Position numbers and translations under genes: made by a program
NCBI GenBank assembly: GCA_950295325.1
Contig: OX485806.1
Span: 10,166,001-10,230,000, forward strand
Direction: 5' to 3'
DNA: 64,000 bases
Source: Polytrichum commune
Lineage: Eukaryota > Streptophyta > Polytrichopsida > Polytrichales > Polytrichaceae
The notes under the pieces: model-generated
The model's input: only the letters and a program-made list of their open reading frames with translations
Told to the model about the DNA's origin: nothing
The model's database searches: none
Shown: positions 1-64,000 of the stretch, one piece after another
How the letters are laid out: each line of letters opens with the position of its first letter
How positions within the stretch are numbered: position 1 is the first letter of the stretch

Positions 1-1
1 C

Positions 2-721
2 AAAGGGCTCAGGAAGGAATTTCGCTCTCCCAACAATGTGGAGTATGAATTTTGGTTTTGCCCTGACGACATCAAACGTTGTGTGAGTGGCAGTAAGAAG
101 AAATATGTGTTGGACTGGCCTATAGTACCCAACACGTGGCCGGTGAAGATAGGTACCAATCTATCGCGAGAGGAGGTTTTGGCACTTGAAGATGCTGGAT
201 TTCAACTACAGCAGAGGGAGGCATTGTCCCCTCGTCGTAGGCTTTCAACAATCGCAACTCTTCCCATCCCTCGCTCGCATTTTTCTATGCCACCAAACCC
301 GGACGCCCACCCTACATTCAGGTTTGGGAAGACAGTGCGTCGTAATCCAACAGCACCGCTAGCGGATCACAAAAACAAATGGGAGAGCGCCGGACTCATG
401 GAGGGTTACTATGTGGTTGGGGTCACTGCCATTCCATATCCGGGCTTTGGAGTGATAATCAACATTGTCTCCAAGCAGGATATCACCTACCATGTCACAA
501 TTGGCGACATCCCGCATTGCACATGCCTGGATTTCACGAAAATGTCCTCTCATGCATTGGGAAAGAAAGGAAAATGGGTGTATTGTAAACATCTTTATTA
601 TGTGTTTAGATTTTTGTGCAAGGTGGATTACGAGAGTGACAAGTTCATTCATGCACCTACATATACCTATAACGAGGTCATGCGACTACTTGAACTTGCT
701 GGTATCGTAGAGTGTGAATAG
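2..721 (+). CDS. SWIM zinc-finger protein, 3' part of gene
   Basis: The reading frame is open from the left edge to a TAG at 719-721, so the gene is cut by the window and its start lies outside. About 239 residues are visible. Near the C-terminus is a SWIM-type zinc-binding signature: Cys-x-Cys (in HCTCLDF, about 500-540) followed by Cys-x-His (in YCKHLYYV, about 575-605). SWIM fingers occur in MULE-type transposases and in DNA- or protein-binding nuclear proteins; the family here is not recognised beyond the finger. The N-terminal half has charged and aromatic stretches but no motif I can name. The gene lies upstream of, and in the same direction as, a methyltransferase-like gene. Its last 22 codons are duplicated about 550 bp downstream. 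No stop or frameshift interrupts the visible part. Confidence 0.8.
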   Translation, partial: KGLRKEFRSPNNVEYEFWFCPDDIKRCVSGSKKKYVLDWPIVPNTWPVKIGTNLSREEVLALEDAGFQLQQREALSPRRRLSTIATLPIPRSHFSMPPNPDAHPTFRFGKTVRRNPTAPLADHKNKWESAGLMEGYYVVGVTAIPYPGFGVIINIVSKQDITYHVTIGDIPHCTCLDFTKMSSHALGKKGKWVYCKHLYYVFRFLCKVDYESDKFIHAPTYTYNEVMRLLELAGIVECE

Positions 722-1013
722 TATTGCAAATGGTCTATTAAGTACCATATATTTGAATGTCAAAATATGACATGTTTTGGTTTGGATTTTTATAATAAAA
801 ATCAGCAATGGGCTGGAAGTATTTCAAATGATTCAGTACGACCCAACCGTGAGCGGTTTGATTGATTGACATGGATAAATAATAACAAGTTTCTAAAAAT
901 AAAAAATAATTGAGAAGATTCTACGTACATCCGCGTAGTAACGTCTTCTTGGTATCCGCCTATAGATTATTCCTACTTTATCACTAGCTCAATTTGGGAT
1001 AGCACCAGTCAAT

Positions 1014-1092
1014 GTAACCAACCGGATTCGAACCCGGGTTGATACAGACCTAATACCAGTCTCTTACACAACTCGCATCCACAGGCGGATGT
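1014..1092 (-). repeat. tRNA-like / SINE-head-like sequence
   Basis: On the minus strand there is an exact B-box (GGTTCGAATCC) preceded, at tRNA-like spacing, by a stretch resembling an A-box (GCGAGTTGTGTAAGAG). The T stem is imperfect and no 7-bp acceptor stem can be drawn, so this is not a functional tRNA. It is better read as a tRNA pseudogene or the head of a tRNA-derived SINE. Confidence 0.3.
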
Positions 1093-1203
1093 CTCAAAAC
1101 CTAGTAGTTACCTACATATTGACTATTTCTAATATCTAATTTCCTTTCATTTGTAGATTCTGGGCCTTAATTCAACCCGTGAGCAGTTTGAGTGGCTCAC
1201 AAT

Positions 1204-1385
1204 TATGGCACCTACATGTACGTATAATGAGGTTATGCACCTACTTGAACTTGCTGGTGTTGTGGAATGTGAGTAGTTGTGCAAGTGTTGGTTGTAACTA
1301 CATGTATAAGGATGTCAATAAATGACATGTATTGGTTTGGATTATTATAATAAAAATCAACAATGAATTGAAAGTGTTTTAAATG
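1204..1385 (+). pseudogene. Duplicated 3' end of the SWIM gene
   Basis: This stretch repeats the last coding part and 3' flank of the SWIM gene (about 655-830). It encodes APTCTYNEVMHLLELAG and ends VVECE-stop, against APTYTYNEVMRLLELAG and IVECE-stop in the parent. Noncoding similarity continues through TGACATGT..TTGGTTTGGAT..ATAATAAAAATCA. The frame is open upstream to about 1160. No SWIM finger is present, so it is a tail-only fragment. Confidence 0.75.
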
Positions 1386-1710
1386 ATCCATGGAAATAGG
1401 GCCCTTTCACTTGTGCTTCATTTAAAATATTGGCAATTTACAATTGAAAATATGCAATTAATTTGTCAAAATTTTGGTTGTGTACCCTAAACCCGTGTGT
1501 CTTTACTAAGTTTGGAATCATTGCTCATATGTTACTGCTCATTGCTCATGTGTTACTGCTCACCGCTCACCGCTCACTGCTCATCGCTCATAAGATAGCT
1601 TCCCTCTCTGATGTGGTTATGTTTTGCAACTGGTAGTGTTTAGTTCTCCATTTCTGTTTGCTTTTGAAATTGTTACGTTTCTTACATGCATTGAATTGCT
1701 CATTTAGCAG

Positions 1711-3090
1711 CATTCATCTGATAAAAGGCGTGCGCACAAAGGATCTTCTGGAAACCACCCTTGTGTGGATTTGATCCTTGTGGACCAACCAGAAGGTCTC
1801 CCAGTTCCAGGTATTTCGAACCCTATTTCATCTGTGCCCTTATGGAACCAGGATTCTAAGGAATGGCTGGAGCCCATTTTTTATTTTGCCGACCAACACC
1901 TCCAGGATGGTGGTGCACTCATCATCATTCATCCTTTTCGATTGAGCACAAAGTCAAACATACTCGGATACTGCAAGTCCTACGGATTTGAAATCCGCAA
2001 GGAGTGGTGGGGGATGAACCGTCTGCATTTGACATCGGCAGTACATCCGACATCCACTGTAAGTTCAAAACTATGTCTTGTGTTCTGATTCGGCTTTGAC
2101 ATTAAGGATCTTCACACATGATTTGATTATCCATGGACATTGTCATTCTTGTCTAATATTGTTGTTTGAATGCCAGACCATGAGATTTGGCATCTGTTTG
2201 GCGGTGAGGAGTCTTTTAGGGGTTCCCAATTCTACATTTTCTTTTCAGCCAATTCCTGCTCTTGACCACCACGGAGTAGACGTTGCCAGAGATGACATCC
2301 TCATGAACCTGGTCACGAAAGATGAACAGCTCATGAATGGCAATTTGCCTTGGCGAGGCCCTCGGGAGAAGTCCGTCTTGCTCATGCAGATGCTTATAGA
2401 AGCGTCTACCTTTCCTAGGGATATCGTGGTTGACTGCACTGCAGCCACTGGTTCGTTTTCTCAACCTAAACCCTACTCAGTCTCAGTTTATTTTCCTCAA
2501 GGTTTCAACTTAATTTTATTTGTACATTCACTTAACACCTAAATCATCTTCACTTCTCTAGGGTCGTCCATACACGCTTGTCGCAATATCAACCGACATA
2601 TTGCCGCGTTTGAGCCGGATGAGGAAATCTTCAAGGCCTTACTGGCACCCCTCATCCGGGCTTCACCTGCTCTTTCGCCTCCTCACCTGGATCCACTCAC
2701 CATCGTGGATGACATTGATGGCGAGGAAATTGAAGTTGAGCGGATCGTGAAGAAATCCCGATTCAGTAAGTAAGTCTAAACGTTCAAGTATGCATTTCTA
2801 TTGAGATCATGTTGATTTATGTTACTTCTTTTTGTTGTCACTTCTTATTTCGGCTTTCGTTTTGCAGGTGCGAGATCCTGATTTCTCCACAGCATCGACC
2901 TTTTTTTTGTAGGCCGACATTTTTCCCAAGCCCTCCTAAACCCTTTGAGTTGCCTACATATGCCGAAGAAATCGCTTTTTGTTTTGCAACTGAGGGCATA
3001 CGGAATCCCACTTCGCGCTCCCGTTCTCTGTCTCGTAGAGGCTTGAGTTTTCTAGATCTAGAAGTTGTTCAGTGTGATGAGGAGGAGTGA
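1711..3090 (+). CDS. DNA N6/N4-methyltransferase-like protein (5' end unresolved)
   Basis: Four exons join in one frame: 1711-2058, 2249-2450, 2562-2769 and 2868-3090 (TGA). All junctions are GT..AG and the phases match (0, 1, 2). The joined frame is at least 325 residues with no stop. It is arranged like the beta-type DNA-amino methyltransferase fold: a motif-IV-like strand (DLILVDQPEG, where active enzymes have DPPY), further strand-like segments, then a conserved block starting RGPREKSVLLMQ, a motif-I-like VVDCTAATGSSIHACR and an acidic strand end (IAAFEPDEE). The tail is Ser/Arg-rich and ends in acidic residues. The DPPY motif is altered, so catalysis is doubtful. An acceptor AG sits at 1709-1710, so an upstream exon is expected but not found. 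The same module occurs, more degenerate, in loci A and B. Confidence 0.65.
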
Positions 3091-3720
3091 ACGCATTTGT
3101 ACACTTTTTCAATGATTGCTTGCGATTTGTTAGGTGAATGTTGTGTTGAATAAATGACCCTAAACCATTAGTGTCACCTCATGTAACTTGGCATTCAAGT
3201 GTCTTTTCTAATACCTCTACATGAATATGTTCAACAATGATATGAGATGCACACCTATCTTACACAATGGTCTACAAGTTGACTAAAGTGTACACCAATG
3301 AAAAGTGTACCCTAAACCCAACTTCCACTCTATTCTTCAATAAGACATAGAGGTTAACTAAAAAAGATAAAGAAATGTAGTTGTAAAAATATAGATCAAA
3401 ACATGAAACAAAGACTAAGGAAAACTAAACCGAACAACTAAACCAAAATATTAAAGATAATAAGTATAGAATATCAATACGATTTTTAGAATTACAAATA
3501 ATAAGAAGATACACTGGAAGAAGAATGGAAGAATTAAAAAATGAGAATATAGATTGGAAGAAGAATGGAATAACCCAAAAAATGCTTGTGCATAAATTAT
3601 GGACATCATCCTATGTTTTATGTTCAAATCAAACATCAAACCCCAAGAAATTCGGGGCCATATCCAAAGTGGCCACTCCCGCATGACATATGAACCACTT
3701 GGCATGCCGAGACTCAACCT
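3091..3720. other. AT-rich noncoding stretch
   Basis: No coding-like reading frame is visible. The DNA is A/T-rich with short poly-A and GAA-type runs, and grades into the tandem array that starts near 3720. Confidence 0.5.
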
Positions 3721-4350
3721 GAAACCAATGATTTGAGGTCAAATTTATAGATTCAGGTTGAATGTAGCTAAGCATGAATCCTAAACATTGCATGCCCTCA
3801 TTCAACCTGAAGCTATCAACTTGACCTCAAATCAAACAACAAACCCCTAGGCCTTTGTCCAAAGTGGCCATATATGCCGAGACCGAACATGAAATCTAAG
3901 CCGTTGGGCATGTCGAGACCCAATTTGAAACCAATGATTTGAGGTCAAATTTATAAATTCAGGTTGAATGTAGCTAAGCATGAAACCCAAACATGGCATG
4001 CCTACATTCAACCGGAAAGCATAAACTTGACCTCAAATCAGACATAAAACCCCTAGGCCTTTTCCAAAGTGGCCATGCCGAGACCGAACATGAAATCTAA
4101 GAGACCCAAATTGAAACCAATGATTTGATATCAAATTTATGGCTTTAGGTTGAAAGTAGCTAAGCATGAAACCCAAACATGGCATGCCTACATTCAACAC
4201 GAAGCGATAAACTTGACCTCAAATCAGAAATAAAACCCCTAGGCCTTGTCCAAAGTGGCCATGCCGAGACCGAACATAAAATCTAAGAGACCCAAATTGA
4301 AACCAATGATTCGACTTCAAATTTATGGAGTCGGGTTGAATGTAGCTACA
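3720..4350. repeat. Tandem array, about 186-206 bp unit, four copies
   Basis: The phrase GAAACCAATGATT recurs at 3721, 3927, 4113 and 4299 (spacings 206, 186, 186). Each unit also contains AAACCCCTAGGCC, CAAAGTGGCCAT and CCGAGACCGAACAT in the same order. Units diverge by substitutions and small indels. No coding potential is seen. Confidence 0.8.
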
Positions 4351-4384
4351 CCCTTTAAACACAATCAGAATGTAGGGGCTCAAG

Positions 4385-4740
4385 CCATGAGGCCTCGGAT
4401 CCGAGGCCTTGTCCAAGTGGGATTTAGTCCACCTCAAATGACAACCTGTAAGCATCCGAGACCCATTCCCAACCTACAAACCTTATACCCAATCTGAAAT
4501 GATACCGCAGCCATGAGGCCTCAGATCAGAGGCCTTGTCCAAGTGGGACTTAGTCCACCTCAAATGACAACATGTAAGCATCGGAGACCCATTCCCAACC
4601 TACAAACCTTATACCCAATCTGAAATGATACCGCAGCCATGAGGCCTCGGATCCGAGGCCTTTTCCAACTGGGATTTAGTCCACCTCAAATGACAACCTG
4701 TAACCATCCGAGACCCATTCCCACTCTACAAACCTTATAA
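4385..4740. repeat. 126-bp tandem array carrying a 20-bp palindrome
   Basis: Units start at 4385, 4511 and 4637 (period exactly 126 bp; the third is partial). Near the start of each unit is a palindrome with half-site AGGCCTCGGA. It is perfect in units 1 and 3 (4390-4409, 4642-4661) and has two changes in unit 2. It is the third kind of GC-rich palindrome in the window, lying just beyond the 3' end of locus A. Confidence 0.85.
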
Positions 4741-4765
4741 GAGAATCTGCAAGCAAATATAGTAT

Positions 4766-4810
4766 AGGTTCTTCAACCATGGTTATAGGTTCCTCAACCA
4801 TGGTTATAGG
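4766..4810. repeat. Short direct repeat (about 22 bp, two to three copies)
   Basis: TATAGGTTCTTCAACCATGG and TATAGGTTCCTCAACCATGG follow each other directly, then a partial third TATAGGTTATTTTT. Confidence 0.7.
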
Positions 4811-4913
4811 TTATTTTTGTCAAAAAATTTGTCAAAAAATATTTCAATATTTAGCTCTACACCGCGGTCATAGGGCATGTTTCACCACACAAAATTTCAA
4901 TATTCTACAAAAC

Positions 4914-5165
4914 TCACCGCTCACCGCTCGCAAAATAGCTTTTCCCGTGTATCGGATTGAATTCCCATCGAGCAGAGTACCCTAAGGAAGGATCTTCAGG
5001 ATACTTAGACATTAGTCTTTTAGCACACGCAATTCCCATCTCCCTTGTGAATACGAGGATAGGCCTATTGACCTTTGGGTAGGTGTCATCGTAAACAAAG
5101 AGCTTATCATAGACAATGTGTTTTGGTATAGGCGCATCTATAGGCGTTATCGAGTGTTGTGGACC
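4914..5165 (-). CDS. Locus A exon 6: C-terminal domain and stop
   Basis: After an acceptor (GGTTCAG) the frame runs 83 codons to a TGA at 4914-4916. It includes PKHIVYDKLFVYDD, RPILVFTREMGIACAKRL and GYSARWEFNPIHGKSYF, a mix of hydrophobic strands and charged loops typical of a small folded domain. Codon phase matches the exon 5 donor. No family recognised. Confidence 0.45.
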   Translation of the reverse strand, partial: GPQHSITPIDAPIPKHIVYDKLFVYDDTYPKVNRPILVFTREMGIACAKRLMSKYPEDPSLGYSARWEFNPIHGKSYFASGER

Positions 5166-5272
5166 CTGAACCCAAAACTACACGACGATAAATTAAAGAG
5201 AAGTGAAAACGTTGAAATAGGAATATGTAAATCAAAACTAATAACCTTGAGTCCGGGATGGAGGAAACTTAC

Positions 5273-5950
5273 ATTAACATGACTAGGCACCACTTTGGCA
5301 AGAGCGGCACGCCGTTTGTCCTCATCTTGATTGTTGTGCATCGTCCGGAAATCGTGGACATCGGTGTTGTCAAATACGGGGTGGGGAGCCTTGTCGCCGC
5401 GTGGCCAACGTGTCAAATACCTCTTCACTGCTTGTGGGGCATTTTTAGTGGCTTCTGGACTGTGGCAGTCCAACGGGATGATATTGACGACACTCGACGA
5501 TGCCTGCACCTTCGGAGGAATCTCTGTATTACCAACCACTACGGCGAGATTTGATACGTTGTCGACGACAGCTAGTGTTGGCTGGACAAACTCCAGCTCG
5601 GAGGGCCTAAGTGGAGGCTCAGTACAATGTGCCACTGGGAGGACACAGTCCGTCCCACCAGTTGGTAAGATTTTCGTCCGCGGTGATCATATTGGCGATA
5701 ATGGACTATCACTCATAGTGATGATTGATGGCACATCTTGACTGGGAGAGGGGTCTAAGTCTGTAGGTGGAGCACGCTTTTGCACCGTTGCTGTCGTTGC
5801 GTTTAGGGGACCCATAACGGGCGAGAGTGGCATGGGATCGTCGTTGATAGTAGGTGACGTTCGAGGAGACAATGTTGCAGAGTGTGGTGGATCCACTTGT
5901 TCTGGGTTCTGCAAGGAAGCCTGTGAATTGCAAGACATCATTAAAGACAC
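5273..5950 (-). CDS. Locus A exon 5: Pro/Ser/Thr-rich region
   Basis: 226 codons in phase 0 from an acceptor (GCATTCAG) to a GTAAGT donor, with TGA at 5687-5689 between SPLSPI and SPRTKI (a CGA-to-TGA change would explain it). The first part is low-complexity (Pro, Ser, Thr, Asp). The last 45 residues, with KRYLTRWPRGDKAPHP, look more folded. Function unknown. Confidence 0.45.
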
Positions 5951-6181
5951 CTGAATGCAAAATAGATACTACATGTCCAAGCCAAAAGATTATACTTTAT
6001 TTATAATAAATTGTGGCACATATGGCCTCTAAATGTATTGAAGAAATAGGCATCCTAGTCGACAAGAGGCTTCAAGATGCCGCGCCGTCTCCGACCTGGA
6101 TCAAACATCCAGGTGGAGATTCAGTCACTTGAACAGGGTCAAAAGAAAGTAATTAAAATGAGACGGGGTTTGAATACTTAC

Positions 6182-6913
6182 ATTGGCCTCTTCGTCGTCG
6201 GGGGTGTCCTCGGTTGCAGGTTCAGCTTCCATATGTGTGGCTCCATCCACGCGATCCACCTCCATTCCTTGGACGCCAACCTCCACTTGTGTGATATCCC
6301 TCTCGATCTCGGCAGCTCCGACGGCGACTTCCACTGTAGGGGCTAGTTGCAACACTGGCTGAGGGGTCTGTTGCCGAGCAAAGCTCATTGCTTCTTGGAG
6401 CAAGCCCGATAGCATGTTGGGCAGTGTTCTACTCATGATGCCCACGATTTTCTCCTCCACCCACGTCTCTGTAATCGCGGGCTCTTGAGACCGTGTACTA
6501 TGTCTCTTCGACTGCCGGTCTTTGTGCTTCCCTCGCTTGGAAGCCTTGGGTTTCGGTGGACTAGGGGGTCGGATCTCTTCGCCGCTCTCATGGCGATGTG
6601 GTGGCGACGGTGGTCATGAGGTGGTTGGAAGATCGGGTGCGGGTGTGCCCACAACGTATTTGGTTGTGTTTTCTTTGACAGGGGCCTCGCGGTCGGCCTC
6701 TTCCCCTTCAGTAGGGTCTTCCGCTACGGCCTCATCAGGGTCCTCCTCGTGGACCTCCTCAATTTCCTCATCCACGCCCTCGTGCTCGTCCCCGCCATCA
6801 TCATCGTCATCGTGGGTGTCCGCCTGTTCAACCTCCTGATGTGGTTCCTCTAGCAGGTCATCCGCCAGCGAGGTGACATGATCAGGATCCTCAGCAAAGT
6901 CGAGCACCCTGGC
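6182..6913 (-). CDS. Locus A exon 4: acidic linker with coiled-coil-like part
   Basis: 244 codons between an acceptor (TTTGCAG before 6913) and a GTAAGT donor, phase 0 at both ends. It is rich in Asp/Glu to about 6700 and Pro/Lys/Arg-rich around 6480-6600. It then has an amphipathic stretch containing EEKIVGIMSRTLPNMLSGLL. A TGA at 6614-6616 interrupts the frame between TTS and PPSPPH and fits a CGA-to-TGA change. No known domain is recognised. Confidence 0.45.
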
Positions 6914-6929
6914 CTGCAAAGGGGAAGGT

Positions 6930-8461
6930 ACGTGAATGACGAAAATCGTGCGGTCGCCTTTGTGAGTGAATGGAATCGCTATCATCCGATTGCGATTCCA
7001 ACTGCTGCTCCTCCCCTCTGCTAGCAGCCTCGTCTGTATCCTGCTCGCTAGGCGCTTCTTTGTCGTCGTCGTCATGTTCAGGCTCTTCGTAGTCGTCGCC
7101 CTCTAAGTCGTGTCTATCAATGTCCATGGCATCGATATCCACACCGGGTGAAGGATCTCGGGGGGCATCCTCCAACAAAGGTGTTGGGGTTGCATGTTGT
7201 TGACGATGAGGTTGCGAAGCTCTGCCGTGCGCAGCGTCATCCTTCTCTTCATCTTGGAAGTCTACTGCCCGAAGGGGTCGAATGTGTTCAATCTTATCGG
7301 GCAGTGTGTGCACAAAGCAAGAGTCCATATACGAAAACACATGTTGGTCGTTCATCTGCCCACATGAACAATATAGATGTTATGTAACTTGACCCATTTA
7401 AAACAAGAACTTAAACCCTCTAAAACTTAAAGTCCTCCCCACTTAAAAGCTTCCCTGCAGTGTACAAGGGAGGTTCCTGTCGGCCGAGAGGAACCTCCCT
7501 TGTATACTGCAGGGAAGCTTTTAAGTGGGGAGGGAGGCAGTGAGGGACTAGGTGTAGGGAGTTGCAGAGAACATACCAATGCGGCAGCAATTGGCTTCAA
7601 GCCGCCAAATAAGTTAATCACGACTCCTCCCGTGCTTCCAAGGAAGCTGAAAAACGACAGATAAACCTCCATTCGCAACTCCCCCCGGGTCACTTCGTAT
7701 GAAAGTTCGGACCACTCCTTGGGGTTCACATTGTAACGCCGAGCTTCAGGCGGCATCATTGGACATCGGAAGATTTTGTGGCCCGGGAGGATGCTTGGGC
7801 AAGTAAGGAAGTCCACGTAAATCATCGGTGACTCTCTTTTGCAGTCCACTTCCTTGTAGAATGGATAATTCTCGGCGTGACGAGGTAAATACACCGACGG
7901 GATATTCAGGAACGTCTGCGGATGCTTACAAATTATGGCTGAGATAAATTCCTCAGCTGCGTTGTGGTTTCGCAAGTCGGAGACAATCATCCAAGCTGGG
8001 ATGGTCTTGAGTCCGGAAGACCATATTGGATCCGTAAAATACTTCACCAAGGACTCCACGACTGAAGAGGACACTCTAGGAACCTCTTCGCCTGGCCTCA
8101 CTTCGAGTATTCGTTTTGCACACAAAAGATAGTCAGGCTTAGTCAAACCGGCCAAGACCCTGAAAGTTTCTCGAGTCAATGGTTTGCAGACATAAGGCTT
8201 CTCCTCGAATGTGGTTCCTGATTTCTTCTTCTCATGACGCGCTCGTTGTTTCTGTTGCGCTTCGAGGTATTCATCCAAATAGGTTGATCCTGGCTTGTCG
8301 GGATTCATCAGGGTCCCCTTCTCATGCGCAATGAAGATCTTCTTCCACAACCTGGCAGTCTCATCGTCGGCCATGATGATTGCGAGCTCAGCATTAAGGT
8401 CCGCGTGGGTGATACCTCTCGCAATGGCAGTGAACGAAGCCTCCATGCTTGTTGTGAAATT
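6930..8461 (-). CDS. Locus A exons 2 and 3: methyltransferase-like domain
   Basis: Exon 2 (8461-7577, 295 codons, no stops) begins after TTGCAG and ends at a GTATGT donor. It contains PMIYVDFLTCPSILPG at the place of motif IV (no DPPY) and, at its end, the block LRMEVYLSFFSFLG followed by VVINLFGGLKPIAAAL, like methyltransferase motif I. Exon 3 starts at 7355 (acceptor GGGCAG) and completes the fold with MNDQHVFSYMDSCF, matching MSGLSIYSYIEDGD in locus B and RHIAAFEPDEE in the 2-kb gene. Exon 3 then becomes very acidic (Asp/Glu runs, 7140-7000). Its 3' splice boundary could not be fixed. Loss of DPPY suggests a binding rather than catalytic role. Confidence 0.55.
7434..7533. repeat. 100-bp near-perfect palindrome in locus A intron 2
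   Basis: Arms of 50 bp centred at 7483/7484 match with only two mismatched pairs. The middle 24 bp (7472-7495) is a family-A palindrome, half-site GGTTCCTGTCG. It lies wholly within the intron between exon 2 (ends 7577) and exon 3 (starts 7355). Confidence 0.9.
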
Positions 8462-8593
8462 CTGCAATGTGGAAGTGTTAGAATACAAACATAAGGGAAA
8501 TAGACAGAAGAGATGGAGTGGGAAAGAAATCAACCATGACATCATACTAGCTAGTTATTTGGGTAGTCATGTCTTTTTAGATATGTATCCCTC

Positions 8594-8806
8594 CCATGAA
8601 GTGCTCAAGGGAGGTTCCTCTCAGCCGAGAGGAACCTCCCTTGAGCACTTCATGGAAGGGATCCCTTAAGCACTTCATGGGATCCCTCCATTGAGAAATA
8701 CATGGGAGGTTCTTCGCGGCCGCGAGGAACCTCCCATGATCACTGCAAGGGAGGCTCCCTTGAGAAATATATGGGAGGTTCCTCTCGGCTGAGAAGAACC
8801 TCCCAT
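8594..8806. repeat. Three family-A palindromes in locus A intron 1
   Basis: 24-bp cores at 8613-8636, 8708-8731 and 8777-8800 sit inside longer palindromes: 62 bp at 8594-8655, 38 bp at 8701-8738 and 36 bp at 8771-8806. Half-sites are variants of GGTTCCTCTCG and GGTTCTTCGCG. All lie within intron 1 (8462-8879). Confidence 0.9.
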
Positions 8807-8879
8807 AAGCACTACATGGGAGTGAGGGAGTTTGAAGGGAGGGAGTGAGGAAGTGCATTGTATGAATATTCATACTTAC

Positions 8880-10310
8880 TTTCCATGCCTCCATCATTTT
8901 GGGGTCGAGCGTTGCCTCAACTTTGTTAACCCTTTGCTTCTGGGGCCTGCCTAGTTTCACCCACACTCTACGACAATACATAATCTGGGTTGTCCAAGTA
9001 GGGGTGAACTTGTTAAATGAATTGGAGTTATTTAGGGTATAAGATAGGCGGACTGTCATATTTGGATCCTTGCTCCAGACAATTGTACAAGGTCACGTCT
9101 TCAATTTATCTTTCAATGTTTGTTCTGTATCTTTGTGCCCTATAATTTTCCTTGATGCAGCCACGCTGTGTTGACCGTTGATAATGAGAAAATTTCCATT
9201 CTTGATGTCGTCCCAAATCATCCATTCTTTCCATCTTTCACCCTTATTGAGCTTCGGCATTAGGCAAAGATTGTGATGAGGCCATGCCGGTGGAGTCTGT
9301 ATAAGGTAGTTCTTCATGAGTGCTACCCCGGCTTCATCCAGTGGGCGAGTAACTTGGTAAGATTTAGCTTGCATCATTTTCTTGATGTGGACATGGAAAA
9401 CTTTCTCCACACCGAAAGGGTAAAGGTGTCCAAATAATTGGACAAACTTTTTCCGGTCCGCTGTAGCTTCCTCCAAACTTGGTTCCTCTCCATGCACGAT
9501 AACTCTCCCCTTCTCTGCTGCAGTGAGCACTAGGGGAGTTTCATCTGTGTCATCTGTCGCCTTCATCATCTTGGTCTTGGTCTTCCTGGGTTCATCAGTT
9601 GTCATCTTCGTGGCCGGGAGTTTCCTTGGGCCCGTTGTCTCCTCGGGATTGTTGTCAAGAATTGGCGTTGGGTTGAGGGTCATGGCCAACGGACCAATGT
9701 CACCTGAAACATTCTTAGACTTCTTAGAAGTCTTTCGTGTTCCTCCAACAGCTTCCTCTCCGGGTCTCTGTTTCTTTTGTGTCTTCTTATTTCCTCCATC
9801 ATCATTCTTAGAAGCGAGAAGAGTCTCCGCTTGTTTCTTCTTTTGCTTCTTTAGCAACTCCTTCTCGGACGCCTCTCTTGCATTGATATCACCTATTGCT
9901 TCAAGTATAAAATTTATGGCCTTCTTGAAAATGCCAAAACCCATCACTCTCTCCATATCTTCTTTGTCCGCAATAGGGAGTGTTGAGATTGATTGCGTGA
10001 ACGGCTCCATATGGAATTTGTGTCTCTTGCAATCGATGGACAAAATTCGTGTTTCAAGTCCTTCGAAGACCGACACGTTTAGTTTGTCGCTATCACCAAT
10101 AGCAACCGAGGTAATTGCATTTTCCGGGTTTGGAATCTAGCTTTTGTCCACCCGGTACGCGAATGTTAATTTTAGAGGCAATTCATTGTCTTTTCTATGT
10201 ACTTGCAGTGACCAGTGTCGCAAGTAGGTGTCCCTTAATTCCCAGTGGATACCCTTCGGCCCCACTTGGATATCCCCAACAAGATCGGTCCATAAAACTT
10301 CTTTCTCCAT
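8880..10310 (-). CDS. Locus A exon 1: ParB/DGQHR-like domain
   Basis: I start at the Met at 10310 (MEKEVLWTDL), just 3' of a TTGCAG-like acceptor, as in locus B. The exon codes 477 codons including two in-frame stops. After a Lys-rich linker (about 9520-9860) comes a domain ending in a signature strand, GNFLIINGQHSVAASRKI (about 9145-9200). This resembles the ParB/sulfiredoxin and DGQHR folds, where the Gly-Gln-His-x turn binds nucleotide. Then, past a TGA at 9093-9095, comes a conserved block with TIVWSKD and, nearer the exon end, CRRVWVKLGRP. Locus B keeps the same order: WLIDGQHSVEASKKI, TGA, LVVWSDD, SREVWEFYGRP. Domain naming rests on motif resemblance only. A long plus-strand frame over this exon (9523-10140) is a shadow. 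Confidence 0.6.
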
Positions 10311-11475
10311 GTCACCTGCACGGATCATTAAACTGGTTAGTGTGTGTGGATTGCATGAAAAAAAAAGTGTGAAGTCTCAATAGTGTGAAGAGAGTGTGAA
10401 AGAGAGTCTCAAGAGTGGAGTGTGATAGTGTTTCTACATTGCGAAGGGGAGGAGGATCCTCTCGCCCGCGAGGAACCACCTCCCCCGCTCACAGTGAGCC
10501 CTTGTGAGGTTATCAACCTCACAGAGCCAGGGCTCAGTGATGAGGGGGGGAGGAGGTTCCTCGCGGGCGAGAAGAACCTCCTCCCCCCCTCATGAGTGAG
10601 CCCTTGTGAGCCAGGACTCAGTGATGAGCGGGGGAGGAGGTTCCTCTCGCCCGCGAGGAACCTCCTCCCCCCCTCATGAGTGACCCCTTGTGAGCGGTGA
10701 CCCCTTGCTAAGGTATGGTGGTAGCAACATTAGATATAATCAAACACTTAATATCTTATTTAGTGTAGTGTTTAGCGTTAGACCTCGGATGAAAGTGAAA
10801 TAGATGATGGACATACCTATGGATGTATATCCTTTAAGGAACACTAACCAAATTTTGGATGAATAAAATCGGATGAGATTGCAGGGGATGCAACGGAGTC
10901 TCATGGCGCATCTAGGCATATGGTTAAATAAACCGCATGTCCTCCACAAGCACATCTATATAGTACAAGATGTGGTTAATTCTAAAATTAAATATGACAT
11001 CAAAAAATTAGAAATTAGAAACCTACATCACTAAAAATAAAAAACCCAAACATTCGGCGATAGGGGACGAAGCATAACCGCCTCATTAGAGATACTGTAG
11101 ATGCTAGGTCCTATATAAAGGAGGCACTGAGAGGCCCTAAGGGAGCTCATTCACATGGACTATCTCACGTGAGCGCTGCGAAGACTATCGGGAGCGCAAG
11201 GCTTGACCTAAAGAACTTAGGCACGGTCAAGTTGAAGACCCTTGAGAGCCAGGGCTCAGTGATGAGCGGGGGAGGAGGTTCCTCTCGCCCGTGAGGAACC
11301 TCCTCCCCCCCTAATGAGTGACCCCCTTGTGAGCCCTTGTGAGTGAGCCCTCGCCTGGGAGGAGGTTCCTCTCGACCAAGAGGAACCTCCTCCCCCAAAG
11401 CTACTTGTGTACGGATGGGAATTCCGTACAATTCGGACCACTCATTACATTCATCCATTGATTTGATGTGATTCT
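10311..11475. promoter_or_regulatory. 5' flank of locus A
   Basis: No coding sequence is supported here. It holds the five palindromes above, between which are AT-rich stretches (10690-11130). A TATA-like TCCTATATAAAGG lies at 11109-11121, but on the plus strand, so it does not point at locus A. Assigning regulatory function is inference from position. Confidence 0.3.
10454..11387. repeat. Five family-A palindromes upstream of locus A
   Basis: 24-bp sites at 10454-10477, 10555-10578, 10639-10662, 11277-11300 and 11364-11387 have 11-bp arms of type GGTTCCTCTCG and 2-bp cores CC, GG, CC, CC and AC. They are embedded in C-rich flanks (GGGGGAGGA..TCCTCCCCC) that extend the symmetry. Short phrases such as GTGAGCCCTTGTGAG and GGCTCAGTGATGAG recur between them. 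This is the region expected to hold the locus A promoter. Confidence 0.9.
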
Positions 11476-11639
11476 ATGTTTATGTTAATGTTTTACATTG
11501 GATTTAACAAGGGCATGAACATAAGTATAAGCATGAGCATAAACATAACACATTCAAACACTCAGAGAGCACACAAGCTCTTATACAGATTGAATACAAC
11601 CCCTAGGTACTCAAACACAACCAAAAAGCACATTCAAAC

Positions 11640-12045
11640 CCTGCCTACATTCAACCAGATTGAACACAAACACACATTCAAACACATTCAAACAAACTAA
11701 ACCAGGTTCTATGAGTTTCAACACAAACACACACATTCAACACAAACACACACATTCAACACAAACACACACATTCAACACAAGTAGAATCAATGTAGGA
11801 TTCACCACAAGCACATTCAAACACATTCATACTGAAGATAAACCTAACACATTCAAACACATTGATACACATTCAACACAAACACACATTCAACACAAGC
11901 AGAATCAATGTAGGATTCACCACAAGCACATTCAAACACATTCAAACACATTCATACTGAAGATAAACCTAACACATTCAAACACATTGATACACATTCA
12001 ACACAAACACATTCATACTGAAGATAAACCTAACACATTGAGTTG
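11640..12045. repeat. CA-rich minisatellite with a 115-bp higher-order repeat
   Basis: Built from ACATTCAACACAAACACAC-type units. AGAATCAATGTAGGATTCAC recurs at 11786 and 11901 (115 bp apart). CATACTGAAGATAAACCTAA recurs near 11827, 11952 and 12012. The open frame through it is a product of the repeat. Confidence 0.85.
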
Positions 12046-12049
12046 AGAG

Positions 12050-14900
12050 TTACCACAAGTTGCTGGAAGGAGGGTTGAGGATTGTGGGAGACTTGGCTAT
12101 GGAACTCAGCACCCCAACCTAGAGAGAAAAGGCGAACAATCTGGAGTAGAGAAAAATCGAACTGGAGTGCGACCAGGAGTGCGACCAGGTGTAGAGAAAA
12201 GTCGAACAATCTTGTTTAGGATGTACAATTCAATCTCAGAATCTGAGAGCGTGGAAGGTGTCAGTGGAAGTTGGAAGGAAGAGAGGAGAGGAAGAGGAAG
12301 AGAGGAGGTGCCGACACAAATGAGGAGTCGCCCGACATTCGAATGGACGCCACCCGGGCGGGTGCGGCTGGCCGGAATCGACGGTTCAGATTAAGCCGTC
12401 ATCATGGATGGCCGGGATTAACTCACCTTCCCATGATGACAAGTGTACCGACTAGTAACAACTGCCTATGGGACATGTGTTGATTGAGTACCTTTTCCCC
12501 GGTTGCTCTTTCAACTAATTTTATTTTGGCCGTTGGATGCGTGCGTAAACCCTATGGCTCCATCTGCGACATCTGATGTCAAGATGGGAATGAGATTACA
12601 ACCTTTCTTTTTCGATGCAATAATGAGAAACAATTGTCATAATTGAATCCATATCTTATATGTCAAATTACAAAGTTACGTCATGGATCATATACATATT
12701 GGAATTATTTTATAAGCAACTAATTAAATACTAACACACACACACACACGCATTAAGTACTACATATATGTGGATTTGTTAACATTTTCATGTAAGTTTT
12801 GACTTAATTATATGAAAAGATTGGATTGAAAACTCAAAAGATAACACTCACCATGAGAAAACGATTCGTATTAGTATAAATCAACGGTATTGTCAAGTTG
12901 ATTATCAAAACTTGTCTCAAAAGGTGTGTTAACATGTGCACAAAATATATACAATTTTGATAGAAGAATTCAACCTGTTGTTGATCATCATGCACATTTG
13001 GAAGTTTGTTGAGAAGGGTTGATACCAATAGCGGAACTGATGTGGTGGTCATATATGGGTCCATACCAATATCGGAAGTGTTGTGGTTGTCATATATGAG
13101 TGTACAAAACACATCACTATTCACTCCAATAGTGATCATGATTCACAAAATCTAATCTACGCACTCTCATGTATATGTCATATTATGCGACGCGACTCAC
13201 ACAACCAATGATTAATTCAATCTTTGTCCTCGTTGAACCCTAACAATAAGTACTAATAATAATCACTAATAACGTTTAAATTTTATTATATCAGTATAAA
13301 GATATAACACCGTGTAAATCCCAATAGTAAGTCACACAAATATCATATTTGGTCTAGTTGTTAAATGTTGCTGAAACCGAGATGTTTCTCATATGATCAT
13401 CAAGTGTGTGGGGAGTTTCTTACATAGATTTGATTAATAGGTGTGAATACCATATGATAGTAGATCGTTCATTTCAAGCGAGGCATACCAAATATTCAAT
13501 CACAAACATATACGAGTTAATGAAGCATTGTACTAATTTGTATTGTTAACTAATGCTTTTTTTATGATGCATCATGCAACATCAAGTGTCTTAATATGCC
13601 ACTTGTCTTTATTTTCTTATATCATTATTGATTCCTTAAAAACTAGGACATAAAGTTCAATGATTGTAATTCTTAAACGTTCCCTATTGGCAAAATATTT
13701 AATACCTACATATGATATAGAGCATGGTAGAAGATACGTGTATTTTGTATTTAAAAGACACTCATACAACAACAATGCTCCTCAAAAATGATTTATTCAT
13801 TTATTTTCTTTGTTGAGGTGCGATTACATAGTGACACGAAAGAAGAGTCACCCATTTTGGCCGTTGGATGCGTGCTTCATAGCAAACTTAGGATGGTTAG
13901 CATATTTTGAGCACATAATCCTCATCTTTGCTAACATGTGTCTTCGTGCCGCCAATTCCAGGTCTCGACCTAACTACACACTACTCAAATATATAGGTGT
14001 CCAAATTATTGTTGTGGTTGATTTAGGCACATCTACCTTATATCAAGCTGGATAATATTGTATGAATAGTCAAGTAACGGCCGAATGTCATGTGCGTCAA
14101 AGGTGGTGAGAGTCAGTGGCAACAAATATGGTTGTCCTAATAAGGATCAATTTCGTTTGGTAGTAAATACATTCTATCCTTCCATGCGATAAACATCAAC
14201 TCGGGCCTAATTCGGTTAATTTTTTTCATTAGACACCTACCATAGAGGCCGTTCTATTTCATCAAGTAATGCCATAATGTACATAAATTAAAATAAATGT
14301 TACTTTACATAAAAAGAAGCACAAAATACAAATAATTAACCACATTAAGATTTGAGCAATACAATGAATGTGGCTTGCATTGATTTTCTATTGAAAAATA
14401 ACTTCAAACAAATAGTAATGTAAATCATTATCATAGTAGTGGTAATGTTTCTTGCACACACTTGTATGTCAATCACCTAATATACTAATTCATTTTGCTT
14501 CTAGTAATGGACCCCAAAAGTAGGGCGTGAATTTTTACTACCCAAGATGTGTTATTACACAATATTTCCAAGTGTTTCTTGACAACATCAATAAAATGGG
14601 GTCTCATGGTCACAACTAGTATTATCTTATAATACCCATTGTTGTTCATAAAAACAATTGAAGATGGGGAAAGATGTTATTTCATCACCCCTGGGCCAAT
14701 AACTAACACATGACCCATTTCCATGTATTAAACATGTACTCAATACTGAAATTGTGGTTAGCAACACTCAAGGTTGATTATGTTTTTAAGATGCATCCAT
14801 GGCATTGTGGACCCATAACATTAGTGGAATCCGAGCCAATGATTTGTTGGACCGACAGTGAATTTAGAAAGTGGGTGCGAACCTTTCATGATGGTGGGAG
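12050..14900. other. AT-rich DNA without a supportable gene
   Basis: Contains a short CA microsatellite near 12730-12750 and a GC-richer patch at 12240-12420 with AG-rich low complexity. The sequence GGCCGTTGGATGCGTGC occurs at both about 12528 and 13859, marking a shared dispersed repeat. Small open frames have no recognisable motif. Confidence 0.4.
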
Positions 14901-14985
14901 TGGCCGGTCTGATTTTTGGGCATAATCGGTCAACATCCCAATGTTTCCAAGTCCAGCCGGTTCCATAATGTGATTGTTTGGTTTT

Positions 14986-15012
14986 AGGGTTTAGGGTTTA
15001 GGGTTTAGGGTT
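14986..15012. repeat. Interstitial TTTAGGG telomere-type repeat
   Basis: About four direct units of TTTAGGG, the plant-type telomere repeat. Similar short runs occur at 32651-32678 and 33421-33438. All lie in noncoding DNA. Confidence 0.9.
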
Positions 15013-16950
15013 TGGCAAATACATGAATTTTAATTTTTAAAATAATAACCATAAAAACACCACACAAATATATGACCCTATTACATTTAACCCTAAACCC
15101 TATTAGAATTAACATTATTTTACATTAATATTTGGCATCGCACGATGTACTGTGATTCCATTGGGCAATTCAAATGTATTACTTATGAGTTCATAATCAC
15201 TCATGTTGAAAAGGTTGTTTGGACGTTTAGGGCCTTCACTTATTTGTGTGAATAGGTGTGAAGCTAAGAAAAACCCACCCCCCCCCATAGGTAGAAAGAG
15301 AGTGTGTAGAAAAGATTGGACTTATATGTGCTCAAATATGGACATTAGGTAGGTTTAGTACTTAAGACATATGTAGAGACTTTGTAAGCGCTTTGGCTTT
15401 TCAATAATTAAAGGTTGACCAAGTAATCATTGTGAAAGATTGACATGCAAATAGATAAATAGCATCACCAACTTCTTATGCAAGCGAGCAAATGTAAATA
15501 GAGAGTCTCTTCACATGTAGGTGTTTACTACCTTTTGGTGGGGAACTTTGTGACCGTGGCTTTATGAATTGTTTTGTATCTTAGGTAGGGATTGATTAGA
15601 TGGGACATTTGGGGAGAGGTCTTGGTGAGAGGTTAAGTGTGTTAATGAGGAGTTGGGTTGGGTGTGACTTCAACTTAGTGTTCTTTGGGGGGGGGGGGGG
15701 CGTGTGGCTTTTTGTGAGATGAAGATCGAGGGTTCGAAACCTTAATAGACGATAATGAGAAACATGATGACAAGAAAACACTATCCTTTACCATAAATTG
15801 GGCGTTCTTTGGGGGTAGTTGAGTTTGGGTGACCAACCTACAAGGGATGCTCTCTCCATCAGTCAATTGTAATGCAGCTTTCAAAGATGTTTAGTTTCTT
15901 TTGCTAGGGGTTTGTTAAATGAAATCAACTCACTGCCAAGCTCTTGGGTGGGCAAATAGTGTGAATTGAGAGACAACCACGATTGCATGTATTGTTGTAA
16001 GACTTTGTAAGACTTTATCCTATGAATCATCATCCAAACACCGATTCAAAACCAAAACAACCTTAATTAATCATGTGAATGTCTTAGTGAAATTAATTTG
16101 TGACACCAAGATGATATCGGAATCACCTTTGAAGTCTTCCTTGAATATTTCATTGGCTTTATGTCTTATTTAAAATCCTAACTACACACCCAAATGTCAT
16201 GTATTACAATGTAGCATGCAAGAGGAAGATAATTGTGAGCAAGTATGGAATGTAGAATATATATTAAAAATGTTGAAACATTGGTGTTCATGCACTAAGG
16301 TTGATGAGGCTATTGTGGAAACCTCTAGCCTACTTAAAATTATCTAGGTGATGGATTCGAGCATTAGAAGCTTGAGCAGGATAACAATTGCGAATCATGA
16401 CCAAGCAATCTAAAGTTGTTGAAATTGGAGTTGAGGAAGGTGTTCGTCTAGGCTCTGGAATCAAAGATTCTCTACTTTCCAATTTGGTTTTAAAGCAAGC
16501 AACTCTTACATTGTTCAATGTTGTGTAAGTGGATGGCGACACTAGCAAATTCTACATGGGTCATTTGTCAATGAAAACGAAGTTTAATGCCAACATTTGT
16601 TGTGTCATGTTTTTTAATTAAAGTGGTCATGAATAAGATGAAATGTTGCCAAATTAGGTTATCATTATAAAATACCCACTATGCAAGTGGTTGGCACCTC
16701 ACAACCATATGCAACCTCTTAATTTGCCCACTTCACTTACAAAATCAAATGTGTCATAGGTTGGTGGATAACACTCCTAATTATGAAGGATGATAGGTGT
16801 AGTTTGTTTTTTGCAAAGGTGGCTAAATCAACATGTATTGCTCACCCACGGAATTAAAGCAACAATATTGCCAATTCCAAGCCAAATATAAGTGTCCAAT
16901 AGGAAGCTAACTTAAGTGGCCTCCTCTTACCTTAGCGTAAATATGAGCCC
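15013..16950. other. Noncoding stretch with G runs
   Basis: No gene seen. A run of G near 15687-15700 and a C run near 15279 are the only marked features; small frames are shadows or chance. Confidence 0.4.
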
Positions 16951-16954
16951 ATTC

Positions 16955-17330
16955 TCCTAACGTAGATAATGGGTGTCCATGATGTAAGGTGAGGTATCTA
17001 CCCGTTTTTTTTTTTGAAAGGTGGGCTCTATGTGGAAGTTTGAAGAGAGGGGTGGGGGCGTAGTTGAGGGTGTGTGGGTGGTATTGAGGTATTTTAACAG
17101 GGTTCTATGGTGGTTTGTCAATGGACTACTTTTAGTTTTATTTTGTATATGATTGAATAGGTGAGGTATTTTATGGCAAGTTGGTATAAGGATTTCATTA
17201 TTTTTTGGGTATGTTGAGGTTCTTGAGTTTTTCCATTGATGGCTCATGTATGGGGGCCTTTTACACCCACCGTGATGGTTAGTAGGGGACTCAGGTTGAT
17301 CACCTAGCACTTAGGACCCATGCGTTTAGA
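16955..17330 (-). mobile_element. LINE 3'-end fragment (decayed)
   Basis: On the minus strand, in two frames, the stretch encodes fragments such as IHEPSMEKLKNLNIP and AIKYLTY. They match the C-terminal part of the LINE at 62.3-64 kb (IHEHSINKLTNLKIP, AIKYLTYLVLNKRKL). Stops and frameshifts break it. Only the 3' end is present, the usual result of 5'-truncated target-primed insertion. Confidence 0.65.
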
Positions 17331-18771
17331 GCTTAATTAAAAGGGGAGAAGTTTGGTGCATGGTAGTATATATACGTCATTTATTGATTTCAAGATACCG
17401 TATAGTTAGTTAGAAAAATTGTACTGTTGCATAAATTGAGGGATATGTTTGTTGAAAAAACCCCACCCCTGGAAACCTCATCAAAGTCATTCAAAATGCA
17501 TAGTGCCATGCGAACGAGGATGATAAATACACAAAATGCAAAAGCCACTAAAATGCAGAGGCAAATATCCTAGGGCTGACAAGATAAAAATGTGTCCTAT
17601 AAAAACATCCATGATAGTGGATGAAGATGAACCATTTTCATTTGTCTATACCCTTGTACAAGGAACCAGTTGTCACATGTAGCTAGGTATAATTTCCCTC
17701 ATTTTGTTTTTTCATGTGGAGAAGGCAAGGGGGGGGGGGGGTCACTCCCATATTTTACAAAACTATGTGAGAACCATATGGAGTCCACTTTGAAGTTGCT
17801 ACATACAAATTATAAAACCTATATTTGTAACAATGACCAAGTTATATATTGAACTTTGCAATACAAATAAATTAGGGTGGTTACAAATTGACCATGTTAG
17901 AGAATTTTCAAAACTAACATACCATAAGGTTAAGTAGGGTGGGGTGTTATATATATATATAAAGGCCCACACACTTTGGGAGAGACCTTAATCCCATCAT
18001 CCCAAATATTGAGACTAATTTTATTTATAACATTCAATATTTCATGCATAAAAGGAAACCCTTAGGGAAGGAGGAATGCCCTTCCCAAAATGCTAAAGAG
18101 GACTCATTTTCGCCCCATCTCTCTCAAGTGTAGTGTGGCTAAAAAGGGTGTGTGAACTCCTAGGGGTGTGGTAGTTTTGAGTGTGTTGTGATGGCCTGGT
18201 TAGGTTGTGATTACACAAGTGGTGTCGTGGCATGGCTAGGTTGTGAGTGGCTCTCTCTCTTTTTCCTTTGAAATGTTTTGAAGATTACTTATAGAGTGTA
18301 TGAATTTAGGGTTTAGGAACATGATGTGTGACGAAGATACGTAGCACGCTAATGTCCAAGGGATTTTTGGGCATGATCGGTCAAAATGCTAGTGTTTGCA
18401 AGTCCAACCGGTTATTTCTCAAACTCAACTCTACAAGATCGGTAGCTTCAAAACATCAACGCCACCAAATGGCCTTTGACGTTATTTCACAAGATCGATA
18501 ATTATGTTGAAGCGTTGAACTTCAAACATTTATTTCTCAAACTCAACATGTGCATTTGTAACTATTGGTCAGTTCTCCCGTATCATTTCAGCCGATCATG
18601 TGTGCACTTCACTAAGGATAGATCTCTCTTCCCAATTGGATAGACGATGATATTTTGCAATTCTCCCATATTTATTGGTGCTCATGATAGTAGAAAATTA
18701 TGTCCAAAAACACTGTAGCCAAAATCGGCTGAGATTCTTTTGACTAGCCTTATCTGCAGTTGCTAAACAAT

Positions 18772-18805
<34 letters not shown>

Positions 18806-21650
18806 GGTACAACAACAATTTCATGACGTTTAGAGCGTGTAATATACCGTTGGAAAGGTGTTTTCAAGACCTTTCCAACAATTTATTACACAAATACAAA
18901 TTACTTAAAATTTTGGTTGCTTAACCAAGAAACAAATATGCAGTGTTTAAGCAACTGTTGATCACGCTGGTCAAGATAACCGCAACCAATTTTGGTTGTG
19001 GTTGTTTTTGACATAATTTTCTACTATGATGTGTCTATTTGAAAGTAGTTTGGTGAAAAGATACGATGTTGTTTTGCTAGTTAGTTGTAGTAGCTATTGG
19101 GATGCTAGAGTCTTCTTGTTAAAGCAAAACCGCAGAGAAGGGCCCTAGAGTGCTCACTAATGTTTGAGCAGTGATTTCTCTCTATAAAATTAAAGTGGTA
19201 ATAATATGCGAGAATAGCAATGTACTCTAGTCTACCGCACCTTCCAGTGTAATGTAGATACTATTAATATGGGTTGATAAATAGACTTGTGGAGCCACTT
19301 CACATGGGACGTCTACTAAATTTGTCTACGTCATGGTAGAATTGAAGTTCATGAAATTGGTTTCAAAGATCCAAAAAGCTGCTAGAGTTAATTTAAGGCC
19401 CCCTACCATGAAATCGATAGAACACTTTGCTAACGTTTATTAAGTCCATGAAGTAGCTTGGAACCTTCATGAAATTGAGTTTGTACTTCTACGAAGTCAT
19501 CTTACTAGGAGTATGGTTATTTATCATTCTTGCGTCATCTGAGTCATCTGCCTCCGACAAAATTGAGGCACAGTTAGGAGGCACTGGCATTTTTGTCCAT
19601 AAGGTACATACTATGTCTTAAGTGGCACATTTTCCTAATTGGACACCTATATTTGATTGGACCAGGTATGCAGATCAATGAGGATCACAAAGCAAACATC
19701 ATGAAGACACATGTTTAAAATACAATGGATCGCGTCTTTCTTCCAATATTAATAACTAATCTACACTTGCTAGTGAACACAGTTCGGAGGATTTGTATAT
19801 ACATTAATTTCCACACAATCCAACAAACATAGTTTGCTAAAATAGGTCATACTTTAATAGTTCGACATTTTAATTAGAAACGGAGTATTTGCTTCAATAT
19901 GGAAACTTCGACATGTTAATTGGAAAGTTCGACATTTCAATTAGAAACTAACGTTGGGGATATGACCCCACGTAACTTCTTGATGATTACATATATAAGA
20001 TGATACAATGGTTTTGCTTACATAACATATACCTAATCATCTTGTGCGATAGGTATTTATAATGTAGCCAGGGTAGCAAAGAAGAATCACAAGACCATCA
20101 TGAAACTTGACTACACGTGACCATGCAAATTGGGCCCGCAAAGCCAGTATGTCATTAACTATGACCCATAGAGGCTTCAAAGCCATGCAATGCGATGTGC
20201 ACAAGTAGTTTGTTCTACCTTGGTGAAATTTTAATATATAACTAATAATTGATTCCTATGCCGCCGTTCTTCATGACTTCCCACCCATCCGCATGCAAAG
20301 GGTAATTGTGCACCTTCCTGGAACAACCTTAATAATTCTCGGTGTAGCAATCTTAATAATTAAGCATGCAACACACACAAAGCACGGCAAATGGTTGTGG
20401 GCCCCATTAACATCACTTAAGTGCCCAAATTTGTGGGTGCAAAGCCGTTCTTCTTTGATGCCCATCATCACCCCTTACCATTGGCTCTCTTTCACTATAC
20501 ACGTTTGAAATGCATGAATATGGACTCAAGTCTATGGAGTAGGGTATTGTGCTAATTCAAGTAGTGGTAACACTTATCCACATAGGTTAGAAACTCGACC
20601 TCCTTTCGATGGGTGGCAACATCATCAAAGAGGCGCTAGATTAACGTATGCATGTGTTATTCAATAATTTCTCTTAATAGGACCCCCATAGTTGGTCGGT
20701 CCCTGGTTCAACGAGGGTCAAAGAACAAATACCATAAAGACATGTTTTAGGGGAAGTGGACTACATCTTCAAATTTGATCAAACTACTCCATGTTCAACA
20801 ATGAACACATTTGAGAGGATCTATGTAGTGCCACCCTCTATAAATGTTACACCTATAAGTGTTAACCCTCTCTAAATGTTAACTTTCTTCTACTGCCCAC
20901 ATATTGCACACTATAAATGTTAAACGAGTCAACTATTAACAAAATGGTACTCCCTTTGTAAATTTGACTCTGCAAATGTTAATGAATGAAATACAACCAC
21001 AATATGGTTTTCACCAAAGAATCATTGATTCATACTTCACCCGTGATTTGTAAACTTTATTGAATAAAGTATTGATTGGGTTTGTATACATTCATAAACT
21101 TAACATTTGTATATTGGTCAAAAAAGCAATTTTCTAATTTTCTAATTGTTAATTATTAGCACCTTTATAAATGTTAACTTTGATCCACTCCCGAGGGTTA
21201 ACATCTAGAGGGTAGACTGTACACTCTAAATCTCGTTGTATCATGCCGTTGGCAATCAAAGGAAGGTAATGGAGAATGTACATTATAAATACTATCAACT
21301 AGGGAGCACATCAACTCGCCAAACGATCATTCTCTACTACCACACCTCAAACCATGATATCTCCTACAAGAGAGGACCCCGTACAATAGGGAGGGAAGCT
21401 TCAAATATTTTAGTACCCAAACTTAGTCTCCCACCAAACCAAATTGACACTACTATATAAGGTCCATACCTCCAACCGTTTGTGGCTCTCACTCTTCAAG
21501 CATTTCCATATCTCATTGTTGCCATTCCATGCGTTCAGAACCCACACATGCTGGTTTTAGCAAGTGCCGGCCCAAGTAGCTCATGCTTTGCCTGAGCCAC
21601 TGCTCCCCGAAAAAATATGCCCTACGTGTAGTACGTACAATTCTAGGATG
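17331..21650. other. AT-rich DNA with simple and dispersed repeats
   Basis: No supportable gene. It contains a poly-G run (17729-17741), an (AT)n microsatellite (18774-18801), a copy of the CCGGTT-containing repeat (18361-18560) and two diverged copies of a repeat also found in the introns at 52-58 kb (19634-19745, 20682-20790). Confidence 0.4.
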
Positions 21651-21660
21651 CCAGCGTGTA

Positions 21661-21680
21661 GTCCGTACAATTGTACGGAC
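21661..21680. repeat. Perfect 20-bp palindrome
   Basis: Half-site GTCCGTACAA followed by its exact complement. It lies 20 bp before the first family-A palindrome of the 21.7-kb cluster. Its half resembles CCGTACAATTCGGACC near 11423-11440, next to the locus A upstream cluster. Confidence 0.8.
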
Positions 21681-21699
21681 CACTGCGATAGGGTGCCGA

Positions 21700-21929
21700 G
21701 GTTCCTCTCGGCCGAGAGGATCCTCCGTTGCCAAGGGCCAGCCTTGGATATCCAAGGTTCCTCTCGGCCGAGAGGAACCTAGAGGCCAGATTCTGGATAT
21801 CCAAGGCTGGCCGAGGTTCCTCCTTGGAGCCTAGATATCCTCTAGGTTCCTCTTGGCCGAGAGGAACCTCGAGGCCAAATTCTGGATATCCAAGGCTGGC
21901 CTCCAGGTTCCTCTCGGCCGAGAGGAACC
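21700..21929. repeat. Cluster of four family-A palindromes
   Basis: Sites at 21700-21723, 21756-21779, 21845-21868 and 21906-21929 share arms GGTTCCTCTCG (one TTG variant) around core GC. Between them GGATATCCAAGGCTGGCC recurs, itself containing GGATATCC. An inverted, shortened copy of this cluster lies at 38.52-38.66 kb. Confidence 0.9.
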
Positions 21930-22080
21930 TAGAAACACTATATTCGTTAAATTGAGATTTTTTGGGCATTTTGAGACATTCACAGAAATAAGAACAAGGA
22001 TAAATGGAACACATATTGGAGAAAGTTGTAAGATGCGAACACTTTGAAGCGGGTGTTTAGAACAAGAACCCCATTAATAA

Positions 22081-22350
22081 CTCATATTTGGGATTGTTTA
22101 GGGCGGGCAATCCAAACCTTAGGCCAAGTTGAAGGGGAAATCTTAAAACATTCATATTATCGCACAAAAACTTGTATGAATATGGTTTAGGTAGGGCAAT
22201 CCAAACCATAGATCATATTGAAGGGGAAATATGTGAACCAATATAATATAACATACAAAATATTCCAAACTCATATTTGTGATGGTTTAGGTAGGGCAAT
22301 CCAAACCTTAGACCATATGGAAGGGGAAATCATGTGATACTTATATTATT
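22081..22350. repeat. Three-copy tandem repeat with decayed 22-bp palindromes
   Basis: GGGCAATCCAAACC recurs at 22105, 22194 and 22294 (spacings 89 and 100). Each unit holds a 22-mer beginning GTTTAG and ending CCAAAC (22096-22117, 22185-22206, 22285-22306). These have the length and outer bases of family-B palindromes but weakened inner arms. Confidence 0.75.
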
Positions 22351-22472
22351 GCAAAAAAAAACATACAAAGTGTGGCATGTAAAATGCATAGCATGCTAAC
22401 ACCACACATCCATTGGATAGTGCAACCCAAAATGTTCTTGCCTATGGCCCAAAACCCTACGCCTACTATGGC

Positions 22473-23251
22473 CTATCTAGCCTCGGAGACTACCTCTTTT
22501 TCTTTTGCTTTTTTTTCTTTTGCCTCTTTTTCTTTTGTTGCGGCTTCTTTTGCTCGCATTGCTTCAACATTCCTGAAAATCTCTGCCCCGCGACTATAGC
22601 CATTCTTGGGGTGACCGCCATCAATAACACATTTTGGATTCCGTCGGCCGCCCGAATTATACGACGAAGAATTCGAATACGATGAAGTGGACTGTCTTGC
22701 ATTTCTGGTCATGGAGTAGAAACGCTCCAACTCGACGGACGCACTAGCCCGCACAGGTCTACGGGTGGGAGCAACCTGCAACGCGTCAATGCAAGACCAC
22801 ATGTGTTAGTTTAGGGAGGAAGACCCAAACGTGTCACACGTTCATTTTTTTAGAGCAAAATGATTGTAATGCGCGGTTAACCATGTGTGGGGGGGTTCAC
22901 CTTGTCACCGGGGCCATTCGCGTCGGAGTTGGCGAGGAGGGGCAAGGCGTCCCGCAAAGGAATAGGAAGGGTTCCACTCTTCGTAGGCCGAGCGTCCATC
23001 CGCAGCCGCCGTTGAGGTGTAATACTGCCGCCGGGCTGAGAGGGGGACGTCCGGACGCATTTGCGATTTATGCCCTTGAGCGGCGACGGGGACGGAGAAT
23101 GCCGGAAGATTTGCTTGGGTGGGGGGCTATCGACAACGCCGGTGTCAAGAGGCTCCTTGGAGTAGTCGATGGTGGACGCGGCATCGTAGACGGTCTCGTA
23201 GAAGAAGCTCCCCAAGTTTGATTCGCTGATGATCTCAATCGAGGGCTCCAA
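22473..23251 (-). CDS. Locus B 3' exons: Ser/Pro-rich and Lys/Glu-rich tail
   Basis: Two probable exons: 23251-22905 (acceptor GCGCCAG; donor after GACAAG) and 22778-22473 (acceptor GTTGCAG; stop TAG). The first holds LGSFFYETVYDAAS and a Ser/Pro/Arg-rich part. The second holds NPKCVIDGGHPKNGYSRG followed by an alternating Lys/Glu/Ala helix (KEKEAKEKKAKEKEVV). It probably follows the HAD exon in the same transcript; the junction near 23374 is unresolved. No family recognised. Confidence 0.45.
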
Positions 23252-23373
23252 ACGCTGGCGCAAAAAAAGAAACAAAACAAAACCCAAGGGGAGGGGGGGA
23301 AGGGGGAGCATGTGAAAATCGATATACAATTGAGGCATAATATATCACACACAATGGCACACCATGTAGTATC

Positions 23374-24186
23374 TCAAATGAGTTTATTATATTTCGCGTG
23401 AGCGTACAACTCTCTGTACATATAGTCCTTCGGATCCATGTATCTTTCGCCTATCGGATTACAACTAAGGAACCGGGGCACGGGTAGTCCGCTCCCCACG
23501 AGCGTTTGAATGTACTTAAGTAGGTCTAACAAAAAGCGGTCTCGGACCTTCTCGACCGTCCACGTGGGGCAAACTATGAAGTTCGAGGTCGGGTTCAAAA
23601 TGTTTTTGGAAGCGTTGTCGTCCACCATCAACGTGTTGTCACGGGTGGGGCGAACGTCGTAGGGACAGCCGACCATGGTCGGACGCTAGTCCCATACGAC
23701 TGGCTTCAAGACCTTAAGAAATTGGTTTACGGCGGGGTTGTTGGGCTTCTTCACAACCCTGCCCTCGGGGGTGTATAATGTTTTACAAGAATCCTGTCCT
23801 AGGACCAAGCACGGGGGTTGGAGTCCCTTGAAGATGAACTCCACGACGGCCTGGGTATTCTCGGACTTCATGGAGCTCCAAATGATCACCCACCATTTGG
23901 ATAGGGCGACCTGTAGGAAGCGCCGAAGCCACGGGCGGAGGTACACTAGCTTGCTTTTGATGTACGCGGGGGGACCATCGTAGTTGGCGTCCTCGGGCTT
24001 GCAGAAAGGGACCGTTGGGACCCTCGGACAATGCACGCACTGGACAAGGACCCCGTTGAGGTCTAGCACCAGGAACCGGGTCTTGGGAGGCGAAGGTGGC
24101 GAGGGCAAAATCGAGGGGACCAGCACGCTGTCCTCCACACTCCTCGGGGAGGATCGGTGGGGAGCCGCGACACTATGCTCCGAACC
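23374..24186 (-). CDS. Locus B HAD-superfamily (FCP1/SCP-like) phosphatase domain with an in-frame TAG
   Basis: From an acceptor (CGCCGCAG before 24186) the frame encodes a HAD fold: motif I FLVLDLNGVLV (24075-24045), where classical FCP1 has DxDxT/V and here the second Asp is Asn; motif II WWVIIWSSM; and motif III-like TLMVDDNASKNILNP (about 23585-23640). A TAG at 23686-23688 splits the domain between VVWD and RPTMVGCP in the same frame. Plant HAD proteins with DLNG at motif I are known and are probably not ordinary FCP1 enzymes. The frame ends in TGA at 23374-23376. It may be the C-terminal part of locus B or a separate gene. Confidence 0.65.
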
Positions 24187-24396
24187 CTGCGGCGACGAGC
24201 GAGAGAAGGCGGCGAGGACTATGTTATGCTATGTCCATCTCAAGCAGAACGGAAATTTTGTGCAAACACAAGAAGAATTGGACCATTGGTGGCAACAAAA
24301 ACATACAAGGGGAACAACATACATTGGGACACAGATGCAAACATATGGGCGCCAAAAATAATAATTTTATTTTTACAAATCTCTATGTACAATTTG

Positions 24397-24580
24397 ATGG
24401 GGGGGGGGGGGGGGGACCGCGGTGAACGAGGGCATTCACACTATCCTAATTCTACATCCACAAAATTGGTTGCGCGCCGCCAAGGTCGAGCGTAGTCGAA
24501 TGCAGATGAGACGAAGGGGATCGCGGGGGGGGCACGTTGGGGGGAGGGGGAGCAAGTGTAGAGCAGGGGGGGGGGCAGGG
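24397..24580. repeat. G-run-rich low-complexity stretch
   Basis: An uninterrupted G run of about 18 near 24399-24416, followed by several G7-G9 runs to 24575. It lies in the presumed intron between locus B exon 3 and the HAD exon. Assembly or sequencing errors are likely here. Confidence 0.8.
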
Positions 24581-24641
24581 GGTGTGCATTTCCTCCTAGC
24601 AAGGGGGACACGACCACGCCAACAAGACAGTGACCCAGGAA

Positions 24642-25054
24642 GTTTGGGTCGGTCGACCCAAACTGGGAGAGCTCAGTGTATTACCTCGCCCTGGTCATGT
24701 CTCGACGATGTGGAAGCCTCCACCGTCCCCGCTGCCCCGCCTCTCTCGCCACCGCCTTCTCCGACGACGTCAGGAACCTTCTCCTGCAAACGATCGGCAT
24801 CAGGCCCTTGTCCTAAACCAATCTCTGCATGTGCATCATGCATGGGTTCATCGATTCGGTTAGGAGTAGAGGTATCACCAGGCCCTTGCATGCCTTCAAC
24901 ATCTAACATGGCCGTGTCTAGTTGACACCCATGTTGGTCAAGGGAGGACTGCGCTGCAACGGGGTTTGGGTCGCCCGACCCAAACTGTCCTGCATCTGGA
25001 GAGGGCCCTTCGGACACTACAGTGGATGGTGGGTTTGGGTCGGTCGACCCAAAC
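24642..25054. repeat. Three family-B palindromes in and after locus B exon 3
   Basis: 22-bp sites at 24642-24663 (core GT), 24964-24985 (core CC) and 25033-25054 (core GT), each with exact arms GTTTGGGTCG and CGACCCAAAC. The last two are inside the coding frame, where they read as VWVGRPK and VWVDRPK. The first lies just past the possible donor at 24685. Confidence 0.9.
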
Positions 25055-26170
25055 ATCCTGGGGTCGTCCGATTGGTGGGGGGGGCGCCATGACTATGGGG
25101 GGCCGAAGTGGTGGAGGGCCCAAAGGGGAGGAGGCTCCAGAGACGCGCCAGATGTTGGGGTCATCCACTTGCTGGACCGGCGCGTACAGAACTTGGTGGG
25201 GCCGAATCAAGTGCTGGAAGCTGAAAGACGATTGTGGCAAAGGCTGCTGAGGGATGCTCTGCGCAGGGAAGCCGGGGGGCAAGTGCGGGAAGGAGCTGGA
25301 GGGAGCCACCACCAAACCTTGCGCCCACATTCCTTGTATCACTTGTGATATCAAGTCGGCGTGGGACGGAGGTTGGGCCATCGCCCTTTGACGTTCCTAC
25401 TCCAACAGGAGAGCCCTCAGCTCTGCGACCTCGTTCCGCATTGAGGGTTCTTCCGCGGCAGCCTTCTGCAGGCGGACTCGCTGCTCCTCGTCCCTCCTCA
25501 TCTTCTCGTTCGCCTCCTCCACAGTCAGGACCTCGGGCTTCACCCTAACCATGCCAGCGAACGCTGTCGGGGACGGGGGATCTGATCTTAGCCGTTTGGC
25601 GAGCTCAATGTCATCGTCGTCCTCGCTGCTTATGGCAATGGTCTCCTCCACGGAGTAGTTGCCATATAGCTTCTTCCCCTTTAACTTCCTCCTCTCCCTG
25701 AATGTGGCGGTGGCGTCCCTGGAGTACATGTTCCGTGCATCGTCCACCGTCAGGACGGGCACGAGCTTACTCTGCGGGGTTGCCGCCCGCATCGCCTTCT
25801 TCTGTTGAGAGGCTTCGGATTCTTGCGTGAAGCCCGTTGCCCCTTCTTCCACGTCGCCTTCCTTCTCCGCCTCCTCGTGCTCCTCTTCTTCCTCCTCCTC
25901 CTCGACCTCGCCACCTTCTGTGCGGGATGGATTGCCCGGATGCAACCCGACCAGAGGTTCGGGTACTTGGGTTGTGGCCCTCATGGCCATTTCTTCCGGG
26001 TTGATCCGCCTCGCCCTATCAAGAGGGTTTTCGCCCCCCTGAACAACCTCGTCGACGTAGCTACCCGGGATCCAATCGAGGATGTCCATCTTCTTCGCCA
26101 GCGATCTCTGCGTCCTGTAAAATGGCAGATCGCCATCCTCTATGTAGGAGTATATACTCAGCCCCGACAT
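24685..26170 (-). CDS. Locus B exon 3: end of methyltransferase-like fold and acidic/coiled-coil tail
   Basis: Begins after a GTGTAG acceptor with MSGLSIYSYIEDGD, completing the fold begun in exon 2. A Glu-rich run (about 25870-25910), a segment with SSEDDDDIELAKRL and a heptad-like stretch (EVAELRALLLE) follow. A TAG at 25397-25399 sits where Gln would extend the coil (LLLE-stop-ERQRAMAQ), consistent with CAG-to-TAG. The Pro-rich tail is interrupted by two 22-bp palindromes (25033-25054, 24964-24985) that change the reading frame. A GTAATA donor is possible after 24685. Confidence 0.5.
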
Positions 26171-26239
26171 CTACACAATCCAAGTTATATAGACATTAGA
26201 ATTATGCGAGGGACATAAACAAGACCAAAAACAATACTA

Positions 26240-26297
26240 GTTTGGGTCGATCGACCCAAACCAACAAAGACCCTAGTTTGGGTCGATCGACCCAAAC
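26240..26297. repeat. Two family-B palindromes in locus B intron 2
   Basis: Perfect 22-bp palindromes (arms GTTTGGGTCG, core AT) at 26240-26261 and 26276-26297, 36 bp apart, between exon 3 (starts 26170) and exon 2 (ends 26326). Confidence 0.95.
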
Positions 26298-26325
26298 TGC
26301 GCACGAGCTATAGAAAATCACTTAC

Positions 26326-27657
26326 CATGGCAGCATAGATAGGTTTCGAGCCTTCGAAGACGTTGAAGATGCAGTCCCCTCTCCTCGTCAGCGTCCTCAT
26401 CATTCTGACGTAAAATTCCATACGCAGCTCATCTGCGGGATAGTTCACGTATTTAGCCTCGTCGTAGAGGCACTTGTTGGCACCCAACCCTTCTGGAACT
26501 TGGAAGAGTTTGTCCATCCGGGATATAGGGTGGTTCGGCAGCTTCAGCAACTCCGCTTTGTACACGAAGTACAAACACAAGACGTTGACGAACTTGGTCT
26601 TCTTGTCCCTTAACGTCGTGTAAGCCCCCTCCGCCGGTGCGGCGATGTAGTGAGACTTGGAGACTGCATACTGCGGCTGCAGTTTCCGGACAAGCTCGTA
26701 CACCTGCTCCGCCCTCCTATCCTCGACTATCCAAAGCCATATATCTACCTCCCTGAACTTAGGGCTTGCATAATCGACGAACTTAGACAGGAAGGGGTCG
26801 TAGAAGAGGGTGCTCATCGTGCCCTCAAATGAGCTTCCAGGAATATTTCTGAAATCAATCATCCCAAAAGGAAAGCGGTCCCTTGTTTTCGTCCTTATCG
26901 CCATTCTGGCGTCTTGACCTGGCCAACCCTGTATTTTCAAAGGGTCGACGGTGACAAGGTTGAAGTACGCTTCCCCTTCAAACTGGACAATCTTCTTCTC
27001 CTTGATGAAGTTCGAGAACGCACGCGCTGTGTGATCCGGAAGCGCCCGGTTATTCCCACCCTTCACCATCTTGGCCCGCAAGAAGTCGTCCCCCGCTTCC
27101 CTTATTAGAGCCGCCATGGAGGCACTGGTGAACTTATATTCAGCTTTGAATGATCTCCAGTTAGCCTCATGAACCTCGCCGTCCACGACAATATTCCTCT
27201 CTGGCACCAATTTATGCAGCTCCTGCACGATAGTCGTCTTCTTTTTCCTGTTGTCCGTCCATTCCTTCATGGTGTAGCATGAAGGAACGAAGGATTTTGG
27301 TTTTTGGAAGACAATCTTCGGGTGCACCCAGCACCTCTTCGCCGTGGGTGCCACGTGCAGGATGTGCGATGCCGCTTTTTCCACCTCCATCTCTGACAGC
27401 CCTTGAAGAGTTCTAAAAAACTCTCTCACGAAAGGCTTCATCTGCTTGAAGCGCGAGGTTTGGCTGAAATAAATGCCAGTGTCGGGATCGATCAAATCCC
27501 CCGTCTCGTGCTTTTCAAACACGGTTTTCCACTTCCTCCAAACTGAGTCCGATGCTGTAATCAAGTAAATCTCCCCCTTGAGGTCGCTGTATTTCTTCTG
27601 CTTGTGGCTCGAATTATCAATGGAGGAGAATTTGTTGATCATTTGGTATTTGAAATC
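26326..27657 (-). CDS. Locus B exon 2: methyltransferase-like domain
   Basis: 444 codons, no stop, phase 0 at both ends (acceptor GTCCAG, donor GTAAGT after GCCATG). The motif-IV-like segment is GMIDFRNIPG (no DPPY). Later strands include VDIWLWIVED. The end has the family block LRMEFYVRMMRTLTRRG then CIFNVFEGSKPIYAAM, in the place of motif I. Same order as locus A exon 2 and the 2-kb gene, but about 150 residues longer. As in the others the catalytic Asp-Pro-Pro-Tyr is missing, so a non-catalytic or altered role is inferred. Confidence 0.6.
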
Positions 27658-27747
27658 CTGGACGTGAACAAAACATAACATTTGAATGCGTGTTAGATAT
27701 GTACATGTGATTTTCAAACCATATCATGACCAACATCTGCAACAAGA

Positions 27748-27957
27748 GTTTGGGTCGATCGACCCAAACTAAAAAACACAAGACTACAACAATTGTTTGG
27801 GTCGATCGACCCAAACTACAAAACACAAGACTGCAACAATTGTTTGGGTCGATCGACCCAAACTAAAAAAACACAAGACTGCAACAATTGTTTGGGTCGA
27901 GCGACCCAAACTAGATAAACAAGGCTGCACCAGGTGTTTGGGTCGGTCGACCCAAAC
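27748..27957. repeat. Five family-B palindromes in locus B intron 1
   Basis: Sites at 27748-27769, 27795-27816, 27842-27863, 27890-27911 and 27936-27957, spaced 46-48 bp. Cores are AT, AT, AT, AG and GT. The phrase AACACAAGACTGCAACAATT recurs between them, so the array is tandem. All lie inside intron 1 (27658-27966). Confidence 0.95.
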
Positions 27958-27966
27958 AATACTCAC

Positions 27967-29292
27967 CTCCCACTTGGGATTCTTGTCCTTCGCATTCTCC
28001 CTCTCCTTGGGAGGCCTACCATAGAACTCCCACACCTCCCGCGAGGCCATGATATTCCTTATCCAGGACGCTTGGTAGGCCCTCTTCTTGTTTCCGATAT
28101 TGAAGTACCGGGAGATGTCGCTGAGCTTGGTCTCGTCGTCAGACCACACCACCAATGCCTTTCAAACCTTCAGCTTCTCCTTCTGATTGTTCGGATCATC
28201 CCACTCATTCATGAGTTGGATTTTCTTGGATGCCTCCACGCTGTGCTGGCCGTCTATGAGCCAAAAATCGCCCTTCTGAATTGTTGGCCACATTTCAGGT
28301 GTAGGCATTTTCTTGAGACCCTGTGGCATCACTACAATCGTTTGCCTGTCGTCTTTAAACTGCTCGCAAACGATCTGCGTGATTATCCAGTCAACGTAGG
28401 CGTCCTCCTTTGCCCGGACACACTTCTCCGGTAGCGCTAGATGGCACTGGCTGATGTTCACGTCGAACTTGAAATCCCTACCCATGAAAAAACAGTGGGA
28501 GCATTTCATCGTGAAATTGTTCACGATTTTCTGCAGCTCCCCTGCATCCACCTCTTCGCCGGGCTTCGGCATGCGCAATTCCGGTGATACTGGCTCGTCA
28601 GTCATCACAGAGGACTCTCTCGCCCGCTTGGATGGAGTTGTTTGACGGCTCCCAGAAGGTGTAGGCGTCTCGCTATCCGTCGGTGTTTGTGAGGGAGTGG
28701 TCCTCCGCGAGTCAGCCGGTACTGGTCGCGGCTTCCTCACCGATTGAGGTCTTGACGACCCTGCACCTTCCTCTGTTGTAGCTTTCCGCCTCACGGGTTG
28801 CTGAGACTTGGTTTTGCTCTGCAGGGCTTTGTTGAGCACGCTAATTGCATGCTTTAGTTTCGTGAATCGGCTCAACACCTTTGTGTTCGATGTACTGTTA
28901 TCAATGAATAGGGACTCCGGTTTGATGACGTCTGGTTCTACACATGTTTCTTTTGCATAGATAGCGTCAAAGGGTTCGGAGAACTGGTGCATAAACATAT
29001 GCGCGTTCTGGACAACGTTGTTCTCGAGGATGACATCCACGTAGTCTCCAAGAAACTGAACCGATGCCACCTCCCACCCCGTAAGAGTAGCCCATGTGTG
29101 CTTCTCCACGGTCCCAACCTTCACAACAAAAATCATTTTGTATTGCGAACCCTTAACCACTTGGATAGACCACGCGAGGACAAGCCCGTCCTTAGGAACG
29201 TAGGAGTCATCTTCCGGTGTTTCGTGCTCTTGCCATATCATGTATGGCGCAAGCATGAACCACCTTTCGCCTGGTCGTTTCTTTGGGGCCAT
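27967..29292 (-). CDS. Locus B exon 1: ParB/DGQHR-like domain
   Basis: Starts at the Met at 29292 (MAPKKRPGERW), right after an AG, as in locus A. It codes 442 codons. An N-terminal domain (to about 28860) is followed by a Ser/Thr/Pro/Arg-rich linker (28840-28600). Then comes a domain with Cys-x-x-Cys (CSHC near 28500) and the signature GDFWLIDGQHSVEASKKI (about 28230-28280), like ParB/sulfiredoxin and DGQHR folds. An in-frame TGA at 28162-28164 follows EKLKV; beyond it the conserved block LVVWSDD..SREVWEFYGRP continues to a GTGAGT donor at 27967. The expected function is nucleotide-dependent DNA binding or DNA modification. This rests on motif similarity. Confidence 0.6.
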
Positions 29293-29318
29293 CTGCAAGG
29301 AATGAAGCCCCAATGTTA

Positions 29319-29817
29319 GTTTCGATCGGTCGACCCAAACTTCTTCAAACTGAATAGAAGTCACGTGATGTAATTGAAATGTAATAGATTGCCGCATGTA
29401 TTTTGTTGGTTTGTGTATTGTTATATGTGAACATCATTTAATGGTGATATTATATTTTTATTTTTGGGTGGACTTGCATTTTATATTGTATCTAACATCA
29501 TAGATTGTTTGATGGGTTTATAATTAGAAGACTGTGTTTGGGTCGAGCGACCCAAACATTAGCCCTTGTTTGCGTCCAGCGACCCAAGAATGAGAGGACC
29601 CTAGTTTGTATTGTTATATGTGAACATCATTTGTATGCTGACATCGGATTATTTAGTTTTGGGTGGATTTGTATTTTATATTGTATCTAACATCATGGAT
29701 TTCTTTATGAGTTTAGGGTTTAGAAGACTGTGTTTGGGTCGAGCGACCCAAACATTAGCCTTTGTTTGGGTCGATCGACCCAAACAACAGTCCTTGTTTG
29801 GGTCGTCTCCCCAAAGT
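29319..29817. repeat. Family-B palindromes upstream of locus B, within a 195-bp duplication
   Basis: Perfect sites at 29536-29557 (AG), 29732-29753 (AG) and 29764-29785 (AT). Degenerate ones lie at 29319-29340, 29568-29589 and 29796-29817. The segment 29413-29557 is repeated at 29607-29753 (shared TTGTTATATGTGAACATCAT and ATTTTATATTGTATCTAACA). This is the 5' flank of locus B. Confidence 0.9.
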
Positions 29818-29959
29818 GTTTTTTATTAATATATTTTAAAAGTTTGCACGTAGCATAAACAATGCTTATGCGCTGTGTATGCTACAACACTAAAAGACCA
29901 GAAATATAACACAATACCTTTGAAATTTGCACTGCAAACACTTTGGAGTAGATGATGTC

Positions 29960-30310
29960 TCTTTCCAATAACCTTCAATAACAACTCTGGAATCTTTGAA
30001 ACAACTATTCAATCTCAAACAACTCTGGAATCCCTCAAACAACTCTTCAATCTCTCAAACAAATACTGGATCTCTCAAAAGACTTCTGAATCTCTCAAAC
30101 GACTTCTAAATGTCTCAAGCAACTCCTGAATCTGTCACAAAATTACAGAATCGTTCAAACGACTTTGAAATCTTTTGCACTACACAAGAACTCCTGATAC
30201 TCACAAGCACAATCTCAACCTCCTACACGATGTTCTCCTAACTTCTTGCCGCACTCTTCAACACTCTGCAACACTCTTGAACACTCTTGAACAACACTCT
30301 TCAAAACTCC
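29960..30310. repeat. Degenerate tandem repeat of about 20 bp
   Basis: Repeating variants of TCTCAAACAACTCTGGAATC and AACACTCTTGAACACTCTT. Frames through it are low-complexity. No gene. Confidence 0.7.
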
Positions 30311-30394
30311 TCTACTAAGTTCTTTTACCCTCACGCACTAAACCTTTCCTCCGCAAGTTTCTGTGCATTTCAATACTCTTCCTAAAACCTAAGA

Positions 30395-30700
30395 TTGGAA
30401 AAGAGTTATGCAAGAGCAAGAGCAAGAGCAAGAGCAAAAAGAGAAATAATGAAGAAGAAGCAGAATGGTGGGAATACCGCGCCTGAATCGCCGCGGCGCT
30501 TCGCGAAAGCGGCGCTTCAGGAGAGGCGGTGCTTCCAAGCGAGGCACGGAGGGAATGCTTGGCGCGGAGAGAGAGAAAAAGAATTCGAAAAGGTGACGTT
30601 TGGGTTTTTGTTCGCCTCGGGAATTGGCCCCACCCCCGCCAATAGGCGGCCCACAGGATTAGGGTACCCATGTAATTAGGATTTCGGGGAACCCTAAATC
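30395..30700. other. GC-richer island, no supported gene
   Basis: Starts with an AGAGCA repeat, then GC-rich sequence with inverted GGCGCTTC / GAAGCGCC motifs (30490-30530). Both strands have open frames but neither has a recognisable domain. An inactive promoter or a repeat fragment are both possible. Confidence 0.35.
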
Positions 30701-30747
30701 CTAAAGCCTAACTCTAAACCCTTAGCGGGTATTACTTATTTCAATGA

Positions 30748-30990
30748 ACTAAGGTGCTACATGAAATATACTAAGGTGCGGTGCCAAGGCATTCTTGCAA
30801 CAAAACTTTATGCCAAAGCTTATACTTAACCCCTACTTACATGACACCATACACTAAACTTTCCAGACAAGTTGAAGTCGTTGGTTTCTCTTTTGTTTGA
30901 GCAGGTTAGAAAAATAATACAATTGCGTGACATATAACGATGTAATCATTGACATTTAGACTTTCCCAATGATGCCAACAACTATGCCTT
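30748..30990. repeat. Direct duplicate, first copy (about 245 bp)
   Basis: Shares with 31986-32240 the phrases CTAAGGTGCTACAT, CATTCTTGCAACAAAACTTT (with T/A variants), CTTACATGACACCATAC and AACGATGTAATCATTGACAT in the same order. The two copies are 1.24 kb apart in direct orientation. Confidence 0.8.
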
Positions 30991-31383
30991 TCACCACGTT
31001 TGAAGGCCAAGGATCAACCAACTGTTTTTTAAAGCGTTGATTATAAGTTATGAAAGGTTGCTAAAATTCAAATGAGTTTAAGGGTGAAAGTCCTCACCAT
31101 CTTCTGATTCAACCTCTACTCTTCCTGCAAGATATAGCCTAAAGATATGTACTTAGGCCAACTAATTTCCCAATTTGAAGAAGGATGAATGGCTAAAATC
31201 CTCTCTTTTAAAAAATTTGTAGGTAAAATTTCCTACATGTTTTTTATCACATACTAGGTTGATATCCTATGTTCTTAAATTGTGCATAGGCTCTTTGTCC
31301 TACACTCTCAAAATTTTATAGGCTAAGTCACTTATTTTTTAGGCTACATTTGTATTAATCACTATATTCGTTAATTTGGGATG

Positions 31384-31405
31384 GTTTAGGTAGGACGACC
31401 CAAAC
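31384..31405. repeat. Decayed family-B palindrome
   Basis: A 22-mer with an exact right arm CGACCCAAAC and a left arm GTTTAGGTAG (three differences from GTTTGGGTCG), core GA. It bridges the intact family-B sites and the weaker 22.1-22.3 kb copies. Confidence 0.7.
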
Positions 31406-31849
31406 ATTAGACTATGTTGTTGTGGTCCTGCTTTAAAATTGGTTCTAAGCCCTTGAAATAATTGGATGACTTTATGGTTATATTCTCAAACCTAAGTTTG
31501 ATCCAAGACTTCATGTATAACTCTACTATGATGTATAAAATGCCCCCCACCCCCACCTCGCACCCCACCAAAGCTTTTGTACAAGTTTCTCAAGTTTTCA
31601 ATCCCTTGTGCTTGTGATCATTTCCTAATCCACTAGACTATTTTCTCTAATTAGTGTGGCATAACATTCGGAGTTACACATTTCTGTAACATTTAATAGA
31701 AAGTATTTTTTCATCCAAATAACATAACTAGGTAGTATGCACACGAAAAATTATGATATGACTTAGTTCGTAAAAAACGATAATGTCGGTAAAAAGTTAT
31801 AGCAAGACATAATTCTGAAGTGCACAAGTGCACCTCTCGTTCATCCAAC

Positions 31850-31975
31850 ATAAAGCCCTTAAATAGTATGTAACTTAAATAGTATGTAACTTGAAGTCTA
31901 TTCAACATAAAGCCCTTAAATAGTATGTAACTTGAAGTATCCAACATAAAGCCCTTAAATAGTATGTACCTTGAA
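31850..31975. repeat. Short tandem repeat, about 36-bp unit
   Basis: CATAAAGCCCTTAAATAGTA followed by TGTAACTTGAAGT recurs three times with an extra internal AAATAGTATGTAACTT. Confidence 0.8.
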
Positions 31976-31985
31976 CTCTGGAGTA

Positions 31986-32240
31986 CACTAAGGTGCTACA
32001 TAAAATGTGTTATTCTACTAAACTAACCATTTATATAGCCAATGCATTCTTACAACAAAACTTTGTGCTAAACGAATACTTAACCCTTACTTACATGACA
32101 CCATACCCTAAATTTTCCAAACACATTGAGGGCATTGGTTTCTCTTTTGTTCGAGCATGTTAGGAAAACCATACAATTGCATGATATTCAACGATGTAAT
32201 CATTGACATCTAGACTTTACCAATGATGCCAACAACTCAC
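31986..32240. repeat. Direct duplicate, second copy
   Basis: Partner of 30748-30990. A pair of direct repeats at this spacing could be the ends of a decayed LTR element or a simple duplication; no internal coding sequence supports the former. Confidence 0.75.
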
Positions 32241-32442
32241 ACGATATTGAATGAATAAAAAAGTCTACCCACACCCCCTAACATGTGGAACAATTTAGAA
32301 TACTTGAGTGTGGAGCCTATTAAATGAATACATTCCCCAACTGCATTTTGTAAGGGTTTTGAAATGCATGAGCCTTATTTGAAAATGCTAACATGCTCAA
32401 GTTTTAAGTACATCCCTGATATTGTGACTTTGATGAATCGCA

Positions 32443-33270
32443 GAGTGGCCAATAAACCATGGTTCACGATATATTTAATATATATTAGATTGTGATATAA
32501 GAGTAAATCGGAGAAGCAGAACATCAAATGGAGCCATTCAAGCAATCATGTTGTTATACATGTTCCCTCCATGTATATTAGATGATGGCGCAAGATAAAA
32601 TAGATGTTGTTTGTATATGGGGGCATCAGTGAACCACAACTACATTTGGTGTTTAGGGTTTAGGGTTTAGGGTTTAGGAGATAGGGTTATAACATATTAA
32701 TCTATCCAATGTCAATGTATAACATTGTCTTACTGGTGAGAAGAGTCTTATAGGAAGGTTATAGTAAAGACGATCTTGATTATGTTAATTTGTTATTTGA
32801 GACGTTTAAACGCGATATATTGATTGCTCTTGTGTTTATTCAAATAACATGAAATGTTGTGGATGTTAATAGGGGTTAGGGGTGCAACTTTGGATGTTTT
32901 GCTCACTTTAGGGAATCACATAGTCGCTAATAAACCATGGTTCATGATGTATTGAATATATGGAATGTGATGCAAAAGTTAATCGGAGAAGCACAACATG
33001 AACTGAAGCCATTCAAGCAATCATGTTGTTGTTCATTGTTCTCTCCACGTGTATTAGATAATGGAGGAAGATATAACATATATTGTTTGCATAATATGAA
33101 GAAGAGTCTAATCAGAAGGTCATAGTAAATACAATCTTGATCATGTGAATATGCTATATGGGACGTTTAAACAGGATATCCTAATTGGTTTTGTATTTAG
33201 TCAATATGTATTTCATGTTGTGGATGTTATAAGGGTTTAGGGTCCAATTTTGGATGTTTTGCTCACACAC
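32443..33270. repeat. Tandem duplication, about 480-bp unit
   Basis: 32443-32900 and 32925-33270 share AATAAACCATGGTTCA, GCCATTCAAGCAATCATGTT, GGACGTTTAAAC / GAGACGTTTAAAC and TTTTGGATGTTTTGCTCAC-type phrases in order. The first copy contains an interstitial TTTAGGG run (32651-32678). Confidence 0.8.
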
Positions 33271-33982
33271 ATTAGTAAACTTGAAGTGAACTTGATGATA
33301 GATTCAAGTAACATTAAAAGATTGAACTAAAAAGGGACATTGGTAGTTAGTATCCCCTTAACAACGTCCACAACGTGTTCGTCATTCCCACACTTGCATG
33401 CGAGATAATAGAGCAATGTTCTAGGGTTTAGGGTTTAGTGGAGACAAATAAATAATTCTATTCATCATGACAATGGCCTCAAGCCTTGGAAACTCTCTCA
33501 TAATTGCAGCCTCCAAATGGCCCAAACCCCACCTAAATAGGTTTACACTTGAAAGCATTGAATGGAGTTGTGTTTGGGTCTACATATTGGTTAAAATATG
33601 CCGTGATGATACTTGAAAAAATTAATGTGGCCGCCACCCTTCCTCCCAATGGCGTATGTCATATCCACACAAAACCAAAAAAATAGATTAAATAACATAG
33701 ACTAAGTCATATGACGGCTGGGGTATCAGAGGGGCATTCATAGATGCGCATTTTTCTACTATAAACAGAAAACGGGGAATGCTGTCAGGAGGTTTGAAAT
33801 AACCTTTGCAAGAGAAGAAGGCGGGGAAGGCATCCAATGACAAAGTCTGTGAAGCGGAGGTGGATAGTATAAAGGGGCGCACCCCCCAGAAGTCGGTCCT
33901 TTTTTTCTCTTCTCCCGCTGCCGAATTCGTAGAGAGAACTCTTAGTAGGAGCTGTACTTCAAGGTTCGTGCATGCTGCCGTT

Positions 33983-34046
33983 CATGAGCACTTATCCACA
34001 GCATGCAAGTTCATGAGCACCTACCCACAGCATGCAAGCCCACCGT
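33983..34046. repeat. Two-copy 29-32-bp tandem repeat
   Basis: GTTCATGAGCACTTATCCAC followed by AGCATGCAA is repeated with a C for T change, just before the palindrome array. Confidence 0.8.
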
Positions 34047-34178
34047 GAAGTTTGCAATGAGCTCAAATTCACCACACCACGCAATATCCGCCGCATTATA
34101 CGCCGGATTTTGTGGTGTACTTGGGCGAACCTTCACCTTTCCACTAGTGTTGGCGGGTTTTGAGTCTGACCCTATGAG

Positions 34179-34753
34179 GTTTGGGTCGACCGACCCAAAC
34201 CTGTCCACTAGTGTGTAAGGGTTTATGTCTGACCCTTAACAGGTTTGGGTCGGTCGACCCAAACCCCAACCCCAATGTGTTAGAGTTTTTTTTTGACCCT
34301 TATGAGGTTTGGGTCGGTCGACCCAAACCCCTACCCCAGTGTGTTCAATTTTTTTGACCCTTATGAGGTTTGGGTCGACCGACCCAAACCCATACCTGGT
34401 GTGGGTGGATGTACCCTTGTGAGGTTTGGGTCGGTCGACCCAAACCCCTACCCCACTGTGTTCAATTTTTTTTTACCCTTATGAGGTTTGGGTCGACCGA
34501 CCCAAACCCCTACCTCGTGTGGGTGGATGTACCCTTATGAGGTTTGGGTCGGTCGACCCAAACCCCTACCCCAATGTTTTCAATTTTTTTTTACCCTTAT
34601 GAGGTTTGGGTCGACCGACCCAAACCCCTACCCCAGTGTGTTAGGAGTTTTGTCTGACCCTTGTGTGGTTTGGGTCGGTCGACCCAAACCCCTACCCCAG
34701 TGTGTTAGGGTTTCAGTATGACCCTTATGAGGTTTGGGCCGGTCGACCCAAAC
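34179..34753. repeat. Ten-copy family-B palindrome array
   Basis: 22-bp sites start at 34179, 34243, 34307, 34368, 34424, 34486, 34542, 34604, 34668 and 34732. Arms GTTTGGGTCG / CGACCCAAAC are exact in nine; the tenth has one T-to-C change. Cores run AC, GT, GT, AC, GT, AC, GT, AC, GT, GT. Spacers are 34-42 bp and come in two kinds (GTGTGTTCAATTTTTTT type and GTGTGGGTGGATGTACCC type) that alternate with the core, giving a higher-order unit of about 118 bp. It lies about 200 bp upstream of the first DUF7869-like gene. Confidence 0.95.
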
Positions 34754-34953
34754 CCCCACCAAAATATTTTCTGGAACTTTTTTTGGACTTGCGCACAGTG
34801 TTGGGAGTTCACAGTGTAGTTGTGTTGGAAATGTCTTCATCCTCGGTGTCCCCATTGATCATGGTGTCTTGCATTTTCCGATATTTGATTCTTTTTAGAC
34901 CCTTACATTCTTTCCATGTGTGTTGAGGTTTCATGTGCATGTGTGTAGGCGTA

Positions 34954-37900
34954 ATGGAGGGAGTTGGTGGAAGAGGGGATTCCTTCTCTGACGACATGGG
35001 CAACACGCAATCTACGTCTGGGGATGAGCTAGACATTGTCGGGGAGGATAGTTTTGATGACAATGCAGATGAAGGTGACTTGGGGAGTCCTTCGCCATCT
35101 GCCCCTTCTTGCCCTATTGTGGAATGTGCGGGGCTTTCACGAGCATCATAAGTGAATTTGGATGTGGTACTTGTTAATGACAATGGAGTTGCTGTGGCGG
35201 AGGGTATTTGTCGTAACACACATCCACAAGATTACATTGATGAAAACCCCCTTGGCACCGACGACATTGGAGTTGTTATATTGGAATCACTCATACATTC
35301 CGAAGTGAATCCAACTCATAGGTTCTCGTTGTGAAGGTGGCCGTTGAGGAATGTGACAATTGAGGGGGTTAGCTTGCATGACCATGAGCGACGACACATC
35401 CAAATCCAACACGAGCTCCAAGCACACATTAGGCCACGCAAAGGCCTACGGAAGTACGATACATTGGCACGTCCTACTCCGTCTACAAATGAGTGTAAAC
35501 GTCAAAGGTTGCTATATGAGGAGTCTATTAGAGAAGTTGCCATAAAGGATTGTTGTGTACATCGTTGTTGCCAATTGTTCCCAAGGATAAATTGAAGGCC
35601 ATCCGCGAGGAAATGTGGCTTGGAGATTTCCGTCTCATATCCACCAAAAAGCTTGATGTCCATAGGGCGATACATGTGAACGGAGCGGGTCGCAAGGTCA
35701 TCACCCTTGAGAGCATAGACGTGTGTTGTACGGCATGGTACACCATTCACGGTGTGTCGAAAACGGAATTTTATAGACAAGTCGCGTATGCCAAGGAAGG
35801 ACGCCGGTCCCGTCACCATGGGAATACGGGCTTGAAGAAACCAAGGGAAGCAACGAGACAAGCAACAGCCACTCTGGCAACCATCATTGTCCCCCTTGCC
35901 GATGCAATGCCGCATAAAACACGCACACTCGCAACCGGTGAAAAGGTTGTGGAGAAGGTTCTTCCTACAGGCACGAAATGGAAAGACATATTGTTGGACG
36001 TAAACGCAGTTGGCGAGAAGGCTGGGTTGGACCCTATTTCGTTGTCGAAACTGAGTGCAATCAAAAAATCGAACTTTAGCGAATACATCACAAAAAGACG
36101 AGGCGACAAATTTGCCCGTTGTTCCAAATGCGAGAAGTTGAAATGCCTTCGAGATGCACACACGATGGGGACAGAGTCCTATGTAGCACATCAAATGAAC
36201 TATTTCAAGCATGTGAACATGCAAGAGGCACACCGTAATGATTACTACACAAATAAAGCTTTGTCCATCTCTAGGCCTTTGGAGGTCCTTACAATCATCC
36301 ATGATAAAATGGACCATGCCAAAACAGCCTCACCATGTTTTGCAAATCGAATCAAAGCCACGGACGGCCTTTTTAAGCTTCCTGTATCGGTTACAGGTGA
36401 TTTTGATAACAATTGCATTACATTACCTAAACACAAATTTGTGCTTTTAGGTTTGTACTTGGGGCCATAGATGTACACCATGTGAATTTTTTGGTGTTAT
36501 AGTTGAATATTAAACCATTGGGATGGCTTTGCAAGAATGATTGCACATGGGCATGGTGATGTCAAGTATGCTCATTATGCTTTTGATTTGTATCCGGCGG
36601 ATTCAAACCACACGATAGGATCATTTGCAAAGCTTTTACGTGATTTGGAGAAACCGCCGTCCTATTCATCAAGATTGTTATTTGAAAACTCGGGATCAAC
36701 ACCTCTATATGAAGCGGTCTTGGATGGAAGAGATGTATGCGTGCACTCCTTGCCGGAGCCACCAAGTGAAGATGTGATTGCCAAGAATTTGCCCCCAACT
36801 CTGCGTGTCCAGTTGGACAATTGTGCGAAGGACAATAAAAATAGATATGTTTTTGCCTATTGTTCGTTGTTGGTTGCGAAAGGCATTTTCAAGGAGGTTT
36901 TTGTGTCCTTTCTATTGGTAGGCCACACGCACGATGATATCGATGCATCTTTTGGGCGGTGGAGCATGAAGTTGCGCGAGGAAGATTTTCCAACAATCCC
37001 ATTGTTGATGAAGTCGTACATGAATTTGGAGAACATTCCCGTCATCCCCCATATGATCGAGGAGGTTCCAGACTTCAAGGCATTTATAGAACCGTATATT
37101 CGAAGCGGAGCTCACCGATTGATCGGGCATACGAAGGCACAACAATTTCGGTTCTACGTGCGTGACGATGGTGTCCCCGCCATGCAATACAAGTTGTTGT
37201 GCACATCACAAGACTGGAGCCCGCCGGAGGGTCTCCTTGTATGGCGTGTTGATGGGGAAGGAAGGACGATGTTGCCTGACGGAGAGCCTAAGCCTTGCAA
37301 ACCAATACCCATGAAGAATTTGGAGAACATTTGTAAAGGCATATCAGGCTTCATACAATATTGGGAGAGTTTGAGGGTAGCGGATGTTGGTGGATCGTGT
37401 TGGCTTCGTTACGGAAGTTGGATACAATATTGGACACGTGTTCGTGGCACTTTGGCAAACCTTCATCAAGATACACCCCTTACTTTAAGGCATGGGTTTT
37501 GGCCACAAACACGTGTCAATGTACAACCTTCGGAGGCTAGTCTTTTGGGAAATGGAGAGGTTCGAGAGGAGTTTGATGTGGACGACCATTACGTGGGGCC
37601 TGCTAGTAGTCGTCCGCCACCATCTTTCCGCATTGCAGTGGATTGTCATGAAGGTTATATGCTCATTTTGCGTCCTGAAGATGAGACATATGCAAAGCCA
37701 GTGTGGGTGGCAAGAGCTTTGTCCAAACCAAATTTTGTAACTTCCAGCCCTCATTTTCGACAAATACAAGTAGAGTACTACCGACCGACAACACGGAATG
37801 AAGATGTTGTTCGGCATTATACAGGCTGGGATACAAACCCTAACTTTCGGTGGAAGGTGGATTCTGAGCACGGTCCATTTTGGGTAGATACATATTCCAT

Positions 37901-38021
37901 ATTCATAGCATGGAAACCACGGAAAAATCATAGTGGATCAATGTCCATCCCTCAAAAGTACATAACTTTTGCAAAAGACAACCTTGCTCGGATCGCAGAA
38001 GAAGCAACCCACGTTGAATGA
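34954..38021 (+). pseudogene. DUF7869-like (transposase-like) gene, copy 1, disrupted
   Basis: The frame runs from the ATG at 34954 with TAA 35149-35151 and TGA 35332-35334 in frame, shifts by one base near 35578, continues to 36396, then after a probable intron runs 36536-38021 (TGA). The N-terminal module (VVLVNDNGVAVAEGICRNTH, then LGTDDIGVVILESL) resembles a short module seen near plant CACTA transposases. The middle has Cys-x-x-Cys (CSKCEKLKC). The C-terminal part has QLDNCAKDNKNRYVF and VGHTHDDIDASFGRWS, the hallmark of DUF7869-type proteins, probably an RNase-H-like transposase relative. The splice at 36396/36536 leaves the frame one base short of copy 2, so a second small deletion is possible. 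Confidence 0.65.
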
Positions 38022-38626
38022 GAAGTTGGTAGGATTGTGTTAGCATGATTATAGTGTAATATGTAATTCGACGAATATATATTACTCATATGTGTGCTCC
38101 TCAAATTTGGGGCAAAGTTTGGGTAGAACTTGCGAATGCTATATTGTTTGGGGTTGGATGAATATCCATTTACTATATTTCAATACAGTTGTGAAGTTCA
38201 TTTTTTAATTAAGTTTGGGACTAAATTTTCCATTGAAGAAAATTGCATTTATTGCATGTACTTTGTATGTTGCAAGGTCTATATTTTATTGACCATGCTA
38301 ATAATAGAAATCATTTTATATGTTTTTTGGGTGAAACTAGTTTGGAGTGCTCTACCCAAAGTGTTTTTGTTGATGAAGTTGGTGTTGAGTGCTCTACCAT
38401 ATGTGCTTATGTCCACACATAATAGATTTGGGATATTAGAACATATAATATATTTGAGATTGTTCTCAATATAGTTTCGGAACACGGAATGTTGTTGATC
38501 CATATATTAATTTGAGACTAGAGAAAGTCTCAATTTAACGAATATAGTGTTTAGAGGATATCTAGGCTCCAAGGAGGAACCTAGAGGCCAGATTATGGAT
38601 ATCCAAGGCTGGCCCTTGGCAACGGA

Positions 38627-38650
38627 GGTTCCTCTCGGCCGAGAGAAACC
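38627..38650. repeat. Family-A palindrome in an inverted copy of the 21.7-kb cluster
   Basis: Arms GGTTCCTCTCG and CGAGAGAAACC (one change), core GC. The neighbourhood 38520-38660, with AATTTAACGAATATAGTGTTT-like, AGGATATCTAGGCTCC and GGATATCCAAGGCTGGCC segments, matches 21760-21960 in reverse orientation. Confidence 0.85.
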
Positions 38651-39123
38651 TCGGCACCATTTTAGGTGTCAGGGTCATGTTAAATGGTGCCGACAAAAGA
38701 TGTCTTTTGTTTAACATGACCTCAAAAGACACCTCAAAAGACACGTTTAACATGTCCTCAAAAGACATCTAACCCTTCATGAAGGGAAGGCATGGTAAAA
38801 TAAAGGCCATAATTATTCGAACATTACTAAAACGTAGCGGATGCAACTGGGTTATGTAATGGGTAAAATAGACACGGGTGGAGTTAGGTCTGATACGTGT
38901 CAGGAGCAACACCCATAAATGAGAATGATTTTTTTAAATTTGTAGTCGAATCTTGGCAATTTGTTATGTTTAGTACTTCGAGTTAAACATGGTTTAGGGT
39001 TTAGGCTATTTTAGGCTATTTATTACCTAAGGTTGTTGATACGAGTGGATGATCTATCATGTATTAATTGGGTGGAGTTGGTTCTGATGGGTAGTAGGAC
39101 CAACAAACACTCAGGGTAAAGCA

Positions 39124-39147
39124 GGTTCCACTCGGGCGAGTGGAACC
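39124..39147. repeat. Isolated variant palindrome
   Basis: 24-bp palindrome with arms GGTTCCACTCG and CGAGTGGAACC and core GG. It has the same plan as family A with one compensated base pair in each arm, so the symmetry is kept although the sequence changed. It lies 350 bp upstream of the second DUF7869-like copy. Confidence 0.9.
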
Positions 39148-39479
39148 TCAATTCAGAGCGTTTAGGGTTTAAGTTTCTAGGTAAGACATGGTTAATAAAA
39201 GGCTATATTTTTGGTCATATTAATATAGGTTTCGGATGCAAATGGGCTATCTATCAGGTTAGGTAGATATTGTGGTGTTAGTTCTCGTGCGTGAGGGACA
39301 ACATCTTTATTGATTAATGAAGTTACGTGTGTTGTTATCAGGGTAATGGAGCAAATGGAACTAGAGCATTTGAGTTCCGAGGACGTGAGTTATTGTTGTA
39401 GTTTGCAATGTGATGTAAACTTAATGTGGTATTAGGGGTTTTACGTTAAGGGTAAACATATTAACACGATTCTACAATG

Positions 39480-42400
39480 CAGGGATCATCACTCTCTGAA
39501 GCGGTATTCACGGAAGACGAGGCCGATGTTGGCATTGAGGACATTGATGTAGATTGCAACGGGCTTAGAAGGGAGGAATGGCTGAACATTCCTGTGATGC
39601 TTGTAAACGCGACCGGACAAAATGTGGCAAAAGGATTTTCCGTAATGTCAATCCAATGGATTGTGTTGAAGACAAGATAATGTGGATGTGCTTATTATGG
39701 AGCCATTGGAGGAAATGATGGACATGAGATGGGTGCTCTCCTTACGAATGTGGCCCCTTACTTGTGTTTATCACCAGAGGTATACTCTTGCACACCTGTC
39801 ACCAAAAAGCCTCCACCCTTCAATTTCGTCCTAGCCCGAATGGAGAAGTTTATAATGACATGTAGAGATTTCTCTCTTTGTAACACAATGTATGATTCCA
39901 ATCTATCGTTGGAATATACGCAACTTAGCCAAGTCTATACTATGTCTTCTTACACTCCTTAATCTCGAAGTTTGGAAGTTTGGAAGTTTGGACATAGTCT
40001 CGGTTTTTTGGCTCTCAAAAATTCGTATGAAGTCCAAAAAATGAGTTCTTGGTATCCATGGATAGGTAATGAAGTCCTCTACATGAATATGCAATAATAT
40101 TTCTACTGCCACAAAGTATATGGTCGCAATTCTACGCTGTTCCCTTTGAACCTACATTTTTCCACTAGTTTTTGGAAGTTTGGACATAGTTTCGGTTTTT
40201 TGGCTCTCAAAAATTCATATGAAGTCCAAAAAATGAGTTCTTGGTATCCATGGATAGGTAATGAAATCCTCTACACGAATATGCAATAATATTTCTACTG
40301 CCACAAAGTATATGGTCGCAATTCTACGCTGTTCCCTTTGAATCTACATTTTTTCACTAGTTTTTGGAAGTTTGGACATAGTCTCGGTTTTTTGGCTCTC
40401 AAAAATTCATATGAAGTCCAACAAAACTAAATGCTCCAATAAGAGACTTTGCACATCCGCATAAATATAAGGCTAATCAATGTAAATCCAAGTATTCAAA
40501 CAAAGCCATAAATTGAACTTTAAATCATTCACGTCCAACTATTACTAACAAGAGGTCAAGCCCTCTTCAAGGCCAACTAGCCTTGGCTCCTAACCTTACA
40601 TCCATGCACACGCACGTGCTCCTATCTTGCTTCCCACGCACCCACACTTATAACACGTGGAGTGCCAAGGAGCACGAAGGAAAGAGAGGATGAGTGAGGG
40701 AAGAATGAGGAATTATATAGTGAGTTTGAGGGGGTAAGCACCCTCAAGGCTCACGATAAGCCCTCGAGATTTCCTCCTACTTTGTAGGCTCTTATCCTAT
40801 CTCCTAAGCCTTCCTCCCTCAAATGATCAACAATGATCCTAATTCAAACATTTAACTAACCTTGGTTTTCTACCTACCACACTTTACCAAGGTTTGTCCT
40901 TCTCCTTCTTAAATCCACTCCACAAAAGCCTAATGCTTCAAACTAAGCTTTCTTCAAGATTCACTCTTTTTATATTTTTGTAAATAATCATAAATCACCA
41001 AAACACCACTTGTAATGTTTTACAAGTGTTAACAACCAATGTGGGTATCAATTTTGGGCTCACAACACCACCTCCTAGTGAGCACACGCAGGTTGCGTGT
41101 GCAAACCACATTGCTAGAAAGACGGAAGAAAGATGGGAAGATGGCATATGTCACATCACGCACGATCTCCCAGAGTAGACCGACAAAAAAATCCCAGATT
41201 CTCAATAATAATAGCATCCAACAACTATCAGCCAGTGAGTGTTGTGATAGGGAGTGCATTAGATATTTTCCCAGGGAAGAGACACTTGCGCTACGAACTG
41301 AGTTTTACACTTGTTCTCCACGGATGAGACATGCTAAACAACTCGAGGTCCATGGCCAATTACATGTACTACCTGGATGCTCAACGAAGGTCGTTACCTT
41401 GTGTGATCGCAATGTGTGTGAAAAAGCATGGAGACACATATTTGCCATCTCCAAAACGACGTTCTATAGGAACCGTTCAGAATTCAAGAGCGGTATGCGT
41501 CCACGCGATCATGGGAACCTAAACATGAAATGGAATCGAATATCCACCCAACAAGCTACTGCAACACTTTCGACTTTATTGGAAGACAAAGCAGATATGA
41601 TGTCTCACAAGGCTCGCACATTGCCAATTGGCACACGTGTTGTTGAAATGGTATTGCCTCGTGGAACAAAATGGAAGAAGTTTCTGGTTACAATCAATGA
41701 GGTAAGCATTCGATATGACCCAATTATCCGCTTTGTATGTGTCGGTCAACCACGAGGTGTGTTTGTGGGTATTTAATAGACACGAATGGGTAATCATTAA
41801 CATATCATATACGATATGGATCGAGAAGCATGTGAAGTATTATTAATGTTAAGTTATTTCTATATGTGCATATTAATGAGAAATGTGGTGTGCTCCCAAT
41901 CTCTCTTTCAACTTTGAGCAAAATTCGGAATACCTACTTTAAGCACTACATAAAGAAGAGGGTTGGTGACAATTTTGCTTGTTGTGGGAAGTGTGATTCG
42001 TTTTCCGCGATTATACTTCAACATGTGAAAGGTTCAGCTGCACACACAGGGTTTTCGAAACAATTGGAGAAGCACCAAGCGCAGCAAGAATCAGCTCGCA
42101 ATGCATACCGTTGCATGAGGGCTCTTTCAATTGAGCATCCCCGAAAGGTGTTGACGATTATTCACGACAAAATGGATCATGGTAAAACCGCATCTCCTTG
42201 CTTTGCCTCCAAGAACAAAGATACCGATATGTTTACAAAGCTACCACTTTCTGTAACAGGCATGATGGCACATGGACATGGAGATGAGAGATATGCCCAC
42301 TATGCACTGGACATGTACCCTGGAGATTGCAACCATACTGTAGGGTCATTCGCGAGACTTCTACGTGATTTGGAGGAACCACCAATGTCATCATCCCGGA

Positions 42401-43855
42401 GTCTTTTTCATGGTGCTGGGCGGTCACCTCTTTATCGTGTTGTTCTTCATGGGAGCAAAATATGTTTGCAAGGGTTACGAGCCCCACCCACGGAGCCCAT
42501 ACCGGCAATTCCTCTTCCACCCATTCTGCACGTTCAGCTTGATAATTGCTGGAAGGACAACAAGTGTAGGTTCGTAAAGGCATTCTAGTCTATGCTCACG
42601 GCGAAAGAAATATTCACGGAGGTACATGTGTCTTATCTATTGGTTGGCCACACCCATGACGACATCGATGCATCATTTGGAAGATGGAGTATGGACCTGC
42701 GCGAACACGACTACCCCACTATCTCCCTTCTCATGAAATCATACATGGATATGGAAAAGGTTCCTGTCATTCCACACATGATAGAGGAACTTCCAGATTG
42801 GAGATCATACGTTAGTGAGCATATCCCAAGTGGTAAGGAGAAACTCATTGGGCACACAAAGGCTCAACAATTCAAATTCTATGTCCGAGATGATGGTTGG
42901 CCTGTTATGCAATACAAAGTGCTTAGCACGCATGAGGAGTGGTTGCCCAAAGACGGTGTGAAGATGTGGAAATCCAATATAAAAGGGGAGCCCTGTCTTC
43001 CATCCGGGGACCCCTTTCCTGCACCACCGCGCGGTATGGCAAAACTGGAGGAAGTGGTTGTGGGACTGCAAGGGTTCATTGACTATTGGCAATCAATATG
43101 TGACCATGACACGACATGAGCATATATGGGTTCACACATGCATATTTTGCAGTACTGGATAGGGGTGAAGGAAGCATTAGAGACACCTCTCAAAAACGTA
43201 TACATTGCTGGGCATGCATTATGGGAGGGATTCTGGCCACGGAGTAGGGTCGAAGCAGATGCACATCCATTCATGCAGAATGGAGAGCTTCGGGAAGAGC
43301 ACCAACCGGACGACCATTATGTTGGTCCAGCAAACCTTCGTCATGCAGCTGTTTTCCGCATCGCGGATAATGTGCACGAGGGGCATATGCTAATATTGCG
43401 TCCCCAAGAACAAGATATAGGTAGACCCATTTGGGTTTGCCATGCTTTGTCTGGACCCAACTTGGCGGTCACGGGAGAGCATCCACGTCAAATACTTGTA
43501 CAATGGTTCACTCCCACTTCAACCGCCAGAGACCTATCAAAGAAATGGAATGGCTGGGACTCAAATCCTAACTTCAAGTGGAAACGTGATTTGAAGTACT
43601 CCGTTCCCGACTGGTAGCCAATCGATTGCATTTTGGCAGCTTGGCCTCTGCCAGAACATGAAGATGTGGAGCCCTTAAAGGTTACAATCCCAATAGAGCA
43701 AATTGGATTTGCCAAAGATAATCTTCGACGTTGTTCAACAGCTGAGCGTGGGAACAGGGTGGGTGGGGTGGACGTCGAGGAGCCTAGTGGGCAACAGGGA
43801 GGCCGTGGACATGGAACTGGTAGACGTAAGTCTGGGGGACGCGCATCCCGGTGAT
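39480..43855 (+). pseudogene. DUF7869-like (transposase-like) gene, copy 2, disrupted
   Basis: Parts: an N-terminal module at 39480-39730 (PVMLVNATGQNVAKGF, then frameshifted RNVNPMDCVEDK); an exon from about 41090 to 41701 (donor GTAAGC); and an exon from 41881 (acceptor AATGAG) to TGA 43853-43855. Stops TAG 42586-42588, TGA 43117-43119 and TAG 43615-43617 all sit in one unbroken frame. It has the same landmarks as copy 1: CGKCD, IIHDKMDHGKTASPCFA, QLDNCWKDNK and VGHTHDDIDASFGRWS. The 41701/41881 intron is absent in copy 1, while copy 1 seems to have an intron at the VTG-M position where copy 2 is continuous. Its C-terminal tail is Gly/Arg-rich. The first intron is enlarged by a 192-bp tandem array. 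Confidence 0.65.
39979..40422. repeat. 192-bp tandem repeat inside DUF7869-like copy 2
   Basis: TTTGGAAGTTTGGACATAG occurs at 39979, 40171 and 40363, exactly 192 bp apart. The first two units differ by only a few bases and the third is partial, breaking off at AAGTCCAACAAAAC. The near identity implies recent expansion. Confidence 0.9.
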
Positions 43856-43899
43856 CAAAGACACCGGAATCCAAGGGCATATGGAATTAGAGGAGCAAG

Positions 43900-46300
43900 T
43901 GTGAAGATCCTAGTGTTTTGTGGTAGGTGATAGGGCGGTCCTTTTTGAACCGAACGAAGGATTTATTTGTTGATACTTGCAATATTGCTATATGTGCACA
44001 TTGCAACCAATGACATACCTCCATGTGTGGTGTACACGCATTAATGTAATGTATACAAACCACAATGTAGGGCTTTTGAACATTAATTTCCTCGCATTTT
44101 CGAGAATGTGTCATGTCCCAAGCTACATATGTGCTGTGTAATGTTGTACTTTGCCAACTAATAATGAATATTGTGAGTATTGTGTGTAAGCGGTATACAA
44201 TAGTCAAATGATGCACCCCGTGGGTCGTTCCCTTGCAATTTAGCTCAAGAAGACTCACGGTGAGACATCACGTAAATTTATATTCGCTTGAGAACTACCA
44301 TGCCTCATTAATATGTTCGGTCTCTAATTAATAATCCCTCTCTTCTCCTTATGATATGAATATAATTATTGGAGTGAACACAATCTCATTATCTTAATTC
44401 TTACTCTCAATGTAAGGCATCATTGATAATAAGAACCATTAGATTTAAAGAAAGCTTCAAGAGGTGTAACAATATCCTTGATAATAATATAGTGTTCAAT
44501 AAATTGTATGAATCCTTAATGTTAGTAGTTCATAAACATTAATCACACAAATGATAGTAATCTTATAATGATGAAGAAGATCTAATATTCTTGAGTCTTC
44601 CTTTTTAAACTCAAGTGTTACTACTTATAATATTGTAACTTGACATGTATGCATATAGTAGTTATAATTTCGTGAACACATCATTGATTGTTTTGCAATG
44701 TCACGTTTAACATTCAAAGTGTTTTAATGACAAGAATAATTATAACTCTCTTGAGGTTTATTCAAGAGAAAGAACTCATCTTTGATTGTTAATGACATCC
44801 AACAACTCACAAAGTATCTTAAGAGAAGAAGCATTTTTACTACAAAGTATTTCTTGATGACAAGAAGATAAATCTATCTCTCTTGAGTTTTGCTCAAGAG
44901 AGAGAGAGAGATCTTCTCTTGAATAGATAATCCTTCAAATTGTAATGACATCCAACAACTCACAAAGAATCTTAAAGTAAGAAGCTTCAATAACAATTGT
45001 AGTAAGTAGATTATCTTATATCAATATTACTTCATTCATATGTATTCAAACTTTGATATGAATTAATGTCTTCATCATTCTTGTTAATCATAAGTTCAAC
45101 AATCAATATGTAGTATAATATGTATAATACTTATAAGTCAATTATGTAGTTTTCAATAATAAGCTCCTCCTCTTTTGAAAGAGTTGCAATCGTTAAGTTG
45201 TTTTGTTTAAATCATAACATGCATATAATTATTCAATCATTCAATCACATGTATATTTATAATTTCCTTTTGAGGAGATCAACGATAAGTTCCGCTTTGA
45301 GAGATAATCTTGTTTCCTTCATTCAAGTTGACAATCGCTTTCTCAATTCAATCTCTCTCAAAGTCCCATTGATTCTCCAATTTGTCTTGAGCGCTTTGTT
45401 CTCACCCTCACACTATCTTTTGAGTTCTTTCTCAAAAGAGTCTACTCAATCTACTCTAGTCTCGGTTGCTCAATCACTTAAGCTACAAAGTACCATTGAC
45501 GACTCGTAGTTCAAATTGAGAGAGGTAGAAAGATCACACGCATTTGTAGAAAAGATAAGTGTATTGCAAAAGTTCCTCGAGAGGAGAGTTACAAAAGCTT
45601 CAAGTGATTCTTGACACTCAAATTTAAGATAACTTCGTTGTGTAGAAAATGAGGTGTAGGTCTCCTAAATTGCTTCCCTTATATAGTCTTTTCTTCCTAT
45701 CCAAAATCTATACTAAGAGTGGTTGTTAACTTCCACTTCCCTAGATACTATCCATCTTCAATATATGTAGATGATATCTATTCTAAACGGTTATAACCGT
45801 TTTACTATTCAAATGTTCAAATCTCTAAGATTCTACTATATCCTTGTCGTAGATACATTGCAATTCCTTTTGAAAATGCAATCAAATCTTCTCATTTGCT
45901 TGATTCCAATGATTTGTACTAGTAGAATCTACCTTTGTCCTATATGCTCATAATGCATCTTCAAAATAGTTCTTAATCTAATATCCCAACATTCCTAATA
46001 TTCCATAATCATGTCTTTCAAAATGTCCCCGATTCTCATATATACTTCATAATCATATCTCCTCAATAGTCATTTAATCCTCAAAACCCACATTCTATAT
46101 GTTCCCTAATACTCCTTGTAATTGCTTTCATAATTGTCTTCAAAATACTTATACTTAGATAAGTGGCATATAATCCTAGTCCTAATATGCCACATAATGT
46201 TCCTCTATACCCTTATATTCCTCCCCTATAAGTCCTTACAAAAACTCCCCCTTTCTAATACTAAGTTCCCTTTGCTAAACGGCCGAGTACCTATCTCCGC
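43900..46300. other. AT-rich stretch, no supportable gene
   Basis: Contains a local duplication (GACATCCAACAACTCACAAAG at about 44795 and 44949) and inverted CTCTTGAG / CTCAAGAG segments. A promoter-like CTTATATAG lies near 45680. It could be part of a decayed LTR element, but no terminal repeats or protein motifs support this. Confidence 0.35.
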
Positions 46301-46339
46301 GGATAAGGGCGCCTAAGACCGCGCGTCTTCCTTGCAATG

Positions 46340-46390
46340 CCGTGGTAAGGGGGCCTATTCCCGTGGTAAGGGGGCCTATTCCCGTGGTAG
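46340..46390. repeat. 21-bp tandem repeat
   Basis: CCGTGGTAAGGGGGCCTATT plus C occurs at 46340 and 46361 with a partial third copy at 46382. Confidence 0.85.
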
Positions 46391-46574
46391 AGAACCTCCG
46401 AGCTCTCCGCTTCTCTCCTCCCTCCTCCCTCCTCCATTGCTTCCTTGGTGAAGCTTCTTCAAGTTTCTCTCAAAATTGATGTTCCTCTTGTTGTTGAGTA
46501 GTGTAGCAATCAACATTTTGTTGTTGGGTAGTTGAGCATTCAACATCAACGTTATGTCCCAAACACGGGCATTT

Positions 46575-46800
46575 GTACGAAGAAGTTCCTGATGAACGTT
46601 CCCACGTTCATCACGTTCCCACGTTCCCAACTGAGTTCACACACACGTTCCCATGTTCCCAATCTAGTTCCCCTGCACGTTCCCATGTTCCCACTGAAGT
46701 TCCTATACACGTTCCCATAAACGTTCCCATGTTCCCACTCAAGTTCCCATGAACGTTCCCGGGGTCCAGATGGCATTCACATACACGTTCCCACGTTGAA
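46575..46800. repeat. Minisatellite of CACGTTCCCATGTTCCCA units
   Basis: Units of about 33-36 bp combine ACGTTCCCA, TGTTCCCA and AGTTCC in changing order; at least five are recognisable. The Gly/Asn/Val-rich frames on the minus strand come from the repeat. Confidence 0.8.
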
Positions 46801-49800
46801 TTTTGGTCAAACTTCACGTGTTTTGCAATTTTGGGACTCCCAAAAGTCCCATAATGTTTAATATCATGTTTTTGCAAATTGCAGAAGAGTTTTTTGCTAA
46901 TTTGTTGATTCTTGCAGTGCCGACAAACCTTAGTCACAGGTCTGCATTTAAATGGGATCTTGGGCCGCTACACTTTGGAAAATATCTTCAATGTATGGAG
47001 ATGGTATAGATGGTCTCAAACAATTGTTGGATTTTCGAGCTAAATGTTTATGAATCTGTCATGTTGATGCGCTTGCAAATGACTGATAGAACTCTTGACA
47101 AAGAGTTTTCTGCAGAAGGTTGTGATAATTTGTTGGTTTTTGTTGAGGAAGATCTTGGAAGGCGCATTTGTTTAGTTGTGTTCAGAATAACATTGTCTTA
47201 TAAGCAACGCAATAGTCATAACATCACTCAATAATGCGGGTTCTAGGAATATAACAATCCGATGCTACATGTTGGGAGCTCACATGAAAATTGAGTTTCT
47301 ATCAGACTGCGTTACACCTTGGCTTATGTTCCCTAATGAATAATTGATGAAAGCTTAGGATATTATTGATGAACATACAAAAGAACCAGGGCTAATAAAA
47401 AAAACTATATTTTTGGGTTAGTGGAAAATCCACTATCATCATCAAACAACTTCGCTCGAAATAGTTCCAATTTTGACCAAGTAAGAGGCGCTTCATACCC
47501 AAGAATCGGGGAGGCAAATGCCCGCTGCTTACTACAGTGGACCTCTAGAGAAAAGATCGTTCTAGAAGCAATTGGGACTTGCATATTCCTCTTATGATCC
47601 AATTGTAATACTTGAAATTAGATTGTGAGAGCATATAGTCACGGGTAGATCACTTAGTGCATTTTAAAAACGACATGCGGCATAATATAGAGAGGATTAT
47701 AATCATTAGAAATAAAAATTATAAAGGAATTCCAAATAATGAAGGGGCCATTAAATGTAGACAATCCCATTATAAGTAAGTTAGATGGACATAAAACGTG
47801 GGCCATTATTTTTTTGTAAAATTAATAGAGGGGCTGAAGATAAAGATCCTAGAAGGTATGTTTAGTATGTTTGCTATGGTCTCCTATGTGTTTTCTTCAT
47901 AACTCTGTTTGCAATGGTATTACTGTTTGCACCCTTCTTTGTTTCCATGTTTTCCCTCAACACTTGTCAATTGTGTTAGGAAGTAGATTAGCTTTTATTA
48001 CTTAAAAGGAATATAGAGTACAAAAAATTGCAGTGACTTGGACGATATAAGTAATGGAAGGGTGCAAACAAATGGGCCATTTTTGAAATTTAAGTAATTA
48101 TAGGGAGGCTTTAATTCAACCCTTGAAGGTAAATAGCCCCAAAACAAAAAAAACCCCAACCGCACGTGGTGCACAAAAATGCCTTAGAGTGATCTACCCG
48201 TGCATATAGTTAAAGTTGTAACATGGACATGTTGCTACACGACAAAAGAAAGATCCAGCCTCTGTAGTCTTCATGTATCTTGCTTTTAGTGCATTCCAAA
48301 TGAATCGTATGAGTCTTCTATTTCTAATGCTAGTCTGTAACATGTTAACTAAAATTAAGTAGTCGATTAAGCCGTAGTATTTTGTTATATGCTCTTTTAG
48401 AGCCCAATTGTGGTTTTGCGGTTCAGTTACAATTTACTCTGGGGCCAAATGAATGCAAGGGTCAAAAACCTTGATAAGAATCGGAGTTCTTTTCGGGTCA
48501 GCTTGCCCTACAACAAACTGGTGTGTTTCCACACGTGGGGAATGGCACTAACATTGTTATGCTTTCAGCTTGCATTTTGTTGGCAACGCCAACAAAGGCT
48601 CTAGGAGCTCAATCAAATTGATGAATGACTTATCATGCCTACTTATCAAGGTTCATCCCATTTTGTTTGCATAACAATGTAAAGAATGCTAAAAGCTTAT
48701 AACACGATGAAAGAAATTATTATTATTATTATTTTTTCTTTTTTCTTTTTCTTTTTCTTTATGTTTTTTGGCTCAGAAATTCCCAAGTTATTCCCAATCC
48801 AAAGCTTTGCATAGCTTTCTCTCGGGGGGTGCACTGTACTAAACATGTACGAGTATACGTGAGTGCACAGGAGGGGTATTGATTTGGACCTTGCCGTATT
48901 ACGTATACATATGATATACATGTTATAATTTATAGTTACGTACGTATATGGAAGGCCTTTAAAAAGTATACAATAATTGTACTTGTATGGTACTGTTACT
49001 ATACTACATATCATAAGTTTTCATATTGGATGAAATTAGGATTAACTAGGATTAACGATTTGCGTTAGCAACCTTATAGGGTAGTATGAACCATGTACAA
49101 GGTGTCAAGGTAATATCGGGGAAAGAGACAATATTAGGGTTTTGAAATGATTCGTTCAGCTCAAAGTAACAAGGAGATTGGTTTATGTTGGTATCAAAAA
49201 GGGGCTAACAACAAGTGGACATATGATCTTACTGATCATTTGATGGTAGACTTAGAGATAATAATTGCATTGGCTACAATGACATATATTGGTGAATCAA
49301 ATGTTTATGAGTTACATCCGGGAGATGAAAAAAATTTCAACGACTTTGCTGATGAAAGCTAGGATATTTTTTTATACATATTATAGGGGTTGATTATTGT
49401 TCAAAAGTATATTTGTATACTTATGTTAATGACTATATATGAATGGATATTTTTTTTGTGTATACATATTGTCACTTGTATATTTATTGTTGCAATTGTA
49501 TGTGTATTACTTCATTTCACAAAAAATAACTTGTATATAGGGGGTTTTTAGAGTATGCAATGAACGCACGTGATTCTAGGTTTTAATGAAAGGTGCACCC
49601 CCCGAGAGCTTTCTAAGCATCCAATTGTTATATTTTGAGAGCTCATTGAACGAGCACTAAGTGTTGAATAATGTTACATTCAATCTAGTCTTGTTTAATC
49701 ATAATGTTGTGAAGTACTTATCAAATTAAGACCGGTTTACCAATATGGATTGTAAAATTTGGAGTGGTATTGAATAGATTCCAAAAAAATTGGTCATCCC

Positions 49801-51640
49801 ATTGATACAATCCACCCTCTATATTTGTTAACAATTCGGAGCAAGGAAACTTGTAACACTTAATTGGTGTCAATATCTTAACACTTATCGGGGGTAGCAT
49901 AGACAATTTGTAACACTAACATGAATAATACTTATGTGACTTTAGAATTAAAAAATAATAATACTTATATTAAAAAAATGAAAAATGATTCAAATACACA
50001 AGATATGAATGTCATCATACATCTAAGCATAATGAAAGAACGAATATGAAGGAGTTTGATGAGATTTTTGTGCACGCCAAGATCTTTATTCCTTTTGAAG
50101 TGTTCAATTGCGTTAAGTGAGAGGGGTGTAACATCATTAGGTTTTTGTTCCAATTATTTTTTCAACATCACCAATGCAATTTCAACATCCTTGAATCTTA
50201 CTCTATCTACCACCACATCACCAATTTGCACATTGTCAGCTTCTTCAATGGGTTCATTATCAACTACATGTCTTTCATCAAGCATACCTATAATTTTCTC
50301 CTCAATAGGTATGTTGGGGATTGTTTAGATCAAATTCCAATTCATAATTGATGAATTCATGTGCATTCATAGTGGGTCTAGTTACACTTCTTGCAGAAGT
50401 CAAATACATGATGAACCTAATTCAATTTCATTCCAGTTATAAAATTTCATAGCTCCACTTTCATCCAAATTATCACTTAACAAGGTGAATTTATTGAAAA
50501 TGAGAGCATAATTTTTTTAAACCCGCTTAATAGTTAACAATCAATGCTTACTAGTGTATTTTTTGGATTTATTTTTTGGGAGCACAATTTTCCTTAACAC
50601 ATAGACAATTTTAACACTTATCAAGGTAACACATATCAAGGTGAGATGCACGCTAGGAACCAATGTTGGTCTAATATAGAGGTGAATGCATGATACCAAT
50701 GATCAACACCAATAAACAATGGTATCAAAGAACCTACCAATGGTTATCCAAATTTTAATTCCAATCAAATATGGACATTTGGTGGGTACGTCAAGGTGAG
50801 ATAAATTTGTATACACGAGTTATTATTTAAATCAATAACATCCTAAACCATATTGATACTAGGCCGATTTATTACTTCAATTTAAAGGTCCTTGCATGAT
50901 ATATAGACCCAAATGGTATGGAATACACAAATACCGTCAAATAGCCATACCCTACTCGTATCCCAAAATGTGAAATCCTCATTATAGATACCCAAATGGT
51001 ATAAAACTTAGTCGATACCAGTCCAACACTGGTAAGAACCTTAAGAACAAACCAAAATCATAGAATTTATATGAGTTCATCCTTTTTGATGAACATAACT
51101 TTCTTCAACCGAGTGACCAAGTTGGATGGGGCCGGGAATATGTCACATAAGGTGCTAGAATCATACCTTATGAATGCTTGTCTAAGCAGATTCAACCTGG
51201 TAAACTCATGTGAGGCACCGTCACTGACCATTATTAGAATGGAACAGTTGATAGCAGCTAAATAATGTCATGGAATCACAATCAGATGGGGTTGACTTTA
51301 ATATGCACATGATACAGTAAGCTTAGCTTTATGAAAGAAAATAACATAACTCTTAATTCATGCATTCATTCATACGTCAACTATAGAATTATCACGCAAC
51401 ACCACAAATCAACACGTCTGTTCCTGAAGTCTATTAAAGACCACACAGTTTATTATGATGCAAAAGTGTATATATGAAACAAAAGAAGCACACTCTATAT
51501 TTCAAATTCCGACACTTCAAAATCTACTCTGCACATTTATGGGTTGTGCTTCCACATCTTTGCCACTATGTGAATCGACTGAGATCGATCTGAACATGTC
51601 AATTTTACATTCTATGTTCGTTGAAAAACCGGAAGAGCTT
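46800..51640. other. AT-rich stretch, no supportable gene
   Basis: Small open frames (for example 47010-47234 and 49147-49362) show no family motif, no splice partners and no neighbouring exons. A TTA/TTC microsatellite lies at about 48715-48765. Confidence 0.4.
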
Positions 51641-51646
51641 CTGGAA

Positions 51647-54600
51647 CTAATTTGAAGCTGGTGCTTGTTCCGCAGCCAGACATTTCTCAATTTCTTCGTT
51701 CTTTTCCTGTACACTGTGGAAATGTCTGCGTCTCCCATGACCTTCATGACAACAAAAAGAAAACACCCAACAATCAGAAGGTGTACAACAAATCGAACTT
51801 CCCTCAAGATTTCATTTGTGATCAGATCCAATATTGCTGTTGGAAAAGGCCACTGAATCGATCGTGGGTAGGAATGTAAGATTTCATTTTAGATCAAAAT
51901 TCAGATGTTGCTGTTGGAAAAGGGCACTGAATCGATCCCAGGTTTGAGGACGAGATATAGTACCAGGTAGAAGCCATGTGAATTCGAGCGGATGAAGCTT
52001 TTGTACACTCTGAAGTTGTATATTTACTGCACACAATCCCACCAAAAATTGTTTCCTGAGGAGAAGGATCACAAACTTTACAAGTTGTGGTCTCTACACA
52101 AACATTGAGGCTCGGCCACTACTTCACTGACCGACGTAGATTGTAACATTGCAATCAATTCCACAAACCCACTCTATTGGAGGAATATGATGAACTCGTG
52201 CAAACTATTCTCAAAGTGAATGCAAGAAAAACGTTTGAAAGGAAAATTCTATCCACAAGGAGAGGTGGACTTAAGGTAGACAAACCTTATTCGGTTACTT
52301 TTCTTATTGGGACACCTATATTTGAGTGGTATGTGGTTTGATATGGCTCCAAGAACGGATACCAAAGAAACATGTGTTTAAAAGAGATTGGACTACGTGT
52401 TCAAAATATGTTAGTCATTCTAAGTTTAATAATCCACATGATTGAAGGGACTTGTATGATTGTTTAATGAGCACGAGAATCTTCGCTTTGATAGTGCATA
52501 AGATACGTATATGAGCTCTAAAATTCATGAGGAAAGCGGCTATGGTATTGACTTGGATTTGGTAACCAGCTCGTACTAATTGCATGTTTCATCATATCCT
52601 ACGAGAAATGGGCTTGGTAGGAAAAAGTAACCATTAAGACCCACCTACCTTAAGAGCTATTCCAAGAGCCACTACATGCCTAATCTTTCCTACCATGTAC
52701 CACTCTAAACTCCGTAATATCACACTTGTGGCAACCAAAGTGCACGTGATATTGAGGAGTTTTGTAGTGTCAACATGGATGCGTGATGAAAGGGAAGTAG
52801 TGTAGCATGTGACACTATGGAATAACACAGAGTCAACGTTGCAACAATAATGACAAATCATTACAATGATGACAACGTGGTTTATTAGAATGTCAAAACC
52901 TGTGTGATATATGAAAGGGGAAACGTGACAACAAGGAGTGACATTTAAACTGAGGACATCCGTTCCCTAGGGTTTTGTGATACAAGAGAAGGAGTGGCAT
53001 TAAGAGGGTTGATATTACGGAGTTTAGAGTGCACATGCCTAATCTTTCCTACCATGTGATAAATTTTGATCCAAAAGAAGTCTTTGATGACATTAACTCT
53101 AGATTTTGCTCCCCAAAACACAAGTTTGCAGCAACACCCATCACGTGTGGTGTGAAGTGAAAGACGTACCACTATACTGATTGTAAGCTTTTTCAATTCT
53201 TAAATCTGGTTTTTCAACATCAGATTGGGTGCCACCCAAATGGTCACCGGAGAAGAGAGCACCTCCTCCTCTTTTTAAGAGTAAAACCACGTGTCCCTGC
53301 ATCAAAATACAAAAACAACAAAAAATTACTCTTCAACTTGAATATCTAGGCATACATTCAAACCACTTGTGTCTATTCAAAAATCCATCAAGAATGCCCA
53401 GATGGGATAGGATTCTACATGGGTGATAAGACACGGAGGAAGTGTAAGGTAGATGTGTCTAATTCGGTTACTTATCTTAGTCGGACACCTATATTTGAGT
53501 GGTATGTGGTTTGGTGTGGCTCCCAAAACGGACACGATACCCAAAAGCCCATCATGTGTTAAAACGAGACTGGATTGCGTGCTCAAAACATGATAACCAT
53601 TCTAAGCTCAATAGCTATTGACATAATTTAGGGAGGGGGGGACCTATATGACCATGTGATGAGCACAAGGGTGTTCTATTTGATTATGAATAAGATATTC
53701 ACATGAGCTCCAAAAGTTATGAGGAAAATGGCTACGACCTAGATTTGGATTTCATGACCATCTCATACTAATCACACGATTCATATCCTAGGAGAAGTGA
53801 GCTGGTTGGAAAGAAGTAACCAGTTAAGACACATCTACCTTGATTGGAATGTCGTGAAGAAGCCTCATAAGATCACAAGTTGAAGCACGCAAGAGGAGTT
53901 TTTTATCATTTATCATTAATCTTACTCTGTTTAAAATGTTCTTCGTGTCATTTCCTTTGATCAATTAGAAAGTACCTCTGTGTGGCCTGGAGTAAATATC
54001 AGCTCGGTGTCAGGTCCAAGGCTCCAGGGACCTTCACCCTGCAGTTTCATCTCTACACATTCGGTCCCAGCTTGCACCTGCGCATCAGTTACATCAAACG
54101 CCATCAAAACCACTTTTCACAAGCAGATCAAACTTTCAGGGTTACCTGGAATCAATCGATCTCCATAGCTTCATATATTTCTAGAAACCCTCATTTTGAG
54201 ATTCAATACAGCTATTTGTACTCAAAATCAAACACATGGAATCTCAAATGGCATCAGCCTATCCAAGGCTATGATCGGGGAGAACCGGCAGTTAGTTACA
54301 GATGAACCGGTTGAGTTTGAGAAATAACCGGTTGAAGTTCAAGACTGCAGGAAAACTACCCATCATTTTAGAGGAATCTATAGAGAATACCCCAACTTAA
54401 TAAAGGAAAACCGAAGGATGCCATCAACATGTAACCGGTTGGACTTGCAAACACACTAGGATCTCAACCGATTAGTATGCCCAAAAATCTCCCCGATCAC
54501 TGATCCAAGGGAGCACTGAGGTCCAATACAGAATGCTTCCTTGGTTCCGATTTCAACACTTGTCAGTCCCTATTCATCAAGACCCAATACTTCTCCTTGC

Positions 54601-57600
54601 AGGATTTATGGCAAGTTGCAGGTCTCCGAACCATACTTCCTTACATTTACAGAATTCTTACTTCCCAATTCAGACACTTCTAACCCACTTATATAACAGC
54701 ATCTCCCCAGCAAAAAAAAATCAGAGCTTACTTCTAGCTCATGGAGAATGCGGTCACAGTTGAAACGGGCTTGCCAGCGTTGATGATCTGCAATATCATC
54801 TCTGTATCCAGGTGTACAAACAATCACATTTTAAGGCTCAAAAGCAAAGGCACAGAAGCAGATGTAATCTTATCCTCTCTAAGTTGTTTACTTACACGCA
54901 AGACCAAAATAAAAGAAAAGGCCATGAATCGCCAAGTAAAGAAAGAAAGGAAAAAAAAATGAGGGAATGTGGCTTTGACAAAAGAGGCTTTGTCCCAAAA
55001 TGATATTTTAAAAAGACTTATTTGTTTATTACTAGCTCTTTTCATATTAAACTCAAAACTTCACTGAGCTTTCATTGAGGTTTAGCAAACCTTATCCATT
55101 AGGTTATGACATGCATTATCCAAGCCTTATTAGCACTCAAAGACAGTCTTCATAGTACCTCTATCCCATGGTATGGGACAGAGTCATATGAGGAGTGTTT
55201 GGGCACATTAGTGGGAGCTGATGAGGTGCACATAGTTACTTGTCCAACGATGTGATTGGATTGGGGGGGGGGGTTGATCTTTTTGGAGTTGACAAACTCG
55301 CTAACAAGCTAATATAAGATGAGACAAGGGTAAGATATCCAAGATAAGAAGAGTTAAGAGTTAGAAGTAGTCAGCAAGATTACCACTAGGGATTACAAGT
55401 AGTTAACTAGATTGTCACTAATCCATTCTTATCCACTCGCTTCATAACAACATGGTTGAGTTCACCCTTGAGGCTTCATAATAGTCTAGTTTCGTGTATA
55501 GTTCATAATAATTTTAGTTACATGCTTGTCAAGAGAGCATCGAAGAGGCTTTTTGAAGCCCATGTGTACACTTTTGGTCGTTTGTAATGAAGTAGCCATC
55601 TCCTTCGGAGATGTGATGTGGTTTTTTTTGGTGCACTCCTTTGTGGTGCGCTATGTTGTGGCCTCCCCCTAACTAATGAAACTCACAAACACACTAAACA
55701 TAAATTTGAAGGTTTACTTACTTGTGTGTCAAAAACATGTAGCGCACACCACCCATAGCCTCAAACCTTTTTGCCAAACTCTCGGTATAGCGGGGACTGC
55801 AAAAAAATAGAAACACTCAAAATTTAATCTTTGTGGGAAGACATGTCAATTGACTCTACTTACAAAACAAGAAAATTATAGAACCATGAGGCTTTGCCCT
55901 TTCTTATGAAAGACTATAATTGTAGTTGTATACTTTGCTCATGCCAGTTCATGGCTATTTACTATACCTATAACCAACTATAGTCAATCAATTATTTTCA
56001 ATACATTTTAGGGAACAACTAGAATTAAGTAGATGTATATAACTATAGTTGACTAGATTTTAGAATAACTATGATTAACTACATTCTTTGACAGGTCAAA
56101 TCACGAACAACTATAGTTACGAAAGGCAACTAGTTAACTAATAGTTGAATTAACTGGTTAGTTGTCCAAGGTATGCAAGCTTTCACCATCCACGTTAAAT
56201 AAACTAGACCAAAAATAGCAAGAACAAGTAACGTCCAAGTGTGAACGCAAAGTGGTTAGAAAATTTGCTCTGGAAACATAGAAGTTAATGCATAGTCTCT
56301 TTCCTATAGATAGAGCCAACAAATAAGTATCACCCACTGCAATTAATATTTCTTCAGCTACATGTGACAACCAGGAGAACTAAACAAACAATGAGTGACA
56401 AATAGTTTTTTTATAACCCAAAATTAGGTCGCCCACCTGTCCACCAATATATTTCCATCTGGTCGAACAATGAAATACGAAGTTGCTGCAAATGAGAGTT
56501 TTGAGTGATATCCACAATGGTATACTCCCTGCAAAATATGACACAGACCTAGCAGAATTAAGGGTGGTCAATTCAGCATCAAATCCAAAAGAAGGATTAT
56601 GGGGATGGCATTGAAGAAAATCAGAAGGGAGATCCACCAAAAAGCTCGGGAAGAATGCAGTAGATCATGATCGACACCACCCATCAATGTGGGTTGATTA
56701 CGGAATTAGCTGCATTACTATGTCAGTGTCTAAAAAATTCTCATACACAATTTTTGTTGACGATGTAAAATTCTCAAACACGGAGTCAAGTATACCTCCA
56801 AGTTTTGAGGATCGACGGGAATAGGAAAGGATGCATGAACAGTCTTGATTTCTTTCAAAGGACTTTCGGTCCGAATGGAAGCCGTTGGACATGCTAGGAG
56901 AGCTTGTAATGCCACAAATCGCTCCTCTTGAGACTCTGGCTGGTGATACACAGCTGATTGCCCGCCAACCCGCTTAAAAACAGTCTGCCAAAACACAAAA
57001 CATTGAAGATGCTTGAAAAAATTCAAACAAAACATGCCCATCCATTGAGGATGTCGAATTCCTGGCCACATCTAATTTTTCTAAGAAACTCATCACCTCA
57101 CTTTGTCTCAAAGCTCGTAAGAAACATGTGATTGACACTTTGGCACAAATCCAAAAAGACGACTTCTGCAACACTAGACAAAAGTTCACAAAGGCATCAG
57201 TTCAGTTATTAGAAACACTCCCAGAAGAAAAAGAACAATACTCTTGGAGACGGTTTTTTGATAGGTTCACATGTAGTGATAGACGCTCGAGACGAGTGAT
57301 GTACTAGAACTTTTATCACTCAAAAGTGATGTTCTAGTACATCACTCATCTCGAGAGTCTAGCTATCAGTCATCACTTGATAGTGATAGTGAACACTCGT
57401 GACACAAAGAGCGCATCGATGCTCTAACTCATTTTGCAAACGAGTACTGTATTGCTAGATTAGTAATGTTCAAGAATTCGACATCTCCAGCGCTCTAGTG
57501 ATGTTCAACAATCTACAAGACTTCTGAGTACAGCAACACCCCAACTATAAAGCTTTGCCAACTTCGAAGTGGTAGACTAAACATAAGGTAGGCGTGCCTA

Positions 57601-58998
57601 ATTAGGTTACTTATCTGAATTGGATATAATATTTGAGTGATATGCAGTTTGGTGTGGCTCCAAGAACAGATACCAAAATAGCTCATGTGTTTAAAAGAGG
57701 TTGGATTGTGTGCTCAAAATATCACAACCATTCTAGGCATTTTGAGGGAGACCTACATGACCATTCAATGAGCACGAGAATCCTCACTTCAATAATAATG
57801 AATAAGACATTCATATGAGTCCCAAAAAATATGAGGAAAGCGGCAACAACCTCTATTTGAATATGCTAACCATCTCGTACTAATCGCATGTTTCGTATCC
57901 TAGGAGAAGTGGGCAGGTCGGAAAATGTACCCATTTAAGACCCATCTACCCCAAGTATTGGAATCGCAACACCCCTACTACAAATTTTGGCCAACTTCGA
58001 AGTGGTCAATTGAACATACTACTCTAGAAACATTCTATATATGCTTTTAATTCCATGTATGACTTGTCAGTTCAAAGTCTTTCCTAGTCACAATTACACA
58101 TAGCAAAAACTAAGTCTTACTGTAGCTAGCTGGTTGCTTGAGCTTACCGGAGCCATCCAGCGGCATGTATCACAATCGATGCACGTCCGATCTGCACATC
58201 ATCGTCACCAAGTCACTCAAGGTATGAGAAATTAAATTAAATAATTCTATGACAAGTTGTACACTTCAAACTCCGTAATATCACACTCGTGGCAACAAAA
58301 ATGCACGTGATATTAAGTAGTTTTGTAGTGTTAACATGGACATGTGACAAAAGAGAAATAGTGTACCGTGTGACATTCTAGAATCACACAAAGTGCAACA
58401 TTATAATAATGAAGATAATTACAATGATGACAACATGATGCGTGCAAGCATGTGGTTTGAATTCTTTGGTAATTTACTTTAATGTTAGAACCCATGATTT
58501 TTGGGAGGGAAATGTGACAGCAAGGAGTGAGATTTAAACTGAAACATCCGTTCCCTCAGGTTTCAGTATGTAAGAGAAGGAGTGGCATTAAGGGGATTGA
58601 TATTACGGAGTTTAGAGTGTACTTGGAAGAAGAAAGAAAAACAATCCATTCACAAAATTTGAGTAGTCACTTGGCACTATCATCATCTTCGAAAGAACAA
58701 GGTTCGGTTCAAAAAAATTCTTCGATGTTCCTCCTCTGACCCACAAAGAATTTCATAGCCCACAAAATTGTATACACCGAAGGCGAGGATTGCTTCAGTG
58801 AGTGAGTTTGAGTGCGCAAGAAGGTTGAGTTGCATACTCACCCACAAAGATGTCGCCTTCCACATTCTCGCTACGTCTTGCTCGTTTGGGTTTTTCTGGA
58901 GATTTGGAGAGAGTGGCCATCGCCGAGCCCTGTGCTTTCGCCAATTTGGGCCCAGATTTTGACCAAATTTGGCTGAAATGTGTCAACGCGGACATCAT
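51647..58998 (-). CDS. Ferredoxin-type Fe-S plus metallo-beta-lactamase-fold protein, intact ten-exon gene
   Basis: Exons on the minus strand: 58998-58842, 58191-58148, 56984-56796, 56528-56437, 55796-55722, 54801-54732, 54077-53976, 53296-53170, 52026-51964 and 51741-51647 (TAG). All junctions are GT..AG, every phase agrees, and the joined frame of about 338 residues has no stop. The N-terminal part has a ferredoxin-like [13 protein letters not shown]. The MBL fold follows: FLTHKDDIADH (in place of HxHxDH), TPGHTEGHV, FSGDH and LPGHGRRRH give the His/Asp metal ligands. Plants have a conserved protein of this two-part design, probably plastid-located; here a basic N-terminus could be a transit peptide. 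The start may be the Met pair at 58998 or the Met at 58920. Substrate unknown. Confidence 0.9.
52272..52650. repeat. Dispersed repeat in an intron, copy 1
   Basis: Shares with 53440-53835 and 57583-57960 a run of phrases: TTCGGTTACTT, CACCTATATTTGAGTGGTAT, GTGTTTAAAAGAG, ATGAGCACGAGAAT, ATGAGGAAAGCGGC and CATATCCTA(G/C)GAGAA. Related fragments occur at 19634-19745 and 20682-20790. No coding content or clear termini. Confidence 0.75.
52674..53057. mobile_element. MITE-like element with CACT termini, flanked by 25-bp direct repeats
   Basis: Terminal inverted repeats of about 22 bp (CACTCTAAACTCCGTAATAT and its complement) bound the element at about 52701-53031. It has no coding capacity. The 25 bp beginning ACATGCCTAATCTTTCC are found exactly on both sides (52674-52698 and 53033-53057). 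CACT ends suggest a CACTA-type relative. It lies in the MBL gene intron between exons 8 and 9. Confidence 0.8.
53440..53835. repeat. Dispersed repeat in an intron, copy 2
   Basis: Second copy of the repeat at 52272-52650, in the intron between exons 7 and 8. Confidence 0.75.
54289..54502 (-). repeat. CCGGTT-containing dispersed repeat
   Basis: Read on the minus strand, GATTTTTGGGCAT..ATCGGTT..GTTTGCAAGTCCAACCGGTTA matches 18361-18560 and 14909-14971 on the plus strand. Three AACCGGTT sites lie in this copy. Confidence 0.75.
57281..57370. repeat. Long hairpin in an intron
   Basis: CTCGAGACGAGTGATGTACT..AGAAC is followed after a short loop by its inverted copy (GTTCTAGTACATCACTCATC..TCGAG). 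Arms are about 33 bp with few mismatches. It lies in the intron between exons 2 and 3. Confidence 0.85.
57583..57960. repeat. Dispersed repeat in an intron, copy 3
   Basis: Third copy of the repeat at 52272-52650, in the intron between exons 2 and 3. All three intronic copies are in the same orientation. Confidence 0.75.
58262..58619. mobile_element. MITE-like element with CACT termini, second copy
   Basis: Same family as 52701-53031 and in the same orientation. Left end CACTTCAAACTCCGTAATAT, right end complementary to CACTCTAAACTCCGTAATAT. Flanked by TA on both sides. Length about 358 bp, no coding capacity. It lies in the intron between exons 1 and 2 of the MBL gene. Confidence 0.8.
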
Positions 58999-59850
58999 GT
59001 AGCCCGGCACTACGGCTCTTGATAAGCTCCTGAGCTCCACTTTCTTCTCTAAAAATCTCCTTTTTGATTTTGGGTGTGTGACTCGGACTCGATTGAGCTG
59101 CTTGCAGTAGCTTGGTTCTTGATGCCTGGAATTAGAAATTGAGTAAGTTAGAGTGAGAAAATTGGACTACTGCAAGCTGGAAGATTACAACAACCACGTA
59201 GACGACTACTACGTTGCAATGCGCAAGAATGACTTGCCAACTGCAAAAGGGGGTTAAACAAATCTCAACTTTCTGGTTCAACAGTTTCACCCTAACCGAA
59301 TACTCTCAACGTTCGCAGTTCAACTGACTCCCACATGATTCGGAATTCGATCCCCCAGCAGGCCCAGAACTCCAAACTGATTCAAATTTCAACTTTCAAT
59401 ACTTACCCAATTGCATCCGAATGCTGTTAATTAGCGCCCTTTACTATCTACAGTCACAAAACAGTTCCATCCAAAAATTCCAGGCTTATGTGGTGAGAAG
59501 ACTGCCGGAACCAGGTTGAAATCACCTCTATTTGTAGAAAGCATAAACAAAATTGAACAAGGAATGTGATGGCGAAACTTTCAACAACTTGAGGTGGAAG
59601 CAGCATCTGAAATTTCTGGGAAGAAGTTAAAGTCTCCATCCAAAAGCTATATATTAATTATAAGTTATCCTTCCAAATTCCAAATTCTACATTTCTAGTT
59701 CCAGTTTGTCAGTGTGTCAACCGCATTAATATGACAAAATCTTCGCATCCCCAGCTTCGCACGTGTGTTTCTGTTTGACAATGGGTTGAATGTCGGCTTC
59801 TTACTTTCACCACTGTCATTGTAGATGTACTCATCATTTGATTGTACTTA

Positions 59851-61802
59851 GGGCCACTTTACACTACGGTGGAGAAGTCCTCCGGTCAAGAATTCTAGGG
59901 GAATTCTGAAATTTGATTGGCAGAGAGTGACACTCTTGTCCGGTGGTGGTTTACACCACAGCCAAGAGTCCTTTGGTGGAGAACTCTGTACATGGATGAA
60001 ATAATGACATGGTTGGCAAAGTGGCCACACTTTTCCCAAGGGGAGTTCTCCGGAGGTCAAGTTTCTTGGCAACCTCAAAGCCTCGGACAACAAACTTGGC
60101 CTCCATACAACTCCAACTTCAATAAAATATTTGTTCCTTACAGAAATTTCTCGGGGGCGCGCAGTACTCCATTGTCAAGTTGAACACCACGTGCGATAAA
60201 ACAAATCTACTTTTTACATATAGCATCACCAAAATGGGTCAAAATTTTATCAATTGTTTTTAATGAGTAGACATACACGGTATCTATTACATAGTAAAAA
60301 ATGGTAACCAAATTTGATGATTTTTTTAAATAAAATAAAATAAAATAAAACATACCGTTCCTAACTAGAATGACGCAAAATTGATTTGAAACAATTACTA
60401 CAATAAATTAAGATGCCTAAAAATTTCTTAAATATATATAAAAGATATTATCAATGGTTATGCATATGTAGAAAGACTATCATAAATTTTTAAATTATAT
60501 ATGGCATATAATATAGGGTAGCATATTTTTATCGCACGTAATTATGAAACGTAAGGGGGTGTGATGGTCCGAGAGAAATCTTTGCACTATTTTTCTCCCT
60601 CTTTAGTATGACATTTTTGGGAATTACAAAAAAGTCATATTATTGAGTTGTCGTCTTTTCATTAATATGAAAAATGACGTAAAGTTGTCATACTATTAAG
60701 GGAATATGAAAACATAAGTAATATGAGCTTAGAAATATATACAACAAGTTTAAGCAATATAGATGGTATGAAATAATAACTTATAACTCCAAACAATTAC
60801 AAATATTCTCAAGAACTCTTAAAATAAGAGTCCAAAGATCTTTGGTGTTGCCTACCCAAGTTAGCAACTGTCATCTTATCTAAATTCCCATCTAACTTTT
60901 GGAAACTAATAATTTCATTAACACCAAAATATAAAGAGTTCTCTAATAAGAAACTAGACAACAATGATGCATGACGTTTAGCATCAAGATACTGGTGATA
61001 CTATATCACCTATGTACAAGGCAACATACTAGGCAGGAGGCCACTCTCACCCTAACCATGTCCATTCTACACTAGTAACCCTAATTACCATTAAGTTCCC
61101 AACAACAAGTGAAGTTCCCAAGTGGTTTCCAAGTGAAAATGGATGTATTTTAGATGTACATTGTATAGATGAAAGGAATTCTAGCATTAACTACCTCTTT
61201 AATATGACAAAATGGAGATTCTATATGTTGCATTATCAAGTGTTGTAGTCGTATAAAAGAGGGAGTTTTGAACTAAAAAATTTGGTCTCGTAAAAATGTG
61301 TCGTAATATTGAGGGTGTCGTATAAATGAGTGTCGTATTAACAAGGTTGGACTATACCAACATGTAATTTCTTTAACAATCAATAAGAAGATAATGTTAC
61401 CTACTTATTTACCTTAATTTGGATGTATTATAGAGGTGGAACATTTTCAAATAAATTATTGTCATGAAAGAAGTTCTAAAACATTTTCATATACATTTTA
61501 CTTTTTTTATCAATATAATTTTTTAAAATATCAATACAATGGTCATGTAGGGGGTAAGGTTTCTACTATGGCCAGCTTTGACCGTTTTGTGAAGTAGTCC
61601 GGTGGACTTCTCCTCTTGGTGAAGTTGTCCAATACACTTCTCCTGTAGGTGGTTACACTACGGCCGGTCAAGACTTGTTAAGGCATTATTTTATTGTCTT
61701 TTCATCTTCTCTGGCATACCATCCCTCACCTCCAACAACCATGTCTTGGGCAAAAATCCTTGACCAACCGGTGCACTTCTCCACCGTAGTGTAAAGCGGC
61801 CC
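59851..61802. mobile_element. Non-autonomous PIF/Harbinger-like element
   Basis: Terminal inverted repeats of about 45 bp start GGGCCACTTTACACTACGGT on the left and, read inward from the right, GGGCCGCTTTACACTACGGT. Both ends are flanked by TTA (59848-59850 and 61803-61805), the usual 3-bp target duplication of PIF/Harbinger. Subterminal repeats of GTGGAGAAG and TTACACTACGGCC lie at both ends. The 1.95-kb interior is AT-rich with no transposase frame, so it needs another element for movement. Confidence 0.8.
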
Positions 61803-62299
61803 TTAAAAGCTGCGTACACTCAAAGAACATTCACTTTAAGGTATTTAGTGTCACATACGCTATTTACAAATCACCTAAACTAGATGCCTAGAGGTCTCAA
61901 AGTGACACATCCACTAATTGCCAACACAATATTATTCGTCAACATAAGTAATTTCTTATGTTGAAAAGTTATCTATGTTATGAAATTTGGCATAGCATAT
62001 TGGGATACTTGAGATGATAGTTTTGCAGTTTAGTATGCAAGGGGAGGATGTTATTGAGCATGCTAATGACCAAGGCCATGTGTTTACATTTTAGTATCCA
62101 ACAGAAGCATATTAATGTCAAATGTCATTTATGTACACTTTTGTCGACTTGTAAAGAAAGAAAAGAAAAAATAACACCCGTTGTTAGGTACCAGGGTGAG
62201 TGTGAGCATGTTGACCTAAATGTTGATCGCGGTTATCGGTGATGCAACTTAAAGGTATTTTACCTCTTTAAAGAGGTGGGCTCTGGTGGTGTGTTAGTA

Positions 62300-64000
62300 G
62301 TTTCCAAATTCATGAAGGTGGGGGGATGGGTGTTTGTTTGTTGTCAAGTTTTCTTTTGTTTAGGACAAGGTATGTGAGGTATTTGATGGCATTTTGGTGT
62401 ATATTTTTCATGAGAGTTTTAATGTTGGGTGTTGGGATTTTAAGGTTGGTAAGTTTATTAATTGAGTGTTCGTGTATAACCCCTCTTACTCTGGCTATGA
62501 TAGTAATGAGGGGGTTGGTTCTCCAACCATTGTTTTGTAGGTTGTGAATTAGTGGGTCATATTTGGTGTGTTTACATGTGAGAGCCTAGTCGGGGAATCT
62601 ATCATGGCAGTATGTGAGTCAATGAGTTGAACTGTGAGTGTAGGGGAGGGTGCGATTGGTGTTTGTGTTTGGTTCAGGGCTCCTATTATGCAAAGGATGT
62701 TTGGCCTTAGTTTAGCTTGGCATTGGCAAGCTGATTGTGAGCATACGCATTTGAGGAGCCACTCTGCGATTGTGTTGTTTTGGTGGTTTGTTGTTGAAAG
62801 TGCATGCATTAGTCAATTTGAGGAACCTCGTGTTTTTGTTGGCTTGTAGCATTTGGGTGATGAGGTGTACTGCTTTGTTGTGTCATGCAATTCTTAGACC
62901 TTTTAAGTATGGGTGTTCACATGTTGATAATAAGTGTGGCCATGTGTCTCTGTCACAGGAATTTATGTTTGGTTGTTACAAATTCTCGGTTTCTATGTTC
63001 TTTTGCTATGAATGTGTGAAGGTTGCGGATGGCCCCGTCGTGTGTGGTCGTTGGGCAACTTGCTAGCCAGTAGGGGGTGGGGTGGGCTGTGTGTATATGG
63101 GGTGTTGTGGTTGGTTTTTCCTTAAGTGTTTCTTCGTTGGCTAGTGTATCAGTAATTTCATTTCTTGTAATGCCCAAATGGATGTGGATTATGTGTGGGG
63201 TCCCATATATTTGTTTTACGATTTTCGTTATTAGCAATTTGTCTTGGTGGTGATGCTGTGATGTTGAGTGTTGAATGTGGTTATTGATTAAAATATGCTA
63301 TTGAGGCTATCTATGAATATGTACTTGTTTAGTTGGGTATTTTGTGTGGCTTTGATGGCAATGAGTATTGCATTAAGCTCTCCGCGTAGGATGTTTTGGT
63401 AGCCTAGAAGTCTTTATGATATTTTAGTGTTGTTGTTGGGGTTGTATATTCATGATCTTGCAGTGTTGCCCACTATTTGGCCTTTGGAGTTCTTGTTGGG
63501 TAGGCTGAATGAACCATTTGTTTATATGCATTGTTTTGGGTGAAATTTAAGGGGGTGGATGTGGTTGTATTTGGCTGGTAGTGGGGTTGTGAGGGTGTTT
63601 ATAGGGGCGAGGGTTTTTGATTTGGGGGCGTTTTTCCAAGTGTGAGAGTATTTGACATGGTAGTGTGTGGGGGTAGGTTTGATGAGGTATGTGTCTATAT
63701 GGGTGTTTGGTGTTTTTTGTAGGACGCTTTGTAGTTCATGTGGTTTTGTAAGTTTGATGGGAGGCTTATATGGTTGTGTATGCATATTATTGTTGTTAGC
63801 AATGGTTCTACTTGTTGATAGTATGTTGGCCATTCTGGTGTAGGGTGGGATGGTCATTATTGTATGTATGTCTGCGTTGGTGGTGAGTGGGAGTTGTTGT
63901 GATGTCCAGTCATTATGATTGATTATTAGGATGGTGATTGTACATGCGTCTTCTTTGGTTGCCATTCTAGCCCAATGGATGGCTTCAAGGGTCGTGTTGT
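62300..64000 (-). mobile_element. Decayed LINE 3' part with RNase H domain, running off the window
   Basis: Minus strand. From the right edge the frame reads TTLEAIHWARMATKEDA and TILIINHNDW (the region before RNase H in plant LINEs), then TNGSFSLPNKN with a stop just before it, RLLGYQNILRGELNAI, YIFIDSLNSIF and, after a frameshift, IIHIHLGITRNEITDTLANE. These are the RNase H core strands; the first catalytic Asp (usual TDGS) is Asn here. The C-terminal part reads IHEHSINKLTNLKIP and AIKYLTYLVLNKRKL. At least four stops and one frameshift show it is dead. Confidence 0.75.

Follow-up and report, generated by a model that had tools for sequence, protein, structure and literature searches.

Both gene loci in the 64,000-nucleotide stretch of Polytrichum commune DNA analysed here (the window) are copies of large DNA transposons with the termini AACA..ATATT, and the palindrome of each transposon family changes in step with the family's protein, which suggests that recognition and control by an element are confined to its own kind. 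Each family combines a DUF7869 protein, presumed to be the transposase, with a second, divergently transcribed gene whose intron positions are conserved. The original prediction described two loci, A and B, each with its own palindromes; the sites are present, but the single loci proved to be decayed transposon copies. Two single-copy paralogues are ruled out, given that the families are multi-copy. We consider it probable, on balance, that a family-specific DNA-recognition protein binds its own palindrome as a dimer, marks the family and keeps it unsilenced.

Element B (21934-38551) is a complete DNA transposon of 16.6 kb nested within element A. Its inverted termini, AACACTATATTCGTTAAATTGAGA, form perfect TIRs in the window copy, with the TSD TAGA at 21930-21933 and 38552-38555, and a 4-bp TSD also flanks 20 of 20 other B copies. 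The second gene lies on the minus strand. Exon 1 (27967-29292) encodes an N-terminal part, a linker and a predicted ParB-fold domain with the motif DGQHS; intron 1 (27658-27966) contains five palindromes (27748, 27795, 27842, 27890, 27936); exon 2 (26326-27657) encodes helical and methyltransferase-like domains, with IDFRNIPG where DPPY is expected; and intron 2 (26171-26325, acceptor assigned by eye) contains two palindromes (26240, 26276). Exon 3 (24938-26170) is acidic and of low complexity, and its counterpart in copy L001 is open (4796-6235). The window copy is decayed, with one in-frame stop in exon 1 and one in exon 3. The in-frame stop that follows the GQHS region was considered as a conserved recoding signal and rejected, since related copies carry W there. 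Palindromes are found 5' of the gene (29319, 29536, 29732 and 29764, within 29319-29785) and 3' of exon 3 (24642-24663), followed by a NIF/FCP1-like (HAD) phosphatase segment on the minus strand (23377-24228; Pfam PF03031, E 8.6e-8 and 1.2e-4) with one in-frame stop. On the plus strand, the DUF7869 gene (34927-38018; tblastn, Pfam E 1.4e-42) is decayed through a frame change, and a ten-palindrome array with a spacing of 56-64 bp (34179-34753) stands immediately 5' of it.

Element A (4947-46870) is an older, left-truncated copy, broken by B. Its right terminus, AACATGATATTAAACAT, ends at 46870, where the homology of three A copies stops. The sequence AACACTATATT at 44486-44496 was rejected as the right terminus: it lies inside the segment 44208-46545, which is missing from two other A copies. 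This segment and 39797-41064 are both further segments of the window copy that other A copies do not have. The left terminus of A was seen in L075 only and not found in L074 or L083, and neither L071 nor L078 showed the left end of family D. For element A, the DUF7869 domain and the termini are known from different copies, and the 4-bp TSD was measured in B. The A gene, also on the minus strand, has two in-frame stops in exon 1 (8880-10310, with NGQHS), three palindromes in intron 1 (8462-8879; 8613, 8708, 8777) and an internal deletion in exon 2 (7577-8461), which retains 295 codons compared with 463 in family A-prime (A'). The palindrome of intron 2 (core 7472-7495) is embedded in a 100-bp near-perfect inverted repeat (7434-7533). 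Five palindromes precede the gene (10454, 10555, 10639, 11277 and 11364, within 10454-11387). The cluster 5' of the A transposase is split by the B insertion into a left half (21700-21929) and a right half (38627 and 39124, within 38627-39147), upstream of the decayed DUF7869 gene itself (41087-43737, plus strand, with a short upstream piece at 39549-39682). The position of B within A prompted the idea that B inserts preferentially at palindromes, which was unsupported: palindromes with arms of at least 9 occur within 300 bp in 0 of 20 other B copies. Outside those 20, palindromes of a different type occur 199 bp past the right end of copy c7.

A genome search for B termini with up to one mismatch returned 397 forward and 409 reverse matches; copy numbers are at least the values given, with 95 of 1228, 117 of 845 and 150 of 917 candidates scored. 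As predicted, the A and B genes are paralogous with introns at identical positions, and GT donors and AG acceptors are present in both window copies. Three related copies have an altered intron-1 donor and one an altered acceptor.

The predicted palindromes upstream and in introns 1 and 2 were recovered at both loci, and the two families differ as claimed. The B-type palindrome GTTTGGGTCGNNCGACCCAAAC, allowing two mismatches, has 25 matches in the window against 0.00 expected (100 shuffles), and the A-type GGTTCCTCTCGNNCGAGAGGAACC, allowing three, has 15 against 0.00. The B sites extend beyond those first noticed to 31384, the ten-site array, the site 3' of exon 3 and two positions in exon 3 (24964, 25033); sites within an exon count against the reading preferred below. 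Exact palindromes with arms of at least 10 have 20 centres in the window, nine of them from one AT run, compared with none or one per run in 10 simulations. The sites are 22-24 letters long and occupy introns 1 and 2, the region 5' of the gene and the region 5' of the transposase, the last in A, B, A', A''' and D. Each of six families has its own half-site (GTTCCTCTCG, CTTCCTCTCG, CTTCCACTCG, CTTTCACTCG, TTTACGAACG and GTTTGGGTCG) around a CG-NN-CG centre, which recurs in 144 of 150 palindromes from a motif-free scan of L007-L026 (arms of at least 11). The arms are mostly fixed, with a variable spacer in four of five families (338 sites); near the transposase, A' has two sites, both of the variant form TTTCCTCTCG. 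Loss of CpG in the palindromes (0 of 15 CG, compared with 34 of 702 elsewhere) was not used as evidence of demethylation because the sites were too few.

It had been proposed that protein and site are cognate partners evolving locus by locus; palindrome type does follow the paralogue, but the family of transposons, not the locus, is the unit. In the 37 stretches scanned, a matrix that left aside L027-L066 (B flanks) and L074-L078, the B, D and A-clade motifs each kept to their own, except for one B site in the D stretch L021, which also contains a 97% copy of the B NIF segment. In L018 none of the six motifs matched at two mismatches, and a strict scan gave one variant site. Nor are the palindromes scattered: of the first 65 distinct B places among the matches listed (C1, 0.6-26.6 Mb), 63 have a B terminus no more than 20 kb away, a zone that makes up 3.6% of that sequence. 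Neither of the two outcomes named as refuting the original prediction was observed. Half-site distance and protein distance are strongly correlated over the six families (Mantel r 0.936, 4 of 720 permutations), in a test with 11 loci in which the CG-NN-CG centre is fixed by definition, so that 2 of 10 positions are invariant; L007, L010, L011, L014, L018, L019, L021, L023, L024, L026, c3, a3 and the two window copies did not enter it. Within the A clade alone the correlation is weak (r 0.645, 2 of 24). Since all genes of an element are linked, covariation cannot single out which of its proteins binds.

The protein of the second gene is under purifying selection. Nine of the 10 exon comparisons that allowed a ratio gave dN/dS of 0.06-0.27, and the remaining one, L016/L017 (dS 0.017), gave 0.7; in four of 14 comparisons dS was saturated and gave no ratio. 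The proposed ParB-like and methyltransferase-like domains both find support in fold comparison of low-confidence models, in which all Z values are below 8, the warning level of the tool itself. By its best matches, exon 1 resembles the ParB CTPase domain (ParB 7bnk, Z 6.9, 93 aligned, rmsd 2.7; Noc 6.7; KorB 5.3; Srx 4.5; AF2 pLDDT 40.8), with most of the best 50 rows matching another part, residues 27-105. Exon 2 resembles N6-adenine/N4 DNA methyltransferases (MTA1, Z 7.7, 135 aligned, rmsd 4.4; M.BceJIV 7.2; MboIIA 7.0; AF2 pLDDT 58.3), which make up 48 of its 50 best rows. Profile searches against PDB, Pfam and PHROGs gave no convincing match for either exon: unrelated families reached E values of 0.002-0.007 with single members or intron read-through only, and the sole hints in the expected direction, from one member each, were GmrSD_N (0.064) and a ParB-like partition protein (0.13). 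GERR is the nucleotide motif of ParB; a GERR-type motif occurs in none of 11 exon-1 sequences, and [DN]GQH[ST] occurs in all 11. DPPY and FxGxG are motifs of beta-class N6A/N4C DNA methyltransferases. Neither [DNS]PP[YFW] nor FxGxG was found in any of 10 exon-2 sequences, and where motif IV is presumed to lie, every one of the 10 reads DFRxIPG. The methyltransferase-like domain has lost its catalytic motifs and may be regarded as dead, a qualification that the original prediction lacked.

In the reading that we prefer, a protein dimer would bind two half-sites of 10-12 bp, separated by a 2-bp spacer, around the CG-NN-CG centre. The site arrays would act in regulatory DNA of the two element genes, upstream of each and in introns 1 and 2 of the protein gene; binding would mark members of the same family only, and the bound regions would stay expressed and unsilenced. 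We infer that the protein of the second gene, not another element protein, binds the sites, that it does so as a dimer and that its effect is not repression. By analogy with VANC, the effect is probably anti-silencing or activation. More specifically, and more tentatively, the transposons may have a self/non-self recognition system, in which a protein that joins a ParB fold to a dead adenine-methyltransferase domain reads the family palindrome and lifts silencing from its own family only. It is quite conceivable, if somewhat less than probable, that this is an independent second VANC-like system, in which protein and site diverge stepwise with the rise of new families.

Among other explanations, the ParB-like protein might be an autorepressor that represses the transposase as well as its own gene, a form of copy-number control like that of plasmid KorB. 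The presence of sites in the 5' flanks of the two genes and in the first introns would suit this role, and the fold rows include a ParB-fold repressor, KorB; however, strong repression in trans ill fits the very high copy numbers of B, and arrays in introns would be unusual operators, which makes this explanation rather unlikely. A cofactor of transposition, for which TnpA of En/Spm is the model, would require the palindromes in cis as end-recognition sites. The protein is indeed a second one encoded by the element, its sites are repeated, and degenerate sites with four mismatches lie near the left terminus of B (22096, 22185, 22285). We nevertheless regard such a function as improbable, since the clear sites of the window copy keep 2.7 kb away from the left end and 3.8 kb away from the right, and the short derivatives L080 and L081 have intact termini and 4-bp TSDs yet no site within three mismatches; these derivatives may be post-insertion deletions. 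Self-modification, in which an active N6A/N4C methyltransferase marks its own element, is suggested by the predominance of methyltransferases among the fold rows and has been proposed for Sola1-1_Ec32 of Ectocarpus, according to the parts of PMC12477816 considered here. The exon-2 motifs, with DFRxIPG in every sequence and the catalytic signatures in none, make it quite improbable for the moss protein.

Two further explanations both seem highly improbable. The palindromes could function as RNA hairpins or DNA cruciforms, as the near-perfect inverted repeats, some with arms reaching 50 bp, would allow; against this, an RNA loop could not be expected to close over a 2-bp spacer, and some A'' sites (L013) unite two unlike half-sites, which indicates that pairing does not maintain the symmetry. 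Common descent of linked DNA, or the multiplication of a palindromic repeat, in either case without a cognate protein, would make some correlation automatic because gene and sites are inherited together, and the arrays are tandem repeats. Nonetheless, sites at different places in one element share a core identity of 0.85-0.98, a value partly built in by picking sites on motif similarity, while flank identity is 0.25-0.32 in all but one of seven cases (null 0.298), and thus one core stands amid unrelated surroundings. Family A' is the exception, with similar flanks as well (0.478). Sites outside the named places were dropped from this comparison (3 of 37 in c7, 5 of 30 in window B and 2 of 15 in window A). 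In addition, the half-site consensus is unchanged between copies whose exon-1 dS is 0.70, 0.74 and 1.085, a conservation that exceeds that of synonymous sites, and the same change is found at separate places, so that descent alone was already disfavoured.

The sites of bacterial ParB, Noc and KorB are named parS, NBS and OB. As in these systems, the moss elements appear to combine a ParB-fold domain with palindromic sites near the protein's own gene, but here GQHS/T replaces GERR, the carrier is a eukaryotic transposon, and a methyltransferase-like domain is encoded in the same gene. The consulted sections of PMC12704722 describe phage proteins in which a ParB fold is fused to an N6_N4 methyltransferase, and archaeal ones with a fusion to MT-A70; these fusions join the two domain types predicted for the moss gene, whereas that gene is eukaryotic, intron-bearing and multi-copy, with the methyltransferase motifs lost. 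The original prediction knew of no description of such a system. ParB-methyltransferase genes of algal transposons are, however, in print: the same parts of PMC12477816 report for Sola1-1_Ec32 a ParB-like and N4/N6 methyltransferase protein encoded opposite to the transposase of a large DNA transposon, and cite green and red algal transposons with ParB-methyltransferase accessory proteins. The moss elements share the gene orientation, the large size and, by prediction, the domain types, and differ in the lost catalytic motifs, the DUF7869 transposase and the family-specific palindrome arrays. The term 'palindrom' has 0 occurrences in the main text of PMC12477816, and the matches listed in our literature search held nothing else on this kind of protein. 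The cognate palindromes and the dead methyltransferase thus look new, and they would give ParB-methyltransferase transposon genes, described so far by domain content in the sources considered, testable palindrome targets. With six families and graded half-sites, protein-DNA coevolution and the founding of transposon families become testable. In fungal DNA transposons, accessory TET/JBP genes are thought to counter DNA methylation (PMC12730594, in part); they encode a dioxygenase, without cognate sites described there, and 'ParB' has 0 occurrences in the main text.

The VANDAL elements of Arabidopsis are MULEs, with motifs that are short and non-palindromic (YAGTATTAY), whereas the moss motifs are palindromic. 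VANA is their transposase gene, and we know of no relation of VANC to ParB or to methyltransferases. In the portions of PMC5735166 and PMC10398659 used here, VANC is an element-encoded anti-silencing protein whose family-specific motifs lie in introns and upstream of VANA, spread as tandem repeats and change together with the protein. The site layout of VANC21, in introns, upstream of VANA and in tandem repeats (PMC5735166), is that of the moss elements, whose family motifs likewise lie in non-coding parts of the encoding element, apart from a few B sites in exon 3. If the moss system is VANC-like, sequence-specific anti-silencing has had more than one origin, and a eukaryotic mobile element made a bacterial-type DNA-recognition module an epigenetic tool.

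Matched palindromes do surround the two paralogous genes, as the original prediction had it, but the loci taken there as evolving units are nested copies of two multi-copy DNA transposon families, A and B. The window is C4:10166001-10230000 of an assembly of 408 Mb in 64 contigs, seven of them 42-78 Mb. Its plastid contig has the gene order rbcL, tRNA-Arg(CCG), accD (the latter ORF named by inspection), an arrangement known from bryophytes. Element B is a complete transposon (21934-38551) with inverted ends AACACTATATTCGTTAAATTGAGA and TAGA at both sides. Genome-wide, matches to its terminus at ≤1 mismatch number 397 in forward and 409 in reverse orientation, and the 4 bases outside both ends match in all 20 other copies picked from the plus and minus termini listed on contig C1. 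The B exon-2 protein gave 1228 first-look candidates in the genome, and at least 94 other copies, scored apart from that of the window, show 90-97% identity. A plus-strand protein with a DUF7869 domain (E 1.4e-42) is taken as the transposase of B; the minus strand carries the ParB-like gene and, 3' of it, a NIF-type phosphatase segment. NIF/FCP1-like segments lie 3' of this gene in both B (23377-24228) and A (1739-2230 of stretch L067), with 31% identity (E 7e-15), and are possibly a third gene common to both elements. Two short B derivatives with internal deletions, L080 (C1:11508343-11511988) and L081 (C1:42393137-42397956), keep intact termini and 4-bp TSDs. Outside the palindromes, mutations in the window B, as compared with copies c7 and c3, are commonest at CHG cytosines (35/444, against 34/702 at CG and 98/2375 at CHH), a pattern that CHG methylation of these elements, as known in plants, would explain.

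Element B was inserted in the older element A, copies of which elsewhere cross the insertion point, resume at window position 38574 and reach a second DUF7869 ORF. The right terminus of A is AACATGATATTAAACAT, where the homology of three copies (window, L076 and L077) stops at 46870, and the left terminus, present in L075, is AACACGATATTAAACAT; the A terminus is similar to AACACTATATT, the terminus of B and D. The window A copy is cut at 4947, the end of another high-copy repeat, and contains two extra segments (39797-41064 and 44208-46545) without counterpart in other A copies. The latter (2.3 kb), absent from two other A copies, has TCAA at both sides and a lone minus-strand AACACTATATT at 44486-44496, and is possibly another small element. 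A high-copy repeat distinct from A and B, at 1889-4946, has 917 first-look candidates, and L082 contains a second copy at 98.6% identity. It includes a methyltransferase-like ORF at 2063-2539, with a weak, under-cut-off match to Pfam N6_N4_Mtase (E 0.0065), as well as tandem repeats of 126 bp that bear the palindrome AGGCCTCGGATCCGAGGCCT at 4390 and 4642 and an altered copy at 4516. The two families also meet at C1:61425123, where the distance between a B copy and an A exon-1 match ending at 61423330 is 1.8 kb, with A palindromes on both sides.

A motif-free search of L007-L026 for arms of ≥11 found 150 palindromes, 144 with a CG-NN-CG centre; among the remaining six, two differ from this centre by decay of a single base. 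The half-sites around this centre are GTTCCTCTCG in A, CTTCCTCTCG, CTTCCACTCG and CTTTCACTCG in the related families A', A'' and A''', TTTACGAACG in D and GTTTGGGTCG in B. Over 338 sites of five families (132+60+66+55+25), mismatch is ≤12% at most arm positions; higher values are seen at the outer pair of T in D (15-18%) and at three positions of A (17-30%). The 2-bp spacer is variable in four families (B, D, A and A') and AT in 25/25 sites of A'''. The first two exons and the first two introns coincide in position between A and B, as claimed; the palindromes reported in both introns and upstream of the gene were confirmed in B and A and are present in other families too. They also occur 5' of the transposase (10 in B, 10 in D in L070, 4 in A''' in L073 and 6 in A), where A' has nearby two variant sites, TTTCCTCTCG, in L072; L067 and L071, which cover sequence 3' of the gene, contain no site. 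Degenerate forms of the B palindrome, with 2 or 4 mismatches, lie at 22096, 22185, 22285, 22809 and 31384; the first three are no more than about 375 bp from the left terminus. In L002, the sequence flanking a B copy on its right side contains five palindromes with a different core, CCCACGGGTGTTCACCCGTGGG, at 8783-8994. They may belong to yet another element, one whose palindromes lack the CG-NN-CG centre.

Palindrome type follows the paralogue. Six motifs were searched at ≤2 mismatches in 37 stretches. Those of B, D and the A clade each stayed with their own group, the one exception being a B site in L021, which also carries a 97% copy of the B NIF segment. The A-clade motifs match each other because they are about one step apart, and L018, matched by none of the six, has its own site, GTTCCACTCG. 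At ≤1 mismatch there are 8877 B and 92 A places genome-wide. The B palindromes are not scattered: among the first 65 distinct places listed (C1, 0.6-26.6 Mb), 63 are <20 kb from a listed B terminus, as are 12 of 14 clusters, against a background of 3.6% of that interval. For A, 46 of the 50 distinct places listed have an exon-1 match of this family no more than 35 kb away.

Exon-1 identity to A falls from ~74% in A' to ~61-64% in A'', ~55% in A''' and ~29% in D. Across six families, protein distance correlates with half-site distance, the CG-NN-CG centre being fixed by definition (Mantel r 0.936, 4/720 permutations), and more weakly within the A clade (r 0.645, 2/24). Since linkage alone could yield such a correlation, core and flanks were also compared. 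Within one element, sites from separate places agree in 85-98% of the core, a value partly built in by their selection on motif similarity, and the likeness of their 40-base flanks is 0.25-0.32 in 6/7 cases (random value 0.298), with A' as the exception (0.478). Such sites are never expected by chance, yet recur in unrelated surroundings; the core must therefore have changed in concert across the places of one element. Half-sites are identical despite exon-1 dS of 0.70 (c7/L025), 0.74 (L013/L015) and 1.085 (L020/L022).

The window gene copies are decayed, and their relatives are constrained, with dN/dS of 0.06-0.27 in 9/10 computable exon comparisons (14 made). AlphaFold2 models were of low confidence (pLDDT 40.8 for exon 1, 58.3 for exon 2). 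In the former, residues 273-408 gave ParB and Noc as the five best fold matches (7bnk: Z 6.9, rmsd 2.7, 93 aligned), followed by KorB (Z 5.3) and human Srx (Z 4.5); most of the other matches listed paired residues 27-105 with ribosomal or polymerase domains (Z 4-5.6). Exon 2 (residues 237-444) matched MTA1 best (Z 7.7, rmsd 4.4, 135 aligned), with M.BceJIV and MboIIA next. Every Z is <8, a level flagged as perhaps reflecting a common arrangement alone; we rely on these matches because the motif order in sequence fits, with GQH in exon 1 and, in exon 2, the IDFRxIPG strand and NVFGGSKP. By the usual definitions of these motifs, GERR is found in 0/11 exon-1 and DPPY or FxGxG in 0/10 exon-2 sequences. 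The predicted methyltransferase-like domain agrees with 48 of the 50 fold matches listed for the low-confidence model (DNA and RNA enzymes; N6, N4 and C5) and lacks the catalytic motifs; given the dN/dS constraint, catalysis has probably been lost and the domain retained by selection. Novelty needs correcting too: ParB-methyltransferase proteins have been reported from large algal transposons, such as Ectocarpus Sola1-1_Ec32 (PMC12477816), and a survey of ParB-fold fusions includes those with N6_N4 methyltransferases in phages (PMC12704722); this kind of protein is therefore already known. Neither 'transpos' nor 'plant' occurs in the main text of that survey, and no description of cognate palindromes or their covariation was found in the literature searched, with subscription papers mostly outside reach. 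The original observation and the core of its reading stand, with unit, catalysis and novelty amended.

The palindromes would mark control regions of both element genes. A cofactor of transposition that binds the element ends is spoken against by the window B, where clear sites end 2.7 kb (left) and 3.8 kb (right) short of the termini, and by L080 and L081 (3.6 and 4.8 kb), which have no site at ≤3 mismatches yet keep intact ends and TSDs; both facts argue for control of expression. An autorepressor is the main rival within such control, and the binder could be another element-encoded protein. We favour an element factor that would act through the candidate sites as an anti-silencer or activator, because VANC21 is the closest parallel. 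The sites described for it lie upstream of VANA and in the introns of VANC and VANB, have spread through tandem repeats and change with the protein (PMC5735166); the elements studied here likewise have sites in introns and upstream of the transposase.
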